Positions 1-64,000 of a DNA stretch of 64,000 nucleotides are shown here, piece after piece. The notes under the pieces are model-generated. The model did no database searches. It was not told the DNA's origin and was given only the letters and a program-made list of their open reading frames with translations. Within the stretch, counting starts at the first letter, position 1; each line of letters starts with the position of its first letter. The position numbers and the translations under genes were made by a program. The stretch is from Bradyrhizobium sp. AZCC 1719. GTDB lineage: Bacteria > Pseudomonadota > Alphaproteobacteria > Rhizobiales > Xanthobacteraceae. The stretch spans positions 3,315,001 through 3,379,000 of the forward strand of contig NZ_JAZHRU010000001.1 of NCBI RefSeq assembly GCF_036924525.1, read 5' to 3'.

Positions 1-120
1 GGGCGGGCACCGACGCAAATCCATCCCGCCCTGATGCTCAATGACGAGCAAGGTCAGCCCCACAAAAGGGTGCAGGAGATTCTGGCCGGGAAGGGAACCT
101 TGCCGCTCGCGAACCTGTAA
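1..120 (+). CDS. C-terminal fragment of an unidentified protein
   Basis: Frame 1 is open from the left edge to a TAA at 118-120 and encodes 39 residues ending in LPLANL. The fragment is hydrophilic and has no motif I recognise, so no function is given. It reads on the same strand as the S49 peptidase gene that starts 250 bases later, but the small reverse-strand ORF lies between them. The open frame alone is weak evidence at this length. Confidence 0.4.
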   Translation, partial: GRAPTQIHPALMLNDEQGQPHKRVQEILAGKGTLPLANL

Positions 121-147
121 AGTCGGCCCGCAACTCCCAATTACTCG

Positions 148-246
148 CTACTGCGGAAGCGTCTCTGACTGTTGTTTGGGCGCCGACGTAAAATGAATCG
201 CGGTCAGAAGGCTGCCGATGAGCATTATCAGCAGGTAGATTTTCAT
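148..246 (-). CDS. Small single-span membrane protein, 32 aa
   Basis: A 32-codon frame starts at the ATG complementary to 244-246 and begins MKIYLLIMLIGSLLTAIHF, a clear hydrophobic span, followed by a short polar tail. A GGAG ribosome binding site lies six bases upstream of this ATG, which is why I prefer it to the longer frame starting at 333. The function is unknown. It is transcribed away from the S49 peptidase gene. The good ribosome site and the single membrane span support a real small protein, but the length makes chance possible. Confidence 0.45.
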   Translation of the reverse strand: MKIYLLIMLIGSLLTAIHFTSAPKQQSETLPQ

Positions 247-369
247 GTCAGTCTCCGCTGCGCCATTGCAGTCTCTCGTCTGCAATGCAAAAGGCATTCC
301 TGCCAAAAGGCGTTCCGGCCTTTCCAATGACATTGGCGTGATAAAAAATGGTTAATTCGAGGTAACGGC

Positions 370-1275
370 ATGAGTGAACAATTAAGTGATCGCACGGGAT
401 TGCCGGGCCTCATTGACGGGATGAAACGATTCATTCCGGCAAAATTCCGGCGAGACGCTGCGGTCGTTCCGGTGGTTCGCCTGTCGGGCGTTATCGGTGC
501 GGTGACGCCATTGCGGCCGGGCCTGACGCTGGCCGGCATCGCCAAAACGCTCGAACGCGCGTTCGCCACCCGACACGCCAAGGCGGTGGCGCTGGTGATC
601 AATTCGCCCGGCGGCTCGCCGGTGCAATCACGTCAGATCTATTTGCGGATCAGGCAGCTTGCTGCGGAAAAGAAACTGCCGGTGCTGGTGTTCGTCGAGG
701 ACGTCGCAGCATCCGGCGGCTACATGATCGCCTGCGCGGGCGACGAGATATTCTGCGATCCGTCCTCGATCCTCGGCTCGATCGGCGTGGTCGGCGGCAG
801 TTTCGGCTTTCAGGACTTGATCAAGAGGATCGGTGTTGAGCGGCGGCTTTACACGGCAGGCGAGCACAAGGCGATGCTGGACCCCTTCCTGCCCGAAGAC
901 CCAGATGACGTCGCCCGCCTGAAGACGCTTCAGCGCGAGATTCACGCCATCTTCATCGCGCTGGTCAAAGGCAGCCGCGGTGCGCGCCTCAAGGGGGCCG
1001 ATGACGTCCTGTTCACTGGCGAGTACTGGGCGGGCGAGAGGTCGGTGTCGCTCGGCCTTGCGGACAAGATCGGCGATCTCCGCTCGACGCTGCGCGAGCG
1101 CTATGGCGACAAAGTGCTGACGCCCGTCATCGTGCCGGCAAGCGGGATGCTGGCCGGGCTCTTGGGCCGCAGATCGCCGGGCGCGGGCTCGCTGGCCGAC
1201 GGTATCGGGGGATTGCCGGATGACCTGATTTCGGCGCTGGAGACCCGGGCCATTTGGGCCAAATTCGGGTTCTAG
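370..1275 (+). CDS. S49 family serine peptidase (SppA-like)
   Basis: This 301-residue protein has the SppA/protease IV fold signature. It has a crotonase-like core with INSPGGSPVQS and the nucleophile serine in VAASGGYMIACAGDEIF, followed by GSIGVVGG. The downstream GEHKAMLDPF segment matches the place of the conserved lysine region of short (36 kDa type) S49 peptidases. There is no obvious signal peptide or membrane anchor at the N terminus, so it may be cytoplasmic or peripheral, whereas E. coli SppA is membrane anchored. In the family these enzymes degrade signal peptides and membrane protein fragments; here that role is inferred. The start ATG follows AGGTAACGGC with a weak ribosome site. 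Confidence 0.88.
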   Translation: MSEQLSDRTGLPGLIDGMKRFIPAKFRRDAAVVPVVRLSGVIGAVTPLRPGLTLAGIAKTLERAFATRHAKAVALVINSPGGSPVQSRQIYLRIRQLAAEKKLPVLVFVEDVAASGGYMIACAGDEIFCDPSSILGSIGVVGGSFGFQDLIKRIGVERRLYTAGEHKAMLDPFLPEDPDDVARLKTLQREIHAIFIALVKGSRGARLKGADDVLFTGEYWAGERSVSLGLADKIGDLRSTLRERYGDKVLTPVIVPASGMLAGLLGRRSPGAGSLADGIGGLPDDLISALETRAIWAKFGF

Positions 1276-1361
1276 AGCGTTTTCAAGCGAAAGCCTGCCC
1301 CGGACTTGATCCGGGGTGGACACCGGCTCGCGTCAAGAAAACGCGTCAAAATAAGAAGCCA

Positions 1362-1394
1362 GAGCCCGGTTCTGATTCAATCAGAACCGGGCTC
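1362..1394. repeat. Perfect 16-bp inverted repeat in a Bradyrhizobium-type dispersed element
   Basis: The arms GAGCCCGGTTCTGATT and AATCAGAACCGGGCTC flank a single C. It sits at the end of a longer stretch (about 1274-1360) starting AGAGCGTTTTCAAGCGAAAG and containing AAGAAAACGCGTCAAAA, which I recognise as a repeat common between Bradyrhizobium genes. It could act as a terminator-like hairpin downstream of the S49 peptidase, but there is no T run. Confidence 0.7.
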
Positions 1395-1486
1395 CAGGCT
1401 GGGCGCACCCGCGCCATTTAGTCCCAAAAGCACAATTGCGGCGCAGGCCGGCTTCGGCGAGAATGTAATCCATTGGGGGCTGACAC

Positions 1487-1699
1487 GTGAACGACAAGGA
1501 TCGACCGATGCCGCCGCTGATCGCATTCGCAGGTGCCCTGGGAGGGCTCGCCGTGGTCCGCTGGGCCTACAAGACTGCTGTCCGTATCAACAGGGAACTC
1601 GAAGAGGCACGGCTGGCGCGCGTCGCCGAGGCCACCCGGACGGCCGATATCCCGACGCTGCGCCGCGACCCCGTCACCGGCGCCTACCGGCCGGGTTGA
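1487..1699 (+). CDS. Small conserved membrane-associated protein, 70 aa
   Basis: The frame uses a GTG start (1487) and encodes a 70-residue protein with one hydrophobic segment, [20 protein letters not shown], near the N terminus. A charged helix [17 protein letters not shown] and a short tail ending [10 protein letters not shown] follow. The layout suggests an N-terminal membrane anchor with a cytoplasmic helix. I recognise it only as a hypothetical protein of the Bradyrhizobium type; no function can be given. It stands alone between two repeat elements upstream of glyQ. Confidence 0.65.
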
Positions 1700-1708
1700 C
1701 CTGAAACG

Positions 1709-1797
1709 CGTCATGCCCGGGCTTGTCCCGGGCATCCACGCCCTTGGCTCACCAATAAGGAAGAACGTGGATGGCCGGGACAAGCCCGGGCATGACG
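1709..1797. repeat. Long palindromic intergenic repeat (CGTCATGCCCGGG family)
   Basis: The left arm starts CGTCATGCCCGGGCTTGTCC (1709) and its reverse complement ends at 1797, giving arms of about 32 bases with one mismatch around a loop of about 25 bases. Each arm also holds a smaller GCCCGGG/CCCGGGC hairpin. A shorter relative lies at 9520-9543. This is a dispersed REP-like element, not a gene. Confidence 0.8.
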
Positions 1798-1910
1798 GAG
1801 AGAGCACGAACTGTCGCGCTTTGGCATCCCGGCATCGCCTTGATTCCCTGCCCCTACGCCGATACGGTCCCGCGCACTTCAAACCCCCCTTCGCGAGACC
1901 GATTCTGCTG

Positions 1911-2846
1911 ATGGACGCTTTGCCTGCCCATATGCGCCCGGAACGTTCGTTCCAGGGCTTCATCCTTGCTCTCCAGCGGTTCTGGGCGGAGCAGGGCTGC
2001 GTGATCCTGCAGCCCTACGACATGGAAATGGGCGCAGGCACCTTCCATCCGGCGACGACGCTGCGCGCGCTCGGGCCGAAGCGCTGGAATGCGGCCTATG
2101 TGCAGCCCTCGCGCCGGCCGAAGGACGGCCGCTACGGTGAGAACCCCAACCGGCTGCAGCACTATTATCAGTTTCAGGTGATCATGAAGCCGTCGCCGTC
2201 GAACCTTCAGGACCTCTACCTGAAGTCGCTGGCCGCGATCGGCATCGATTCAGGGATCCACGACATCCGCTTCGTCGAGGACGATTGGGAAAGCCCGACG
2301 CTCGGCGCATGGGGGCTGGGCTGGGAGTGCTGGTGCGACGGCATGGAAGTCAGCCAGTTCACTTACTTCCAGCAGGTCGCAGGCGTCGAATGCGCACCGG
2401 TTTCCGGTGAGCTCACCTACGGGCTCGAGCGGCTTGCGATGTATGTTCAGGGCGTCGACCGCGTCTACGATCTCAACTTCAACGGCCGCGAGGGCGCCGA
2501 CAAGGTCACCTATGGCGACGTCTTCCTGCAGGCCGAGCAGGAATATTCGCGGCACAATTTCGAGCACGCCGATACGGCGATGCTGTTCGAGCAGTTCAAG
2601 ATGGCCGAAGACGCCTGCAAGAAATATCTCGCAACCGGATGGAAGGAGGGCGGCAATCAGAAGGAGCATCTGATGGCGCTGCCGGCCTATGACCAGTGCA
2701 TCAAGGCGAGCCATGTCTTCAATCTGCTCGATGCGCGCGGCGTGATTTCGGTGACGGAGCGGCAGAGCTACATCATGCGCGTGCGCGAACTGGCAAAGGC
2801 CTGCGGCGAAGCCTGGGTTCACACCGAAGCGGGCAGGGCGGTCTGA
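1911..2846 (+). CDS. glyQ: Glycyl-tRNA synthetase alpha subunit
   Basis: This 311-residue subunit of the bacterial alpha2beta2 glycyl-tRNA synthetase holds the class II catalytic core that activates glycine and charges tRNA-Gly. Family blocks are clear: [76 protein letters not shown] and [14 protein letters not shown] start at [14 protein letters not shown] (1911). The frame stays open upstream to 1533, but that part lacks family sequence and crosses the palindromic repeat. An alternative ATG is at 1932. Its TGA overlaps the glyS ATG by one base, as expected for equimolar subunits. Confidence 0.97.
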
Positions 2847-4945
2847 TGCCTGATCTTCTGCTGGAACTGTTTTCCGAAGAAATCCCCGCGCGCATGCAGG
2901 CGAAGGCGGCGGACGATCTGCGCCGCATGGTGACCGACAAGCTCGTCGCCGAGGGCCTGGTCTATGAAGGCGCGAGAGCCTTCGCGACGCCGCGGCGGCT
3001 GGCGCTGACCGTGCACGGCGTTCCGACGCGGCAGTCCGACCTCAAGGAAGAGCGCCGCGGCCCACGCGTCGGAGGGCCCGATGCCGCGATCCAGGGATTT
3101 TTGAAGGCGACCGGTCTGACCAGGATCGAAGACGCCAAGATCCAGACCGACCCGAAGAAGGGCGACTTCTACATCGCCCTGATCGAAAAGCCGGGCCGCG
3201 CCACCATCGATGTGCTCGCCGAGATTCTGCCGGTCATTATCCGAACCTTCCCGTGGCCGAAGTCGATGCGCTGGGGCGCGCGTTCGACCAAATCGGGTTC
3301 GCTCTCCTGGGTGCGGCCGCTGCACTCGATCATCGCGACCTTCGGTCCGGAGACCGAAGAGCCCGACGTGGTGAAATTTGCCGTCGACGGCATCGAGGCC
3401 GGGCAGACCACGTTCGGCCACCGCTTCATGGCGCCGTCGGCGATCCCGGTGCGCCGCTTCGAGGATTACGAAGCCAAGCTGAAGGCGGCCAAGGTCGTGC
3501 TCGATCCGCAGGCGCGCAAGGACATCATCCTGGCGGATGCCAAGGAGTTGGCGTTCGCGCAAGGGTTTGAGCTGGTCGAGGACCAGGGGCTCTTGGACGA
3601 GGTCGCCGGCCTTGTCGAGTGGCCGGTGGCGTTGATGGGATCGTTCGACGAGGAATATCTCACGATTCCGGACGAGGTGATCCGCGCCACCATCCGCAAC
3701 AACCAGAAATGCTTTGTGGTGCGCGATCCCAAGACGGGGAAGCTCGCCAACAAGTTCATCCTCACCGCCAATATCGAAGCGACCGATGGCGGCAAGGTGA
3801 TCGTTGCCGGCAACGAGCGTGTGATCCGCGCGCGGCTGTCGGACGCAAAATTCTTCTACGAGACCGACCTGAAGACGAAGCTGGAAGACCGCCTGAAGAA
3901 GTTCGACCAGATCGTGTTTCACGAGAAGCTGGGCACGCAGGCCGAACGCATCAAGCGGATCGAACGGCTGGCGGCCGAGATCGCGCCACTGGTCGGCGCC
4001 GACGTCGCGAAGGCCAAGCGCGCCGCGCATCTGGCAAAAGCCGATCTGTTGACCGAGGTCGTCGGTGAATTCCCCGAGCTGCAGGGCCTGATGGGCAAGT
4101 ACTACGCGCAGGCGCAAGGTGAAGACCACTCTGTCGCCGCCGCGAGCGAGGACCATTACAAGCCACAGGGGCCGACTGATCGCGTACCGAGCGATCCGGT
4201 AAGCGCGGCCGTCGCACTGGCCGACAAGCTCGATACTCTGGCGGGTTTCTGGGCGATCGACGAGAAGCCGACCGGCAGCAAGGACCCCTATGCATTGCGG
4301 CGAGCAGCGCTGGGTGCAATCAGGCTGATCGTTGACAATACGCTCCGGCTACCGATCCTGAACGTGGCGAAGTCGGCATTGGCTGGTTTGCCGGAAAAGA
4401 GCGACGCCGAGGAGCTTCCGGGCGACCTCCTCGCTTTCTTCGCCGACCGCCTGAAGGTCCAACTCCGCGATCAGGGCGCGCGCCACGATCTCGTCGATGC
4501 CGTGTTTTCGCTCGGTGGCCAGGACGACCTGCTGCTCATCGTCCGCCGGGTCGAGGCGCTCGGCAAGTTCCTCGACACTGATGACGGCAAGAACCTGCTT
4601 GCAGGGACCAAGCGCGCGGGTAACATCCTCTCGATCGAGGAGAAAAGGGACAAGCGCACGTTTGACGGTGCGCCGGATGCCGGGCTCTACGCGCTTGCTG
4701 AAGAAAAGGCGCTCGCCAAGGCGATCGACCAGGTCAAGAGCGAGGCCGGAGCCGCAGTGCAGAAGGAAGATTTCGCAGCCGCGATGAGCGCGATGGCGAA
4801 GCTGCGGCCTGCCGTTGATGCGTTCTTCGACAAGGTCAAGGTCAACGATGATGAACCTGCCGTGCGCGAGAATCGACTAAAGCTTCTGAACGAAATCCGC
4901 GCGGCGACCCGCGCGGTGGCGGATTTTTCCAAGATCGAAGGCTAG
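2846..4945 (+). CDS. glyS: Glycyl-tRNA synthetase beta subunit
   Basis: The 699-residue beta subunit begins [21 protein letters not shown], the conserved GlyS N terminus. Further family blocks are [58 protein letters not shown] and [16 protein letters not shown]. The HD-like region includes [24 protein letters not shown], and the C terminus has the anticodon-binding helical domain ([19 protein letters not shown]). The ATG overlaps the glyQ stop by one base, which argues for translational coupling. An open frame upstream of this ATG (from 2696) overlaps glyQ and is not part of the protein. Length and motifs are normal. Confidence 0.97.
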
Positions 4946-4948
4946 ACC

Positions 4949-5551
4949 ATGGATCCTCAGACGCTCGCCGCTTATGACCAGGATGCGGCGGCGTTCGCGA
5001 AGGACTGGCTCGGCCAGCCGGCGCCCGTCGACCTGCAGGAAGTCGTCGAACGATTTTTCGTGCGCGGCGGCAATTCGGCCGATATCGGCTGCGGCTGCGG
5101 CCGCGAGGTCGCCTGGCTTCACACCCACGGCTTTTCGGCGGTGGGCTTCGATGCCTCGGAGGGCCTGCTCAACGAAGCGCGCCGGCGCTATCCGTCGTGC
5201 AAGTTCGCGCATGCCGAATTGCCCGATCTGCGCGGCATCGGGACGTTCGATAACGTGCTGTGCGAAACCGTGATTATGCATCTCGACCGCAAGGAGATTG
5301 CGGCATCGGTCCGCCGCCTGCTCGATATCGTCAAGCCCAGCGGCATTCTCTATCTGAGCTGGCGCGTCACCGAAGGCGCCGATCAGCGCGACGCGCAGGG
5401 ACGGCTTTACGCGGCGTTCGATCCGGCGGTCGTGCAGGCGGAGCTGAAGGCCGCGACCGTATTGCTCGACGAAGAGATCGTCAGCGCCTCATCGGGAAAG
5501 AAGATTCACCGGCTGGTGGTGAAGAAGCCTGGATTGGAAATCAGGGAGTAG
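4949..5551 (+). CDS. SAM-dependent methyltransferase (class I)
   Basis: This 200-residue protein carries the SAM-binding glycine motif I as SADIGCGCGREVAWL (about residues 44-58), with VGFDASEGLL as the acidic motif II region and NVLCETVIMHL as the post-II strand. This is the Methyltransf_11/25 type Rossmann fold. The substrate is not evident. The ATG lies three bases after the glyS stop, so it is probably cotranscribed with glyQS. That position is common in related genomes to my knowledge, but it gives no direct clue to the substrate. A short acidic N-terminal helical segment precedes the fold. Confidence 0.85.
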   Translation: MDPQTLAAYDQDAAAFAKDWLGQPAPVDLQEVVERFFVRGGNSADIGCGCGREVAWLHTHGFSAVGFDASEGLLNEARRRYPSCKFAHAELPDLRGIGTFDNVLCETVIMHLDRKEIAASVRRLLDIVKPSGILYLSWRVTEGADQRDAQGRLYAAFDPAVVQAELKAATVLLDEEIVSASSGKKIHRLVVKKPGLEIRE

Positions 5552-5552
5552 C

Positions 5553-5646
5553 TGTAGGGTGGGCAAAGCGAAGCGTGCCCACCATTCACACCCACGATCC
5601 GGATAGATGGTGGGCACGGCGCAAGAGCACCTTTGCCCACCCTACA
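5553..5646. repeat. Dispersed palindromic repeat, family A, copy 1
   Basis: It begins TGTAGGGTGGGCAAAGCG and ends with the inverted form TTTGCCCACCCTACA, with an internal GTGCCCACCAT / ATGGTGGGCAC pair. Two more copies lie at 18598-18676 and 25754-25843. All three sit directly downstream of genes. It has no coding content. Confidence 0.85.
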
Positions 5647-5660
5647 GGACTGCACCGCGC

Positions 5661-5697
5661 AAAAAAGACCCCGCCCGGAGGGGACGCCGGGCGGGGC
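5661..5697 (-). terminator. Rho-independent terminator of the DUF1236 gene
   Basis: Read on the minus strand, a GC-rich stem (GCCCCGCCCGG pairing with CCGGGCGGGGTC, eight-base loop) is followed by six T residues (complement of 5661-5666). It lies about 70 bases downstream of the stop of the DUF1236 gene. Confidence 0.75.
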
Positions 5698-5768
5698 TTC
5701 TTGTCCGGTCGTATCTCGCGCACATCCGCTTGCGCGGCGCCCGGACCAATCGTTCAGGCTACTGAAGG

Positions 5769-6125
5769 TCAATCGACCACCTGAACGATGCGACGCGAAC
5801 GCGGTTCGACCAAGATCGTCTGGCCGTTCACCACGGTGTAGCGATAGGGCGTCACCCCGAACGATTGCGGCACGTCGTAGTAGGTCACGCCGGCTTCCGG
5901 CAGCACGGTGCCAACCGTCACACGCTCGGAAATCGTGTAATTCGGCACGCGTTCACGCACGATGTATTCGCGGAAGGCCGGACGCACGTCGGGCGAGATG
6001 CCTTCATGCTCACCGATGACGACCGTGCTGCCGCCGCCTGTGCCGATCGTGGTCTGCGCCTGAGCTGCGATCGGGACCGCCATCGCGCCCGCGATCGCCG
6101 CAATGGCAATTAGTCTGTTCCGCAT
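5769..6125 (-). CDS. DUF1236 domain secreted protein
   Basis: The 118-residue product begins MRNRLIAIAAIAGAMAVPIAAQAQ, a standard Sec signal peptide with likely cleavage after AQA. A DUF1236 domain fills the rest, with the typical ending YDVPQSFGVTPYRYTVVNGQ followed by ILVEPRSRRIVQVVD. I use the ATG at 6125 because AAGGAG lies six bases upstream; a longer frame from 6170 lacks such support. DUF1236 proteins are short periplasmic or outer-layer proteins of rhizobia with no defined biochemical role. The gene is a single transcription unit ending in the terminator at 5661-5697. Confidence 0.85.
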   Translation of the reverse strand: MRNRLIAIAAIAGAMAVPIAAQAQTTIGTGGGSTVVIGEHEGISPDVRPAFREYIVRERVPNYTISERVTVGTVLPEAGVTYYDVPQSFGVTPYRYTVVNGQTILVEPRSRRIVQVVD

Positions 6126-6366
6126 AGTGAACTCCTTCGCGAGAAGAGGTGCCGGCTTTCGCCAGCACACACAATGCGGGCCAATTCATCCCGTGCGGCA
6201 TTGTTCCGGAAAAAGCGCGGCCTCATTCGCGGCATTTCTGGGGAATTGTTGCGGAGGTTGGAACCCATTGAAGCGGTTGAGCGTCTTGCTATTCCCGAAC
6301 CGCGCCAGCGGTTAAGTTGCCGCCCTCGATTCGATTTCTTCCCACCCCGATCATCCGGAGATTTCA

Positions 6367-6522
6367 ATGACCATCACCGCCACGCATGTTCCTGCGATCG
6401 TTGCTCTGCTCGCCGGGATTTTCATCCTGATCATGCCGCGGCTGCTCAACTACATCGTCGCGATCTACCTGATCTTCGTCGGCCTGGTGGGTCTCGGCGT
6501 GCTCAAGATGTTCAAGTTCTAG
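6367..6522 (+). CDS. DUF3096 small membrane protein, 51 aa
   Basis: A 51-residue frame starts at the ATG at 6367, with GGAG six bases upstream. The product is MTITATHVPAIVALLAGIFI followed by LIMPRLLNYIVAIYLIFVGL and VGLGVLKMFKF: two short hydrophobic helices joined by a PRLLNYI turn. This matches the DUF3096 family of tiny inner-membrane proteins as I remember it. The function is unknown. It lies alone, 92 bases before the PPDK start. Confidence 0.8.
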   Translation: MTITATHVPAIVALLAGIFILIMPRLLNYIVAIYLIFVGLVGLGVLKMFKF

Positions 6523-6614
6523 CACTGGAAAGCGGGGTTTCGCGGCTTGCGCGGAACCCCTCAAAATGGTGTAAGGCGCGCAATCTTCTTCCCTTTTTCG
6601 GATAGTTGGAATCC

Positions 6615-9485
6615 ATGGCCAAAGCCGTCGCGAAGTCCAAGAAGGCTGCAGTGAAATCTGTAGCGAAATCAAAGCCATCCGCCCGGCCGAAGGCCGCGCC
6701 GCAGGCCTCGGCCCGCAAAGCGCTGAAGAAGGCCCCGGCCAAGCCGGTCGCCAAGGTCGCGGCCAAGAAGGCTGCCGTCCGCAAGCCTGCCGCCGAGGCG
6801 GTAAAATCCGGCAAGTGGGTCTATACCTTCGGCGACGGCAAGGCCGAGGGCAAAGCGGGCCTGCGCGAACTGCTCGGCGGCAAGGGCGCCAACCTCGCCG
6901 AGATGGCCAATTTGGGCCTGCCGGTGCCTCCGGGCTTCACCATTCCGACCTCGGTCTGCACCTATTTCTACGCGCATGACAAAACCTATCCGCCCGCGCT
7001 GAAGGCGCAGGTCGACAAGGCGCTTGAGCATGTCGGCAAGCTGACCGGCAAGGCATTCGGCGATTCCAAGAATCCGCTGCTGGTGTCGGTCCGCTCCGGC
7101 GGCCGCGCCTCGATGCCGGGCATGATGGACACCGTGCTCAATCTCGGCCTCAACGACAAAACGGTCGAAGCGCTCGCCGAGCTCTCCGGCGATCGCCGCT
7201 TTGCCTATGACAGCTATCGCCGCTTCATCACGATGTATTCGGACGTGGTGCTCGGCTTTGAGCATCATCACTTCGAGGACATTCTCGACACCTTCAAGGA
7301 CAGCCAGGGCTACACGCTCGACACTGATCTCACCGGCGACGACTGGGTCGAACTGGTCGGCAAGTACAAGGAAGCGGTGGCGCGCGAGACCGGCAGGGAT
7401 TTCCCGCAGGACCCGCACGAGCAATTGTGGGGCGCGATCGGCGCGGTGTTCTCATCCTGGATGAACGCGCGCGCGGTGACCTACCGCCGCCTGCACGACA
7501 TTCCGGAATCCTGGGGCACCGCGGTCAACGTGCAGGCCATGGTGTTCGGCAATATGGGCGAAACGTCTGCGACCGGTGTTGCGTTCACGCGCAATCCCTC
7601 GACCGGCGAGAGCAAGCTGTACGGCGAATTCCTGATCAACGCGCAGGGGGAGGACGTGGTGGCGGGCATCCGCACGCCGCAGGACATCACCGAGGAAGCG
7701 CGCCAGGAATCCGGTTCCGACAAGCCGTCGATGGAAAGCGCGATGCCGGAGGCCTTCAAGGAACTGACGCGGTTCTACACGCTGCTCGAAAAGCACTACC
7801 GCGACATGCAGGACATGGAGTTCACGGTCGAGCAGGGCAAGTTGTGGATGCTGCAGACCCGCGGCGGCAAGCGCACCGCGAAGGCTGCGCTGCGCATCGC
7901 GGTCGAGCTCGCCAACGAAGGCCTGATCTCGAAGAAGGACGCGGTGATGCGGATCGATCCGGCTTCGCTGGATCAATTGCTGCATCCGACCATCGATCCC
8001 CAGGCCAAGCGCGACGTGATTGCGACCGGTCTGCCGGCCTCGCCCGGCGCCGCTTCCGGCGAGATCGTGTTCTCATCCGATGAAGCCGCGAAACTTCAGG
8101 CCGATGGCCGCAACGTCATTCTGGTGCGCGTCGAGACCAGTCCGGAAGACATTCACGGCATGCACGCCGCCGAAGGCATTTTGACCACCCGTGGCGGCAT
8201 GACTTCGCACGCTGCGGTGGTCGCGCGCGGTATGGGCAAGCCCTGCGTCTCCGGCTGCGGCGCCATTCGCGTCGACTATGGCCGCGGCACGATGAGTGTG
8301 GGCTCCCGCACCTTCAAGACCGGCGACGTCATCACCATCGACGGCTCGCTCGGCCAGGTGCTGGCCGGCAAGATGCCGATGATCGAGCCGAAACTGTCGG
8401 GCGAGTTCGGCACGCTGATGGGCTGGGCCGATGCGGTCCGCAAGCTCGGCGTTCGCGTCAACGGCGACACGCCTGACGACGCGCGCACCGCCGTGAAGTT
8501 CGGCGCCGAGGGCATCGGGCTGTGCCGCACCGAGCACATGTTCTTCGAGGAAACCCGCATCCGCACCGTGCGCGAGATGATCCTTTCCGAGGACGAACAG
8601 TCGCGCCGCGCGGCGCTGTCAAAACTGTTGCCGATGCAGCGCGCCGATTTCGTCGAGCTGTTCGAGATCATGAAGGGCCTGCCCGTCACGATCCGCCTGC
8701 TCGATCCGCCGCTGCATGAATTCCTGCCGCACACCCAGGCCGAGATCGAGGAAGTCGCGCGCGCGATGAACACCGATCCGCGCAAGCTCGCCGATCGCGC
8801 CCGCGATCTCGCCGAGTTCAACCCGATGCTGGGCTTCCGCGGCTGCCGTCTTGCGATCGCCTATCCCGAGATCGCCGAAATGCAAGCGCGCGCGATCTTC
8901 GAAGCGGCGGTCGAAGCCGAGAAGCGCACCGGCGAGGCCGTCGGTCTGGAGGTGATGGTGCCGCTGATCGCGACCAAGGCCGAGTTCGACCTGGTCAAGG
9001 CGCGGATCGACGCCACCGCGCAGGCGGTGATGAAGGAGACCGGCAAGAAGCTCGCTTATCAAGTTGGTACGATGATCGAGCTGCCGCGTGCGTGCCTGCT
9101 GGCCGGCGATGTCGCCCAGACCGCGGAGTTCTTCTCGTTCGGCACCAACGACCTGACCCAGACTACCTACGGCATCAGCCGCGACGACGCCGCGAGTTTC
9201 CTCGGCACCTATGTCAGCAAGGGAATTCTCGAGATCGATCCGTTCATCTCGGTCGATCGCGATGGCGTGGGCGAGCTGGTGAAGATCGGCGTCAGCCGTG
9301 GTCGCAAGACACGGCCTAATTTGAAGGTCGGCATTTGCGGTGAGCATGGCGGCGATCCCGCCTCGGTGGCGTTCTGCCACGAGATCGGGCTCGACTACGT
9401 TTCGTGCTCGCCCTACCGCGTGCCGATCGCACGGCTTGCCGCCGCCCAGGCCGCGCTCGGCAAGAAGATTGAGAGTCAGGCGTAG
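6615..9485 (+). CDS. ppdK: Pyruvate, phosphate dikinase with basic N-terminal extension
   Basis: This 956-residue enzyme interconverts pyruvate, ATP and Pi with phosphoenolpyruvate, AMP and PPi. The N-terminal nucleotide-binding domain starts with WVYTFGDGKAEGKAGLRELLGGKGANLAEM and contains SVRSGGRASMPGMMDTVLNLG. The phosphohistidine domain has GGMTSHAAVVARGMGKPC (His at about residue 532). The C-terminal TIM barrel includes FGTNDLTQTTYGISRDDA, and the catalytic cysteine lies in YVSCSPYRVPIARLAAAQA (about 931). Residues 1-70 are an unusual Lys/Ala/Pro-rich extension resembling histone H1 tails, not part of the usual roughly 880-residue enzyme. I start at ATG 6615; TTG 6606 would add three residues. 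Confidence 0.96.
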   Translation: MAKAVAKSKKAAVKSVAKSKPSARPKAAPQASARKALKKAPAKPVAKVAAKKAAVRKPAAEAVKSGKWVYTFGDGKAEGKAGLRELLGGKGANLAEMANLGLPVPPGFTIPTSVCTYFYAHDKTYPPALKAQVDKALEHVGKLTGKAFGDSKNPLLVSVRSGGRASMPGMMDTVLNLGLNDKTVEALAELSGDRRFAYDSYRRFITMYSDVVLGFEHHHFEDILDTFKDSQGYTLDTDLTGDDWVELVGKYKEAVARETGRDFPQDPHEQLWGAIGAVFSSWMNARAVTYRRLHDIPESWGTAVNVQAMVFGNMGETSATGVAFTRNPSTGESKLYGEFLINAQGEDVVAGIRTPQDITEEARQESGSDKPSMESAMPEAFKELTRFYTLLEKHYRDMQDMEFTVEQGKLWMLQTRGGKRTAKAALRIAVELANEGLISKKDAVMRIDPASLDQLLHPTIDPQAKRDVIATGLPASPGAASGEIVFSSDEAAKLQADGRNVILVRVETSPEDIHGMHAAEGILTTRGGMTSHAAVVARGMGKPCVSGCGAIRVDYGRGTMSVGSRTFKTGDVITIDGSLGQVLAGKMPMIEPKLSGEFGTLMGWADAVRKLGVRVNGDTPDDARTAVKFGAEGIGLCRTEHMFFEETRIRTVREMILSEDEQSRRAALSKLLPMQRADFVELFEIMKGLPVTIRLLDPPLHEFLPHTQAEIEEVARAMNTDPRKLADRARDLAEFNPMLGFRGCRLAIAYPEIAEMQARAIFEAAVEAEKRTGEAVGLEVMVPLIATKAEFDLVKARIDATAQAVMKETGKKLAYQVGTMIELPRACLLAGDVAQTAEFFSFGTNDLTQTTYGISRDDAASFLGTYVSKGILEIDPFISVDRDGVGELVKIGVSRGRKTRPNLKVGICGEHGGDPASVAFCHEIGLDYVSCSPYRVPIARLAAAQAALGKKIESQA

Positions 9486-9519
9486 GGCTTCTTCGATAAC
9501 CATAACGCAACAGGATGTG

Positions 9520-9543
9520 ATGCCCGGGCTTCGTCCCGGGCAT
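9520..9543. repeat. Short hairpin related to the CGTCATGCCCGGG repeat
   Basis: ATGCCCGGG and CCCGGGCAT pair around a six-base loop, 34 bases after the PPDK stop, followed shortly by a TTTTT run at 9549-9553. It matches one arm of the 1709-1797 element. It may serve as the PPDK terminator. Confidence 0.55.
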
Positions 9544-9584
9544 TTGCGTTTTTGCGGGAGAGCAAAGCGCTCTGACGAAGAAGC

Positions 9585-9669
9585 CGTCATTGCGAGGAGC
9601 GAAGCGACAAAGCAATCCATCCATCCGTTATGCCGCGCGATGGATTGCTTCGCTTCGCTCGCAATGACG
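9585..9669. repeat. Dispersed palindromic repeat, family B, copy 1
   Basis: It starts CGTCATTGCGAGGAGCGAAG and ends with the inverted form TTCGCTCGCAATGACG. The inner arms are AAAGCAATCCAT and ATGGATTGCTT. A second copy lies at 22279-22363. It is non-coding. Confidence 0.85.
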
Positions 9670-9927
9670 CGGACGGAACATGAGTTCCCATATTCGCGCG
9701 CGTAACATTCTCTTGATCATCTTCGTTAACGGGATGTTTACCACTTTCATCGCGGGCCTGTTTACCAACACTTCTCATGCAATCCGCGAAATTCGCGCGA
9801 TGTCTTGCGTGTAGCACGCACGCCACGCCGATTAACTCCCCGGCAACCTAAATTCGATACCAACAAAAAAGGTCGAATTGCACGGATGTACTGACATTCG
9901 ATCGTGTAAGCGTTGCGTGAGCGTACA
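9670..9927. other. Intergenic region, nothing recognised
   Basis: This is the rest of the 442-base gap between PPDK and the cell wall hydrolase gene. It is less GC-rich than its surroundings and contains several GTTTACCA/GTTAAC words and an AAAAAA tract near 9865-9872. It probably holds the promoter of the next gene, but I cannot place boxes with confidence. Confidence 0.4.
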
Positions 9928-11355
9928 ATGTTTGTGTTGCGTAACCAGCCGAAGGGCGCGCGGTTCGCGTCCTTCGGTCTCGGTCTCTGCATCTTCGCAT
10001 TGATGCCGACCGAGATAGGATATCAGGACATCGCCTCGCTGCTGGCGCGCCAGCCGGGCGTCGCCGAGCGCTGGCAAAAGCGCGTATTCTCCACCGCCGG
10101 CATCCAGGTCGCGACGTTCTCCTTCGGCCGCCCGATCGGAACCGCGTCGCCGCAGACCGCGACTTACCGTCTCGCAAGCCTCGACACTCAGGGCATCGAC
10201 ATCACGGGTTCGGTGACGCGCAATCCGCTGGTCGCTCCACCGCCGCGCTATCATGCCGCCGATTTCCCCAAGGTCGACCGCACATTGAAGGGCGACCGCC
10301 TTATCATCGCGCCGCCGTCGCCGGCAGTGGAGACTACAGGCCCTGCCGATCGAGCGCCGGCGATCGAGGATCCCGCGACATCAAATGCATCGGTCAAGGG
10401 CGCCAAGACCGCCGAGACGCCGCCGCCTGTCGAGCGTGCACCGCTCGATCCCGAGCTGCAGGCCGCGCTGAACGCGCCGCCACTGGATATGTCGCTGTCG
10501 CTTGAGAGCAAGCCGCAGGACGATCTCAAGGTCGCGCCGCAAGCGGCTACGCCACCGCGCGATGGTTTCTCCTTCAAGACCTCGAGCCTGTTCTTTGGCT
10601 CCTCGCTCGGCTCGCCCGAAAGCATCGAACGCTGGCAGCCCGGCGAAGAGCCTGTCATTGTCATGCCATCAGCGCATCCGGATCCCGACATGAAGGTGAT
10701 GGCCTCGCTGCCGGTCGATGCCGATGGTCCGGTGCGGGCCGGCGAGATGGGCGAGAGCGTCGCGCCGAAGGGCGAGGTCAACGCCGACAACCAGCGCGCC
10801 AAGACGCCGGCCGAGCGCCTCGGCCTGTTCGACGAGAAGTCGCGCGCCAAGTCGGAAAAGTGCCTGGCTGAAGCGATCTACTTCGAGGCCCGCGGCGAAG
10901 CGGTGCGAGGCCAGATCGCGGTGGCGCAGGTGGTTTTGAACCGCGCCTTCTCCGGCAAATATCCCGAAACCGTGTGCGGCGTGGTCTACCAGAACAAGCA
11001 TCGCCATCTGGCGTGCCAGTTCACCTTCGCCTGCGATAACAACAAGGATGTCATTCGCGAGCCCGACATGTGGGAGCGGGCGAAGAAGATCGCGAAGGCG
11101 ATGCTCGACGGCCAGCTCTGGCTGCCGGAAGTCGACAAGTCGACGCACTACCACGCCTATTGGGTGCGGCCGTCGTGGGTCAATGAAATGAAGAAGATGC
11201 ACAAGTTCGGCGTGCATACCTTCTACCGGCCACGCGCCTGGGGCAATGGCAGCGACGCGCCGAGTTGGGGCACGGCCGCCGAGACCGCGGCGATCTCCGC
11301 CAAACTGGCGGAAGCCGCGCAAAGCTCGGCCGAGCAGGCGAGCACGAAACGGTAG
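9928..11355 (+). CDS. SleB-type cell wall hydrolase (Hydrolase_2)
   Basis: The 475-residue protein has an N-terminal hydrophobic stretch (FASFGLGLCIFALMPTEIGY) acting as signal or anchor. A long Pro/Ala-rich linker of low complexity follows (about residues 90-300). The C-terminal SleB domain contains KCLAEAIYFEARGE, QIAVAQVVLNRAFSGKYPETVC, CQFTFACDN and STHYHAYWVRPSW. The glutamate in FEARGE is the expected catalytic residue of the family, which cleaves peptidoglycan glycan strands. In non-spore-formers such proteins are general murein hydrolases. Start choice: ATG 9928; a TTG at 9913 in the same frame would add five residues, and neither has a strong ribosome site. Confidence 0.85.
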   Translation: MFVLRNQPKGARFASFGLGLCIFALMPTEIGYQDIASLLARQPGVAERWQKRVFSTAGIQVATFSFGRPIGTASPQTATYRLASLDTQGIDITGSVTRNPLVAPPPRYHAADFPKVDRTLKGDRLIIAPPSPAVETTGPADRAPAIEDPATSNASVKGAKTAETPPPVERAPLDPELQAALNAPPLDMSLSLESKPQDDLKVAPQAATPPRDGFSFKTSSLFFGSSLGSPESIERWQPGEEPVIVMPSAHPDPDMKVMASLPVDADGPVRAGEMGESVAPKGEVNADNQRAKTPAERLGLFDEKSRAKSEKCLAEAIYFEARGEAVRGQIAVAQVVLNRAFSGKYPETVCGVVYQNKHRHLACQFTFACDNNKDVIREPDMWERAKKIAKAMLDGQLWLPEVDKSTHYHAYWVRPSWVNEMKKMHKFGVHTFYRPRAWGNGSDAPSWGTAAETAAISAKLAEAAQSSAEQASTKR

Positions 11356-11360
11356 CAGCC

Positions 11361-11532
11361 GTCGTCCCTGCGAACGCAGGACGACGGAATAGAGGCGAGA
11401 ACCCCTCAACTTGTCGCCCCTGCGAAAGCAGGGGCCCATAACCACTGCACTTCGTCGTTGAAGCAAAGCCGTCTCCGCATGTGCCAATTCCGCGGGCCGC
11501 GGCGTATGGGTCGCTGCGTTCGCAGGGACGAC
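11361..11532. repeat. Long inverted repeat element (GTCGTCCCTGCGAACGCAG)
   Basis: The 19-base arms GTCGTCCCTGCGAACGCAG (11361-11379) and their exact reverse complement (11514-11532) enclose about 134 bases, including a nested CGCCCCTGCGAAAGCAGGGGC hairpin near 11415. It fills about half of the 357-base gap between the hydrolase and the MFS gene. There is no transposase, so this is a dispersed non-coding repeat. The rest of the gap up to 11712 holds nothing I recognise besides a ribosome site before the MFS start. Confidence 0.8.
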
Positions 11533-11712
11533 ATTTCGGCGAGGTGCCCCGCTCAATAAATTGCACTCATTGCCCTCGCCAATTTTGCAGAGCTGCCCTG
11601 CAGCGGAAAATTTTTCTCTCGCTCCCTCTTGGGGTTTTCATGCAACTGCATTAACTCACCGTAATGTTTCGCTCGGGCCGTCCCGGGCGCCGATTGGTCC
11701 AGGGGGAAGCAA

Positions 11713-12964
11713 ATGGCTGTAACGACCGACCTTCGACCATCCTCCGGCCTTGGCACCTGGCGCACGCCACTGGTGATCATGATCTGCGGCTGCATCATTG
11801 CGCTGTTGAGTTTTGGACCGCGCTCCAGCCTCGGCTTCTTCGTTCAACCGATGAGCGCTGAATTTGCGTGGGGCCGCGACGTTTTCGGCCTCGCGCTGGC
11901 GCTGCAGAACCTGCTGTGGGGGCTGGGGCAGCCGATTGCGGGCGCCATCGCCGATCGCTTCGGCATCCTGCGTGTCATTGTCATCGGCGCGCTTCTTTAT
12001 GCCGCCGGTCTTCTATTGATGCGCTATTCGTCGACGCCGCTGTCGCTCAATCTTAGCGCCGGTGTCTTGATCGGCTTCGGTTTGTCAGGCTCGTCGTTCA
12101 ACCTGGTGCTGTCAGCGTTCAGCAAGCTGTTGCCGCCGGAACGGCGCGGTCTCGCGCTCGGCGCCGGCACGGCTGCTGGTTCGTTCGGCCAGTTCCTGTT
12201 CGCTCCCTTCGGCGTGGCCGTTATCGATCAGTTCGGCTGGCAAGCAGCGCTCATTGTATTTGCGGCATTGATGCTCCTTATCGTGCCGTTGGCGCTGGCG
12301 CTGGCAACGCCACCAGCCGCAACAACGGCCGATGCGCCGCCCGCCGAGCAGCAATCCTTCAAGACCGCGCTGGCGGAAGCGTTCGGTCATCGCTCCTACG
12401 TGCTGCTGGTGCTCGGCTTCTTCACGTGCGGCTTCCAGCTCGCCTTCATCACCGTACATCTGCCGGCCTATCTCGTCGATCGCGGCATTCCCGCATCCAC
12501 CGGCGGCTGGGTGATTGCGGCGATCGGCCTGTTCAAACATCATTGGTTCGCTCAGCGTCGGCTGGGTACAGAACTATTTTCCAAAGCGCTATATCCTGTC
12601 GCTGATCTATTTCACGCGGGCGCTCTCGATCATCGCCTTCATCTCGTTTCCGATCACCACTTTCTCGGCTATTGCGTTCGGCGCCATCAGCGGCCTGACC
12701 TGGCTCTCGACGGTGCCGCCGACCTCGGCGCTGGTGGCGCTGATGTTCGGCACAAAGTGGTTCGCAACGCTGTACGGCTTTGCCTTCGTCAGCCATCAGG
12801 TCGGCGGTTTCCTCGGCGTCTGGCTCGGCGGCATCGTGTTCGAACAGTTCGGCTCCTACACCCCGATCTGGTGGCTCTCGATCCTGTTCGGCGTGCTGTC
12901 GGCGCTGATCAACCTGCCGATCGTCGAGCAGCCGGTCGCGCGCCCGGTTGCACAACCCGCCTGA
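11713..12964 (+). pseudogene. MFS transporter, broken by a one-base frameshift
   Basis: A GGGGGAAGCAA ribosome site precedes ATG 11713. The first frame gives a normal major facilitator N-terminal half with six hydrophobic spans, the motif GQPIAGAIADRFG between spans 2 and 3, a central loop, and then GGWVIAAIGLF. At 12535-12537 (TTCAAACATC) the frame is lost. It continues as unrelated Arg/His-rich sequence to 12972, while the adjacent frame continues the transporter as NIIGSLSVGWVQNYFPKR through WWLSILFGVLSALINLPIVE to the TGA at 12962-12964. Removing one A restores a continuous protein of about 416 residues. The substrate is unknown. Either the gene is inactivated or the extra A is a sequencing error. 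Confidence 0.85.
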
Positions 12965-13008
12965 TGCGGTAAACACTCCCGACACAGAAAAGTCCGGGGA
13001 GTTTTGCC

Positions 13009-13995
13009 GTGGGTACGTTCAAGGCCATCAGGATCGACAAGGCCGATAAAGGCACCACCGCCGCGCTGACGCAGTTCGACGAAGCCGAGCTGATGGAAGG
13101 CGATGTCACCGTCGCCGTCGAGTGGTCGACGTTGAACTACAAGGATGGTCTAGCCGTCACCGGCAAGGCTCCCGTCGTGCGGCGTTTCCCGATGATCGCC
13201 GGCATCGATTTCGCGGGTACCGTTGCACAATCCTCGCATCCGGGTTGGAAGGCCGGCGACAAGGTCGTCTGCAACGGCTGGGGCATGGGCGAGACCCACC
13301 TCGGAGCCTATGCCGAGAAGGCGCGCGTCAAGGGCGACTGGCTGGTGCGGCTGCCTGACGGAATGTCGACGCGTGAGGCGATGGCGATCGGCACCGCCGG
13401 CTACACCGCCATGCTTTCAGTGTTGGCGCTGGAGAACCATGGCCTGTCGCCCAAAAGCGGTCCGGTCGTGGTGACCGGCGCCGCCGGCGGCGTCGGTTCA
13501 GTGGCGATCGCCGTGCTCTCCAAGCTCGGCTATCACGTCATTGCATCCACCGGGCGGATGTCGGAAGCCGACTATCTCAAAGGCCTCGGCGCCGCCGAGG
13601 TGATCGACCGGGCCGAACTTGCAGGGGCCGTCAAGCCGCTGGCCAAGGAACGCTGGGCCGGCGGCATCGACAGCGTCGGATCGACCACGCTCGCCAACCT
13701 GCTCTCGATGACGAAATATGGCGGCGCCATCGCGGCCTGCGGCCTTGCCGCGGGCATGGACCTGCCGTCCTCGGTCGCGCCGTTCATTTTACGCGGAGTG
13801 TGCCTTCTCGGCATCGATTCTGTGATGTGTCCGTTGCCCCGCCGCCAGCTCGCCTGGAACCGCCTTGCGAGCGATTTGGACAAGGGAAAACTAGCTGAAA
13901 TTACTCATGAAATCGGTCTCGACCAAGTCATCGGGGCGGGGGCGCAAATCCTCGCTGGACAGGTCCGCGGTCGAATCGTGGTAAAAATCCTCTAA
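13009..13995 (+). CDS. acuI: Acrylyl-CoA reductase (AcuI/YhdH)-type MDR oxidoreductase
   Basis: The 328-residue zinc-less medium-chain dehydrogenase starts at GTG 13009 after CCGGGGA. Family features are [50 protein letters not shown] and [13 protein letters not shown]. The NADPH-binding [23 protein letters not shown] is followed by ASTGR. The quinone oxidoreductase-like YhdH/AcuI subfamily reduces acryloyl-CoA to propanoyl-CoA. That substrate is inferred from subfamily resemblance, and the symbol should be read so. It stands alone, 44 bases after the frameshifted transporter gene. Confidence 0.82.
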
Positions 13996-14105
13996 CGGTG
14001 TTCAGACTTTACCAACCAACCTGCTCCAATGTTGCCATGGTGGTTGGTATGGTAAGTAGCGGGTAAAGGCGGGCGCCCGCGCTCTTGTTAAGTTGGAGTA
14101 GCTGC

Positions 14106-14723
14106 ATGCTTGCGCGTTTGGTTCTGGGGGCCGTCACGGCCAGTGCGATGATCGTTCCTGCGCTGGCCGGGATGATGAATGCCGACGAGGCGCGCAGGTT
14201 CGTGAGCGGCAAGGTTTTCGCCTTTACCTGCTTTGACGGCACCCGCGGCGCTGGGCGCATCCTTGACGATCTCGGCGCAGCCGGTTCCGTCCAATTCAGC
14301 GGCTCGGGCCCGATCCGTCATGTGCGCCTGCCCGGTAACACGCTGCAGATTCGCGGCCAGGCCGTCTGCGCTTCGATCAAGGGACTGCCGTTCGAGCCGT
14401 GCTTCAATCTCGACAAGCGCGATGATCGCTCGTTCCGCGGCTCGGTCTCGGGCATGGGCTTTGCCTATTGCGATTTTCGCCATCAGGGCGCCTCGCAGAT
14501 GCTGATGGCGCGCTCCGTGGCGCGACCGCGCTCGGTGCATCGTCGGGAGGAGCCGTCGCGTGTGCCGGCCGATGCGCGGGCCGAAGTAACGGCGCGGGTC
14601 GAGACGCCTGCGGTCGAGAGCGCCAAACTCGAGCCGGTGAAATCCGAGCCGAAGGCGGAGCAGGCGAAGCCCGAACCCGCTAAGGCCGAGAGTGCCCCGG
14701 AGCTGCGCCGCTCGACCGATTGA
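14106..14723 (+). CDS. Secreted protein of unknown function, Pro/Glu/Lys-rich tail
   Basis: The 205-residue product begins MLARLVLGAVTASAMIVPALAG, a Sec signal peptide. A globular part follows (about residues 23-140) with cysteines in FAFTCFDGTRG, GQAVCASIKGLPFEPCFNLDK and GFAYCDFRHQG, suggesting disulfides in the periplasm. The last 60 residues are repetitive (VESAKLEPVKSEPKAEQAKP and similar), probably disordered. I use ATG 14106 rather than the upstream 14085 because it starts a clean signal peptide. I recognise it only as a conserved hypothetical type of Bradyrhizobium. Confidence 0.72.
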   Translation: MLARLVLGAVTASAMIVPALAGMMNADEARRFVSGKVFAFTCFDGTRGAGRILDDLGAAGSVQFSGSGPIRHVRLPGNTLQIRGQAVCASIKGLPFEPCFNLDKRDDRSFRGSVSGMGFAYCDFRHQGASQMLMARSVARPRSVHRREEPSRVPADARAEVTARVETPAVESAKLEPVKSEPKAEQAKPEPAKAESAPELRRSTD

Positions 14724-14971
14724 TCGCGGCAACGGCACCTGCGGCCGCTGCCACCATCACCGAGTGAGGCGAGCACACTGCTCGGGCTCCCTCTCTTGCG
14801 ATGGACCGGGCGCGCTGCCGGTTCGAGAGCCGGCGCGGCCGCCAATCCCACATTGTCAGCCAACGGGAACCCGTAGTCATACGGGCTGGCGCATTCATGT
14901 CCTGGTAGCGAATCTCGTTCCAAGTGACCGGCAGAGAAGGCCGGGAGGCGGCCCAACACATGAGATCAATC

Positions 14972-15205
14972 ATGCCGCTGTATTTTTTTCGGATCAGCCA
15001 CGGTCGCTACGCAGGCGCGTCCGATCAGGGATCCGAATTCGAAAGCCGCGAAGCCGCCTGGGCCGAGATGACCAAGGTCTGCGGTAACCTGCTCGGCAGC
15101 CTTTCGCGCAGCCTGAAGCAAAACGCCGAATGGCAGATGGAGCTTTTGGACGAAGCCAAAAAGCCGGTTTTCAGGATTCGTCTGGTCGCCGAATCCATCG
15201 GTTAG
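14972..15205 (+). CDS. DUF6894 family small protein, 77 aa
   Basis: MPLYFFRISHGRYAGASDQG at the N terminus and ESREAAWAEMTKVCGNLLG in the middle fit the DUF6894 family, whose members almost always start MPxYFF. The end, WQMELLDEAKKPVFRIRLVAES, is also typical. I chose the ATG at 14972 for this reason; MRSIMPLYFF from 14960 is possible. The function is unknown. The stop lies 12 bases from the end of the convergent DUF2339 gene. Confidence 0.78.
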   Translation: MPLYFFRISHGRYAGASDQGSEFESREAAWAEMTKVCGNLLGSLSRSLKQNAEWQMELLDEAKKPVFRIRLVAESIG

Positions 15206-15216
15206 AGGACCATCGT

Positions 15217-17907
15217 CTAGCTTCCCCTGGGCGCTGCCGCCTGCCTGCGGAACAGGATCCGCTGGTACAGCCAGCCGATCGCCACCAGCACCAGGCCGAG
15301 GCACATGAAGGACAGCGCGCGGTAGACACCGGTCAGTGCCGACATGTCGATCAGGAATGCTTTCAGGATGGTCAGTCCGATGACCACCGCGGACGCCAGC
15401 CGCGCGCGCTGCGAGTTGAAGAGAATGCCGATGCCGAGCAAGACGACGCCGAAGGCGAGATATGCGATCGAGTAAGTATATTGCTCGGCACCGCTGGTCG
15501 GGCCGGCCGCAATCGCCGGACCGTGATAGATTCGCCTGATCTCGAACGTCACATAGGCAAGCGCGAGAACGAGCGCTGCCGCCGCGATCGTGTTGGCATA
15601 GGCGACCGGCCGCCGACCCGCGACGGCATAGGACAACAGCAGCGCGAGCACCGCGGGCAGGGCGTAGCCGAGCAGCAAAAGGTTGATGACAATGCCGCCG
15701 ACATCGATCCATCGCAGCATCGGGTTTTCCAACAGCAACAGCCCGAACAGTGTCGCGAGGCCGGCAAACGCCGTGAGCAGGATCGCGCCGGCATTGTGAA
15801 TGACGCTGCCGGTGCGGATGCGCAGCCGCTCCAGCCCGATTGCCATTGCCAGCGCAACGCAGACCTGCAGCGCGACTTCGGTGAGGTCGGCGCTCGCGTG
15901 GTAGACGTCGCCATTGTTCACGGCGTGGCGGATTTCCATGAACGCCAGCAGCACTGTGAACAGGATCGCCGCCGATTCCACCGTGCGCAGTGGCGCGTCA
16001 TCGCCGCCGCGGCGCAGGAAGATGCTGCCGGCCCAGAACGATGCCGCCGGAATGCCGTAGCCCCACAACAGCCAGTTGAAGATCGGCGTGGTACCGACGG
16101 CCTCGCCGACAATGCGCGGCTCGTAACCGATGCGCAGCACGACGATGCCGGCGAGGATGGCCGCGAGCGTGCGCAGGAACGGAATCGGCCGCTGAGTGGA
16201 TATCCAGGCGGTGCCTGCCGACATCAGCGCCAGGGCGATAGTCAGCCAGCCTTTTTCCAGCGCAAAGGTCAGCGCCAGCGCCAGCGCTGCGAGGGTGCCG
16301 GTCGCAAACAGTGCGATCGAGGCTTGTAGTCCCGGACGATCCTCGCGCTTGCTGAGTATCTCGGTCGCAGCGGCATAGGCCGCGGCGAGCATTACCGCGA
16401 CAATCGCAAACGGAATCGAGCGGTCGAGATGCGCAATGCGGGCGTAGAGTGCGACCAGCAGCGCCAGCGGCGTGAACACCGCTGCGGCCGACCAGATCAC
16501 CGGTATGACCGGCCCCGCGGAGCGGCCCTGCGCGAAAAATCCCGCCACGCCAAAGCCCGCCGCGAAGATCGCGACCGAGATCAGATGCAGCGACACCGAT
16601 CCGTCCGTGGTGCTCGGCCCGATGCCTTCCAGCGGCCCGCCGGGCAACACCAGCATGTCGGGATTGGCGCGAATGGCCCATTCGGCGAACACGACGAAGA
16701 CCAACGCGGCGGCGGCGCCGACGGCACCCGCGGCGGCATTGCTGCGCCAGGCAACCGCGATGCTGCCGGCCACCAGCAGCCCGAATACGATCATCGCGGC
16801 GTCGGCATGAAAACTGTTGAGCACGATCAAGGTCGCGCCGAGCAGATAGGCCGCAAGCGAGCCGGACGAGATCGGCTCAACCTGGCCTTCGTCCGCAGGC
16901 GGACCGAACATGAAGCCGCACACCACGAGTAGCGCGGCGAGAATGAATCCAGCGAGCACGTGGAACGCATGCGGGCCGACCATCGACGGGCCGCATTGCA
17001 GGCAGGGGAATGTCCATAGCAGGGCAAACGCTATCGTGGTGACCGCGAGCCAGCGCCACAGCCTGACGCGTGCCAGACCGAAAGCCGCCGCAGTGACGAT
17101 TGCGAGATAGATGTAGAGCGCCCAAAAGTCCGGCTTGTCGGACGAGACCAGGATCGGCGTCACAAAGGCGCCGACCACGCCGAGGCCGGCCAGCGCCGGG
17201 CCATGCAGCAGCGCCGCGGCCAGCGTGCCCAGCGCTACCAGACCGAGCAGGATGAACGCGGTCGCCGGCACCAGGAAGCCGTACAGCGCATAGGCTGCAT
17301 AAACCGTGGCAAATGCCACCGCCGTTCCGGCGGCGGTCAGGATGGCCGGGATATTGGCGATCGGTAGCGCGTCGATCGTGGAAATGCTTTCCTTGCGCCG
17401 CGTCCATTCGCCCGCAAGCAGCAAGGCCAGCGCGAACAGGCCGCCGAGGATGGTGCGCACGCCGGGGCCGAGCAAACCTGCCTCGATCGAATAGCGCACC
17501 ATGAAGAATCCGCCGAGCGCCAGCGTCAGGCCGCCGATCCACACCACCCAGCGCGTGCCGACGGTTTCCTCGAAACCGCGATCGGCCGGCGGCAATGGAG
17601 GCGGCGGCGCTCCGCCACTGGCTTGCCCAGCCGCCTCAGGGCTGGCAGCGGACGCGATGGATTCCGCCTCGGGAACGATCGGCGGAGGCGTCGGTGTGGC
17701 CCCGCTCGGAGCTGGCGGCAGGCTTTGCTCGAAGGCTTCGAATGGTGTGAGGGGCGGAGGCACGGCTGCAGCGTCGGCCGCCGGCGTAGCCTGCAGCGCC
17801 TCCAGGCGCCGGCGCAACTCCGCCACCTCATTCATGGCCTTCCGCGCCAAGATCAGGGCGACGATCGCGATCGCAAGCGAAAAGAAGACGAAGGGGTCGT
17901 CGAACAT
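15217..17907 (-). CDS. Large DUF2339 polytopic membrane protein
   Basis: The 896-residue protein has an N-terminal membrane helix (FVFFSLAIAIVALILARKAM) and a short coiled coil (MNEVAELRRRLEALQ). A Pro/Ala-rich linker (about residues 40-115) comes next. Then GTRWVVWIGGLTLALGGFFMV starts a run of more than twenty hydrophobic spans to the C terminus. This is the DUF2339 architecture. The biochemical role is unknown. The ATG at 17907 is preceded by GGAGG four bases away, a strong ribosome site. No partner gene is nearby: it converges with the DUF6894 gene, and the phosphatase gene ends 139 bases upstream. Confidence 0.85.
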   Translation of the reverse strand: MFDDPFVFFSLAIAIVALILARKAMNEVAELRRRLEALQATPAADAAAVPPPLTPFEAFEQSLPPAPSGATPTPPPIVPEAESIASAASPEAAGQASGGAPPPPLPPADRGFEETVGTRWVVWIGGLTLALGGFFMVRYSIEAGLLGPGVRTILGGLFALALLLAGEWTRRKESISTIDALPIANIPAILTAAGTAVAFATVYAAYALYGFLVPATAFILLGLVALGTLAAALLHGPALAGLGVVGAFVTPILVSSDKPDFWALYIYLAIVTAAAFGLARVRLWRWLAVTTIAFALLWTFPCLQCGPSMVGPHAFHVLAGFILAALLVVCGFMFGPPADEGQVEPISSGSLAAYLLGATLIVLNSFHADAAMIVFGLLVAGSIAVAWRSNAAAGAVGAAAALVFVVFAEWAIRANPDMLVLPGGPLEGIGPSTTDGSVSLHLISVAIFAAGFGVAGFFAQGRSAGPVIPVIWSAAAVFTPLALLVALYARIAHLDRSIPFAIVAVMLAAAYAAATEILSKREDRPGLQASIALFATGTLAALALALTFALEKGWLTIALALMSAGTAWISTQRPIPFLRTLAAILAGIVVLRIGYEPRIVGEAVGTTPIFNWLLWGYGIPAASFWAGSIFLRRGGDDAPLRTVESAAILFTVLLAFMEIRHAVNNGDVYHASADLTEVALQVCVALAMAIGLERLRIRTGSVIHNAGAILLTAFAGLATLFGLLLLENPMLRWIDVGGIVINLLLLGYALPAVLALLLSYAVAGRRPVAYANTIAAAALVLALAYVTFEIRRIYHGPAIAAGPTSGAEQYTYSIAYLAFGVVLLGIGILFNSQRARLASAVVIGLTILKAFLIDMSALTGVYRALSFMCLGLVLVAIGWLYQRILFRRQAAAPRGS

Positions 17908-18046
17908 CGGGCCTCCAGGCGGGCGCGTCAGAGCGTTAACCGGCCACGTCCGAAGCCCGGTTGCAATCCTGTGTGTGCCTTTGTCCGCTAAAAGTTCACG
18001 CCGATCCGGAGTTCATTTGGCGCATCCGTGTCCCGGACGCGGTGCG

Positions 18047-18553
18047 TCATTCCAGATCTAGTCGGAAGGGCCGGCCTTCGACCATCATGCTGCCCGGACC
18101 CATTTCGTCCAGCGCGCGCAGCATGCGCCCCTCACGGCCCAGCGCCCTGTCGGCGAGGCTGACGATCAACCGGTTCGGCGCCGCGATCGGGGAGCGGGCG
18201 CGAATCTGCCGGGCGATCTCGATCTCGGCGCGATGCGGATTGAGCGCGCAGGCGGCGGCAAAAGCACTCGCCGTCGAGCGGCTGATGCCGGCATAGCAAT
18301 GCACCACCATCGGCGCGCTGCGGTCCCAGCTTCGGACGAAATTCAGCACTCTTTCGATATGATGATCCGCCGGCGCGACAAAGCCGTCCATCTCCTCGAT
18401 AATGTCGTCCATCGAGATTTTCAGATGGTTGGCCTCGAGCACCGAGGCCGGGCGCTGCACCTGATCGACATTGGCCATCACGGTGAGAATGTGGCTGGCG
18501 CCGGTCGCCCTGACGGTGTCGGGAAGTGCGGCAAGCGAACAGACGTGAAGCAT
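18047..18553 (-). CDS. Predicted protein tyrosine phosphatase, 168 aa
   Basis: The active-site loop HCYAGISRST gives the Cx5R signature with nucleophile Cys86 and Arg92. An upstream MDDI near residue 48 could supply the general acid aspartate. The overall layout (ASHILTVMANVDQVQRP, then DHHIERVLNFVRSW) matches the compact bacterial tyrosine or dual-specificity phosphatase-like family often annotated in rhizobia. Substrates are unknown. It has its own transcription unit; a family A repeat lies just upstream (18598-18676). Confidence 0.8.
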   Translation of the reverse strand: MLHVCSLAALPDTVRATGASHILTVMANVDQVQRPASVLEANHLKISMDDIIEEMDGFVAPADHHIERVLNFVRSWDRSAPMVVHCYAGISRSTASAFAAACALNPHRAEIEIARQIRARSPIAAPNRLIVSLADRALGREGRMLRALDEMGPGSMMVEGRPFRLDLE

Positions 18554-18597
18554 GGCGTTCCCTGGTATCCTTGGTTGCCGCGATTATAGCTGCTGCC

Positions 18598-18676
18598 TGT
18601 AGGGTGGGCAAAGCGAAGCGTGCCCACCATTTTTGTCGGATGGTGGGCACGGCGCAAGCGCGCCTTCGCCCACCTA
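18598..18676. repeat. Dispersed palindromic repeat, family A, copy 2
   Basis: It starts TGTAGGGTGGGCAAAGCG like copy 1, has the inner GTGCCCACCAT / ATGGTGGGCAC pair, and ends TTCGCCCACCTA. It separates the phosphatase gene from the HD hydrolase gene and overlaps the last codon of the latter. Confidence 0.85.
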
Positions 18677-19288
18677 CGTTGACGATAACAGCTCGAATCG
18701 CGCCAAAAACTGCTTTTCGGCCCGGGCCGCGGTCCACGGCGTCAGATAGTCCCGCACCGTGGCCTCGGGGAGGCCGGGGTCCCTGCCGAACAGGCGCTTC
18801 GCTTCACTTACCGAAAATCCCGCCAGATGGGTGGCTTCGAGATAGGCCGCGCCGCGGTCCGCCGCCTTGATGGCCCTCGTGATTTCATCGGCGAGACTTG
18901 GCGGCAGGCCGAAGCGAATATGGATCGCCGCCAGCAGGCGCTTCTCCACCACCTTGTAGTCGCCGCCGAGCACTGCCTTGAACGGTGAGATCATGTCGCC
19001 GATGACATATTCCGGTGCGTCGTGCAGCATCGCCGCGAGGCGGAAGCGGGCGTCGACGCGCGGCATCTGCTCGCGCATCACGGCTTCGACCAATAGCGTG
19101 TGCTGCGCCACCGAGAAGATGTGCGCGCCGCTGGTCTGCCCGTTCCAGCGCGCCACGCGCGCCAGGCCATGGGCTATGTCGGCGATTTCGATATCTAGCG
19201 GGGAGGGATCGAGCAGATCGAGCCGCCGCCCCGACAGCATCCGCTGCCAGGCGCGCGTGGCGACGCTGGACGATCTTCGCGCCGTCAT
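18674..19288 (-). CDS. HD domain hydrolase (YfbR-like)
   Basis: The 204-residue protein contains HIFSVAQHTLLVEAVM, RLAAMLHDAPEYVIGDMISPFK and a later EITRAIKAADRGAAYLEA. Together these give the His, His-Asp and Asp metal ligands of the HD superfamily. The closest match by pattern is the YfbR type, which in E. coli is a 5'-deoxynucleotidase; that substrate is an inference. I start at the ATG at 19288 because it overlaps the tag stop codon in an ATGA arrangement, so it is the third gene of the ygfZ-tag-HD operon. The longer open frame to 19531 lies inside tag. Confidence 0.85.
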   Translation of the reverse strand: MTARRSSSVATRAWQRMLSGRRLDLLDPSPLDIEIADIAHGLARVARWNGQTSGAHIFSVAQHTLLVEAVMREQMPRVDARFRLAAMLHDAPEYVIGDMISPFKAVLGGDYKVVEKRLLAAIHIRFGLPPSLADEITRAIKAADRGAAYLEATHLAGFSVSEAKRLFGRDPGLPEATVRDYLTPWTAARAEKQFLARFELLSST

Positions 19289-19911
19289 TTGGCCTTGAGG
19301 CGGGGCTTGCGCAGTTTGCCGCTGCAGGCCTCGTGGCAGAAGCACGTGACGAGATGGTCGTTGACCATGCCGGTAGCCTGCATGAAGGCATAGACGATGG
19401 TCGGGCCGACGAATTTGAAGCCGCGCGCGCCGAGTTCCTTTGAGATCTTGACCGATACCGGCGTCGAGGCCGGTACGCTGGCCGTGGTCTTGAACTGGTT
19501 GACGATGGGCTTGCCGTCGACGAAGTCCCACATGAATTTGGAGAAGCCCGCGCCTTCTTCCATGATCTTCAAATAGGCCTTGGCGCTGTTGACGGCGCCT
19601 TCGATCTTGGCGCGGTTGCGCACGATGCCGGCATCGTTCATCAGCGCGTGGATCTTCTTGGCGTTGTAGCGCGCGATCTTTTCCGGCTGGAAATCGTCGA
19701 ACGCTTTGCGAAAATTTTCGCGCTTGCGCAGGATCGTGATCCAGGACAGTCCAGCCTGGAAGCCGTCGAGGATCAGCTTTTCATAGAGGGCGCGGTCGTC
19801 ATATTCAGGCACGCCCCATTCGGTGTCGTGATAGGCCATGTAGAACGGATCTTCGCCGGGCCACGGGCACCGTGTCTTGCCGTCGGCGTGCAGGCGCGCA
19901 GATTTGCTCAT
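19285..19911 (-). CDS. tag: DNA-3-methyladenine glycosylase I
   Basis: The 208-residue base-excision enzyme removes 3-methyladenine from alkylated DNA. Signature blocks are RCPWPGEDPFYMAYHDTEWG, LYEKLILDGFQAGLSWITIL and FVGPTIVYAFMQATGMVNDH. The zinc ligands of Tag can be assigned as Cys15, His28, His186 and Cys190 (the HLVTC spacing fits the E. coli enzyme). The gene overlaps both neighbours by four bases (ATGA at each end), which places it firmly in an operon with ygfZ and the HD hydrolase. Confidence 0.95.
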   Translation of the reverse strand: MSKSARLHADGKTRCPWPGEDPFYMAYHDTEWGVPEYDDRALYEKLILDGFQAGLSWITILRKRENFRKAFDDFQPEKIARYNAKKIHALMNDAGIVRNRAKIEGAVNSAKAYLKIMEEGAGFSKFMWDFVDGKPIVNQFKTTASVPASTPVSVKISKELGARGFKFVGPTIVYAFMQATGMVNDHLVTCFCHEACSGKLRKPRLKAK

Positions 19912-20789
19912 GCGACGGTCTGCTTCGGTGGGACGCGAACGTCGTTCGGATCGGTCAGCCGGATCGCGAGGCCGCCGGCGGTCAATGAAAGTCCTGCATC
20001 GAGCGCATCCGCAACGCGGTCGATCCGGACCAGCGCGAGGCCGTGGCCGCCGGCGGTCGATCCCATGGTGCCGACCTGCTTGTCGCCACCGAGAACGGCG
20101 ACGCCGGTTTCCGGCGAAAAGTCTTCGAGGGTGACGCGCACGATCCGCGTACGCGCGGTGCCGCGATGCTGCATGCGCGACACCACTTCCTGGCCGACAT
20201 AGCAGCCCTTGTCGAAATCGACGCCGTGCAGGCGGTCCATGTTGGTCTCGTGCGGGAATGCGTCGCTGTACATGAAGTCGAGCCCGCCGCGCGGCACGCC
20301 CAAGGCGATGCGATGCGCCTCGTAGGCCTCGTTGTCGACGAGGTCGGCGCCGATCAGCTCGGCCACCTTTTGCTTGAGATCTTCCGGGATAAGAATGCGC
20401 CAGCCGAGAGCTTCATGCCGCGGATCGGCAAAAGCCAGATCGGGCTTCATCGCGGGCTCGCCGTCCCAGGCCGTCAGCACGCCCATGCTGTCGGAGATGT
20501 TCTCCACCGCGACCTTGGCGCGCAGCTTGTAGAAGCCGAGCTTGTCAGCGAGGTTCTGCGCCAGCACTCGGGGCGCATCGATCAGGAAGCCGCCGCCGTG
20601 ACCTGCAGGGGCTTCGGTGATAAGGAAGTCCGTCGTGATTTTTCCCTGCGGCGTCAGCAGCGCGCCGAACCGGCCAAGACCGGGCTGCAGCGGCGTGACG
20701 TCTGTGGTGACGAGGCCGTTGAGGAAGTTGCGGGCATCCTCGCCACTGACCTTGACCACGCCCCGGTCTGGAAGAAATGCTGCTTTCAT
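19908..20789 (-). CDS. ygfZ: YgfZ/GcvT-like tRNA-modifying, Fe-S maintenance protein
   Basis: The 293-residue folate-binding protein has the diagnostic KGCYVGQE motif at residues 194-201, whose cysteine is the conserved YgfZ residue, followed by VVSRMQHRG. The N terminus reads SGEDARNFLNGLVTTDV, as in the family. YgfZ proteins support repair or assembly of certain Fe-S enzymes, including MiaB. The gene is first in the reverse-strand operon with tag and the HD hydrolase, and is divergent from pyrC with about 138 bases between. Confidence 0.92.
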   Translation of the reverse strand: MKAAFLPDRGVVKVSGEDARNFLNGLVTTDVTPLQPGLGRFGALLTPQGKITTDFLITEAPAGHGGGFLIDAPRVLAQNLADKLGFYKLRAKVAVENISDSMGVLTAWDGEPAMKPDLAFADPRHEALGWRILIPEDLKQKVAELIGADLVDNEAYEAHRIALGVPRGGLDFMYSDAFPHETNMDRLHGVDFDKGCYVGQEVVSRMQHRGTARTRIVRVTLEDFSPETGVAVLGGDKQVGTMGSTAGGHGLALVRIDRVADALDAGLSLTAGGLAIRLTDPNDVRVPPKQTVA

Positions 20790-20927
20790 TAGGTAAAACG
20801 GCCTCTTTTGCAGTGAGCTTTCAAGTTCCTGGGAAAACGCAGGAGCCGGATATCACATGAGAACGTAAGGCGCTAAGGTGCTGTCAACAAGGCCTTAAAG
20901 CGAGCGCCAGAGGACCATGAAGCAGCG

Positions 20928-22262
20928 ATGAATCAGCGATTTGATACCATTCTAAAATCCGGCACCGTGGTCAATCAGGACGGTGAGGGCATCTGCGACA
21001 TCGGCATCTCCAATGGCCGGATCGCTGCGATCGGGGGGCTCGGACAGGCCTCCGCCGGCGAGACGATCGACTGCAAGGGCCTGCACATCCTGCCCGGCGT
21101 GATGGACACGCAGGTGCATTTCCGCGAGCCGGGGCTGACGCACAAGGAAGACCTCGAGACCGGCTCGCGCAGCGCCGTAATGGGCGGCGTTACCGCGGTG
21201 TTCGAGATGCCGAACACCAATCCGCTCACGGTCACCGAGGAGACGTTCGCCGCCAAGATCAACGCCGGCCGTCATCGCATGCATTGCGACTTTGCCTTCT
21301 TCATCGGCGGCACCCGCGAGAACGTGAACCATCTGCCGGAGCTGGAACGCGCGCCAGGTTGTGCCGGCGTAAAGGTGTTCATCGGCTCTTCCACCGGCGC
21401 GTTGTTGGTCGAGGACGACGAAAGCCTCCGGCGCATCTTCCAGGTAATCCGCCGCCGCGCCGCCTTTCACGCCGAGGACGAATATCGCCTCAACGACCGC
21501 AAGTCGCTCCGCATCGAAGGCGACCCGCGCTCGCATCCGGTATGGCGCGACGAGACTGCAGCGCTGATGGCGACCCAGCGGCTGGTCAATCTTGCGCGCG
21601 AGACCGGCAAGCGTATCCACGTGCTGCACATCTCGACCAAGCAGGAGATCGACTATCTGCGCGACCACAAGGATGTCGCATCCTGCGAGGCGACGCCGCA
21701 TCATCTCACCATGGCCGCGCCGGAATGCTACGAGCGGCTCGGCACGCTTGCGCAGATGAACCCGCCGGTGCGCTCGGCCGATCACCGTGAGGGGATCTGG
21801 TATGGCATCGAGCAGGGTATCATCGACGTGCTCGGCTCGGACCACGCGCCACATACGCTGGAGGAAAAGGCGAAGACCTATCCCGCTTCGCCCTCCGGCA
21901 TGACCGGCGTGCAGACGCTGGTGCCCTTGATGCTCGATCATGTCAACGCGGGCCGGCTGTCGCTACAGCGTTTTGTCGATCTCACCAGCGCAGGTCCTGC
22001 GCGGCTGTACAATATCGCCTGCAAAGGCCGCATTGCTGCGGGCTACGACGCCGACTTCACCATCGTCGATCTCAAGCGCTCTGAGACTATCACCAACAAA
22101 TGGGTGGCCTCGCGCGCCGGCTGGACGCCCTATGACGGCGTCCGCGTCACCGGCTGGCCGGTCGGCACCTTTGTGCGCGGCAGGCGCGTGATGTGGCAGG
22201 GCGAGGTAACGACGCCGTCCACCGGCGAGCCGGTGCGATTTCTGGAGACATTGAAGGCGTAA
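20928..22262 (+). CDS. pyrC: Dihydroorotase (class I type), QxH variant
   Basis: The 444-residue amidohydrolase would cyclise carbamoyl-aspartate to dihydroorotate in pyrimidine synthesis. Family blocks are LPGVMDTQVHFREPGLTHKE, GGVTAVFEMPNTNP, GVKVFIGSSTGALL (candidate carboxylated lysine), VLHISTKQE, SCEATPHHL and DVLGSDHAPHT. The usual HxH metal pair is QxH here (Gln62, His64). I recall this from one branch of annotated dihydroorotases, so it may be a family trait, but it removes a standard zinc ligand. GAGGA lies 13 bases before the ATG, and a four-codon frame (ATG 20917) overlaps the start. Confidence 0.85.
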   Translation: MNQRFDTILKSGTVVNQDGEGICDIGISNGRIAAIGGLGQASAGETIDCKGLHILPGVMDTQVHFREPGLTHKEDLETGSRSAVMGGVTAVFEMPNTNPLTVTEETFAAKINAGRHRMHCDFAFFIGGTRENVNHLPELERAPGCAGVKVFIGSSTGALLVEDDESLRRIFQVIRRRAAFHAEDEYRLNDRKSLRIEGDPRSHPVWRDETAALMATQRLVNLARETGKRIHVLHISTKQEIDYLRDHKDVASCEATPHHLTMAAPECYERLGTLAQMNPPVRSADHREGIWYGIEQGIIDVLGSDHAPHTLEEKAKTYPASPSGMTGVQTLVPLMLDHVNAGRLSLQRFVDLTSAGPARLYNIACKGRIAAGYDADFTIVDLKRSETITNKWVASRAGWTPYDGVRVTGWPVGTFVRGRRVMWQGEVTTPSTGEPVRFLETLKA

Positions 22263-22278
22263 GGCAGCATCTCTCCCC

Positions 22279-22363
22279 CGTCATTGCGAGCGCAGCGAAG
22301 CAATCCATCGCGCGGCATAACGGATGGATGGATTGCTTCGTCGCTGCGCTCCTCGCAATGACG
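22279..22363. repeat. Dispersed palindromic repeat, family B, copy 2
   Basis: It starts CGTCATTGCGAGCGCAGCGA and ends CTCCTCGCAATGACG, with AAGCAATCCAT and ATGGATTGCTT inner arms. It is close to copy 1 (9585-9669) in length and layout but in the opposite orientation. It lies 16 bases after pyrC. Confidence 0.85.
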
Positions 22364-22372
22364 GTGCAGCAG

Positions 22373-22639
22373 CTACTGCTTCGCCAGCGTCAGCGAAAAC
22401 TCGCCGTTGCGCACGCGGGCCGAAAGACCTTCGGCGAATTTCGCGACCGCGTCCTCGCCATAGGTCGAGACCAGTTCGGCGAGCGCTGTGAACAGGCTCG
22501 CTTGCGCCAGGCAGTCGCCGTCGACGCCATCGTGCCGCGCTTCGGCCCAGGCCTCGCTCAGGTAGCTAAGGGCAGTCTGCTTCTGTTCGAGATCCGGAAG
22601 CGGGTCGTGGGTGGTCGAGAAGGAGACTGGGCGGCTCAT
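22373..22639 (-). CDS. Hypothetical protein, 88 aa
   Basis: The product from the ATG at 22639 starts MSRPVSFSTTHDPLPDLEQK and continues as an alpha-helical, mostly acidic protein (ALSYLSEAWAEARHDGVDGD, LFTALAELVSTYGEDAVAKF) ending LTLAKQ. A longer start at 22681 is possible. No domain is recognised and there is no signal peptide or membrane span. The protein-like composition supports a real gene. It is isolated between pyrC and the HAD gene, in the same direction as the HAD gene. Confidence 0.6.
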   Translation of the reverse strand: MSRPVSFSTTHDPLPDLEQKQTALSYLSEAWAEARHDGVDGDCLAQASLFTALAELVSTYGEDAVAKFAEGLSARVRNGEFSLTLAKQ

Positions 22640-22792
22640 GAAGCTCAACGAAATCTGCGCGCGAACCAGGGCGGATCGCATCCTAACTCGACAAGCTGTA
22701 TCACGCGCTGCGGGCCCGCCTAGGCCACATCTTTAGGAAAGGTTAACAGCAGTGTCGATATTTCGAGCGAGGGTTCCACGAGGTTCCCAACA

Positions 22793-23428
22793 TCAGGAAA
22801 TGCAGCCGAGGATCGCTCCGGGCGTGGCGCAGACATGGTGGGCGCCGGCCTCGATCAGTTCGTCCCGGCTGCCGTAGCCGTACAACACGCCGATGCCCTT
22901 CATGCCGTTGTTTTTTGCGCCGACCATGTCGTGGCTGCGGTCGCCGATCATCAGGGTTTTGGACGGATCGACGGCAACTTCCTTCAGCGCGTATTGCAGC
23001 AAATGCGACTTGTCCGCGCGGGTGCCGTCGAGCTCGGCGCCGAACACGCGCTCGAAGTGCTTGCGCAAGCCGAAATGGTCAACGATGCGCTCAGCGAACA
23101 CGTGCGCCTTGCTGGTAGCGACGAACAACCGGTGGCCGGACGCGCGGAGTGCCGTCAGCACCTCGTCGATGCCGTCGTACACGCCGTTTTCGTAGAGACC
23201 GATGTCGGAAAATCGCTCGCGATAGAGCGTCACCGCGCGGTCCGCGGAGTGATCGCCGAGCAACTTCACAAAGCTTGAGCGCAGCGGCGGGCCGATGCAC
23301 CAGGTCAGTTCGTCCTCGGTCGGGATCGTGGGATGATCGAGCCTTTGCAGCGCATATTGGATCGAGCGGGTGATGCCGGGCTTGGGGTCCGTCAGCGTTC
23401 CGTCGAGATCGAAATAGATCGCTTCCAT
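22793..23428 (-). CDS. HAD family hydrolase (phosphoglycolate phosphatase-like)
   Basis: Starting at the ATG at 23428, the 211-residue protein begins MEAIYFDLDGTLTDPKPGIT, the HAD motif I with DxDGT. Motif II is VATSK (threonine) and motif IV reads MIGDRSHDMVGAKNNGM. The inserted helical cap lies between (about residues 15-80). Substrates of this subgroup (Gph/PpaX-like) are small phosphate esters; none can be assigned. A longer open frame upstream to 23548 runs into the next gene and is rejected. Only four bases separate its start from the stop of the TIGR02301 gene, so they are probably cotranscribed. Confidence 0.87.
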   Translation of the reverse strand: MEAIYFDLDGTLTDPKPGITRSIQYALQRLDHPTIPTEDELTWCIGPPLRSSFVKLLGDHSADRAVTLYRERFSDIGLYENGVYDGIDEVLTALRASGHRLFVATSKAHVFAERIVDHFGLRKHFERVFGAELDGTRADKSHLLQYALKEVAVDPSKTLMIGDRSHDMVGAKNNGMKGIGVLYGYGSRDELIEAGAHHVCATPGAILGCIS

Positions 23429-23432
23429 GGCC

Positions 23433-23810
23433 TTAGTTCGCGTAGCGCGCGGTGAGGTCGCGCGAGATTTTGGAGCCTTCCTCGATATATCTGCGGATCG
23501 CGACCGAGGCTGCCGGCGTGCAGGTCCGGTAGGTCTGCTGAAAGCCATTATAGCCGCGGTTGAAGCCGGCGATCATGCGGGCGCGGCGGTCCCCAGAAGG
23601 GGTTTCGGCATCGATGAGCGCCTGCATCTCATTGCGCCATTTCGCTCCTTCATTGGCGCCGCAAATGCCCCGGAGGTAATGCAGGGTGCCGAGAATCTCG
23701 GCCAGCCGCTGCAGGTCGCCGTCGAACGGCGCAGCCGCGTCCTGGGCGCGTGCGGGGGCCACATGGCATGCCGAAATGAGGATGAGGGCGGCGAGGGCGT
23801 GCTTGAGCAT
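23433..23810 (-). CDS. TIGR02301 family periplasmic protein
   Basis: The 125-residue product starts MLKHALAALILISACHVAPA with a signal peptide ending near ARAQ. The mature part reads LQRLAEILGTLHYLRGICGA, WRNEMQALIDAE, FNRGYNGFQQTYRTC and AIRRYIEEGSKIS, which I recognise as the TIGR02301 family of alphaproteobacteria. Two conserved cysteines could form a disulfide. The function is unknown. I use the internal ATG at 23810 because it opens the signal peptide. It lies between the NUDIX gene (63-base gap) and the HAD gene (four-base gap). Confidence 0.82.
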   Translation of the reverse strand: MLKHALAALILISACHVAPARAQDAAAPFDGDLQRLAEILGTLHYLRGICGANEGAKWRNEMQALIDAETPSGDRRARMIAGFNRGYNGFQQTYRTCTPAASVAIRRYIEEGSKISRDLTARYAN

Positions 23811-23873
23811 TTGAGGGCCGATATGCCCCCTCAATACGCCCGAGGCAAGGCGTGAGGCGCCGGTAGGGACCGC

Positions 23874-24293
23874 CTAGACCAGCTTCCGGGCGGCCTCGAT
23901 GACCTCCAGAAGGCCGCCGGTGACCTTGAGATCGCCGAGCGCATCCGGTGCCAGCCATTTGAAATCGTCGTGCTCGTCGTTCAGGACCGGCTCCCGGGCC
24001 CTCCAGCGCGCCGCGAATGACATGATCACATAGTGCCCGCCGCCAGAGGCCCCCGGCAGCACCTCTCGCCAGCCAGCCAGGCCCAGAATCTCGATTCGCA
24101 AGCCGGTTTCCTCGTCCACCTCGCGATGGAGCGCGGTATGCAGGGATTCGCCGAATTCGACCCGGCCGCCGGGGAGCGAGTAAAAGCCCTTGCCCGGCGT
24201 GCGGGCGCGGCGGACCAACAGGACCTTGCCGTCACGGAAGATCGCGCCGCTGACGGCGAGTTGGGGGCGGTCGGGCTGAATGGGAGAGGTCAA
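23874..24293 (-). CDS. NUDIX hydrolase, 139 aa
   Basis: The Nudix box GGRVEFGESLHTALHREVDE continuing ETGL (residues 42-64) fits GX5EX7REUXEEXGU and supplies the Mg-binding glutamates. The upstream strand AVSGAIFRDGKVLLVRRARTPGKGFYSLPG is also typical. It would hydrolyse a nucleoside diphosphate derivative; ADP-ribose or an oxidised nucleotide is possible, but nothing here decides. It probably starts a reverse-strand unit with the TIGR02301 and HAD genes. Confidence 0.88.
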   Translation of the reverse strand: MTSPIQPDRPQLAVSGAIFRDGKVLLVRRARTPGKGFYSLPGGRVEFGESLHTALHREVDEETGLRIEILGLAGWREVLPGASGGGHYVIMSFAARWRAREPVLNDEHDDFKWLAPDALGDLKVTGGLLEVIEAARKLV

Positions 24294-24385
24294 GGGGTGA
24301 TCCGGTAAGCAGGGAACTCGCTGCGCACACGATCATGCCCGATCGGGCCGCGCAGGTCGAATGTGGTGGACCGGGGACGAGGCGG

Positions 24386-24898
24386 CTAGTTCGACATCGC
24401 CCCTTCGAAGTCGGTGTCGGCATTGCCGTTGATGACGCCGCCGGCCAGCGCCACCAGCGGTTTGACCCAGGCGGTGGCCTGCTCGGCCAGCGTGGCGCGG
24501 GTTTTGTCCTGCTGGGCCTCGCGCATCGCCTTGCCCACCGCGGTCAGGATCGAGGTCATGGTCGCCGTGAGCTTGTCGAAATCGGCACGGACCTTCGGGT
24601 CGGCGCATTCATAGGCCTCGATCGCGAGGTCGCGGGCCTTGAAGTTGGAGGCCCAGAAATGCTCGGCGTAGGACAGCGGCGTCCAGGTGAGAAAATCCTC
24701 CGCGCATTCCGGCATGTCCGGAACCATTTCGAGCAGCATGATGGCTTCGTTGAAATGATTCAGATAGTCGGTGGCGAGCCCAGTGCGGGGATTGATATTG
24801 GCGGCGCGCAATTGCTCTGCGCGAGCTTCATCTATGCGGCCCGTCGGTGGCGGCATCGGCGGATCGGATCGCACTTCTGTGGCGGCCATGGAGGTCAT
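24386..24898 (-). CDS. Conserved hypothetical protein, about 170 aa
   Basis: The product contains LATDYLNHFNEAIMLLEMVP, PECAEDFLTWTPLSYAEHFW and FKARDLAIEAYECADPKVRA, followed by a hydrophobic helix near the C terminus (TAWVKPLVALAGGVINGNAD). I recognise it as a hypothetical protein conserved in Bradyrhizobium but know of no function. It is probably cytoplasmic and mostly helical. The start is uncertain: ATG 24898 (MTSMAATEV) has GGGATGG just upstream; 24916 and 24889 are alternatives. It is divergent from the SRAP gene. Confidence 0.7.
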   Translation of the reverse strand: MTSMAATEVRSDPPMPPPTGRIDEARAEQLRAANINPRTGLATDYLNHFNEAIMLLEMVPDMPECAEDFLTWTPLSYAEHFWASNFKARDLAIEAYECADPKVRADFDKLTATMTSILTAVGKAMREAQQDKTRATLAEQATAWVKPLVALAGGVINGNADTDFEGAMSN

Positions 24899-24960
24899 CC
24901 ATCCCACTGTTAACATCTGGGGTTAACACCCATTAAACGGAAGCCTATGTTGGTCAGATA

Positions 24961-25728
24961 ATGTGCGGACGCTTCGTCATCACCTCGCCGCCGGAGGCGC
25001 TTCGGCAAATCTTCGGCTATATCGAGCAGCCCAATTTCCCGCCGCGGTATAATATCGCGCCGACTCAACCTGTTCCGGTGGTGATTTTGGAAAATGGCGG
25101 CCGCCATTTCCGGCTGATGCGCTGGGGCCTGGTGCCGGCTTGGGTGAAAGATCCCCGTAAATTTACGCTCCTGATCAACGCGCGCTCCGAGACGGTGCTC
25201 GACAAGCCCGCGTTCAAAAACGCCATCAAGCGGCGGCGCTGCCTGATTCCAGCGGACGGCTACTACGAATGGCAGGACGCCGGCGGCCGCAAGCGGCCAT
25301 TCTTCATCCATCGCCGCGACGGCCGTCCCGTTGGCTTTGCTGCGCTCGCGGAGACCTGGATGGGGCCGAACGGCGAGGAGACCGACGGCGTTGCCATCGT
25401 CACCGCACCGGCCAGCCGCGATCTCGCCGCGCTGCATCACCGCGTGCCCGTGACGATCGCGCCTGACGAATTCGAGCGCTGGCTCGACGGCCGCATCCAC
25501 GACGCAGAGGATGTCATGCCGCTGCTGCGCGGGCCTGTTGAGGGCGAGTTCGCCTGGCACGAGATTTCCACGCGCGTCAATCGCGTGGTCAATGACGACG
25601 CGCAATTGCTGCTGCCGATCACGGACGAGCAGCGTGCGGCGGAGGAGCCGAAGCCTGCGAAGCGCGCCGCGCCGCGCAAGGTGGCTTCGGCGGTGCCGGA
25701 GGATGACGGGCAGGGCTCGTTGTTTTGA
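24961..25728 (+). CDS. SOS response-associated peptidase family protein (SRAP, YedK/HMCES)
   Basis: The 255-residue protein starts MCGRFVITSPPEAL, which places the catalytic Cys2 directly after the initiator methionine as SRAP proteins require. Other conserved residues are in RYNIAPTQPVPVV, MRWGLVPAW, LINARSETV (Asn), RCLIPADGYYEWQ (Glu) and LHHRVPVTI (His). These proteins form a covalent link to abasic sites in single-stranded DNA and shield them. The C-terminal 35 residues are Lys/Ala-rich and probably flexible, ending DDGQGSLF. The stop is followed by a family A repeat. Confidence 0.93.
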   Translation: MCGRFVITSPPEALRQIFGYIEQPNFPPRYNIAPTQPVPVVILENGGRHFRLMRWGLVPAWVKDPRKFTLLINARSETVLDKPAFKNAIKRRRCLIPADGYYEWQDAGGRKRPFFIHRRDGRPVGFAALAETWMGPNGEETDGVAIVTAPASRDLAALHHRVPVTIAPDEFERWLDGRIHDAEDVMPLLRGPVEGEFAWHEISTRVNRVVNDDAQLLLPITDEQRAAEEPKPAKRAAPRKVASAVPEDDGQGSLF

Positions 25729-25753
25729 GTGCAGTCAATCTGCGTCCTGCATT

Positions 25754-25843
25754 TGTAGGGTGGGCAAAGCGAAGCGTGCCCACCATTTCCACCACGCTGC
25801 TCCGCTCGCAATGGTGGGCACGCTGCGCTTTGCCCACCCTACA
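25754..25843. repeat. Dispersed palindromic repeat, family A, copy 3
   Basis: It starts TGTAGGGTGGGCAAAGCG and ends CTTTGCCCACCCTACA, the same layout as copies 1 and 2, with an inner GTGCCCACCAT / ATGGTGGGCAC pair. It lies between two convergent genes and could act as a bidirectional hairpin. Confidence 0.87.
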
Positions 25844-25845
25844 GG

Positions 25846-26427
25846 TCAGCGAAAAATATGCAGCGCCGCGTATTGCAGCAGCATGATGGTCTTGGCGTCG
25901 ACGATGCGGCCGTCCGATATCATCGCGAGTGCCTGGTCGATCGGCAATTCCAGCACCTCGATGTCCTCGCCTTCGCTGGCCAATCCACCGCCGTCGCCGA
26001 CCCGCATCGCAGCTTCGTATTCGGCGACGAAAAAGTGCAGCTTCTCCGTGACCGAGCCCGGGCTCATGAAGGCCTCGAACACCTTGCGCACATCGTGCAA
26101 TCGATAGCCGATTTCCTCCTCCGCCTCCGCACGAATCCGATTCTCGGGAGTCTCGTCGTCGAGCATGCCGGCGGCGGCCTCGATCATGAGATCGTCGTGA
26201 CCGGCACGATAGGGCGGTAGGCGGAACTGCCGCGTCAGCACGACGGTGCGGCTTGCGACATTGTATGCCAGCAGCGTGGCGGCGTGACCGCGGTCGAAAA
26301 CCTCCCGCTTCATCGTCTGCCATTCGCCGTTTCCACGGCGATAGTCGAACTCGACTTCCTCCAACCGATAGTGCCGGTCGGAGAGCACGGTGACGTTCTT
26401 GACGCGGACACGATCTGCGAGGCTCAT
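25846..26427 (-). CDS. NUDIX hydrolase, NudK/ADP-ribose pyrophosphatase type
   Basis: This 193-residue enzyme has the longer NudK/NudF layout. An N-terminal beta domain (RHYRLEEVEFDYRRGNGEWQ) is followed by ATLLAYNVASRTVVLTRQFR and the Nudix box AAGMLDDETPENRIRAEAEE with EIGY. MSPGSVTEKLHFFVAEY is typical of sugar-nucleotide diphosphatases such as GDP-mannose or ADP-ribose hydrolases. The exact substrate is not determined by the sequence. It is the last gene of the tsaC-type, oxidase, GNAT, NUDIX run, 14 bases after the GNAT stop. Confidence 0.88.
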   Translation of the reverse strand: MSLADRVRVKNVTVLSDRHYRLEEVEFDYRRGNGEWQTMKREVFDRGHAATLLAYNVASRTVVLTRQFRLPPYRAGHDDLMIEAAAGMLDDETPENRIRAEAEEEIGYRLHDVRKVFEAFMSPGSVTEKLHFFVAEYEAAMRVGDGGGLASEGEDIEVLELPIDQALAMISDGRIVDAKTIMLLQYAALHIFR

Positions 26428-26441
26428 GGCAATCCTTCAGC

Positions 26442-26903
26442 TCACGGCGGCGGCTCGCGGCCATCGAGCCACTTGGCGAAAAACAGGATCTTTTGCTCGC
26501 CGAATCCGATCGACTGGTAGAACGCGGCGACATCAGAATTTTCCGGCCGCACCAGCAATTGCAGTTTCGGAATGCCGGCCGCGCGCAGCCAGTCCTCGGC
26601 CGCGTTCATGATGGCGCGGCCATAACCTTGCGCGCGGCGATCGGGATCGGTGGCGACGTAATAGACCCAGCCGCGATGCCCGTCATGGCCGACCATCGCG
26701 GTGGCCACGATCGCGTCACCGTCGCGGCCGATCAGCACCGTGGAGTGCGGTCCACGGCGAGCGAGCGCGATGTCGGCGGCGGGATCGTTCCAGGGCCGCG
26801 TCAGGCCGCAGGCCTGCCACAGCGCGATCACGGTCGCGACGTCGGCATCCACGATCTCGGTGATGGCGAGCGCAGGCACGGGCTTCGTCGCTGATACGGT
26901 CAC
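26442..26903 (-). CDS. GNAT acetyltransferase (YpeA-like)
   Basis: The 153-residue protein contains WVYYVATDPDRRAQGYGRAI, the GNAT motif A acetyl-CoA loop (R/QxxGxG/A form RRAQGYG). LQLLVRPENSDVAAFYQSIG and a final beta strand follow. The start region (VIALWQACGLTRPWNDPAAD) matches the YpeA family. The acceptor substrate is unknown. The ATG overlaps the stop of the FAD-linked oxidase gene by four bases. Confidence 0.87.
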   Translation of the reverse strand: MTVSATKPVPALAITEIVDADVATVIALWQACGLTRPWNDPAADIALARRGPHSTVLIGRDGDAIVATAMVGHDGHRGWVYYVATDPDRRAQGYGRAIMNAAEDWLRAAGIPKLQLLVRPENSDVAAFYQSIGFGEQKILFFAKWLDGREPPP

Positions 26904-28327
26904 AGCACCTTGCCCGGATTCATGATGCCGAGCGGGTCGAGCATTGCCTTGATGCCGCGCATCAGTTCGATCGCGACCTTGTCCTTGACGTCGGGCAGTT
27001 CGTCGCGCTTGAGCACGCCGATGCCGTGCTCGGCGGAAATCGATCCGCCCATCCGCAATACGATTTCGAACACCACCTCGTTGACCTCATGCCAGCGCGA
27101 CATGAAATCGGCGGTATTGCCGCCGATCGGCTGGCTGACGTTGTAGTGGATGTTGCCGTCGCCGAGATGGCCGAACGGCACCGGCCGCGAGCCCGGAATG
27201 AGTCTGACCACCGCGGCATTGGCCTCCTCGATGAAGGCGGGCACGGCCGCAACCGGCACCGAGATGTCGTGCTTGATCGAGCCGCCTTCCGGCTTCTGCG
27301 CAGCCGACATCTCATCGCGCAGTTTCCAGAACGCGGCGCGCTGCGAGAGATTCGCCGCGATCACGGCATCATCGACGATGCCTTCCTCCATGCCTTTGGC
27401 GAGGATCGCTTCCAGCGCGTCACGCGCGTCGTCGCGCGACGACGACAATTCCATCAGCACATACCAGGGATGCTTGGTCGAAAGCGGATCGCGGATGTCG
27501 ATGCCGTGACGCAGGCTGAAATCGACGGCGATATCGGCCAGCAATTCGAAGCTGGTCAGGCTGCCGGCGGCCTCATTCTGCGCGATCGACAACAGTTTTA
27601 GCGCCTGCGCCGGCGATTGAAGGCCGACATAGGCGGTTTCCACCGCGTGCGGCTTCGGAAACAGTTTTAACGTCGCCGCGGTGATGATGCCGAGCGTGCC
27701 CTCGGCGCCGATGAAGAGGTTGCGCAAATCGTAGCCGGTGTTGTCCTTCTTCAGTTTGGACAATCCGTTCAGGATCCGGCCATCCGCCAGCACGACTTCG
27801 AGCCCGAGCGCCATCTCGCGCGCCACGCCGTACGCCAGCGCCGCCGTGCCGCCGGCATTCGTCGAGAGATTGCCGCCGATGGTGCAGCTTCCTTCCGCAC
27901 CGAGCGAGAGCGGGAACAGGCGATCGACTTCGGCCGCGCGAGCTTGCGCGATCTGCAGCACCACGCCGGCCTCGCACGTCATGGTGTTCGAGGCGGGATC
28001 GATCTCGCGAATTTTGTCGAGCCGCCGCAGCGAGACGACGACCTCGCCATGATGCGGGGTCTGCCCGCCGACCAGCCCGGTGTTGCCGCCCTGCGGCACC
28101 AGCGCGATTTTGTGTTCGCTGGCGAGCTTGCAGATCGCGGACACTTCTGCCGTCGAGCCCGGCCGCAGCACCAGTGGCGAGCGGCCGTGGAACAGGTCGC
28201 GTTCCTCGGTGACGTAGGGCGCAATATCGGCGGCATCGGTCACCGCATATTTCTCGCCGACGATGGCGCGGAATTTTGCGATCAGCTCGGCGGGAAGCGG
28301 CGGCACGGAACCCTGAACGATATTCAT
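26900..28327 (-). CDS. FAD-linked 2-hydroxyacid dehydrogenase (GlcD/D2HGDH type)
   Basis: The product of about 475 residues has a PCMH-type FAD domain: PLVLRPGSTAEVSAICKLAS, ALVPQGGNTGLVGGQTPHHG, GGNLSTNAGGTAALAYGVAR and FIGAEGTLGIITAATLKLFP. The C-terminal FAD-oxidase domain has VPFGHLGDGNIHYNVSQP and the ending GGSISAEHGIGVLKRDEL. The family oxidises D-lactate, glycolate or D-2-hydroxyglutarate; the pattern is closest to the D-2-hydroxyglutarate group, but this is not settled. ATG 28327 (MNIVQG) is preceded by AAGAGAAG; the in-frame ATG 28342 is the alternative. It overlaps the GNAT gene by four bases. Confidence 0.88.
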   Translation of the reverse strand: MNIVQGSVPPLPAELIAKFRAIVGEKYAVTDAADIAPYVTEERDLFHGRSPLVLRPGSTAEVSAICKLASEHKIALVPQGGNTGLVGGQTPHHGEVVVSLRRLDKIREIDPASNTMTCEAGVVLQIAQARAAEVDRLFPLSLGAEGSCTIGGNLSTNAGGTAALAYGVAREMALGLEVVLADGRILNGLSKLKKDNTGYDLRNLFIGAEGTLGIITAATLKLFPKPHAVETAYVGLQSPAQALKLLSIAQNEAAGSLTSFELLADIAVDFSLRHGIDIRDPLSTKHPWYVLMELSSSRDDARDALEAILAKGMEEGIVDDAVIAANLSQRAAFWKLRDEMSAAQKPEGGSIKHDISVPVAAVPAFIEEANAAVVRLIPGSRPVPFGHLGDGNIHYNVSQPIGGNTADFMSRWHEVNEVVFEIVLRMGGSISAEHGIGVLKRDELPDVKDKVAIELMRGIKAMLDPLGIMNPGKVL

Positions 28328-28352
28328 TTTCTTCTCTTTCATTCCCGACCGT

Positions 28353-29345
28353 TCACTCTCGCCCCACCGCTGCGCGGCGCAGCCGGTCGTTGATGGCTTC
28401 GCCCAATCCTTCGTTCGGAATCGGCATCACCGCGATCGTGTGCGCGCCCTTGGCGTCGAGCGCGCGAAGATGGCCGAACAAATTGGCGGCGGCCTCGTCG
28501 AGATCGCCGCGCTCCGACAGATTCATCACGCTCGAGGCGGCGTCAATTCCCGAAATTGCTCCGAGGCCGAACGCGAGCAATGCTTCGCCCGGCTCGAGCG
28601 CGACCGCATCGAGCCGCACACGCGCGCGCGGTGCATAGTGCGAGGCCAGCATGCCCGGCGCCAGCGGCTGCCCGTTGCCGCTCTCAGTATCCGCCGGCGG
28701 CTGCACCAGCGCGCGGCCCAGCACGCGCTCGATCTCGGCGCGCGGCAGGCCGCCGGGGCGCAGCAGCATCGGCGCGTCAAAGCAGCCGACGATGGTCGAT
28801 TCGACGCCGACCTCGACCGCGCCGCCATCGACGATCAGGTCGATCCGCCCCGCGAGGTCGCTCTGCACATGGGCTGCGGTAGTCGGCGAGACGTGGCCCG
28901 AGATGTTCGCGGATGGCGCCACAACGGGGCCGCCGAACTCACGCAGGATATCGCGCGCGATCCTGTGGGCCGGAATGCGGACCGCGACCGTGTCGAGGCC
29001 GGCGGTGGCGAGATCGGCGACTGCGCAAGCTTCCGTCTTCGGCAGCACCAGCGTCAGCGGGCCGGGCCAGAACGCTTCGGCCAGCGCCGTCGCAGCCGCG
29101 TCAAACCGGGCGATCTGCCGCGCGGCGGCGACATCGCCGACATGGGCGATCAGCGGGTTGAACGCCGGCCGGCCCTTGGCCTGGTAGAGGCGGGCGATCG
29201 CGGCCGGATTGGTGGCATCGGCGCCGAGGCCGTAGACCGTCTCGGTCGGGAACGCCACTAGCCCGCCTTCTGAAAGGGCGCGCGCGGCAGCCGCCACGGC
29301 GGCCTCGCCGGCGGGCAAAATCTGGGTTTTCAGGCCAACATTCAC
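28353..29345 (-). CDS. L-threonylcarbamoyladenylate synthase (Sua5/YrdC type)
   Basis: The 330-residue enzyme makes threonylcarbamoyl-AMP for the t6A modification of tRNAs. The YrdC domain shows GGLVAFPTETVYGLGADATN, YQAKGRPAFNPLIAHV, WPGPLTLVLPK, TVAVRIPAH and VAPSANISGHVSPT. The extra C-terminal Sua5 domain starts after GVESTIVGCFDAPMLLRPGG, so it is the long Sua5 form (tsaC2/ywlC type). I start at GTG 29345 with AAGGA upstream. The same frame runs on to 29492, but that extension is antisense to the tRNA-Pro gene and is not real. It is first in the four-gene reverse operon. Confidence 0.93.
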   Translation of the reverse strand: MNVGLKTQILPAGEAAVAAAARALSEGGLVAFPTETVYGLGADATNPAAIARLYQAKGRPAFNPLIAHVGDVAAARQIARFDAAATALAEAFWPGPLTLVLPKTEACAVADLATAGLDTVAVRIPAHRIARDILREFGGPVVAPSANISGHVSPTTAAHVQSDLAGRIDLIVDGGAVEVGVESTIVGCFDAPMLLRPGGLPRAEIERVLGRALVQPPADTESGNGQPLAPGMLASHYAPRARVRLDAVALEPGEALLAFGLGAISGIDAASSVMNLSERGDLDEAAANLFGHLRALDAKGAHTIAVMPIPNEGLGEAINDRLRRAAVGRE

Positions 29346-29414
29346 TGTGATTAATTTCCTTAATTCGGCTGCTTGCGGTCGCCGAAACCCAAGGCTATAA
29401 GCCGCGTTCCAAGT

Positions 29415-29491
29415 CGGAGTGTGGCTCAGCCCGGTAGAGCACTGCGTTCGGGACGCAGGGGTCGCAGGTTCGAATCCTGCCACTCCGACCA
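29415..29491 (+). tRNA. tRNA-Pro (anticodon CGG)
   Basis: A full 77-base cloverleaf: acceptor arms CGGAGTG and CACTCCG, D arm GCTCAGCCCGGTAGAGC, anticodon arm CTGCG-TTCGGGA-CGCAG with anticodon CGG, T arm GCAGG-TTCGAAT-CCTGC, and an encoded ACCA 3' end. It marks the junction between core genes and the NRPS region. Confidence 0.97.
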
Positions 29492-29943
29492 ATTACTTAT
29501 GCCAAATATTCTTGTCTTGCCGTTCATTTTTCAGGGCTTTTTCTGATTGCTGGCGGTTCCCGAGTCAACCGCCGATTCCCCTTCCAAAGCCGAGCATAGA
29601 TATGCGTTCCCGCGGCGCATGGCGTCCGGGGCTTGCCAGCCTCACCCTCGAAAAGGAGGGTGCAGGGAATGCCGGGTGCCGGCTCGCACCCGCGGTCTCG
29701 TGTGCAAGTAGCGCAAAGAGATGCGCACACGAGCATACAGGTACAGCCGAAGCATTCCGGCATTCCCTGCGCAATGGTTTGACGGCTTATGCTGCGCTCC
29801 CCGGAGACGAATTCCTTTGCCTCCGTCACTGCAGGCGGATCGAGTCGTTTGGAACATCTCGAAAGGGCGATTGAATCAGATTGCGCACGATCGACGAATT
29901 TTTCAACGTCCGCCATATCGTCTCACGAACCCGGGGATAGCTC
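29492..29943. other. Intergenic junction between tRNA-Pro and the NRPS region
   Basis: This 452-base stretch has no credible gene. Its middle (29662-29770) is a structured repeat annotated separately, and the CGCTCCCCGGAGACGAATTC segment after it is a sequence I associate with dispersed Bradyrhizobium repeats. There is no integrase and no second copy of the tRNA 3' end in view. The last 100 bases should carry the promoter of the M20 gene, but no clear boxes are seen. Confidence 0.5.
29662..29770. repeat. Nested inverted repeat downstream of tRNA-Pro
   Basis: The outer arms GCAGGGAATGCCGG (29662-29675) and CCGGCATTCCCTGC (29757-29770) match perfectly. Inner arms CTCGTGTGC (29697-29705) and GCACACGAG (29725-29733) form a second stem. 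Together they can fold into a long two-level hairpin. It is non-coding. Confidence 0.8.
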
Positions 29944-31092
29944 GTGTCCTTGCTCGAACAGGATCTGGCCGAACTGGTTGCCTGGCGTCGCCAACTGCAC
30001 CGCAGGCCGGAATTGTCGGGGCAGGAGAAGGAGACGGCGCAAACCGTACAGGCGTTTCTGCGGGCAGCCGGGGCCGACAAGATCATTACCAAATTGGGCG
30101 GGCATGGCGTGGCCGGGATCTATCAAGGGGGTGCGCCGGGCCCGACGATCATGCTTCGGGCCGAACTGGACGGACTGCCGATTCAAGAGACATCCGTGAT
30201 TCCGCATCGGTCGGAGGTGCCGGGAAAAGCGCATCTCTGTGGCCATGACGGTCACATGACGATCCTCGCAGCCGTGGCGCGCGATCTCTGCCGAACGCGT
30301 CCGCGCTGTGGGCGGGCCGTGTTGCTGTTCCAACCCGCTGAAGAGGACGGATCGGGCGCGGCTTCCGTGCTTGCCGACAAAAAATTTCAGCAGGTCCAGC
30401 CGGACTTCGTGTTTTCCTTGCACAATCTGCCCGGCCTTGCGCTGGGCGAAGTCGCCATCGCAGAAGGCCTGGTCAATTGCGCCTCGCGCGGCATGCAGAT
30501 CGCATTGTTCGGCCGAACGGCGCACGCGTCGAATCCGGAACTCGGCGTTTCGCCGCAACGAGCCATGGTCCGGCTGCTGAACGAAATCCCTGCGCTGGGA
30601 CAGGGCGGCGAGCTCACCAGCGAATTCTCGATGGTCACGGTCACCCACGCGCGGCTGGGCGAGCCGGCGTTTGGCATCTCGCCGGGGCATGCCGAGCTTT
30701 GGTTGACGCTGAGAACGCTGACGGACGCAAAGATGGAGAGCATCCGCTTGCAGGCTGAGAATTTGATTCGGCGCGTTGCGGAAGACGAGCGGCTGAAAGT
30801 GGAGATCGCCTATCGCGACGTCTTCGCTCACTGCATGAACGCGCCGGAGGCCGTCATTCATCTGAAGAGCGCGCTTGATGCCGAAGGGATCGCGCACTCC
30901 ACGCGGGGCCTGCCGCTGCGCGGCTCCGAGGATTTCGGCCTGTTCAACCGGGAAGCGAAGTCTGCGATGTTTTTCCTGGGCGCAGGTGTTGATTATGCCG
31001 GCCTGCATGCGCCGGACTATGATTTTCCGGACGAGCTGATCGAGGTCGGATCGCGGGTCTTCATCCGCGCGTTGCGCAATCTGCTGGATTGA
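29944..31092 (+). CDS. M20 family metallo-amidohydrolase (aminoacylase/carboxypeptidase type)
   Basis: The 382-residue protein follows the M20D pattern. It has LHRRPELSGQEKETAQ, the metal site LCGHDGHM (Cys99, His101, His104), FQPAEEDGSGA (Glu133/134), SLHNLPG, the dimerisation-domain GRTAHASNPELGVSP, and C-terminal GSEDFGLF with LHAPDYDFPDE. Relatives cleave N-acyl amino acids, hippurate or conjugated peptides. It is the first gene after tRNA-Pro and lies just before the iron-regulated receptor. A job in trimming or recycling the acyl peptide is possible but unproven. The start is GTG 29944. It may be unrelated to the siderophore genes, since the promoter region with the iron boxes lies after it. 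Confidence 0.87.
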   Translation: MSLLEQDLAELVAWRRQLHRRPELSGQEKETAQTVQAFLRAAGADKIITKLGGHGVAGIYQGGAPGPTIMLRAELDGLPIQETSVIPHRSEVPGKAHLCGHDGHMTILAAVARDLCRTRPRCGRAVLLFQPAEEDGSGAASVLADKKFQQVQPDFVFSLHNLPGLALGEVAIAEGLVNCASRGMQIALFGRTAHASNPELGVSPQRAMVRLLNEIPALGQGGELTSEFSMVTVTHARLGEPAFGISPGHAELWLTLRTLTDAKMESIRLQAENLIRRVAEDERLKVEIAYRDVFAHCMNAPEAVIHLKSALDAEGIAHSTRGLPLRGSEDFGLFNREAKSAMFFLGAGVDYAGLHAPDYDFPDELIEVGSRVFIRALRNLLD

Positions 31093-31183
31093 TGCGGCGC
31101 GAATCAATTTCCTGATATCGCTGCACAACAAAGCATCACGACTCGGCCGACCGCTTCATTCGACTTCGCGTTCACCTCACAAA

Positions 31184-31227
31184 TTTAGAACGCTTAAAAA
31201 TTTCACACGATTTAGAACAATTCGAAG
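31184..31227 (+). promoter_or_regulatory. Two tandem ICE/Irr-box-like iron operators
   Basis: TTTAGAACGCTTAAAAA (31184-31200) and TTTAGAACAATTCGAAG (31211-31227) each match the rhizobial iron control element TTTAGAA-N3-TTCTAAA, with a perfect left half and five of seven in the right half. They lie about 140-180 bases upstream of the TonB receptor ATG. Irr binding is an inference from the motif. A weaker GTTAGAA half-site is at 31322-31328. Confidence 0.65.
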
Positions 31228-31366
31228 AGGGTGAGGTGTTGCCTCATCGCAACTAACGCAATCCGTTATGTGCACGCTTCGTTACCTTAGATGGCTTCTA
31301 CTCGCCGTTTGCACCTCAGAAGTTAGAACGAGCCGGAACCTGCTTGTGGGCTTTTGAGGTGGAAGT

Positions 31367-33754
31367 ATGACGCATCGTGTCGCTGCCAGAAATGTTATGC
31401 GCGCTGTTTCGCTGGGAGCGGTGAGCTATCTTGCGCTCTCTCTGGATGTTGCCGGCGGCTCGAGCGCATTCGCGCAGAATTTGCCGCCCGTCACCGTCGA
31501 TGCTCCAACCCAGCAACGCGCGCGGCCCGCCCCAGCACGGAGAACGCAAACGTCCACGTCGCGCGTGCAACGGCGCGTCGCTGCGCCGGCGCCGCGTCGG
31601 GCGGAGCCGGTTCCGTATGTGACGCCTTCGACCGGAACTGTCGGGGCGCTGCCCGCGCCCTATGCTGGCGGACAGGTGGCGAGCGGCGGAAGCCTCGGCC
31701 TCTTGGGCAACCGCAGCGTGATGGATATGCCCTTCAACCAGACCAACTACACGGCGCAACTGATTGAGAATCAACAGGCGCGCACGATCCGCGACGTGCT
31801 GGCGAACGATCCCTCGGTTCGTGTCGTTCAGCCGGCGGGTGGTGGCTCTGACGGCGTCTTTATCCGCGGTTTCTACTATGACAGCGGAGATTTCGCGTTG
31901 AACGGCCTGTACGGCATCGCGCCGTACTACTCCATCAAAGCAAACTTCATCGAGCGCGTCGAAGTTTTGAAAGGCCCGAGCGCGTTGCTCAATGGTATGA
32001 CGACTGGCGGTACCGGTGTTGCGAGTGGCGGCGCGGTTGGCGGCAGCATCAATCTCATCACGAAGCACGCTCCCGACATCGATATTACGCGATTGACGGC
32101 AGGTTACGTTTCGAGGTCCCAGTTCGGCGGGAATATCGACGTCAGCAGGCGCTATGGCGACCATAAGGAGTGGGGTGTTCGGCTGAACAGCGGCTACTCG
32201 AACGGCGGTACGCCCTTTAACCGGCAGACCGACGAGTTCGGCAACGTCGCCCTGGGTCTTGACTATCGAGGCGAGAACGCGCGCGTCGCGGTAGATATCG
32301 GCTATCAGGCCGACAATTTGACTCCGCCCTTGCGCTTCTTCTCGCTTCCTACGGTTGTTTCTCCGGCTCTTCGCATTCCACCGCCGCCGAAGCCGGGACT
32401 CAATCCCCAGGTGCCATGGGCGTATTATGCGCCGACGGATTTCTTCACGACCGTGAGGGGCGAGGTTGATGTCACCGACTGGTTAACCGCCTATGCGGCC
32501 TTTGGTTATCACGACAGCAATATCAACTATGCCTATCCTTCGCCCAACATCTCAAATGCCGCGCCAGGCGCCATATCGTCTCCGCCGGGGGCATTCCAGT
32601 TGGGAGGCCTGTGGTCACGACCGTTTACAGGCGCAGAGACGTTTGAGACGTTTGCGGGCGAGGTGGGCCTTCGTGGAAATGTGGATACCGGCCCAATTAA
32701 CCACGCGTTCAGCGTCAACTACGCCGCCAACGACAGAACCTATAACCAGCAGGCTCGTACACGCTCGAATAACCCTCTTGCCGACATCATCTTCTGGAAC
32801 CTGTACACCGAGCCGACCAATATTCCGAAACCTAGCTTCACGACATTGTCTGCAAACATGAACACCCGTGTGAATTTGCAGAGCGTGGGTATTGCCGATA
32901 CCATGTCTTTGCTGAACAAGCGCGTTCAGTTCACGGTCGGTGTTCGCAATCAAACGGCGGGAAGCGAGGTCAACAATCTGCTGACGCCGGGCCTGAGCAG
33001 GCCTTTCCAGGACACCTCCGTCTGGACCCCGGCCTACGCTCTCGTCGTCAAGCCGGTTGAGAATATCTCGCTGTATGCCAACTATATCGAAGGGCTCCAG
33101 ACGCCGGTAGTTGTCACCGGTAATTTCTTGAACGTGGGAACGGTATTTCCACCCAGTAAAACCACGCAGGCCGAAACCGGTGTGAAGATCGATACCGGCC
33201 GCTTCACCACGACTGTGAGCTTGTTCGAGATCGAGCAGCCGAGCGTTATCGCGGTGCCGGGATTCCCCCAGGCTTCCCAGCAGCTCAATGGCAGGCAGCG
33301 TAACCGCGGCGTGGAACTCAACGTGTTCGGCGAGATCACGCCGTCGATTCGGTTGCTCGGTGGTGTGGCGTTGATCGACGGCAGACAGGTCAATACGCCC
33401 AACGGAGCCACCGACGGAAGGGCCGCGATAGGCGTTCCGGCGGTCACCGCCAACATTACGGCAGAGTGGGATACGCCCTTCATGCGTGACATGACGTTCT
33501 GGGGAAGAGTGATCTATACCGGTTCGCAGTACGCCAACGTCACGAACACATTGTCATTGCCGGAATGGACGAGGGTCGATATCGGTGCCCGATACACGGT
33601 CACGTCGCCCTGGAACGGCAAACCGATCGTAATTCGTGCCAGTGTCGAGAACGTCTTCAACGAGGCCTATTGGGCGTCGGCCTACTCCACCACCGGCGTG
33701 ATCACGCTCGCCGCGCCTCGGACCTATCTCCTGTCGACGACATTCAACTTCTGA
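31367..33754 (+). CDS. TonB-dependent siderophore receptor
   Basis: The 795-residue outer-membrane receptor starts with a signal peptide ending near residue 36 (SSAFAQN). A TonB-box-like LPPVTVDAP follows, then a Pro/Arg-rich linker of about 60 residues. The plug domain reads ENQQARTIRDVLANDPSVRV, GVFIRGFYYDSGDFALNG, ERVEVLKGPSALLNGM and GGAVGGSINLITKHA. The 22-strand barrel ends in the typical aromatic C terminus YLLSTTFNF, after NVFNEAYWASAY. The FhuA/FpvA-like TIGR01783 layout fits ferric siderophore uptake. There is no N-terminal signalling (STN) domain, so FecR/sigma signalling is unlikely. Tandem Irr-like boxes upstream and a terminator downstream make it a single iron-controlled unit. 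GAGGTGGAAG precedes the ATG. Confidence 0.93.
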   Translation: MTHRVAARNVMRAVSLGAVSYLALSLDVAGGSSAFAQNLPPVTVDAPTQQRARPAPARRTQTSTSRVQRRVAAPAPRRAEPVPYVTPSTGTVGALPAPYAGGQVASGGSLGLLGNRSVMDMPFNQTNYTAQLIENQQARTIRDVLANDPSVRVVQPAGGGSDGVFIRGFYYDSGDFALNGLYGIAPYYSIKANFIERVEVLKGPSALLNGMTTGGTGVASGGAVGGSINLITKHAPDIDITRLTAGYVSRSQFGGNIDVSRRYGDHKEWGVRLNSGYSNGGTPFNRQTDEFGNVALGLDYRGENARVAVDIGYQADNLTPPLRFFSLPTVVSPALRIPPPPKPGLNPQVPWAYYAPTDFFTTVRGEVDVTDWLTAYAAFGYHDSNINYAYPSPNISNAAPGAISSPPGAFQLGGLWSRPFTGAETFETFAGEVGLRGNVDTGPINHAFSVNYAANDRTYNQQARTRSNNPLADIIFWNLYTEPTNIPKPSFTTLSANMNTRVNLQSVGIADTMSLLNKRVQFTVGVRNQTAGSEVNNLLTPGLSRPFQDTSVWTPAYALVVKPVENISLYANYIEGLQTPVVVTGNFLNVGTVFPPSKTTQAETGVKIDTGRFTTTVSLFEIEQPSVIAVPGFPQASQQLNGRQRNRGVELNVFGEITPSIRLLGGVALIDGRQVNTPNGATDGRAAIGVPAVTANITAEWDTPFMRDMTFWGRVIYTGSQYANVTNTLSLPEWTRVDIGARYTVTSPWNGKPIVIRASVENVFNEAYWASAYSTTGVITLAAPRTYLLSTTFNF

Positions 33755-33787
33755 ACGCTGCGCCGTTCTCATCACATGGACTTCAAA

Positions 33788-33821
33788 CCGCCGCGGATCT
33801 CATCCGCGGCGGCATTTCTTT
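33788..33821 (+). terminator. Rho-independent terminator of the receptor gene
   Basis: A perfect 11-bp stem CCGCCGCGGAT / ATCCGCGGCGG with loop CTC is followed by the T-rich CATTTCTTT. It begins 33 bases after the receptor stop, which separates this gene from the NRPS operon. Confidence 0.85.
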
Positions 33822-34135
33822 GATCTGATGGCGTCGCAAAACTGACTCATCGTAATTGATGACAATGCGATGAAAATCGTCGCGCGCTGGATGTGCGATT
33901 TCGAAAATCAAAAAGGTTCCCGTCTGGCGAGTTAGAATTGCAAGAAACTGCGCGTCGCATTGCCAATCAGTCACTTGTCATGAGTCCGGCCTCGCAAGCG
34001 CGGAGGTTGCATCGTGTCACGCCATCGCCAACTTGGAGCTATTAAAAACTTCGTCGTCGATATTGCTTTGACCCTCATTTGCTTCTGACCTAGTCAACAC
34101 GCCATTGCTTTCGTTTTCTGAAGAGGGACCGAACC
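33822..34135. promoter_or_regulatory. Upstream region of the mbtH-NRPS operon
   Basis: This stretch of about 310 bases is AT-richer than its surroundings and must carry the promoter of the long operon, because the receptor terminator lies just upstream. I see a GTTAGAA half-site near 33930-33937 but no full ICE palindrome, and a TTGACC word near 34067 that could be a -35 box without a convincing -10. AGAGGGA serves as ribosome site for mbtH. Regulation is therefore unresolved. Confidence 0.45.
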
Positions 34136-34363
34136 ATGATGGTGTTCGACAGAGACGACGTCACCTTCACCGTCGTTATCAATCACGAAGAGCAATACTC
34201 CATCTGGCCGACATTCAAGGATATTCCGAACGGCTGGAAAGCAGTGGGCAAGACGGGCAGCAAGAAGGAATGCCTTGAACACATCGAGCAGGTGTGGACC
34301 GACATGCGCCCGCTGGGCTTGCGCAAATTCATGGACGAGACGGCGCCGCAGAAGTCGGCTTAA
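34136..34363 (+). CDS. mbtH: MbtH-like protein
   Basis: The 75-residue protein has the full MbtH signature: [40 protein letters not shown] and [16 protein letters not shown], with the conserved tryptophans. MbtH proteins bind NRPS adenylation domains and are needed for their folding or activity. The gene leads the NRPS operon, and AGAGGGA seven bases upstream gives a strong ribosome site. An in-frame second ATG at 34139 is an alternative start. The thioesterase gene follows after 22 bases. Confidence 0.96.
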
Positions 34364-34385
34364 GCCAACGGAGCCTTGTCTTCCG

Positions 34386-35141
34386 ATGCGGCTTCTTTGT
34401 CTGCCTTACTCCGGCGGCAGCGCCATGTTTTATGCGCGGTGGCGCAGGCTGCTGCCGTCATGGATCGATGTCCGACCGGTGGAGTGGCCCGGGCGCGGCG
34501 CGCGCATGGACGAGCCGCTGGCGACCGACCCCCACGCGCTTGCATGGCAGCTCGCTGCAGAACTTCACGCGCAGCTTGATGCGCCCTATGCACTGTTCGG
34601 GCATAGCCTCGGCGCGCTGATTGCGTTCGAACTCGCGCATTTCCTGCGTGATCGCGGCGCGCCTGCGCCGGCTATTCTCTTTGCCTCGGGCGCCGAGGCG
34701 CCGGCCGTTCGAGACGGCAGCAAATGGCGCCTGCCATTGAGCGACGAGGCGTTGCTGAAGGAGCTTCGCGATCTGCAGGGCACGCCGGATGAGGCGCTGT
34801 CGAATGCCGAGCTGATGCGATCGGCATTGCCGGTGCTCCGCGCCGACTTTCTGATGTGCGGCGCCTATGTCTATCGGCGGCGGCATCCGTTGTCGTGTCG
34901 CGTGCACGTCTTCGGCGGCGCCGACGACGAGACCAGCCGCGAATCGCTACAAGCCTGGCGGCAGGAAACGTCGGCGGAATTCGCGCTCGACATGCTGCCG
35001 GGCCATCACTTCTTCATTCACACGCAGCAAGCCGAACTGCTCGGCCTGATCGGATCGGCCCTGGCCCGGCGATCGGGGCGATCGATTGGTTCGCATCGGA
35101 GCGAGGATCATGAGCGTATTCTCCGTCCAGCCACTCATTGA
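34386..35141 (+). CDS. Type II thioesterase of the NRPS operon
   Basis: The 251-residue alpha/beta hydrolase begins MRLLCLPYSGGSAMFYARWR and contains VEWPGRGARMDEP, then GHSLGALIAFELA with nucleophile Ser74, an acidic residue in FGGADDE, and the catalytic histidine region LPGHHFFIH. This is the RifR/GrsT family, which hydrolyses wrongly primed or stalled thioesters from carrier proteins and is not the product-releasing domain. I start at ATG 34386; the frame is open further upstream through mbtH. Its 3' end overlaps the hydroxylase gene by 32 bases, so the C-terminal tail is partly shared coding DNA. Confidence 0.92.
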   Translation: MRLLCLPYSGGSAMFYARWRRLLPSWIDVRPVEWPGRGARMDEPLATDPHALAWQLAAELHAQLDAPYALFGHSLGALIAFELAHFLRDRGAPAPAILFASGAEAPAVRDGSKWRLPLSDEALLKELRDLQGTPDEALSNAELMRSALPVLRADFLMCGAYVYRRRHPLSCRVHVFGGADDETSRESLQAWRQETSAEFALDMLPGHHFFIHTQQAELLGLIGSALARRSGRSIGSHRSEDHERILRPATH

Positions 35142-36078
35142 AGGTAAGCGTCTTCCGTTGCTGCTGAAGGCCGACAAGGTCGGGCAGCCGCTTGGCGCGG
35201 CGCTTCCCATGCTGCGCGACACCATCGATCGGCATTTGACCGACTGCGGCGGCATCGTGTTTCGCGATTTCTCTCTCGATGGGCCTGACGCGTTCCGGGC
35301 GTTCGCGGCCGATTTCGGTCATCCGCTGCTCACCTACGAGTTCGGATCGACGCCACGCTCGCAGGTTACCTCCGGCGTCTACACCTCCACGGAGTACCCG
35401 CCGCACCAGCACATCCCGCTGCACAACGAGCAGGCCTATACGCGCGATTGGCCGATGAAGATCTGGTTCTATTGCATGCAGCCGGCGCAGGAGGGCGGCG
35501 AAACGCCGATCGCCGACAGCCGCGCCATCTATCGCGATATGCCGCCGGCGATCCGGGAGCGTTTCGCCGAGAAGGGGGTGATGTATGTGCGGAACTACGG
35601 CAACGGGCTCGACGTCGATTGGCAGCAGGTGTTCGGCACCGAGTCCAGGGCCGAGGTCGAGGCCTATTGCGCCGGGCACGACATCGAATGCGAATGGAAG
35701 GAAGACGGCGAGCTTCGCACGCGCCAGATCTGTCAGGGCACGGCACGGCATCCGGTGACGGGAGAGTGGGTCTGGTTCAATCAGGCCCATTTGTTTCACG
35801 TTTCCAACCTCGAGCCGGAAGTGCGCGAGAGTCTGCTCGACGTGGTCGGCGACGAGACTGAACTGCCGCGCAACGTCTTCTACGGCGACGGTTCGCCGAT
35901 CGACGACGAGACGCTCGCCACCGTCCGCAACGTTCTCGAGACGCACAAGATCAGCTTTCCCTGGCAGGCCGGCGATGTGGTGATGCTTGACAACATGCTC
36001 ACCGCGCATGCGCGCGCGCCGTTCAAGGGACCGCGCAAGGTGATCGTTGCGATGGCGGAAGCGCATCGGCAGGGCTGA
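35110..36078 (+). CDS. SyrP-like Fe(II)/2-oxoglutarate hydroxylase (TauD family)
   Basis: The 322-residue protein shows the TauD/SyrP facial triad: His105 and Glu107 in IPLHNEQAY, and distal His299 in MLTAHARAPF, with Arg309 in GPRKV for 2-oxoglutarate. The HNE form, in place of HxD, is what SyrP-type enzymes show. SyrP and its siderophore relatives hydroxylate the beta carbon of aspartate (or histidine) while it is bound to a carrier domain. Here the next gene activates aspartate, so the likely product is beta-hydroxyaspartate, a bidentate iron ligand. The start is ATG 35110 with GGAG eight bases upstream; TTG 35086 is less likely. Confidence 0.88.
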   Translation: MSVFSVQPLIEGKRLPLLLKADKVGQPLGAALPMLRDTIDRHLTDCGGIVFRDFSLDGPDAFRAFAADFGHPLLTYEFGSTPRSQVTSGVYTSTEYPPHQHIPLHNEQAYTRDWPMKIWFYCMQPAQEGGETPIADSRAIYRDMPPAIRERFAEKGVMYVRNYGNGLDVDWQQVFGTESRAEVEAYCAGHDIECEWKEDGELRTRQICQGTARHPVTGEWVWFNQAHLFHVSNLEPEVRESLLDVVGDETELPRNVFYGDGSPIDDETLATVRNVLETHKISFPWQAGDVVMLDNMLTAHARAPFKGPRKVIVAMAEAHRQG

Positions 36079-36132
36079 TCGGCATTTTCGGGCGGCGAGA
36101 ATAGTCGTCGCGGGCGGACTGGATTCGGGAAG

Positions 36133-39100
36133 ATGTACAGAGATAACCTCGTCGAACGACTACGGTGCCACGCTGCGTTACGCCCGGACGGAATCGCGTT
36201 GCGCTTCCTGGAGGGAGACAGCGTCGCCGAGGAGTTGACGTTTGCCGGTCTCGACGCCCGGATTCGATCCGTCGCAGCCCGGCTGCAGCAGTTGGGCGGC
36301 GCGGGCGAGCGCGCGGTGATTCTTCTGCCCAGCGGCCTCGACTATGCCGTGGCTTTCTATGCGTGCCTGTATTCGGGTGTGATCGCCGTCCCGGCCTATC
36401 CGCCGGAAGGCGGCGCCGAGCGCTATGCAGGACGTCTCAACGGCATTCTGCGCGATGCGACGCCTCGCTTCATCCTGACGGAAACCGCGCTGGTTGGCGC
36501 GGTGGAAGCGGCGCTTCCCGAGCTGGCGAACGTAGCGATCGTTGCGGTGGATGCGATACCGGCGGCGTTTGCGGCAGAGTGGCGCGAGACAAGGCCGGAG
36601 GCAGATGCGGTTGCCTTCCTGCAGTACACGTCCGGATCGACCTCGCAGCCGAAAGGCGTTTGCGTCTCGCACGCGAACCTGACGGCCAACGAGAAGGCCA
36701 TCGAGGCCGTCGCCGCGGGAACACTCGACGACGTCTTCGTGAGTTGGCTGCCGCTCTATCACGACATGGGATTGATCGGCGGGTTGTTGAATCCGCTGTT
36801 TACCGGCTTTACCGCCGTCCTGATGTCGCCGCGCAATTTTCTCGAGCGGCCGCGACGCTGGCTTGAAGCCATCGATCGTCACGGCGGTACGCTCAGTGGC
36901 GGACCTGACTTCGCCTTCGCGCTGTGTGCCGACCGCATTTCCGATGAAACGATCGACCGGCTCGACCTCAGCCGCTGGAGGTTCGCATTCTCAGGCTCGG
37001 AGTTTGTGCGTCAGCCCACGCTGCGCAGGTTCGGAGAGAGGTTCGAGCGGGCGGGGTTCAATCGATGCGCGTTGACCGCCTGTTACGGTCTGGCCGAGGC
37101 GACGCTGCTGGTGACGGCCGGCGAGTTCACCACCGAGACGGTCAGCCATACGCTCGATACGGCGGCGCTTGCGGCAGGGCGCGTCGCAACGACCGACCAA
37201 GGCAGCGAGCTCGCGGCGTGCGGCCGGACGGTCGCGGGCCACGTCACGCGCATCATGCGCATCGATGGGTCGGCTGCGGCACCGGCCGACGAAATCGGAG
37301 AGATCTGGGTCGCGGGCCCGAGTGTCGCGCTCGGATACTGGAACAATCCCGAAGCTACGCAAAAAGCCTTCGTCGAGCGCGATGGCGCGCGCTGGCTGCG
37401 TACCGGAGATCTCGGTTTCGTCAAGGACGGCGCGCTGATCGTAGCGGGCCGGCTCAAGGACCTGCTGATCGTTCGCGGCCAGAATGTATATCCGACTGAC
37501 GTCGAGCAGGCGGTCGAAGCCGAGGTCGAATCCGTCCGTAGCGGACGAGTTGCCGCGTTTGCGGTCGAGATCGATGGACGGGAAAGCATCGGCGTCGCGG
37601 CAGAGTTCAGCCGTACCGTTCTCAAGCGCTGTAATCCCGAGGCTCTCGCCCAGGGAATCGGCGAGGCCGTGCTGCGGCAGGCGCAGGAATATCCGGCCGT
37701 CATCGTCCTGTTGAATCCGCAAGCGATGCCGCTGACGACGAGCGGAAAACTGCAGCGCTCCGCCTGCGCCGCCGGCTGGGCCAACAACACGCTCGACAGC
37801 TTTATGGTGTTTGAGCGAGGGCGACGCCGCGATGGCGCGACGCTGACCGCGCCCGCGACCGACACCGAGCGCGTGCTGGCTTCGATCTGGTGCGATGCGC
37901 TTGGCGTAAGGGCCGTGCACCGCGAGGACGATTTCTTCGTGCTGGGCGGAAACTCGATCGCGGCCGGTCAGATCGCTGCGGCGCTGCGCGAACGCTTCGG
38001 CGTCGAGTTGGAACTGCGCAGCTTTTTCGACGCGCCGAAGCTTGACGCATTCGCCGATCATATCGACGCGCTGCTGAGCGAGGGCGCGAAGCGGGCGCTT
38101 CCTCCGATCCAGCGGGCCGCGCCGGCCGACCGCGCGACCCTGTCGCATGCGCAGGAGCGGCTGTGGTTTCTCTGGAATCTGGACCCCAATGGTACGGCCT
38201 ATACGGTCGCGAGCACGATCCGGCTCAAGGGAAAGCTCGACCATACCGCCTTGTTACAGGCGATTGCGGAAATCGTTCAACGTCATGAGGTGCTGCGCAC
38301 CACATTCGTCGCAACGGATGGTCGCGCAAGGCAGGTTATTCACGACGCCGTCGGCGTCGATATCAGGCACCAGGATCTCCGCGGATGTCCCGCTGAACAC
38401 GCGGCGGAGGTCAGACGGTCCGAAGTCGGAAAACCGTTCGACCTTGTCAATGGGCCGCTATTGCGGGCGGTACTGCTTCAGTGCGCAGATGATGCGCATG
38501 AATTGCTGCTGCTTGCTCATCACATCGTCGTCGATGGATGGTCGCTCGACGTAATGCTCGAAGAGCTGGCGGGGCTCTACCGCAACGGCATCGGACAGGG
38601 CGCAGGCCGGCCGCCGGTGCCCATGATGCAATATGCGGACTTCGCAGTCTGGCAGCGGAACTGGCTCGCTTGTGGCGAGGGAGATCGGCAGCTCGCCTAT
38701 TGGCGCGCAAAGCTGGGTGACGCGCACTCCGTGCTGGCTCTGCCCCATGACCGGCCGCGTATCGCAACGCAAAGCCATGCCGGCGATACGGTCGGCCTAG
38801 CCATCGACGGCGCGCTGGCCGCCCGGCTGCGGGAGATCGCCGCAAAACACCGGGTGAGCGTCTTCATGCTGCTGCTCGGTGCATATCAGGCGCTGTTGCA
38901 TCGCTATACGGGGCAGAGCGATTTGCGCGTCGGCGTGCCGGTCGTGGGGCGCCGTCACGCCCAACTCGAGCGGCTGATTGGCTGCTTCGTCAACACGCTG
39001 GTGCTGCGGGCCGAGATTGCCGATGGCGCAACCTTCCCGAACCTGCTGCAGCAGGTCAAGGACGCGGTGATCGAAGCGCTGTCGCATCAGGATCTGCCGT

Positions 39101-42100
39101 TCGAAATGCTGGTCGACGGGCTGCGCCCTGAACGAAGCGGTGGGCACAATCCGCTGTTCCAGGCCAAGTTCAACTATATGACGGCGCCGCGCGGGTTCGA
39201 CGGCGTCGCAGGGCTCACCGCCGAGATCGACATCATGGACCTCGCGGGTTCGCATTTCGATCTCGCGCTTGATGTCGTCGATGGCGCCGGTGGCATGAAG
39301 GCGACGTTCAACTACGCCACCGATCTGTTCGATTCCCCGACGATCGCGCGGCTGACGGCGCAGTTCGGTTCATTGCTGCGCCAGATCGCGGAGAATGCGG
39401 AACGACGGATTTCGGACTTCGTCATCGACGATGCGAACCGGCAGGTCGTGCCGAGCGAGGCCGCCGTGTTCGGGCTCACCGATGTGGTGGGTCTTCATCG
39501 CACGTCGACGGCCGATCGCCAGGCGGAAGTCGCCATCCGGTACGGCAGCGAGACGCTGACGTTTGCCGAGCTGGAGCGGAAATCGAACAGCATCGCTCGC
39601 ATGCTCGCCAACAAGGGTGTGACGCGCGAAGTGCCGGTTGCGCTGTGGATCGAGCGCTCGCCGGCATTTGTTGTCGCGCTGCTTGGTGTGCTGAAGGCCG
39701 GCGGCGCCTATGTGCCGCTCGATCCGAAATGGCCGCTGGAACGTATCAGGCGCATCCTGCAAGACGGCGGCATCGAAATCGTGCTGGCGGCCGGCGAGAA
39801 GCTGGCAGAAGCGCGTGCACTTGATTGCACTGTGCTGGATGCAGAAGCCGAAGCGGCGCGCGAGGACACATCGAGCGCGCCATCAGACAATCTGATCCAC
39901 CCGGCGCAGACCGCCTACGTCATCTATACCTCCGGATCGACCGGGACGCCGAAGGGCGTCGCCGTCTCACACGGCGCGTTGGCCAATTATGTGCAAGCCC
40001 TGCTGCAACGCCTGCAGCCACAGCGTTTGGCGAGCATGGCGATGGTCTCGACCGTGGCGGCGGATCTCGGCCACACCGTTCTGTTCGGGGCGCTCGCCTC
40101 CGGCGCGACGCTGCATTTGTTGCCGCCCGAAGTGGTGTTCGATGCGGATGCGTTCGCGAAAGCCATGCGGGACGGCGAAGTCGGCATTCTCAAGATCGTG
40201 CCCAGCCATCTGCGAGGGCTGCTCAAGGCTTCGCGCTCGGTCGATCTCCTGCCCAGCGATGCGCTGATCCTCGGCGGCGAGGCCAGCGATCCCGCACTGT
40301 TGAACGAGATCCGGCAGTTGCGACCGCAATGCCGAATCCTGAATCACTACGGGCCGACGGAAACGACCGTTGGCGCAGTCACGCACGAATGCAAGCCTGA
40401 AGGCGGGATCGGTTCGGTTCCGATTGGCTTGCCGCTTGCCAATCTGCGCGCGCATGTTCTGGATGATGCGTTGAACGAGGTCCCGATCGGCGTAGCCGGC
40501 GAACTCTATATCGGCGGCGCCGGCGTCGCGCGGGGCTATCGTGGCGAGGCTGGCTTGACCGCCGAGCGCTTTGTTCCGGACCCGTTTGGGCCGGCCGGAG
40601 AGCGGCTGTATCGCACCGGCGACCGCGTTCGCTGCGATCGGGAAGGCCGGCTGATGTTCCTCGGCCGTGGCGATGATCAGATAAAGCTACGTGGCTATCG
40701 CATCGAGCTTGGCGAAGTCGGGCGCGCGATCAAGGCGCTGCAGGGGATCGACGACGCGGTGGTTGTCGCACGCGCCATCGGCGACAGCGCCGAACGCCAG
40801 GAACTCGTTGCCTACTGTGTGCCCGCGATGGGCGCCACGCCGAAGCCGGATCTGATCAAGCAGCAATTGGCCGCGGTCGTCCCGGAGTACATGGTGCCGT
40901 CGCACATCATTGTTCTGCAGCGGCTGCCGCTGACGCCAAACGGCAAGGTCGACCGCAAGGCGCTGCCGGAGCCGGCTGCAGATGTAGTCGCCACGAACTA
41001 TTCCGCGCCGCTGGGAGACATCGAGGAACAGATTGCGGCGGTGTGGCGTGAGGTGCTCGGTCGCGAGCGCATCGGTCGCAACGACAATTTCTTCGAGCTT
41101 GGCGGCGATTCCATTCTCAGCCTGCAGATCATCGCCCGCCTGCGCAAGCGCGGCATTCGCCTGACGCCGAAGCAGGTGTTCGGGCAGCAGACCGTGGCGG
41201 GGTTGGCTACTGTTGCCGCTGTCGCGGCAGCACCTGCGGCAAGCAAGGAGAGTTCGGCCGCAAAGGTTTCGACCGCTGCGGCAGCCGGCATGCGTCATCT
41301 GCTGCCAATTCAGGCACGCTTTTTCGGCGAAGACATCGGCAACCGAAACCATTGGAACCAGGCGGTGCTGCTCGCACCGCAAACGCGGATCGACTGGGAG
41401 ACGCTGCGGCGTGCGCTGACGACGATCGTCGATCATCACGATGCGTTGCGCCTACAGTTCGCGCAAGTGGACGGCACGTGGCGCGCGGCGCAGGGCACAC
41501 CGCCATCGCCGTCGGAGTTGCTGTGGATCCATACCGATGTCGGAGATGCGACACAGGTCACCGCGCTTGCATCGGCCGCGCAGGAAAGCCTGTCGCTGTC
41601 GTCGGGCCCCCTGCTGCGCGCGGTGGCGATGGACCTTGCGGACGGCAGCCAGCGGCTGCTGATCGTGATCCATCATCTGGTTGTCGACGGTGTATCCTGG
41701 CGGGTCCTGCTCGAAGACCTGGCCTCGGCGTACGACCAGCTAAAGAGAGACGCCGTCGTAGCGCTGCCGCCGAAGAGCGAGTCCTATGCGTCCTGGGGCG
41801 AGCGGTTGCATTCCTACGCGACGACCAGCGAGCTTGCCGACGAACTGCCGTTCTGGCTCGACGGTGCGGCGGGTCCAAGCCTGCCATGCGACGATGATCA
41901 TGGCGGCGTCGATCGCGTCGGTGACGGCGAAGAGGTGTCACTGGTGTTCGATACGGAGGTGACGTCGAGGCTGCTGCAGGAGGCGCCGTCGGCCTATCGG
42001 ACACAGGTCAACGATCTGATGCTGGCGAGCCTGGCGCGTGCAGTGTCGCACTGGAGCCAGCGCGACGATGTGACGGTCGAGCTTGAGGGCCATGGCCGCG

Positions 42101-45100
42101 AGGACATTTTTCCCGGCGCGGATATTTCCCGCACGGTCGGCTGGTTCACGACAGCCTTCCCGGTGCGGCTGCAGGGCGGGTCGGACGACCATGCTTCCCT
42201 GATCAAGACGGTGAAGGAGAAGCTTCGCGCGATCCCGAACCGCGGGCTTGGTTATGGCGTGTTGCGCTATCTCGGCTCCGAACACCAGCGCAACGCGCTG
42301 GCGCAACCGGCGGAGCCGCAGGTCGTCTTCAACTATCTCGGCCGCTTCGACGGCAGTGTGGGGGCTTCCTCACTGTTCGGATTCGCGCCCGAGAGCGCGG
42401 GTGCGTCGCGCAGCGCCATTGCGCCCTTGCGGGCATGGCTGAACATCACCGGTCTGGTGCGTGAGAGACGTCTGCATTTGTCGTTCGGATATGGACGCAA
42501 GCGCTATCGGCGAGAGACGGTCGAGCGGCTGGCGAAACTTTACGAAACGGCCCTGTGCGAACTGGTGGCGCATTGCTGCAGCGGGGCCGTTGGTCTCACG
42601 CCTTCGGACGTCCCGTTGTCCGGGCTCGACCAGGCCGATCTCGATCGGTTGGCAACAATTTTCGATCTCCGCAGCATCGAGGACATTTATCCGCTTTCGC
42701 CGATGCAGCAGGGCATGCTGTTTCACGCAGTCCGCGATGGCGACAACGATGCCTATGTCAACCAGGTCGGGCTCGAGCTATTCGGCTTCGAGGCCGACAA
42801 GCTTCGAGCCGCGTGGCAAGCGGTGAGTGACCGGCATGCGGCCTTGCGGACCGGCTTTGTCTGGCAGCACCTGCCAGGCGCGGCCCAGCAGGTCGTGCAC
42901 CGTCATGTGACGGTGCCGTTCGTCGAAGAGGATTGGCGCAGCCGGACGGCAGCGCTGGAACGCAATGACGGGCGCGCTGAATTGGATGCCGCGCTGGCAG
43001 AAGCATCGCGGTGCGAGCGCGAGAGCGGCTTTGACGTCTCCCAGCCGCCGTTGCAGCGGGTGCGGTTGATCCGGCTCGACGACGAGCGTCACTGGCTGAT
43101 CTGGACCCATCACCACATCTTTGTCGACGGCTGGAGCTCGGCGCGGCTGGTTGCGGAGGTGTTTCGGCATGTGAGCGGGGGCACACTGCCGGCCGTACAG
43201 GGCAGCTATCGCGACTACATCGCATGGCTGCAAAGTCGCGATCACGCAGGCGCCGAGAAATTCTGGCGCGACGCTTTGGCAGGGCTCGAAGCGCCGACCT
43301 TGCTGGCGAATGCGCCGGTTACGAACAAGGCATCGGAGGCGGAAGGACACGCCAGCATTGCGCTTTCGCTGAATGCGGAATTGACCGAACGGCTGAAGGC
43401 ATTTGCGAAGCGCGAGCGCGTGACGCTCAATACGCTCGTTCAGGCGGCGTGGGCGCAGTTGCTGCGGCGGCATTCGGGGCAGGCCGCCGTCTGTTTTGGG
43501 GTGACTGTATCGGGTCGTCCGGCAGACCTGTCGGGCTCCGAGGAGATGGTGGGCCTCTTCATCAACACGTTGCCGATTGTCGACGCACCGAGCCCGCAAG
43601 CGCGAGCTGGCGATTGGCTGCGTCAGTTGCAGGAGCAGAACCTGGCCCTGCGCGAGCATGGCTGGACGCCGCTCTACGAAATCCAGCGCCTCGCCGGCCA
43701 GGCCGGGCAGGCGCTGTTCGACAGCATTCTGGTGTTCGAAAACTATCCGATCGATGAGGCGCTGCGGCAGACGGGGCAAAGCGGCCCGCGCCTGGGACGG
43801 GTGCAACATGTGACGCCGACAAATTATGCGCTGGCGGTTGCCGTGTTTGCCGGAAGCGAACGGCTTGATATCGAGTTCAATTACGACCGCGCCCGCTTTG
43901 ATGAGGTTGCCATCCGGCGCCTTCGGGACATCCTGCACGGATTGCTGGAGCGGATCGCCGCTAATGCGGAGCGACCGATCGGCGATCTCGGATTATCCGC
44001 CGGTGATGAGACCCGGCGAATTCTGGAATGGAGCGGTGCCGGCCGCTTGGCGACAGGTGCTTCATATGTCGGTGTCGTCGCGCATATCGAAGCGCAAGCC
44101 GCGCGGGCGCCTTCTGCCCCTGCGATTGTGTGGGGCGACCAGCGCCTGAGCTATGGCGAGTTGAACGCCCGGGCCAACCAGCTCGCGCGGCGGCTTCGCC
44201 ACTGGGACGCCGGTCCGGATCGCCTGACCGGCATCGCCTTGGCGCGCAGCCCTGAAATGATGATAGCGCTCTTGGCCGTTCTGAAAGCAGGCGGCGCCTA
44301 TCTTCCGCTCGATCCGGATTATCCGGCCGAGCGGCTCGCCTACATGCTGCGCGACAGTGCGGCGACACTGGTATTGACGCAAAGCGCGCTGCTCGAACCT
44401 CTCGCGCCGGTGCTGCGCGAGACCGGCGTCGAGGCCTGGTGCATCGACGAACCGCAGCGGCCAGTTGGCGAAGATACTGCCAATCTGAATGTCGAGATTC
44501 ATCCGGATAGTCTGGCCTACGTCATCTACACGTCCGGTTCGACCGGGACGCCGAAGGGCGTGGCGGTAACGCATGGGCCGCTGGCCATGCATTGCGAAGC
44601 GATCGGCCGGTTGTACCGCATGACTTCGCGCGACCGGGAATTCCAGTCGGCCTCGATCAATTTCGACATTGCCCACGAGCGCTGGCTGGTGCCGCTGATG
44701 ACAGGTGGCTCGCTCGTGCTGCCGTCCAGGCCAGGTCTGTTGATCGACGACCTCGTCGATGAGATTGCGAGAAACTCGGTAACGTCGATCTTTCTGCCGC
44801 CGGCCTATGCCGACCAATTGAGCGCAGCGTTGCGGCAGAGTCGGCGCCGGCTTGCGATCAGGGCCTGCATTGTCGGCGGCGAGGCCTGGTCGGATAGCGG
44901 AATCAAAGCGCTTCGCCAGGCCGCCGATGTCGACCTTCTGATCAACGCCTACGGCCCGACCGAAACGGTGATCGCGCCGACGGCGTGGCTCGTCGATGAC
45001 GCCGCGTTGACGCCAGGCCAGCCGGCGCCGATCGGACGGCCCGTTGGCATCAGGTCCGCCTACATTCTCGATGCCGACCTCAACATCGTGCCCGCTGGTG

Positions 45101-45885
45101 TCACCGGCGAGCTGTTCATCGGCGGTGTTGGGCTGGCGCGAGGCTATCTGAACCGGGGCGCGCTGACGGCGGAACGGTTTATCCCGGATCCGTTCGGCGG
45201 CAGCGGCGCGCGCCTCTACCGTACCGGCGATCTTGCGCGGTGGCGGGCGGACGGCGTGATCGACTATGTCGGCCGCGCGGACCAGCAAGTGAAGATCCGC
45301 GGCTTCCGGATCGAGCTGGGAGAGATCGAGGCGCGGCTGCTCGAGCAGCGCGGCGTGCGCGCTGCCGCCGTGGTGACGCGCGAGAGCAGGACCGGGCGTC
45401 AGTTGATCGCCTATGCCGGCGGCGAGCCGACGCTTGACGGCCGCGCTTTGCGCGATGCGCTGTCGGCCATCCTGCCCGATTACATGGTGCCATCGACGAT
45501 CGTGGTGCTCGAGCAATTGCCGCTGACCCCCAATGGCAAGATCGACCGTCGCGCATTGCCGTCGCCGGACGAGGATGCGCAGGCCCACCGCGGCTATGAG
45601 GCGCCCGAGGACGAAATCGAGATCGCGCTGGCGAAGATCTGGGTGGAACTGCTCGGCGTCGAGCAGGTCGGACGCAACGATCACTTCTTCGAGCTCGGGG
45701 GACACTCACTGCTGGCGGTGCGGGTGCTCAGCCGGGTCTCGCAGGAGATCGGCGTGTCGATCCCGGTTTCAGATCTGTTCGTTCATCCCGACCTCGCGTC
45801 ATTCGCGCGCGTCGTATCGATCAGGCTGATCGAGCAGGAGTTCGACGCCGACGAGCTCCAGGATCTGATCGCGGCGGGGCAGTGA
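36133..45885 (+). CDS. NRPS1: FAAL-ACP-C-A(Asp)-PCP-E-C-A-PCP
   Basis: This 3250-residue synthetase opens with a fatty acyl-AMP ligase (residues 1-560, QYTSGSTSQPKG at 164) and an ACP (Ser608). C1 has HHIVVDGWS at 796. A1 has YTSGSTGTPKG at 1265, with specificity residues read as D-L-T-K-I-G-H-V-G, the aspartate code. PCP1 (Ser1660) is followed by an epimerization domain (HHLVVDGVSW at 1847, ELEGHGRED). C2 (HHIFVDGWSS at 2327) follows an E domain and so should be the D-L type. A2 (YTSGSTGTPKG at 2799) has residues D-I-E-F-I-G-A-I-A, which I cannot assign. PCP2 has Ser3192. No thioesterase is present. It would start an N-acyl D-Asp-X peptide. Confidence 0.93.
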   Translation: MYRDNLVERLRCHAALRPDGIALRFLEGDSVAEELTFAGLDARIRSVAARLQQLGGAGERAVILLPSGLDYAVAFYACLYSGVIAVPAYPPEGGAERYAGRLNGILRDATPRFILTETALVGAVEAALPELANVAIVAVDAIPAAFAAEWRETRPEADAVAFLQYTSGSTSQPKGVCVSHANLTANEKAIEAVAAGTLDDVFVSWLPLYHDMGLIGGLLNPLFTGFTAVLMSPRNFLERPRRWLEAIDRHGGTLSGGPDFAFALCADRISDETIDRLDLSRWRFAFSGSEFVRQPTLRRFGERFERAGFNRCALTACYGLAEATLLVTAGEFTTETVSHTLDTAALAAGRVATTDQGSELAACGRTVAGHVTRIMRIDGSAAAPADEIGEIWVAGPSVALGYWNNPEATQKAFVERDGARWLRTGDLGFVKDGALIVAGRLKDLLIVRGQNVYPTDVEQAVEAEVESVRSGRVAAFAVEIDGRESIGVAAEFSRTVLKRCNPEALAQGIGEAVLRQAQEYPAVIVLLNPQAMPLTTSGKLQRSACAAGWANNTLDSFMVFERGRRRDGATLTAPATDTERVLASIWCDALGVRAVHREDDFFVLGGNSIAAGQIAAALRERFGVELELRSFFDAPKLDAFADHIDALLSEGAKRALPPIQRAAPADRATLSHAQERLWFLWNLDPNGTAYTVASTIRLKGKLDHTALLQAIAEIVQRHEVLRTTFVATDGRARQVIHDAVGVDIRHQDLRGCPAEHAAEVRRSEVGKPFDLVNGPLLRAVLLQCADDAHELLLLAHHIVVDGWSLDVMLEELAGLYRNGIGQGAGRPPVPMMQYADFAVWQRNWLACGEGDRQLAYWRAKLGDAHSVLALPHDRPRIATQSHAGDTVGLAIDGALAARLREIAAKHRVSVFMLLLGAYQALLHRYTGQSDLRVGVPVVGRRHAQLERLIGCFVNTLVLRAEIADGATFPNLLQQVKDAVIEALSHQDLPFEMLVDGLRPERSGGHNPLFQAKFNYMTAPRGFDGVAGLTAEIDIMDLAGSHFDLALDVVDGAGGMKATFNYATDLFDSPTIARLTAQFGSLLRQIAENAERRISDFVIDDANRQVVPSEAAVFGLTDVVGLHRTSTADRQAEVAIRYGSETLTFAELERKSNSIARMLANKGVTREVPVALWIERSPAFVVALLGVLKAGGAYVPLDPKWPLERIRRILQDGGIEIVLAAGEKLAEARALDCTVLDAEAEAAREDTSSAPSDNLIHPAQTAYVIYTSGSTGTPKGVAVSHGALANYVQALLQRLQPQRLASMAMVSTVAADLGHTVLFGALASGATLHLLPPEVVFDADAFAKAMRDGEVGILKIVPSHLRGLLKASRSVDLLPSDALILGGEASDPALLNEIRQLRPQCRILNHYGPTETTVGAVTHECKPEGGIGSVPIGLPLANLRAHVLDDALNEVPIGVAGELYIGGAGVARGYRGEAGLTAERFVPDPFGPAGERLYRTGDRVRCDREGRLMFLGRGDDQIKLRGYRIELGEVGRAIKALQGIDDAVVVARAIGDSAERQELVAYCVPAMGATPKPDLIKQQLAAVVPEYMVPSHIIVLQRLPLTPNGKVDRKALPEPAADVVATNYSAPLGDIEEQIAAVWREVLGRERIGRNDNFFELGGDSILSLQIIARLRKRGIRLTPKQVFGQQTVAGLATVAAVAAAPAASKESSAAKVSTAAAAGMRHLLPIQARFFGEDIGNRNHWNQAVLLAPQTRIDWETLRRALTTIVDHHDALRLQFAQVDGTWRAAQGTPPSPSELLWIHTDVGDATQVTALASAAQESLSLSSGPLLRAVAMDLADGSQRLLIVIHHLVVDGVSWRVLLEDLASAYDQLKRDAVVALPPKSESYASWGERLHSYATTSELADELPFWLDGAAGPSLPCDDDHGGVDRVGDGEEVSLVFDTEVTSRLLQEAPSAYRTQVNDLMLASLARAVSHWSQRDDVTVELEGHGREDIFPGADISRTVGWFTTAFPVRLQGGSDDHASLIKTVKEKLRAIPNRGLGYGVLRYLGSEHQRNALAQPAEPQVVFNYLGRFDGSVGASSLFGFAPESAGASRSAIAPLRAWLNITGLVRERRLHLSFGYGRKRYRRETVERLAKLYETALCELVAHCCSGAVGLTPSDVPLSGLDQADLDRLATIFDLRSIEDIYPLSPMQQGMLFHAVRDGDNDAYVNQVGLELFGFEADKLRAAWQAVSDRHAALRTGFVWQHLPGAAQQVVHRHVTVPFVEEDWRSRTAALERNDGRAELDAALAEASRCERESGFDVSQPPLQRVRLIRLDDERHWLIWTHHHIFVDGWSSARLVAEVFRHVSGGTLPAVQGSYRDYIAWLQSRDHAGAEKFWRDALAGLEAPTLLANAPVTNKASEAEGHASIALSLNAELTERLKAFAKRERVTLNTLVQAAWAQLLRRHSGQAAVCFGVTVSGRPADLSGSEEMVGLFINTLPIVDAPSPQARAGDWLRQLQEQNLALREHGWTPLYEIQRLAGQAGQALFDSILVFENYPIDEALRQTGQSGPRLGRVQHVTPTNYALAVAVFAGSERLDIEFNYDRARFDEVAIRRLRDILHGLLERIAANAERPIGDLGLSAGDETRRILEWSGAGRLATGASYVGVVAHIEAQAARAPSAPAIVWGDQRLSYGELNARANQLARRLRHWDAGPDRLTGIALARSPEMMIALLAVLKAGGAYLPLDPDYPAERLAYMLRDSAATLVLTQSALLEPLAPVLRETGVEAWCIDEPQRPVGEDTANLNVEIHPDSLAYVIYTSGSTGTPKGVAVTHGPLAMHCEAIGRLYRMTSRDREFQSASINFDIAHERWLVPLMTGGSLVLPSRPGLLIDDLVDEIARNSVTSIFLPPAYADQLSAALRQSRRRLAIRACIVGGEAWSDSGIKALRQAADVDLLINAYGPTETVIAPTAWLVDDAALTPGQPAPIGRPVGIRSAYILDADLNIVPAGVTGELFIGGVGLARGYLNRGALTAERFIPDPFGGSGARLYRTGDLARWRADGVIDYVGRADQQVKIRGFRIELGEIEARLLEQRGVRAAAVVTRESRTGRQLIAYAGGEPTLDGRALRDALSAILPDYMVPSTIVVLEQLPLTPNGKIDRRALPSPDEDAQAHRGYEAPEDEIEIALAKIWVELLGVEQVGRNDHFFELGGHSLLAVRVLSRVSQEIGVSIPVSDLFVHPDLASFARVVSIRLIEQEFDADELQDLIAAGQ

Positions 45886-45887
45886 AC

Positions 45888-48800
45888 ATGGCTGAACCAT
45901 CAAAGCCCGGTTTGCGTGATCTGGATTCCGCACAGGTGAAGAAACTCCTGTCGCTGGCGAGAGACCGCAGCCGAAATGCCAGCAAGATTGGAATCTCCTC
46001 GATTCCGGCGGTGCCGCGCGGCGGGCCGCTGGAATTGTCCTTTGCCCAGCAGCGGCTTTGGTTGCTGGCGCAGCTCGACGGCGTCAACGCCAACTATCAC
46101 ATTCGCGGCGCTTTGAACCTCGCGGGTGATCTCGACGTCGCTGCATGGCGTCGCAGCCTTGATCAGTTGTTTGCGCGTCACGAATCGCTGCGCAGTGTCT
46201 TCCACGTGGTCGAAGGAAAACCCTGCGTTGAATTGCTGCCGGCCGATGAGCACCTGCCGGTGCTCGAACATGACTTGCGGCAACGACTGGATGCCGAACA
46301 GGAACTCGCGCGCTTGTGTCGCGAGGAGGCCGATACGCCGTTCGATCTCGCCGTCGGCCCGTTGATCCGCGGACGCCTGATACGGACGGCGGAGCAGAAG
46401 TATCTGTTCCTGCTCACCCAGCACCACATCATATCCGACGGCTGGTCGATGGGCGTGCTCGTGCGCGAGCTTGGCGCGCTTTACCGAGCCTTCACAGCAG
46501 GCCAAAACGATCCGTTGCCGCCGCTGACAATTCAGTATCCGGACTATGCAGCCTGGCAACGGCAGTGGCTGGCCGGCGAGCGGTTGCAGCGGCAAGTCGA
46601 TTACTGGCGGCAGGCGCTCGCGGGCGCGCCGGCGGTGCTCGAACTGCCGACAGCCCGGCCGCGCCCGTCGGTCAGGTCGCTCGCCGGTGCGTCATTGCCG
46701 ATCGAGATCGACGCCGGGCTTGCGCATCGTATCAGGCTGTTCAGCCAGTCGCACCGCGCGACGGCATTCATGACGGTGCTGGCGGCCTGGGCGGCGGTGT
46801 TGTCAAAACTTTCCGGGCAGACCGATCTTGTGATCGGCACGCCGACGGCAAACCGCAACAGGCGCGAAATCGAGGGCCTGGTCGGCTTCTTCGTCAACAT
46901 GCTGGCGCTCCGCGTCGATTTATCGGGAGAGCCTGATGTGGCGGAGCTGCTCAACCGCGTGCGCGCTGCGGCGCTTGAAGCTCAGGATCATCAGGATCTG
47001 CCGTTCGAGCAACTCGTCGAGATCATTCAGCCGCCGCGGCGGCTGGAGCATACGCCGGTCTTTCAGGTCGTGTTTGCCTGGCAGAACAACGAAGCGGCGG
47101 TCCTTGAATTGCCCGGCCTCCGGGCCGCGATAGCCGATATCCCGCTGCAGCAGGTCAAGTTCGATCTCGAGCTCAATCTGGGCGAGGCGGGCGGCCGCAT
47201 CGTCGGCGCCTTGAACTATGCAACGGCCCTGTTCGACGAAGCGACGATCAGGCGGCACCGGGACTATCTGCTGGTCTTGCTGCGGGCCATGGTTGCCGAC
47301 GCGGACCAAATTATCGACCGGATCGATATTCTCGGCGCGGAGGAGCGCAAGCTCGTTCTCGACACATGGAACGAAACGGCTGCGCCGTTCCCATCGGAGC
47401 GCTGCATCCACGAACTGTTCGCAGAGCAAGTCCGAACCGCGCCCGAAGCCACGGCGCTGGTTCACGACGACGTTCGCCTGAGCTATGGCGAACTTGATGC
47501 GAAGGCCAATCAGCTCGCACGGCATTTGATCGCTTTGGGTGTGGGCCCGGATCGACCGGTCGCGATCTGCCTGGAGCGCGGCATCGCCATGGTCGTCAGC
47601 CTGCTGGCCGTGCTGAAGGCGGGGGGCGTTTACCTGCCGCTGGATCCGGCCTATCCGGCTGAGCGGTTGCGCCAGATCGTCGAGGATGCAAGCCCGGGAT
47701 TGTTGATCGTTGACGATGCCGGACGTGCAATCTTCGCGAAAGCGGTCTGCAAGATTGTCGATCTGGAGGCGAGCGCGTCGGCCGTCGCCAATTTGGCGGC
47801 ATCAGATCCAGGCGACCTTGTCACGGGACTTACATCACGGCATCTCGCCTACATCATTTACACGTCCGGCTCTACCGGCCGGCCGAAGGGAGTGATGGTC
47901 GAACATCGCGGCCTGGTAAATCTGGCGCTGGCACAGCGAGCGCTGTTCGACGTTTCCCAACGCAGCCGCATCGTGCAGTTTGCCTCGTTCAGCTTCGACG
48001 CCAGCACCTGGGAAATTGTCATGGCCCTGTGCTCGGGGGCCGAACTGTTTCTCGTCGGCCCGCAACAGCACCGCAATACGTCGGAACTGCTCGATTTTCT
48101 CTCGGACAACGCCATTACGCACGCGACCTTGCCGCCGGCGATGCTGCAGGGCCGGGATGATCTCGACAGGTTGGCGTCGCTGCGGGTGCTCGTCCTCGCC
48201 GGAGAATTGCCCAAGGCGGAATTGATCAAGGGTCTGCCGCCTGGCGTTGCAGTTTTTAACGGCTACGGGCCGACGGAAACGACGGTCTGCGCTACCAGTT
48301 GGCTGCGGCCGGCGGGCTTTAATGATGACGTCGTCCCAATCGGTCGCCCGCTTCCCAATACACGGATCTATCTGCTTGATGGCTTCGGCGCGCCCGTTCC
48401 GTTAGGTGCGACCGGCGAAATCTACATCGGCGGGGCAGGAGTAGCCCGCGGCTATCTGAACCGACCCGATCTGACGGCGGAGCGCTTCGTGCGCGACCCC
48501 TTTAGTGGCGACGCTAACGCGCGGATGTACCGCAGCGGCGATCTCGGACGCTACCTGCCGGATGGCAACGTCGCGTTCCTCGGCCGCAACGATCATCAGG
48601 TAAAAATCCGCGGCTTCCGCATTGAATTGGGCGAGATCGAAGTTCGTCTCAATGAGTACGCCGGAGTGGCCGATGCGGTGGTGCTGGTGCGTCAGGATCA
48701 CAGCGGTGACCCGCGGCTGGTCGCGTATGTGACCGCGAAGGACGACGGCGTGAAGCTTGATGCCGGTGAATTTGCGGCTGCGATGCGCAATCATCTCCGT

Positions 48801-50180
48801 GAGCGTTTGCCGGACTACATGGTGCCGTCGGCGTTCGTGCGCCTGAATGCACTGCCGCTCACGCCGAACGGCAAGGTCGATCGCAAGGCGCTGCCCGCGC
48901 CGGAGGACGATGCCTTTGCAAGGCGCAGTTTCGAGGCGCCGCAGGGCGAGATCGAGGAGGTAGTTGCAAAGATCTGGACCGAGCTGCTCGGCGTCGATCG
49001 AATTGGACGCAACGATCACTTCTTTGAACTGGGAGGCCACTCGCTGCTCGCGGTCCGCATGCTGGAACGCTTGCAGCGGCATTCGCTCCGCGCTGACGTG
49101 CGCACGCTGTTCGCCAATCCGGTGCTCGCCGATTTCGCCGCCAGCCTTCATGGCGGCATCGCCGCGGCTGTTCCGGCCAATCTGATCACGCCGCAGACGA
49201 CGGCAATTACACCCGAGCTGTTGCCGCTGATAGCGTTGACGCAATTCGACATCGACAGCATCGTGGCCAAGGTGCCCGGGGGCGTTGCCAACATCCAGGA
49301 CATCTACGGGCTATCGCCGCTTCAGGATGGCATCCTGTTTCATCATCTGCTGTCGAAGCAGGGTGATCCATATCTGCTGGTCGGCCAGATGGCGTTTGCA
49401 AGCCGTGACCTGCTCGATCGCTATCTCGCTGCCGTTCAACAGGTGATCGATCGTCACGACATTCTCCGCACGTCCATTGCATGGGATGGGCTGTCCGCTC
49501 CGGCGCAAGTGGTTTGGCGGCGGGCTTCGCTGGCTGTTACCGAAGTCGTGTTGGATCGCGACAGTCCCGCGCACGAACAGCTTGCGCGGCGTTTCGACCC
49601 GCGCCGCAACCGGATCGATCTCGGCCAGGCGCCGCTGCTGCGATTTGCGATCGCCCGCGATCCCGGCAAGGAGCGCTGGCTGCTCTTGGTATTGCTGCAT
49701 CATTTGATCGGCGATCACTCCACCCTGGAGGTGATGCACGACGAAGTTCAGAAGATATTGTTGGGACGTGCTCATGAGCTTTCGACTTCGTATCCGTTCC
49801 GAAATCTGGTTGCGCAGTCGCGTGGATCGGCAGCTACCACGGAGGACGAGCGCTTCTTCCGAAGCATGCTGTCCGACATCGATGAGCCGACCACGCCGTT
49901 TGGGCTGGATCGCGTGCATGGCGACGGTGGTGGCGTGGCGGAAGCGCGGCGAATGCTTCCGGAACAGCTCAATGCACGGCTCCGCGTTCTGGCACGGCGG
50001 CTGGGCGTGAGCCTTGCCAGCCTCTGCCATCTTGCCTTGGGGCCAGGTGGTGGCGCGAAGCAGCGGACGCGAGCGCGTCGTGTTCGGCACGGTTCTGTTC
50101 GGCCGCATGCATGCGGGAGCCGGCGGCGATCGCACCATGGGGTTGTTCATCAACACATTGCCGCTGCGGATCGATCTTGA
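45888..50180 (+). CDS. NRPS2, N-terminal part: C-A(Phe-like)-PCP-C (frameshifted)
   Basis: The gene starts two bases after NRPS1 (ATG 45888; GTG 45882 would overlap its stop). C1 has HHIISDGWSMG near residue 179. A1 has YTSGSTGRPKG at 658 and specificity residues D-A-W-T-V-A-G-V-C, one change from the phenylalanine code DAWTVAAVC. PCP1 has Ser1052. C2 opens with IYGLSPLQDGILFHHLLSKQ followed by GD, which fits the HH[IL]xxxxGD mark of dual condensation/epimerization domains, and its core is HHLIGDH at 1271. The frame is lost near 50037 (CTTGCCTTGGGGCC). The last 47 residues to the TGA at 50178-50180 are out-of-frame sequence. The module continues in the next entry. Confidence 0.85.
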   Translation: MAEPSKPGLRDLDSAQVKKLLSLARDRSRNASKIGISSIPAVPRGGPLELSFAQQRLWLLAQLDGVNANYHIRGALNLAGDLDVAAWRRSLDQLFARHESLRSVFHVVEGKPCVELLPADEHLPVLEHDLRQRLDAEQELARLCREEADTPFDLAVGPLIRGRLIRTAEQKYLFLLTQHHIISDGWSMGVLVRELGALYRAFTAGQNDPLPPLTIQYPDYAAWQRQWLAGERLQRQVDYWRQALAGAPAVLELPTARPRPSVRSLAGASLPIEIDAGLAHRIRLFSQSHRATAFMTVLAAWAAVLSKLSGQTDLVIGTPTANRNRREIEGLVGFFVNMLALRVDLSGEPDVAELLNRVRAAALEAQDHQDLPFEQLVEIIQPPRRLEHTPVFQVVFAWQNNEAAVLELPGLRAAIADIPLQQVKFDLELNLGEAGGRIVGALNYATALFDEATIRRHRDYLLVLLRAMVADADQIIDRIDILGAEERKLVLDTWNETAAPFPSERCIHELFAEQVRTAPEATALVHDDVRLSYGELDAKANQLARHLIALGVGPDRPVAICLERGIAMVVSLLAVLKAGGVYLPLDPAYPAERLRQIVEDASPGLLIVDDAGRAIFAKAVCKIVDLEASASAVANLAASDPGDLVTGLTSRHLAYIIYTSGSTGRPKGVMVEHRGLVNLALAQRALFDVSQRSRIVQFASFSFDASTWEIVMALCSGAELFLVGPQQHRNTSELLDFLSDNAITHATLPPAMLQGRDDLDRLASLRVLVLAGELPKAELIKGLPPGVAVFNGYGPTETTVCATSWLRPAGFNDDVVPIGRPLPNTRIYLLDGFGAPVPLGATGEIYIGGAGVARGYLNRPDLTAERFVRDPFSGDANARMYRSGDLGRYLPDGNVAFLGRNDHQVKIRGFRIELGEIEVRLNEYAGVADAVVLVRQDHSGDPRLVAYVTAKDDGVKLDAGEFAAAMRNHLRERLPDYMVPSAFVRLNALPLTPNGKVDRKALPAPEDDAFARRSFEAPQGEIEEVVAKIWTELLGVDRIGRNDHFFELGGHSLLAVRMLERLQRHSLRADVRTLFANPVLADFAASLHGGIAAAVPANLITPQTTAITPELLPLIALTQFDIDSIVAKVPGGVANIQDIYGLSPLQDGILFHHLLSKQGDPYLLVGQMAFASRDLLDRYLAAVQQVIDRHDILRTSIAWDGLSAPAQVVWRRASLAVTEVVLDRDSPAHEQLARRFDPRRNRIDLGQAPLLRFAIARDPGKERWLLLVLLHHLIGDHSTLEVMHDEVQKILLGRAHELSTSYPFRNLVAQSRGSAATTEDERFFRSMLSDIDEPTTPFGLDRVHGDGGGVAEARRMLPEQLNARLRVLARRLGVSLASLCHLALGPGGGAKQRTRARRVRHGSVRPHACGSRRRSHHGVVHQHIAAADRS

Positions 50181-52476
50181 TGGCGCCTCGGTTGAAGACA
50201 GCGTTCGCCATGCGCACGCCCGGCTGACTGAGCTGATGGCGCATGAACATGCCTCGCTGGCGCTCGCACAACGATGCAGCGGTGTCGCAGCGCCCGCGCC
50301 CCTGTTCAGCTCGATCCTGAATTACCGACACAACGCGATGCCGGTGGCTTCGTCTCCAGATCAGGACGGCGCAGGTCTGCAGGGCGTCGAGTGGCTCGGC
50401 GGCGAAGAGCGTACGAACTATCCCTTGATGATGGCGGTCGAGGATTATGGCCAGGCGCTCGGCTTGACCGCTCAGGTTGTCCATCCGCTCTCGGCCGATC
50501 GTATCTGCGCCTTGATGCAGCAGGCGCTCGATCAATTGGCGGAGGTGCTGGAGCGCGCACCTCGCTCTCCGGTGCGGCAACTGGATGTTCTGCCTTACGA
50601 AGAGCGTCAGCTTTTGCTGGAGACGTGGAATCGGACGCAGGCTCGATATCCACGAGACCGCTCGTTTATCGAACAGTTCGAGGCGCAGGTCGGTCAATCT
50701 CCTGACACGATCGCGCTGGTGTTTGGCGATGAGGCATTAAGTTACGTCGCGTTGAACGCGCGCGCCAATCGGCTGGCGCGGCGATTGCGCGATCGCGGCG
50801 TTGGAACCGACATGGTGGTGGGGCTGGCGCTCGACCGCGGCGTCGAGATGATGGTCGCGCTGCTCGCGGTATTGAAGGCGGGCGGCGCCTATCTGCCGCT
50901 CGATCCGGACTATCCGGCGGAGCGGCTGGCACACATGCTGCGCGACAGCGGCGCTGCGCTGGTGCTGACGCAACGGATGCTGCTGGATCAGTTTGCGCCC
51001 GTGCTGGAGGAGACCAGTGCCGAGGCCTGGCTGATCGACGAGCAGCAACACGAAGACGGCGAGGGTGGTGATGCGGCGAATCTCGACGTCACCGTCCATC
51101 CCGAGAGCCTCGCTTATGTGATCTACACTTCCGGCTCGACCGGCCTGCCCAAGGGCGTGATGGTCCGCCATGACGCCGTGACGAACTTTCTGGCGACGAT
51201 GGCGGAGCAGCCGGGCATGACGGCCAAGGACCGCGTGCTCGGCTTGACCTCGCTATCGTTCGACATTGCGGTGCTGGAACTGTGGCTACCGCTCACGCTC
51301 GGGGCATGCGTGGTGCTGGCAGATCGTGCGGCCGCGCATGATCCGGCTCGGCTCAAGGCTATCGTCGCCAAGCAGGGCGTGACCCTGATCCAGGCGACGC
51401 CGTCGACCTGGCGGATGCTGCTCGATCATGAGGGCCCGTCGTTGCCGGCAAGCTGCCGCGTGCTGTGCGGCGGCGAGGCACTGGCGCCAGATCTGGCGCG
51501 GCGGCTGGTGGCGCAAGCGGATGAGGTCTGGAATTTGTACGGCCCGACCGAGACCACGGTGTGGTCGGCCCGCCACCGCCTCGATGCGCAGGACGACCGT
51601 CCGGTTTTGGGCGGCCCGATCGGCAACACCAAGCTGCACATTCTCGACAACGACCTCAACCTCGCGCCGGTTGGTGTCGCGGGCGAGCTCTATATCGGCG
51701 GCGCGGGACTTGCGCGCGGCTACTGGCGACGCGGCGCGCTGACCGCGGAGCGCTTCATCCCCGATCCGTTCGGCACATCAGGCGCGCGGCTCTACCGCAC
51801 CGGCGACGTAGCGCGGTGGCGCGCTGACGGCGTGATCGAATATATCGGCCGCGCCGATCACCAGGTGAAGATCCGCGGCTTTCGGATCGAGCTCGGCGAG
51901 ATCGAGGCGCGGCTGCTCGAACAGGCCGGCGTGCGCTCGGCGGTGGTGGTGGCGCGCGAGGTTGGCGCTGCCCGCCAGCTCGTCGGCTATGTCAGTGGCG
52001 GTGCGTCGCTGGACCAGACAGCTCTGAAGACCGCGCTGTCGTCGCTGCTGCCGGACTACATGGTGCCGCCACGGATCGTGGTGCTGGACCGGCTGCCGCT
52101 GACGCCGAACGGCAAGATCGACCGCAAGGCGCTGCCCGCCCCGGACCAGCTCGCCGGTCTGGCCGAGCATGTGGCACCGCGCACGCCGGTTGAAGCGGCG
52201 CTTGCCGCGATCTGGGCGGACCTGCTGCGCCAGTCCAACATTGGCGTCACCGACAACTTCTTCGAGCTCGGCGGCGACTCTCTCACCGCCGTCCAGCTCG
52301 TCAGCCGCATCAAGCGCGATCTCGGCCACGACCTGCCGCTGAACCGCCTGTTTGAAATGACGACCATCGAGACGATGGCCGCTGCGCTTGTCCCGGAGAT
52401 TCAGGTCGACAAGCGCAGCGACGACATCGCCGCGATGTTCGACATGTTGAAGGAAGTCGAACTTTCCGATGAATGA
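50014..52476 (+). CDS. NRPS2, C-terminal part: C(end)-A(Gly)-PCP
   Basis: The first eight residues from ATG 50014 are not family sequence. From about 50039 the frame reads GQVVARSSGRERVVFGTVLF and GLFINTLPLRIDLDG, the exact continuation of the broken C domain. A2 (YTSGSTGLPKG at 51124) has specificity residues D-I-L-Q-L-G-L-V-W, a close match to the glycine code. PCP2 shows FFELGGDSLTAVQLVSRIKR, serine codon at 52279. No ribosome site supports separate translation. Restoring one base would give a single 2196-residue protein (45888-52476). The A domain DNA is nearly identical to that at 63098-64000. Confidence 0.85.
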   Translation: MPASAILPWGQVVARSSGRERVVFGTVLFGRMHAGAGGDRTMGLFINTLPLRIDLDGASVEDSVRHAHARLTELMAHEHASLALAQRCSGVAAPAPLFSSILNYRHNAMPVASSPDQDGAGLQGVEWLGGEERTNYPLMMAVEDYGQALGLTAQVVHPLSADRICALMQQALDQLAEVLERAPRSPVRQLDVLPYEERQLLLETWNRTQARYPRDRSFIEQFEAQVGQSPDTIALVFGDEALSYVALNARANRLARRLRDRGVGTDMVVGLALDRGVEMMVALLAVLKAGGAYLPLDPDYPAERLAHMLRDSGAALVLTQRMLLDQFAPVLEETSAEAWLIDEQQHEDGEGGDAANLDVTVHPESLAYVIYTSGSTGLPKGVMVRHDAVTNFLATMAEQPGMTAKDRVLGLTSLSFDIAVLELWLPLTLGACVVLADRAAAHDPARLKAIVAKQGVTLIQATPSTWRMLLDHEGPSLPASCRVLCGGEALAPDLARRLVAQADEVWNLYGPTETTVWSARHRLDAQDDRPVLGGPIGNTKLHILDNDLNLAPVGVAGELYIGGAGLARGYWRRGALTAERFIPDPFGTSGARLYRTGDVARWRADGVIEYIGRADHQVKIRGFRIELGEIEARLLEQAGVRSAVVVAREVGAARQLVGYVSGGASLDQTALKTALSSLLPDYMVPPRIVVLDRLPLTPNGKIDRKALPAPDQLAGLAEHVAPRTPVEAALAAIWADLLRQSNIGVTDNFFELGGDSLTAVQLVSRIKRDLGHDLPLNRLFEMTTIETMAAALVPEIQVDKRSDDIAAMFDMLKEVELSDE
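50680..51582. repeat. Near-identical Gly adenylation segment, copy 1
   Basis: These 903 bases, from GAGGCGCAGGTCG to CGCCACCGCCTC, align without net gaps to 63098-64000. By eye the last 162 bases differ at a single position (A/G at the codon before GAGGTCTGG). Similarity drops sharply upstream of the left edge, in the linker between C and A domains. Confidence 0.85.
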
Positions 52477-55400
52477 TATCGCCGCCACGCAGAAGCAGCA
52501 GCTTCGTGACATCTCAGGGCGATTGATGCGCCTTGATGCCAGCAAGCAACAAGCATTCCTGACGCAGCTCGCGGCGAAGGGCGTCAATCTCGCCATGCTG
52601 CCGATTGCGCGCCAGGAGAAAACACGGGCACCGCTTTCCTTTGCGCAATCGCGCCTCTGGTTCTTGTGGCGGATGGATCCGGACAGCGCGGCCTACAACA
52701 TATCGGCGACGGTGCGGGTGCGAGGGCAGCTTCAACGGCACGCCCTGCAGCAGGCCTTCGATGCGCTGGTCGCCCGTCACAGCGCGCTTCGCACGGTGTT
52801 TCGGCAGGAGGGCAAGGAAGCCGAGCAGGTCGTGCTCGACCCGCAACCGTTCGCGTTGCGGCATGTGTCGCTCGATGGCGATGACCGTGAACAGCAGGCA
52901 TATCTGTTGGCGCGGCAGGAAGCATCACGGCCGTTCGATCTCGAAGCCGGCCCGCTCATGCGCGCCGCGCTGCTGAGGCTGGAGGAAGACGACCATTTCC
53001 TTGTCGTCAGCCTGCATCACATCGTGGCCGACGGCTGGTCGATGGGCGTGCTGGTCGACGAGTTCTGGCGCTTGTACGCGGCATTCGCAGGCGGCGAGGC
53101 GCCGGCTTTGCCGGAGCCTGATATTGAGTATGCCGATTATGCCTGTTGGCAACGACTCTGGATGAGCGCTGTCGATGGCGAGCGCCAGGTCAATTACCGG
53201 ACGGCGCGCTTAAAGGATCCGGCGGTGCTGCAGCTTCCAATCGATCGGGCGCGGCCGGCGGTTCCCGATCTCGCCGGCGCCGCGCTCCGCATGGCGCTCG
53301 ATCCGGCGCTCGCCGAAGGCTTGCGCGCGCTGGCGCGCCGGCATCAGACCACGCTGTTCGTCGTCCTGCTGGCAAGCTTCAAACTGCTGCTTTATCGCTA
53401 CACCGGCCAGTCCGACATCAGCGTCGGCGTGCCGGTCGCCAATCGCCACCGCGACGAGACGCACGGGGTGATCGGGCTGTTCGTCAACACCCAGGTGCTT
53501 CGCACGCAGCTCGACGGTCGCGCGGCGATCGCTGACTTCATCGCATCCGTTCATTCGGCCACGATCGAAGCGCAGGAGAACCAGGACCTTCCGTTCGAGC
53601 GCTTGCTAGAGATACTGCAGCCCAAGCGCAGCCTGAGCCAGAACCCGCTCTTTCAGGTGCTCTACAATCATCAGCGCCGGCGCGTGTCGGGCAACCCGCC
53701 CGACCGGACCGGCCTGCAGATCGAGAAGCTCGACGCCGAAGTCGACACGGTCAAGTTCGACCTGGCGCTCGACAGCGAAGAGGGACCGGCAGGGGAGATC
53801 CGCGCGATCTTTACCTATGCGACCGCGCTGTTCGAGCCGGCGACGGTCGAGCGCCTTGCGTCGCATTGGATCACGATCCTGAACACGATGGTTCAGGACG
53901 GCGCGCAGTCGGTCGCCGGCGTGGCACTGCTCTCCGCGCAGGAACTTGCCACGCTGCAGGAGTGGAACGGCGCGGGTGCCGGGATGGCCGCGCCGTTTAC
54001 ACCGGTGCACCAAACGGTCGCGCGGCTGGCCGCGGAAACGCCTGACGCGCCGGCGCTCATCTTTGGCGACAACGTGATCTCTTATGCCGAGCTTGACCGT
54101 CGCGCCAATCGGCTCGCACATCGCCTGATCCGCTCAGGTGTCAGTCCTTCCGATCTGGTCGGCATCTCGGCACGGCGCTCGCCATCGCTCGTAGTAGCGC
54201 TATTGGCTATACTGAAGACCGGCGCGGCCTATCTGCCGCTCGATCCCGAGCATCCGGCAAAACGACAGGTCGGAACCATGCACGACGCCGGCGTGCGCTT
54301 CGTGCTGGTTGATTTGGAAGGCTCGGCACTCACTGCGCTTCCGTCAGGAATCGCGGCTATCCCGCTCGACGCAAGTGATCTCGGCCGGGAGGCGGAGAAC
54401 GATCCCGGCGTTGCCGTCGAAGCAACAAGCCTTGCCTATGTGATCTACACCTCGGGCTCCACTGGCGTCCCGAAGGGAGTAGCCGTCGAGCATGGGCCCT
54501 TTGCGATGCATTGCGAGGTCACCGCCGGGCTCTACGACATGGACCGGTACTCGCGCGAACTGCACTTCCTGTCCTTTACGTTCGACGGCGCCCATGAACG
54601 GCTCTGGACGGCGCTGACCTGCGGCGCCGCGCTCGTGATGCGCGACGAGAATCTTTGGTCTGCCGAGCAGACGCTCGAGGTTCTGCGCAAGCAGCGCGTC
54701 ACCAACGCAGGCTTTCCGCCGGCCTATTTGCAGCAGCTCGCCGACTTTGCGGCGTGGCGCGGCGATCCGCCGCCGGTCGGGCTCTACTCGTTCGGCGGCG
54801 AGGCCATGCCGAAGGCCGGGTTCGACAAGGTCAAGCGCGCGCTCAAGCCGCGGACATTGATCAACGGCTACGGCCCGACCGAAACGGTCGTGACGCCGCT
54901 GGTCTGGAAGGTCGATGCCAGCGAGGAGATCGAGGGCAACTATGCGCCCATCGGCCGCCCCGTGGGACGCCGCGCGGCCTATATTCTGGATGGTGATCTG
55001 AACATCGTGCCGGTTGGCGTAACCGGCGAATTGTTCATCGGCGGCGAGGGACTGGCGCGAGGTTATTGGCAGCGCGCCGGCCTGACGGCCGAGAGATTCA
55101 TTCCCGATCCCTTCGGTGCACCCGGCGCGCGGCTCTATCGCACCGGCGACCTGGCGAGATGGCGCGCCGATGGCGTGATCGAGTACGTCGGGCGCTCCGA
55201 TCACCAGGTGAAAATTCGCGGCTTCCGGATCGAGCTCGGCGAGATCGAGGCGTGGCTGATGCGCCAGCCGGCCGTGCGATCGGCCGTGGTCGTTGCCCGT
55301 GAAGCCGGCGTAACCAGCCAACTGGTAGGCTATGTCGCCGGCGAGGGCGCGTTCGATGAAGCGGCCATGCGCGCGGCACTTTCGGACGAACTGCCCGATT

Positions 55401-58400
55401 ACATGGTGCCGGCCCGTATCGTGAAGCTTGAGCGGCTGCCGCTCACGGCGCACGGCAAGGTGGACCGCGAAGCGCTGCCGGCGCCCGAGATGCCCACTGC
55501 TGCGGCCGGACACGTCGCGCCGCGCACCGCGACCGAGGCGACGCTTGCCGCGATCTGGGCCGAGTTGCTTGGCCGGCCGCTCATTGGCGTTGACGACAAT
55601 TTCTTCGAGCTCGGCGGCGATTCGATCATCTCGCTGCAACTGGTTGGCCGCGCCCGGCAGGCGGGCCTCGTGATCGAACCGCGTGACGTTTTCCGGCACC
55701 AGACCTTGCAGGAGCTGGCGCGGGCCGCGCGCATCGAACGACCGGTGGAAGACGCGACTCCCGAGAAGGACCTCGAGAGCAGCGAGCATCCGCTGTTGCC
55801 GATCCAGGCGCGGTTCTTCAGCGAAGACGCCGGCGAACGTCATCACTGGAACCAGGCCGTCCTCTTGATGCCGAAGTCGCGGCTGGATTGGGCGACCGTG
55901 GAACGCGCGGTCGCCGCCGTTATCGCGCATCACGATGCCTTGCGTCTTGGCTTCAAGGAAGTCGATGGCGCTTGGCGTGCAACCTATGGCGCTGCGCCGG
56001 CAGCTTCGGAGTTTTTGTGGATTCGGAGCGGCATCCGCGATGCAGCCGAGGTGACGGCCGTCGCTTCCGCCGTCCAGGCGAGCCTGTCGCTGGCAGGACC
56101 ATTGCTGCGCGTGGTCGGCATGGATCTCGTTGACGGTAGCCAGCGGCTTCTCATCGTGGTGCACCATCTCGTCATCGACGGCGTGTCATGGCGCGTGCTG
56201 CTCGAAGACTTTGCGGCGACGTACGGGCAGTTTCAGCAAGGCGCAGCGTCGATCGCGCTGGCGAGGAGCCAATCCTGTGCGTCCTGGGGCGCGCGGTTGC
56301 AGGCATATAGCCGCACCGAAGAGCTGTCTGCCGAGTTGCCCTATTGGCTCGAACGACGTTCGCGCGCCGATCTACCCTGCGACGACGATCATGGTGGCGT
56401 CGACCGGGTTGCCGAGGGCGAGGAAATTTCGCTGGCATTCGATGCCGGGCTGACGACGCGGCTGCTCAAGGAAGCGCCGTCCGCCTACCGGACCCAGGTC
56501 AACGATCTGCTGCTGGCCGCATTGGCGCGGGCGGTATCGCGCTGGATCGGAATTGAGGACGTTGTCGTCGAGCTCGAAGGGCACGGCCGCGAGGACATCT
56601 TTTCCGGGGCAGACATTTCCCGCACGGTTGGCTGGTTCACCACCGCTTTCCCGGTGCGCTTGGCGGGCGGATCCGGCGACGACGCTTTGCTGATCAAATC
56701 CGTTAAAGAGGAGCTTCGGGCGATTCCCGCCCGCGGCTTGGGCTTCGGCGTATTGCGCTATCTCGGCGCCGAGACGCAGCGCCATGCGCTGGCCGCGCTG
56801 CCCGAGCCGCGCATCGTTTTCAACTATCTCGGCCAGTTCGATTCCAGCGTGGGTGAGGGCACGCCGTTCCGGCTTGCGCCTGAGAGCGCCGGGCCGTCGC
56901 GCAGCGACAGCGCGCCGCTTGGCCGCTGGCTGAGCATCAACGGCCAGGTGCGGGAAGGTCAGCTACGGTTGTCCTTCAGCTACGGCCGCAGGCGTTACCG
57001 GCGAGCTACGATCGAACGCCTCGCAGAGCATTATGCCGCGGCGCTGAGAGAACTCGTCGAGCATTGCACAAGTGGCGCCCGCGGCATCACGCCATCGGAC
57101 TTCGCGTTGTCGAATTTGAGCCAGGCCGATCTCGATCTCCTGGGAGCGACGATCGATTGCCGCGATATCGAAGACATCTATCCGCTGTCGCCGATGCAGC
57201 AGGGCATGCTTTTCCATGCGCTGCGCGACGGAGAAAGCGGCAACTACGTCAACCAGGTCGGTCTCGAAGTGCGAGGCCTCGATGCCGGCAGGTTGCGCGC
57301 AGCCTGGCACGAGGTGAGCGTGCGCCACGCGGTGCTGCGGACCGGCTTTGCCTGGCGCGAGTTGTCAGGCGCGGCCCAGCAAGTGGTCTATCGCCATGTG
57401 ACGCTGCCATTCGTGGAAGAAGACTGGCGCGAGCAGGCTGCAGCCATGGACCGCGGCGAACTCGATGCGGCGCTGGCGAAGGCGTCGCAGGCCGAGCGCG
57501 CTAGGGGATTCGACCTGTCGCAAGCGCCGTTGCAGCGCGTGCGGCTGATCCGGCTTGACGAAAACCGCCACTGGCTGATCTGGACGCATCACCATATCCT
57601 GCTGGACGGCTGGAGTTCGGCGCGTCTGGTTGCCGAGATACTGCAACATGAGCGCGGCCATCGTTTGCCTGCCGTGCAGGGCCGCTACCGCGACTACATC
57701 GCCTGGCTGCAACGGCAGGACCGCGACGCGTCCGGGACGTTCTGGCGCACGGCATTGGCGGAACTGGATGAGCCGGGTTTCCTGGCGGATACGCTGGGAG
57801 GACCTGCAGCCGCTGGTGCATCCGGCCATGGTTCGCTCGATCTGCTTCTCACTGCCGATCTGACTGCAAAATTGCACGCTTTTACAAAGCGCGAGCGCGT
57901 CACGCTGAACACCCTGTTGCAGGGCGCGTGGGCGCAATTGTTGCGCCGTCACACCGGCCGGCGCGTTGTCTGCTTCGGCGCGACGGTGTCGGGCAGGCCG
58001 GCAGAGATCGGCGGGTCCGAGGAAATGGTGGGTCTGTTCATCAACACCCTGCCGGTCGTGGATCGGGCAAACCCGCAAACTGATTTGGGTACGTGGCTTC
58101 GGGACCTGCAGGAACGTAACATCGATCTGCGCGATCACGGCTGGATGCCGCTCTACGAGATCCAGCGCCTCGCCGGACGATCGGGCCGGCCGTTGTTCGA
58201 CAATATCCTGGTGTTCGAGAACTATCCGATCGATCAGGCGCTGCGCGGAGAGAACGAAAGCGGTCGCCGGTTCGGGCGGGTCGAGCAGGTTTCAATCACC
58301 AACTATGCGCTGACGGTGGCGGTATTCGCCAAGACCGACGGCATCAATCTCGGTTTCCGCTACGACCGAGCCCGGTTCGATGAAGATCAGATCAGATATC

Positions 58401-61400
58401 TGCAGCTCACGCTGTCGCGGCTCCTTGCCGAGATCGTAGCCGACGCCTCCCGACCGCTGGGTGAGCTCAGCGGGCTCGATGCCGATGAGACGCGGAAGGT
58501 GCTCGGCTGGAGCGGTGGCTTTGCCAAGGCTCCGAACGTTGGCAACAGTATCGTCGCTCAGATCGAGGCTCGTGCGGCTGCTTCGCCATCCGCTATTGCG
58601 TTGGTATTTGGCGACCAGGAGGTCAGCTATGGGGATCTGAACGCTCGCGCCAATCGTCTGGCGCGGCGGCTGCAAGCCCACGGAATCGGCCGCGACCGGT
58701 TGGTCGGGCTCGCACTGGAGCGCAGTGTCGAGTTGATCGTCGGGGTTCTGGCGGTGATGAAAGCCGGCGGAGCCTATCTGCCGCTCGATCCCGATTATCC
58801 GCCAGACCGCCTTCTGCATATGCTGCGCGATAGCGGAGCTGCGCTGGTGCTGACACAAAGCCGGTTAGTAGAGCGCCTTGCGCCGGTGATCGCGGACGCT
58901 GCCGTCGAGGCCTGGCCGATCGATGAAGCGACGAGGGCACCGACCGGTGAGCCGGTCCGCAATCTCGAGATGGCGCTGCACCCGGATAGCTTGGCCTATG
59001 TGATCTATACGTCGGGATCGACGGGCGTCCCTAAGGGCGTCGCGTGCACGCACGGTGCGCTGGCCGCGCGGCTTGGCTGGATGCAGGCGGAGTATCGCCT
59101 CGGTGCCGGCGAGACCTTGCTGCAGAAAACGCCATTCAGTTTCGACGTCTCGGTCTGGGAGATCCTCTGGCCGCTCGCGACCGGCGCACGGCTTGCGATT
59201 GCGGCGCCGGGCGCGCATCGCGAACCGCGGCTTCTGGTCGATGCCATCATCGCCCACGACGTGACGACACTGCATTTCGTGCCCCAGATGCTCGAACATT
59301 TTGTTGCCGAGTCTGAGGCGAAACGCTGCGTCAGCCTCAAGCGCCTGTTTGCCGGCGGCGAAGCCTTGTCGGCGGAACTGAAGGCGCGTGCGCTCGCAGC
59401 CTTCCCCAACGTGCGTTTCGACAATCGCTACGGGCCGACGGAAGCCTTGATCAATGCCACGTTCTGGAATTGTCGCGACGATGGCGCGGGGCGGGTGCCG
59501 ATCGGACGGCCGATTCCGGGCACGGTCATTCGGATCCTCGATATCGACCTGAACATGGTCCCGGCCGGCGTGACCGGTGAATTGTTCATTGGCGGGGCAG
59601 GACTGGCGCGGGGCTACTGGCGACGTCAGGCGCTGACGGCGGAACGCTTCCTTCCCGATCCCTTCGGTGGCCCTGGCGGGCGGCTATATCGAACGGGCGA
59701 TCTGGCGCGTTGGCGCGCCGACGGCGCGATCGAATATGTCGGGCGGTCCGATCATCAGATCAAGATCCGCGGCTTTCGTATCGAGCTCGGAGAGATCGAG
59801 GCGCGGCTGCTCGATCAACCCGGTGTCCGCGCTGCGGTGGTGGTGGCGCGCGAAGTCGGACTGGGCCGCCAGCTCATCGGATACGTCAGTGGCGCGAGTG
59901 AACTGAAGGAACAGGTCCTGCGGACGGCGCTGTCGGCCGTTCTGCCTGATTACATGGTGCCGTCGCGGATCGCAGTGCTGGAGCGGCTGCCGCTGGCGCC
60001 GAACGGCAAGATCGACCGCCAGGCGCTCCCGGCGCCCGACGCCGCGTCCACGGGTGCGCAGCACGAGGCTCCGCGCACGCCGGCCGAATTGGCACTCGCG
60101 GCGATCTGGGCCGAACTGCTTGGCCGGCCTGCTGTCGGCCTTGCCGATAATTTCTTCGAGCTCGGCGGCGATTCGATCATCTCGCTGCAGATGGTGAGCC
60201 GGGCCCGTCGCGCCGGTTACCTGATCGAACCGCGCGACGTGTTTCAGCATCAGACGCTCGAAGCGTTGGCGCTGGCCGCGCGTGCCGAGCAGCGCAGCGA
60301 AACGCTCGCCGATCAGGGGCAGGTCACCGGCCCGCACTCATTGCTGCCGATCCAGGCGCGGTTCTTTGCAGAGGACCTGGGAAAGCGCGATCACTGGAAC
60401 CAGGCGGTGCTGCTGCGGCCGAGAGATCATCTCGATTGGGAGATGATGCGGCGCGCGATGGCGGCCGTGGTCGATCATCACGACGCGCTACGGCTTCGCT
60501 TCGAGGAAGCCGAAGGAACGTGGCGTGCAGAGCACGGCCCTGCACCCGCCGCCGCGGATCTGCTTTGGATACGAAGCGCGCCCGACGGCGAAGCCGTGAC
60601 GGCGTTGGCAGCATCAGTGCAGGCAAGTCTTTCGATATCGAGGGGGCCGCTGCTGCGGGCGGTCGGGATCGACGTTGCCGATGGCACTCAGCGTCTCCTC
60701 ATCGTGATCCATCATCTGGTGGTCGACGGCGTGTCGTGGCGGATTCTGCTGGAAGACGTCGCCGCCGCATATGCTCAGCTAGTGAACGGCGGCGCGGCGG
60801 TTGCGCTTCCGGCGAAGAGCCATGCCTACGCCGTGTGGGGCAAGCGGCTGAAAGATCATGCAGCATCGCCCGAACTGGCGACTGAATTGTCCTATTGGAT
60901 CGATCGCCGTGCGAACGCGGATATTCCCTGCGACAACGACCATGGCGGCGGCGACTATGTCGCCGATGCCGATGAAGTCTTGCTTACGTTCGAACGGGAA
61001 TTGACGCAGCGCCTGCTGACGGATGCGCCGTCCGCCTATCGTACGCAGATCAACGATCTTCTTCTCGCCGGCCTTGTACGCGCCGTCTGGCAATGGAGCG
61101 GACAGGACGATGTGCTGGTCGAGCTGGAAGGCCACGGCCGCGAGGACCTGTTCGGCGATCTCGACATCTCGCGCACCGTCGGCTGGTTCACCACCGCCTT
61201 TCCCGTGCGGCTGGCTGGTGGATCGCAAAACCCTTCGTCACTCATCAAGACTGTGAAGGAGGAACTTCGTGGCATTCCCGGCCGCGGGCTCGGTTATGGC
61301 GTATTGCGCTATCTCGGCTCCGAAGAGCAGCGCGCGGCGCTGGCTGACATTGCCGAGCCGAAGCTTGTCTTCAACTATCTCGGCCAGATCGACGGCGGTG

Positions 61401-64000
61401 TCGACGACGCGGCATTGTTCGCCATGGCATCGGAAAGCGCGGGTCCCTCGCGTGACGCATCGAGCCCGTTGCGGCGCTGGCTCAGCGTGAATGGCACCGT
61501 GCGCGAAGGCCAGTTGCGGCTCTCGTTCGGCTTCGGTCGAAAGCGCTACCGGCGGGAAACGGTCGAACGATTGGCCGGGCTGTACGACGTGGCGTTGCGC
61601 GAACTGGTCGATCACTGCACCAGCGGCGCCTGCGGCGTGACGCCGTCGGATGTAGCATTGTCGGGCCTTGGCCAGGCCGATCTCGACAGGCTGGAGTTGG
61701 ATTGGCGAGAGATCGAGGACATCTATCCGTTGTCGCCGATGCAGGAGGGCATGCTGTTCCATGCGATGCACGACGGCGAGAGTGGGCTTTACGTCAATCA
61801 GGTTGCCGCGGAAGTGCGCGGTCTCGATGCCGGAAAGCTCCATCGCGCCTGGCAGGCGGTCAGCGATCGCCATGCGGTGCTGAGAACCGGCTTCGTCTGG
61901 CGCGATCTTTCCGGCTCGCCGCAACAGATTGTCTATCGTCGTGCTGAGGTGCCGTTCGTCGAGGAGGACTGGCGCGCGCGGCCTGCGGCGTCCGAGCCGT
62001 CGCAGTTGGAGGCTGCGCTGGGCGAAGTCTCGCTGCGCGAGCGGGTCGAAGGGTTTGACCTGTCGAAGCCGCCCCTGCAGCGGGTGCGGCTGATCCGGCT
62101 CGGAGAAGATCGTCATTGGCTGATCTGGACCCACCATCACATCCTTCTCGACGGATGGAGCTCGGCGCGGTTGATCGCCGAGGTGATGCAGCACAATGGC
62201 GACGGCCGGTTACCTGCGTTGCAACGCCGCTATCGCGACTACATCGGTTGGCTGCAGAGCCGGGACAGCGATGCATCGGCGGCGTTCTGGCGCAATGCCA
62301 TGGCGAAGCTGGAAGAACCGAGCTTCCTGTCAGGCGGTTCGACCGAATATGCCGACGCGGAGTCGCCCGGTCACGGCATGCTCGCGCTGGAGCTGGATGT
62401 TGCCGCGACTGAACGCCTGCAGCAATTTGCTGCGCGTGAGCGTGTGACGCTGAACACGCTGGTGCAAGCGGCTTGGGCGCAACTGCTACGGCAATATACC
62501 GGGCAGGGAACGGTTTGCTTCGGTGTCACCGTATCAGGCAGGCCGCCGGAACTGGCCGGCGCCGAGGACATGGTGGGCCTGTTCATCAACACCTTGCCTG
62601 TTATCGACGATGTCGGTCCGCAGCAGAAAGTCGGCGCATGGCTGCGCGACCTGCAGGATCGCAATCTGACCTTGCGCGAATACGGCTGGACGCCGCTCTA
62701 CGAGATCCAGCGCCTGGCGGGACGTCCCGGGCGGCCGCTGTTCGACAGCATCCTGGTGTTTGAGAATTATCCGGTCGACCACGCGCTGATGGGGAAAGAT
62801 GGACAGATCCGTGTCGGCGAGACCAGGATCGTCGAGACCAGCAACTATCCGCTGTTCGCCAGCATCGGCCTCGATGAGCGGCTGCGGTTGGTGTTCAACT
62901 ATCAGCGCAGGCACTTTGATGAGGCGCAGATCGCGCGGCTGCAGCGCGCCTTTGTGCGGCTGATGGAGGCGTTGAGTATCGATGCCGATCGGCCTGTCGG
63001 CATGATCGCAGCCAGCGATCCGGCCGATGATGCGCTGCTCTCCCGAGCGAACGACACGCGCCGCGATGAGCTGCGCCGGGGAATTGTCGAGCAGCTCGAG
63101 GCGCAGGTCGATCAATCGCCTGACACGATCGCGCTGGTGTTTGGCGATGAGGCATTAAGTTACGCCGCGCTGAACGCGCGCGCCAATCGGCTAGCGCGGC
63201 GGCTGCGCGATCGCGGCGTCGGAACCGACGCGGTGGTGGGGCTGGCGCTGGAGCGCGGCGTCGAGATGATGGTCGCGCTGCTGGCGGTCTTGAAGGCGGG
63301 CGGGGCCTATCTGCCGCTCGATCCGGACTACCCGGCGGAGCGGCTGGCGCACATGCTGCGCGACAGCGGCGCTGCGCTGGTGCTGACGCAACGGACGCTG
63401 CTGGAGCAGTTCTCTCCGGTGCTGGAGGAGACCAGCGCCGAGGCTTGGCTGCTTGACGAGCAGCAGCACGAAGACGGCGAGGGCGGTGATGTCGGCAATC
63501 TTGATGTCGCTGTCCACCCCGAAAGCCTGGCTTATGTGATCTACACCTCCGGCTCGACCGGCCTGCCCAAGGGCGTGATGGTCCGCCATGATGCGGTGAC
63601 AAACTTTCTGGCGACGATGGCGGATTGGCCGGGTCTTACGCACGAGGACCGCGTACTCGGCTTGACCTCGCTGTCGTTCGACATTGCGGTGCTGGAACTG
63701 TGGCTACCGCTCACGCTCGGGGCATGCGTGGTGCTGGCGGATCGCGCGGCGGCGCATGATCCGGCCCGGCTCAAGGCGATAGTAGCCGCGCAGGGCGTCA
63801 CCATGATCCAGGCGACGCCCTCGACCTGGCGGATGCTGCTCGATCATGAGGGCCCGTCGTTGCCGGCAAGCTGCCGCGTGCTGTGCGGCGGCGAGGCACT
63901 GGCGCCAGATCTGGCGCGGCGGCTGGTGGCGCAAGCGGGTGAGGTCTGGAATTTGTACGGCCCGACCGAGACCACGGTGTGGTCGGCCCGCCACCGCCTC
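52469..64000 (+). CDS. NRPS3: C-A-PCP-E-C-A(Ser-like)-PCP-E-C-A(Gly)..., partial
   Basis: ATG 52469 overlaps the NRPS2 stop by eight bases, and the frame is open to the window end (3844 residues seen). Module 1: C (HHIVADGWS, 183), A (YTSGSTGVPKG, 660; code D-G-E-G-S-G-G-V-T, unassigned), PCP Ser1052, E (HHLVIDGVSW, 1232). Module 2: C (HHILLDGWSS, 1708), A (2180; code D-V-W-H-F-G-R-I-N, first half as in serine codes), PCP Ser2569, E (HHLVVDGVSW, 2748). Module 3: C (HHILLDGWSS, 3223) and an A domain (3692) with the same glycine code as NRPS2, cut by the edge. Two E domains imply D residues at both earlier positions. Confidence 0.92.
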   Translation, partial: MNDIAATQKQQLRDISGRLMRLDASKQQAFLTQLAAKGVNLAMLPIARQEKTRAPLSFAQSRLWFLWRMDPDSAAYNISATVRVRGQLQRHALQQAFDALVARHSALRTVFRQEGKEAEQVVLDPQPFALRHVSLDGDDREQQAYLLARQEASRPFDLEAGPLMRAALLRLEEDDHFLVVSLHHIVADGWSMGVLVDEFWRLYAAFAGGEAPALPEPDIEYADYACWQRLWMSAVDGERQVNYRTARLKDPAVLQLPIDRARPAVPDLAGAALRMALDPALAEGLRALARRHQTTLFVVLLASFKLLLYRYTGQSDISVGVPVANRHRDETHGVIGLFVNTQVLRTQLDGRAAIADFIASVHSATIEAQENQDLPFERLLEILQPKRSLSQNPLFQVLYNHQRRRVSGNPPDRTGLQIEKLDAEVDTVKFDLALDSEEGPAGEIRAIFTYATALFEPATVERLASHWITILNTMVQDGAQSVAGVALLSAQELATLQEWNGAGAGMAAPFTPVHQTVARLAAETPDAPALIFGDNVISYAELDRRANRLAHRLIRSGVSPSDLVGISARRSPSLVVALLAILKTGAAYLPLDPEHPAKRQVGTMHDAGVRFVLVDLEGSALTALPSGIAAIPLDASDLGREAENDPGVAVEATSLAYVIYTSGSTGVPKGVAVEHGPFAMHCEVTAGLYDMDRYSRELHFLSFTFDGAHERLWTALTCGAALVMRDENLWSAEQTLEVLRKQRVTNAGFPPAYLQQLADFAAWRGDPPPVGLYSFGGEAMPKAGFDKVKRALKPRTLINGYGPTETVVTPLVWKVDASEEIEGNYAPIGRPVGRRAAYILDGDLNIVPVGVTGELFIGGEGLARGYWQRAGLTAERFIPDPFGAPGARLYRTGDLARWRADGVIEYVGRSDHQVKIRGFRIELGEIEAWLMRQPAVRSAVVVAREAGVTSQLVGYVAGEGAFDEAAMRAALSDELPDYMVPARIVKLERLPLTAHGKVDREALPAPEMPTAAAGHVAPRTATEATLAAIWAELLGRPLIGVDDNFFELGGDSIISLQLVGRARQAGLVIEPRDVFRHQTLQELARAARIERPVEDATPEKDLESSEHPLLPIQARFFSEDAGERHHWNQAVLLMPKSRLDWATVERAVAAVIAHHDALRLGFKEVDGAWRATYGAAPAASEFLWIRSGIRDAAEVTAVASAVQASLSLAGPLLRVVGMDLVDGSQRLLIVVHHLVIDGVSWRVLLEDFAATYGQFQQGAASIALARSQSCASWGARLQAYSRTEELSAELPYWLERRSRADLPCDDDHGGVDRVAEGEEISLAFDAGLTTRLLKEAPSAYRTQVNDLLLAALARAVSRWIGIEDVVVELEGHGREDIFSGADISRTVGWFTTAFPVRLAGGSGDDALLIKSVKEELRAIPARGLGFGVLRYLGAETQRHALAALPEPRIVFNYLGQFDSSVGEGTPFRLAPESAGPSRSDSAPLGRWLSINGQVREGQLRLSFSYGRRRYRRATIERLAEHYAAALRELVEHCTSGARGITPSDFALSNLSQADLDLLGATIDCRDIEDIYPLSPMQQGMLFHALRDGESGNYVNQVGLEVRGLDAGRLRAAWHEVSVRHAVLRTGFAWRELSGAAQQVVYRHVTLPFVEEDWREQAAAMDRGELDAALAKASQAERARGFDLSQAPLQRVRLIRLDENRHWLIWTHHHILLDGWSSARLVAEILQHERGHRLPAVQGRYRDYIAWLQRQDRDASGTFWRTALAELDEPGFLADTLGGPAAAGASGHGSLDLLLTADLTAKLHAFTKRERVTLNTLLQGAWAQLLRRHTGRRVVCFGATVSGRPAEIGGSEEMVGLFINTLPVVDRANPQTDLGTWLRDLQERNIDLRDHGWMPLYEIQRLAGRSGRPLFDNILVFENYPIDQALRGENESGRRFGRVEQVSITNYALTVAVFAKTDGINLGFRYDRARFDEDQIRYLQLTLSRLLAEIVADASRPLGELSGLDADETRKVLGWSGGFAKAPNVGNSIVAQIEARAAASPSAIALVFGDQEVSYGDLNARANRLARRLQAHGIGRDRLVGLALERSVELIVGVLAVMKAGGAYLPLDPDYPPDRLLHMLRDSGAALVLTQSRLVERLAPVIADAAVEAWPIDEATRAPTGEPVRNLEMALHPDSLAYVIYTSGSTGVPKGVACTHGALAARLGWMQAEYRLGAGETLLQKTPFSFDVSVWEILWPLATGARLAIAAPGAHREPRLLVDAIIAHDVTTLHFVPQMLEHFVAESEAKRCVSLKRLFAGGEALSAELKARALAAFPNVRFDNRYGPTEALINATFWNCRDDGAGRVPIGRPIPGTVIRILDIDLNMVPAGVTGELFIGGAGLARGYWRRQALTAERFLPDPFGGPGGRLYRTGDLARWRADGAIEYVGRSDHQIKIRGFRIELGEIEARLLDQPGVRAAVVVAREVGLGRQLIGYVSGASELKEQVLRTALSAVLPDYMVPSRIAVLERLPLAPNGKIDRQALPAPDAASTGAQHEAPRTPAELALAAIWAELLGRPAVGLADNFFELGGDSIISLQMVSRARRAGYLIEPRDVFQHQTLEALALAARAEQRSETLADQGQVTGPHSLLPIQARFFAEDLGKRDHWNQAVLLRPRDHLDWEMMRRAMAAVVDHHDALRLRFEEAEGTWRAEHGPAPAAADLLWIRSAPDGEAVTALAASVQASLSISRGPLLRAVGIDVADGTQRLLIVIHHLVVDGVSWRILLEDVAAAYAQLVNGGAAVALPAKSHAYAVWGKRLKDHAASPELATELSYWIDRRANADIPCDNDHGGGDYVADADEVLLTFERELTQRLLTDAPSAYRTQINDLLLAGLVRAVWQWSGQDDVLVELEGHGREDLFGDLDISRTVGWFTTAFPVRLAGGSQNPSSLIKTVKEELRGIPGRGLGYGVLRYLGSEEQRAALADIAEPKLVFNYLGQIDGGVDDAALFAMASESAGPSRDASSPLRRWLSVNGTVREGQLRLSFGFGRKRYRRETVERLAGLYDVALRELVDHCTSGACGVTPSDVALSGLGQADLDRLELDWREIEDIYPLSPMQEGMLFHAMHDGESGLYVNQVAAEVRGLDAGKLHRAWQAVSDRHAVLRTGFVWRDLSGSPQQIVYRRAEVPFVEEDWRARPAASEPSQLEAALGEVSLRERVEGFDLSKPPLQRVRLIRLGEDRHWLIWTHHHILLDGWSSARLIAEVMQHNGDGRLPALQRRYRDYIGWLQSRDSDASAAFWRNAMAKLEEPSFLSGGSTEYADAESPGHGMLALELDVAATERLQQFAARERVTLNTLVQAAWAQLLRQYTGQGTVCFGVTVSGRPPELAGAEDMVGLFINTLPVIDDVGPQQKVGAWLRDLQDRNLTLREYGWTPLYEIQRLAGRPGRPLFDSILVFENYPVDHALMGKDGQIRVGETRIVETSNYPLFASIGLDERLRLVFNYQRRHFDEAQIARLQRAFVRLMEALSIDADRPVGMIAASDPADDALLSRANDTRRDELRRGIVEQLEAQVDQSPDTIALVFGDEALSYAALNARANRLARRLRDRGVGTDAVVGLALERGVEMMVALLAVLKAGGAYLPLDPDYPAERLAHMLRDSGAALVLTQRTLLEQFSPVLEETSAEAWLLDEQQHEDGEGGDVGNLDVAVHPESLAYVIYTSGSTGLPKGVMVRHDAVTNFLATMADWPGLTHEDRVLGLTSLSFDIAVLELWLPLTLGACVVLADRAAAHDPARLKAIVAAQGVTMIQATPSTWRMLLDHEGPSLPASCRVLCGGEALAPDLARRLVAQAGEVWNLYGPTETTVWSARHRL
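63098..64000. repeat. Near-identical Gly adenylation segment, copy 2 (runs off the edge)
   Basis: This is the partner of 50680-51582, lying in the third module of NRPS3. The duplication may extend beyond the window, so its full length is unknown. The left boundary lies a few codons before the first A-domain core motif. Confidence 0.85.

Follow-up and report, generated by a model that had tools for sequence, protein, structure and literature searches.

The DNA analyzed here very likely carries, judging from its genes, a cluster for the biosynthesis, export, and uptake of an amphiphilic siderophore that combines OH-Asp with two hydroxamates. By its sequence the cluster is real, conserved, and complete in gene content, and its predicted product falls in a known class of compounds. 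The window (the whole 64,000-nucleotide stretch analyzed) corresponds to positions 3315001-3379000 of a 7,200,329-base single-contig genome, and coordinates above 64000 extend the window numbering. The siderophore locus fills 31.2-64.0 kb of the window and runs on to ~80.5 kb, 16.5 kb past the window edge; the hydroxamate enzymes and the last NRPS module lie outside the window, to its right. Its genes encode a TonB receptor, MbtH, a type II thioesterase (TEII), an Asp hydroxylase, a FAAL-started NRPS, an FhuDBC-like importer, an exporter, an ornithine N5-monooxygenase, an acyltransferase, and a PPTase.

Organization of the siderophore locus

On the forward strand, two partial ICE/Irr-like operator matches (31184-31227; pattern scan for TTTAGAA-N3-TTCTAAA, two mismatches each) and an exact, conserved copy of the iron operator core TTAGA-N4-TTCTA (31287-31300) lie upstream of a gene for a TonB-dependent siderophore receptor (31367-33754; PF00593/PF07715, with TIGR01783 above cut-off). 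The receptor gene is followed, in the same orientation, by genes for an MbtH-like NRPS chaperone (34136-34363; PF03621, 1.4e-25; in six of six relatives, 81-96%), a type II (editing) thioesterase (34386-35141; PF00975, 4.1e-47), and a stand-alone TauD/SyrP-like Asp beta-hydroxylase (35110-36078; PF02668, 2.8e-50). These four genes had been named in the original prediction, and all are present by TIGR or Pfam matches.

The synthetase genes are also on the forward strand. NRPS A (36133-45885; 3250 aa) reads, from its domains and A codes, FAAL-ACP-C-A1(Asp)-PCP-E-C-A2(X)-PCP. NRPS B begins with C-A3(Phe)-PCP and the first half of a C domain (45882-50180), changes frame near 50030, and continues in another frame with the second half of that C domain, A4(Gly), and a PCP (50014-52476). 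NRPS D (52469-68914; 5481 aa) reads C-A5(OHOrn)-PCP-E-C-A6(Ser-like)-PCP-E-C-A7(Gly)-PCP-C-A8(OHOrn)-PCP-TE; it is cut by the window edge at 64000, beyond which lie PCP-C-A8(OHOrn)-PCP-TE.

Directly after the last NRPS gene stands an HSL-like esterase gene (68823-69926), which scores below the NCBIfam cut-offs, is found in all seven regions compared below, and possibly encodes a siderophore or acyl-tail hydrolase. It is followed by genes for FhuD-like (70003-70938), FhuB-like (70859-72931, with two FecCD units), and, on the reverse strand, FhuC-like (72966-73898) and siderophore-interacting (SIP; 73864-74931) proteins. A cyclic-peptide-type exporter occupies two frames (75081-76268 and 76078-76944); its counterpart in the intact relative G113 scores 687 bits against TIGR01194, for which the cut-off is 286. 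The locus closes with a GNAT acyltransferase (77123-78235; sequence match to SidF 7qf6 and MbtK), an Orn/Lys N-monooxygenase (78257-79555; sequence match to the L-ornithine 5-monooxygenase 3s5w, 3.8e-132), and, on the reverse strand, a PPTase (79560-80390).

Conservation across Bradyrhizobium

Homologues of the hydroxylase (TauD) with at least 77% identity are found in 29 of 195 Bradyrhizobium genomes, the present one included. At E 1e-40 the count is 31 of 195, the extra two having at most 50% identity, and at E 1e-130 nine of 397 genomes of the order have a match, six of them within Bradyrhizobium. Among the best 120 of 2633 first-NRPS homologues, the nearest named ones are from Bradyrhizobium (93-95% over the FAAL region), and one from Nitrobacter sp. 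Nb-311A reaches 80%; on these homologues the host is assigned to Bradyrhizobium. Seven clusters picked from the 29 genomes were read whole: G000 (the present genome), G109, G113, G143, G145, G160, and G185. All have eight A domains in the same eight-module layout, and all eight codes are legible in six; the A3 code of G109 is lost to a frame break. When 16 locus proteins were searched in the seven regions, the receptor, MbtH, TEII, TauD, esterase, both exporter parts, GNAT enzyme, and monooxygenase were found in every region, FhuD, FhuB, FhuC, and SIP in five, and the PPTase in four. The original prediction had placed the start of the locus at 29944. Its siderophore locus is borne out, and the M20 peptidase at that position is a doubtful member: it is upstream of the operator and turns up in four of the seven regions, although the G145 and G160 stretches, with only ~1.5 and 0.6 kb ahead of the receptor, are too short there to tell.

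The receptor has diverged much more quickly than the adjoining enzymes. Over the window receptor (31367-33754) and loci L056-L069, L073, and L090, examples are G109, with a receptor at 77% vs TauD at 99%, and L061-L064, with receptors at 56.7-58.4% vs TauD at 91-94%. From these sequences it looks as if several receptor types serve one synthetase. The plasmid search with the receptor yielded 438 records, none reaching 60% identity. TauD homologues at 75-79% occur in Methylobacterium (L071, L072, L074) and in Inquilinus and others (L075-L079). All of these loci except L078 have an Asp-code NRPS module within the fetched stretch, and none matches the present receptor at 1e-30. One of them, L076, is titled Mycobacterium; its identity and code position are like those of the Inquilinus loci, and the record is perhaps mislabelled.

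The cluster adjoins Sua5/tRNA-Pro in only two of the seven genomes, G000 and G109. Sua5 is ~0.17-2.9 Mb away in G113, G145, G160, and G185 and on another contig in G143, and tRNA-Pro also stands beside Sua5 in G137, a genome without a TauD match (L144). No second copy of the tRNA-Pro 3' end of at least 13 bases was found within 100 kb, and the cluster has a G+C content of 0.638 vs 0.638 and 0.639 in its flanks. An island at tRNA-Pro is accordingly rejected, or at best doubtful.

A predicted eight-module assembly line

The domain order is FAAL-ACP / C-A1-PCP-E / C-A2-PCP / C-A3-PCP / C-A4-PCP / C-A5-PCP-E / C-A6-PCP-E / C-A7-PCP / C-A8-PCP-TE. E and C domains differ in a discriminating sequence motif and were separated by it, not by a model. 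The FAAL domain has its best PDB sequence matches in 7r7g and 3kxw, and NCBIfam FAAL models match it below their cut-offs. Nine-letter A codes were read from a single alignment of 194 A domains. We take DLTKIGHVG of A1 (DLTK[IV]GHVG in all seven clusters) to specify Asp, DAWTVAGVC of A3 Phe, and DILQLGLVW of A4 and A7 Gly. The FAAL opening and Asp module of the original prediction are both present. A5 and A8 share the code DGEGSGGVT in all seven clusters (with I for V in A8 of G109) and are read as Orn because DGEGSGGVTK is among the ornithine codes of published clusters (PMC12283262). The A6 code, DVWHFGRIN, shares DVWH with Ser codes (compared with those in PMC12283262); Ser would be a guess for this residue, Ser-like at best. 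Residue X is set by A2, whose code DIEFIGAIA is two positions off DVESIGAIAK, and strains with the latter make anabaenopeptins with Arg and Tyr at that residue (PMC5311044). Neither the A2 nor the A6 code had a match in the open-access literature searched.

In contrast to the fused potashchelin arrangement described below, the TauD gene is separate from the synthetase, and no second C-like domain stands ahead of A1 in the Asp module. His105, Glu107, and His300 of the TauD-like hydroxylase, presumably its ligand residues, are invariant among four aligned orthologues, and of the 80 named loci that have a TauD homologue, 72 show an Asp-code A domain within the fetched stretch. An N-terminal HH[IL]xxxxGD is the signature of dual C/E-type condensation domains. 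By motif scan, it is present in the C domain of module 4 (C4), which follows the Phe module, in G000, G109, G143, G145, and G185 (five of seven), has M for L in G160, and gave no search-pattern match in G113.

From this layout we infer chain length, stereochemistry, residue X, and the Ser-like residue, and predict the chain acyl-D-OHAsp-X-(D-)Phe-Gly-D-OHOrn-(D-Ser-like)-Gly-OHOrn. As an exact sequence of eight residues, with X and the Ser-like position counted in, this is offered tentatively and may well need correction. Within the window, the order agrees with the one first proposed (acyl, D-OH-Asp, X, (D-)Phe-like, Gly, D-X, D-Ser-like, Gly), with its D-X now read, from the A5 code, as a D-hydroxyornithine type. 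Extending the sequence to the right showed what had been left as "more": one further ornithine module and a TE, plus the hydroxamate enzymes. Two modules have the ornithine code; therefore, the predicted ligands are OH-Asp and two hydroxamates.

In the proposed pathway, FAAL would load a fatty acid, the putative acyl group, onto the ACP, and the eight modules would add in turn Asp, X, Phe, Gly, an ornithine derivative, a Ser-like residue, Gly, and a second ornithine derivative, before the terminal TE releases the chain. Asp would be converted to OH-Asp by the stand-alone hydroxylase and to the D form by the E domain. Ornithine would be N-hydroxylated by the downstream monooxygenase, and the GNAT enzyme would acylate (probably acetylate) the hydroxyornithine, yielding two hydroxamates that with OH-Asp could form a hexadentate iron(III) ligand. 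If produced, the siderophore would be secreted by the cyclic-peptide-type ABC exporter and re-imported through the TonB receptor and the FhuDBC-like permease (the latter in five of the seven clusters), and the siderophore-interacting reductase would free the iron. Irr-type operators would link the cluster to iron.

Relationships among A domains of module 2 and the Gly modules

Module 2 has the code DIEFIGAIA in five of the seven clusters and the Gly code DILQLGLVW in two (G145 and G160). The first two codes were read in 17 named loci (15 Bradyrhizobium, one Nitrobacter, and one Hyphomicrobiales MAG); the second is DIEFIGAIA in 16 and Gly in B. aeschynomenes (L073). A tree built from A2, A4, and A7 groups A2 from G145 and G160 with the Gly domains (100/100). 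In these genomes (loci L047-L052) a whole Gly-type A domain stands in for the usual module-2 A domain. In all seven genomes, A4 and A7 of the same genome are 94-99% alike, vs 84-92% at best for A4 between genomes. The A4/A7 pairs form their own clade in five genomes, and no resolved clade in G000 and G143. The tree, together with the within-genome likeness of A4 and A7, suggests that the Gly modules have undergone gene conversion with each other and that a domain has been swapped at module 2.

A conserved operator upstream of the receptor gene

The ICE/Irr consensus, which we take to be TTTAGAA-N3-TTCTAAA, has four matches in the window with up to three mismatches, vs 0.14 expected from shuffles. 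The iron-box-like operators of the original prediction were borne out by the core pattern. Across 87 scanned sources, all 23 loci holding a receptor homologue have an exact TTAGA-N4-TTCTA, the one at 31287-31300 included, 80-100 bp upstream of where the aligned receptor begins. The scanned 1.95 Mb contain 28 copies in total, 23 at receptors and five at the downstream end of the cluster. The downstream operator is found in five of the seven full clusters. In four of these, which are all the regions with a PPTase (four of seven), it lies 58-86 bp before that gene; G185 has the operator without a PPTase match. Half-sites with spacers of 0-3 and 5-10 had no occurrence in the same loci. The mean for 40 permuted half-site pairs was 0.875 occurrences, and one pair reached 17 because orthologous loci repeat any conserved string.

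In the present genome as a whole, the operator pattern has eight matches, at seven places, vs nine for the reversed pattern, and there is no genome-wide enrichment. Three of the seven places are before the receptor, before the PPTase, and 60 bp before a ferritin gene (L161:2970). Beside the remaining four, the nearest ORFs scanned include none recognised as an iron gene. For B. japonicum, bacterioferritin is cited as being under Irr-box (ICE) control (PMC3413700). On the sequence evidence the cluster is probably iron-controlled.

Frame breaks in the present strain

The present genome has one-base frame changes in the middle NRPS (window ~49296-50619), where one C domain of NRPS B is split across two frames near 50030, and in the exporter (75081-76944). 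The middle NRPS is a single ORF of 2183-2198 aa in five of six relatives, and alignments to the six show one-base or small uneven gaps at both breaks, with intact copies in existence. The gap audit contains many alignment-compensated gaps and was weighed only beside the ORF comparison and the alignments. Either the present strain is a non-producer or the assembly contains errors.

That the breaks are real mutations, leaving a decayed or silent cluster in a strain that only imports the siderophore of others, has a considerable chance of being right, if the smaller one. The relatives' copies are open at both breaks, and G109, another species, has a break of its own at a different place in the middle NRPS. 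The genus has also been described as using xeno-siderophores (PMC12815270). Against decay, reading frames are open throughout the remaining cluster genes (~13,300 codons). Long-read assemblies also typically contain erroneous single-base indels, and decay here would say nothing about the intact relatives. The biosynthetic reading itself has points against it: the two out-of-frame genes, the lack of genome-wide operator enrichment, the permuted half-site pair with 17 occurrences, the failure to find Fhu/SIP and PPTase genes in some regions, and the lack of a literature match for the A2 and A6 codes.

Comparison with described siderophores

Malleobactin is a four-residue peptide, and the malleobactin/ornibactin synthetase has four modules and no FAAL. 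A genome survey classed Bradyrhizobium genes of this kind with malleobactin; of the 278 Bradyrhizobium genomes in it, 234 were reported to have NRPS-siderophore clusters, 85 mbaAB homologues, and 41 mbaABCH (Si et al. 2025, PMC12815270). In view of the 234, the terms "undescribed" and "notable in Bradyrhizobium" first applied to the locus were too strong. Some of the surveyed genes (NRPS, Orn oxygenase, and hydroxylase) probably belong to the same loci as those described here, and the section that sets them beside malleobactin does not mention a FAAL start or eight modules (PMC12815270). That the present locus is a malleobactin/ornibactin-type cluster is very unlikely. OHOrn, OHAsp, and Ser-like residues overlap; however, the present locus has a FAAL loading module and eight amino-acid modules, no formyltransferase (MbaE) was found among the ten downstream ORFs scanned, and mbaE was absent from every surveyed Bradyrhizobium (PMC12815270).

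A product acting mainly as a surfactant or antibiotic, with iron secondary, is a shade less probable again: it would fit a FAAL-started, partly D-configured lipopeptide and a C4 signature that we take to resemble those of Pseudomonas lipopeptide synthetases, but the receptor, FhuDBC, SIP reductase, hydroxamate enzymes, and iron operators share one locus. Least credible is a metallophore chiefly for another metal such as a lanthanide or aluminium, a role proposed for other siderophores (PMC9301485; PMC12904278), against which stands the operator shared with the ferritin gene.

The siderophore reading is supported instead by the features of acylated OH-Asp/hydroxamate compounds of the marinobactin type. 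The locus has a FAAL/CAL loading domain and ACP at its start, an Asp module with a TauD family protein as predicted Asp beta-hydroxylase, and two ornithine modules with an Orn N5-oxygenase and an N-acyltransferase, enzymes present in all seven regions. Gene content thus supports the acylated OH-Asp peptide siderophore originally proposed. The enzyme set of marinobactin-type clusters comprises TauD, MbtH, an Orn oxygenase, and a GNAT enzyme or formyltransferase (PMC13037486). Marinobactins and formomarinobactins (Marinobacter and the Pseudomonas lutea group) share with the present cluster an acylated peptide, Asp with a separate TauD gene, two hydroxyornithines with Ser between them, MbtH, an Orn oxygenase, and a terminal TE, and marinobactin also shares the GNAT acyltransferase (PMC13037486). 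By contrast, they have six residues, Asp-Dab-Ser-OHOrn-Ser-OHOrn, from two NRPSs (PMC13037486), whereas eight, with Phe and two Gly, are predicted here. No Dab aminotransferase was found among the present genes scanned, and marinobactin itself is ruled out by the eight modules in another order.

Variochelins (Variovorax) are likewise acylated and contain OH-Asp, two N-acetyl-N-hydroxyornithines, and Ser, but have a PKS-extended Arg unit, Pro, and an NRPS-embedded hydroxylase (PMC10999976), none of which the present cluster has. Potashchelins (Halomonas) share the FAAL-ACP start, OH-Asp as first residue, the Orn-TE end, and genes for MbtH, TEII, a PPTase, an Orn oxygenase, and an acyltransferase. 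They differ in having nine residues, two OH-Asp, one hydroxyornithine, and no E domains, with one fused hydroxylase (FAAL-ACP-C-TauD-C-A) and one stand-alone (PMC7100376). Plant or soil bacteria also make lactuchelins, serobactins, cupriachelins, and taiwachelin, lipopeptide siderophores that contain OH-Asp or start with FAAL/CAL; lactuchelin, unlike the product predicted here, has seven residues and two OH-Asp. The available accounts of pandorabactin and PanBGC offer no structural parallel. Among described products with residues compared, none has the present order, and the closest is marinobactin-like. No structure of the product was found in the open-access literature searched, which omits most subscription papers.

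The 2025 study described Bradyrhizobium as short of siderophore synthesis and as exploiting the siderophores of others, and five of its six tested strains gave no detectable siderophore, which counts against production (PMC12815270). The sixth and only producer, B. yuanmingense CCBAU25021, is an mbaABCH strain and alone of the six carries a putative dimethylcoprogen cluster (PMC12815270). B. yuanmingense CCBAU 10071 (L064) has the hydroxylase, receptor, operator, and first NRPS codes of the present cluster. We infer that the mbaABCH set, or the dimethylcoprogen call, of CCBAU25021 may be the present cluster, a possible reason for production by such strains. A broader reading, to which we give an even chance, is that octapeptide lipopeptide siderophores under Irr control form a family at genus level, running through Bradyrhizobium and also present in Nitrobacter vulgaris. 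The family would have two natural chemotypes, with X or Gly as residue 2 through exchange of the entire A domain, different chromosomal sites, and several receptor types, and would be the true product of many genes classed as incomplete malleobactin clusters and the source of the B. yuanmingense siderophore. An assembly line that is conserved in some members of the genus (29 of 195 genomes, going by the hydroxylase) and probably iron-controlled gives a concrete compound to seek, and module 2 would be a natural example of NRPS domain swapping. The class of molecule stays the same.

The present genome also carries a second large NRPS locus spanning the contig origin (7181761-7200329 and 1-18700). 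A codes were read for six of its domains (e.g. DAWLIGAVC, DVWHLSLVD, and DAFFLGVTF), others having been missed by the search pattern, and the locus comprises five forward ORFs of 4093, 2132, 2521, 2164, and 2021 aa.
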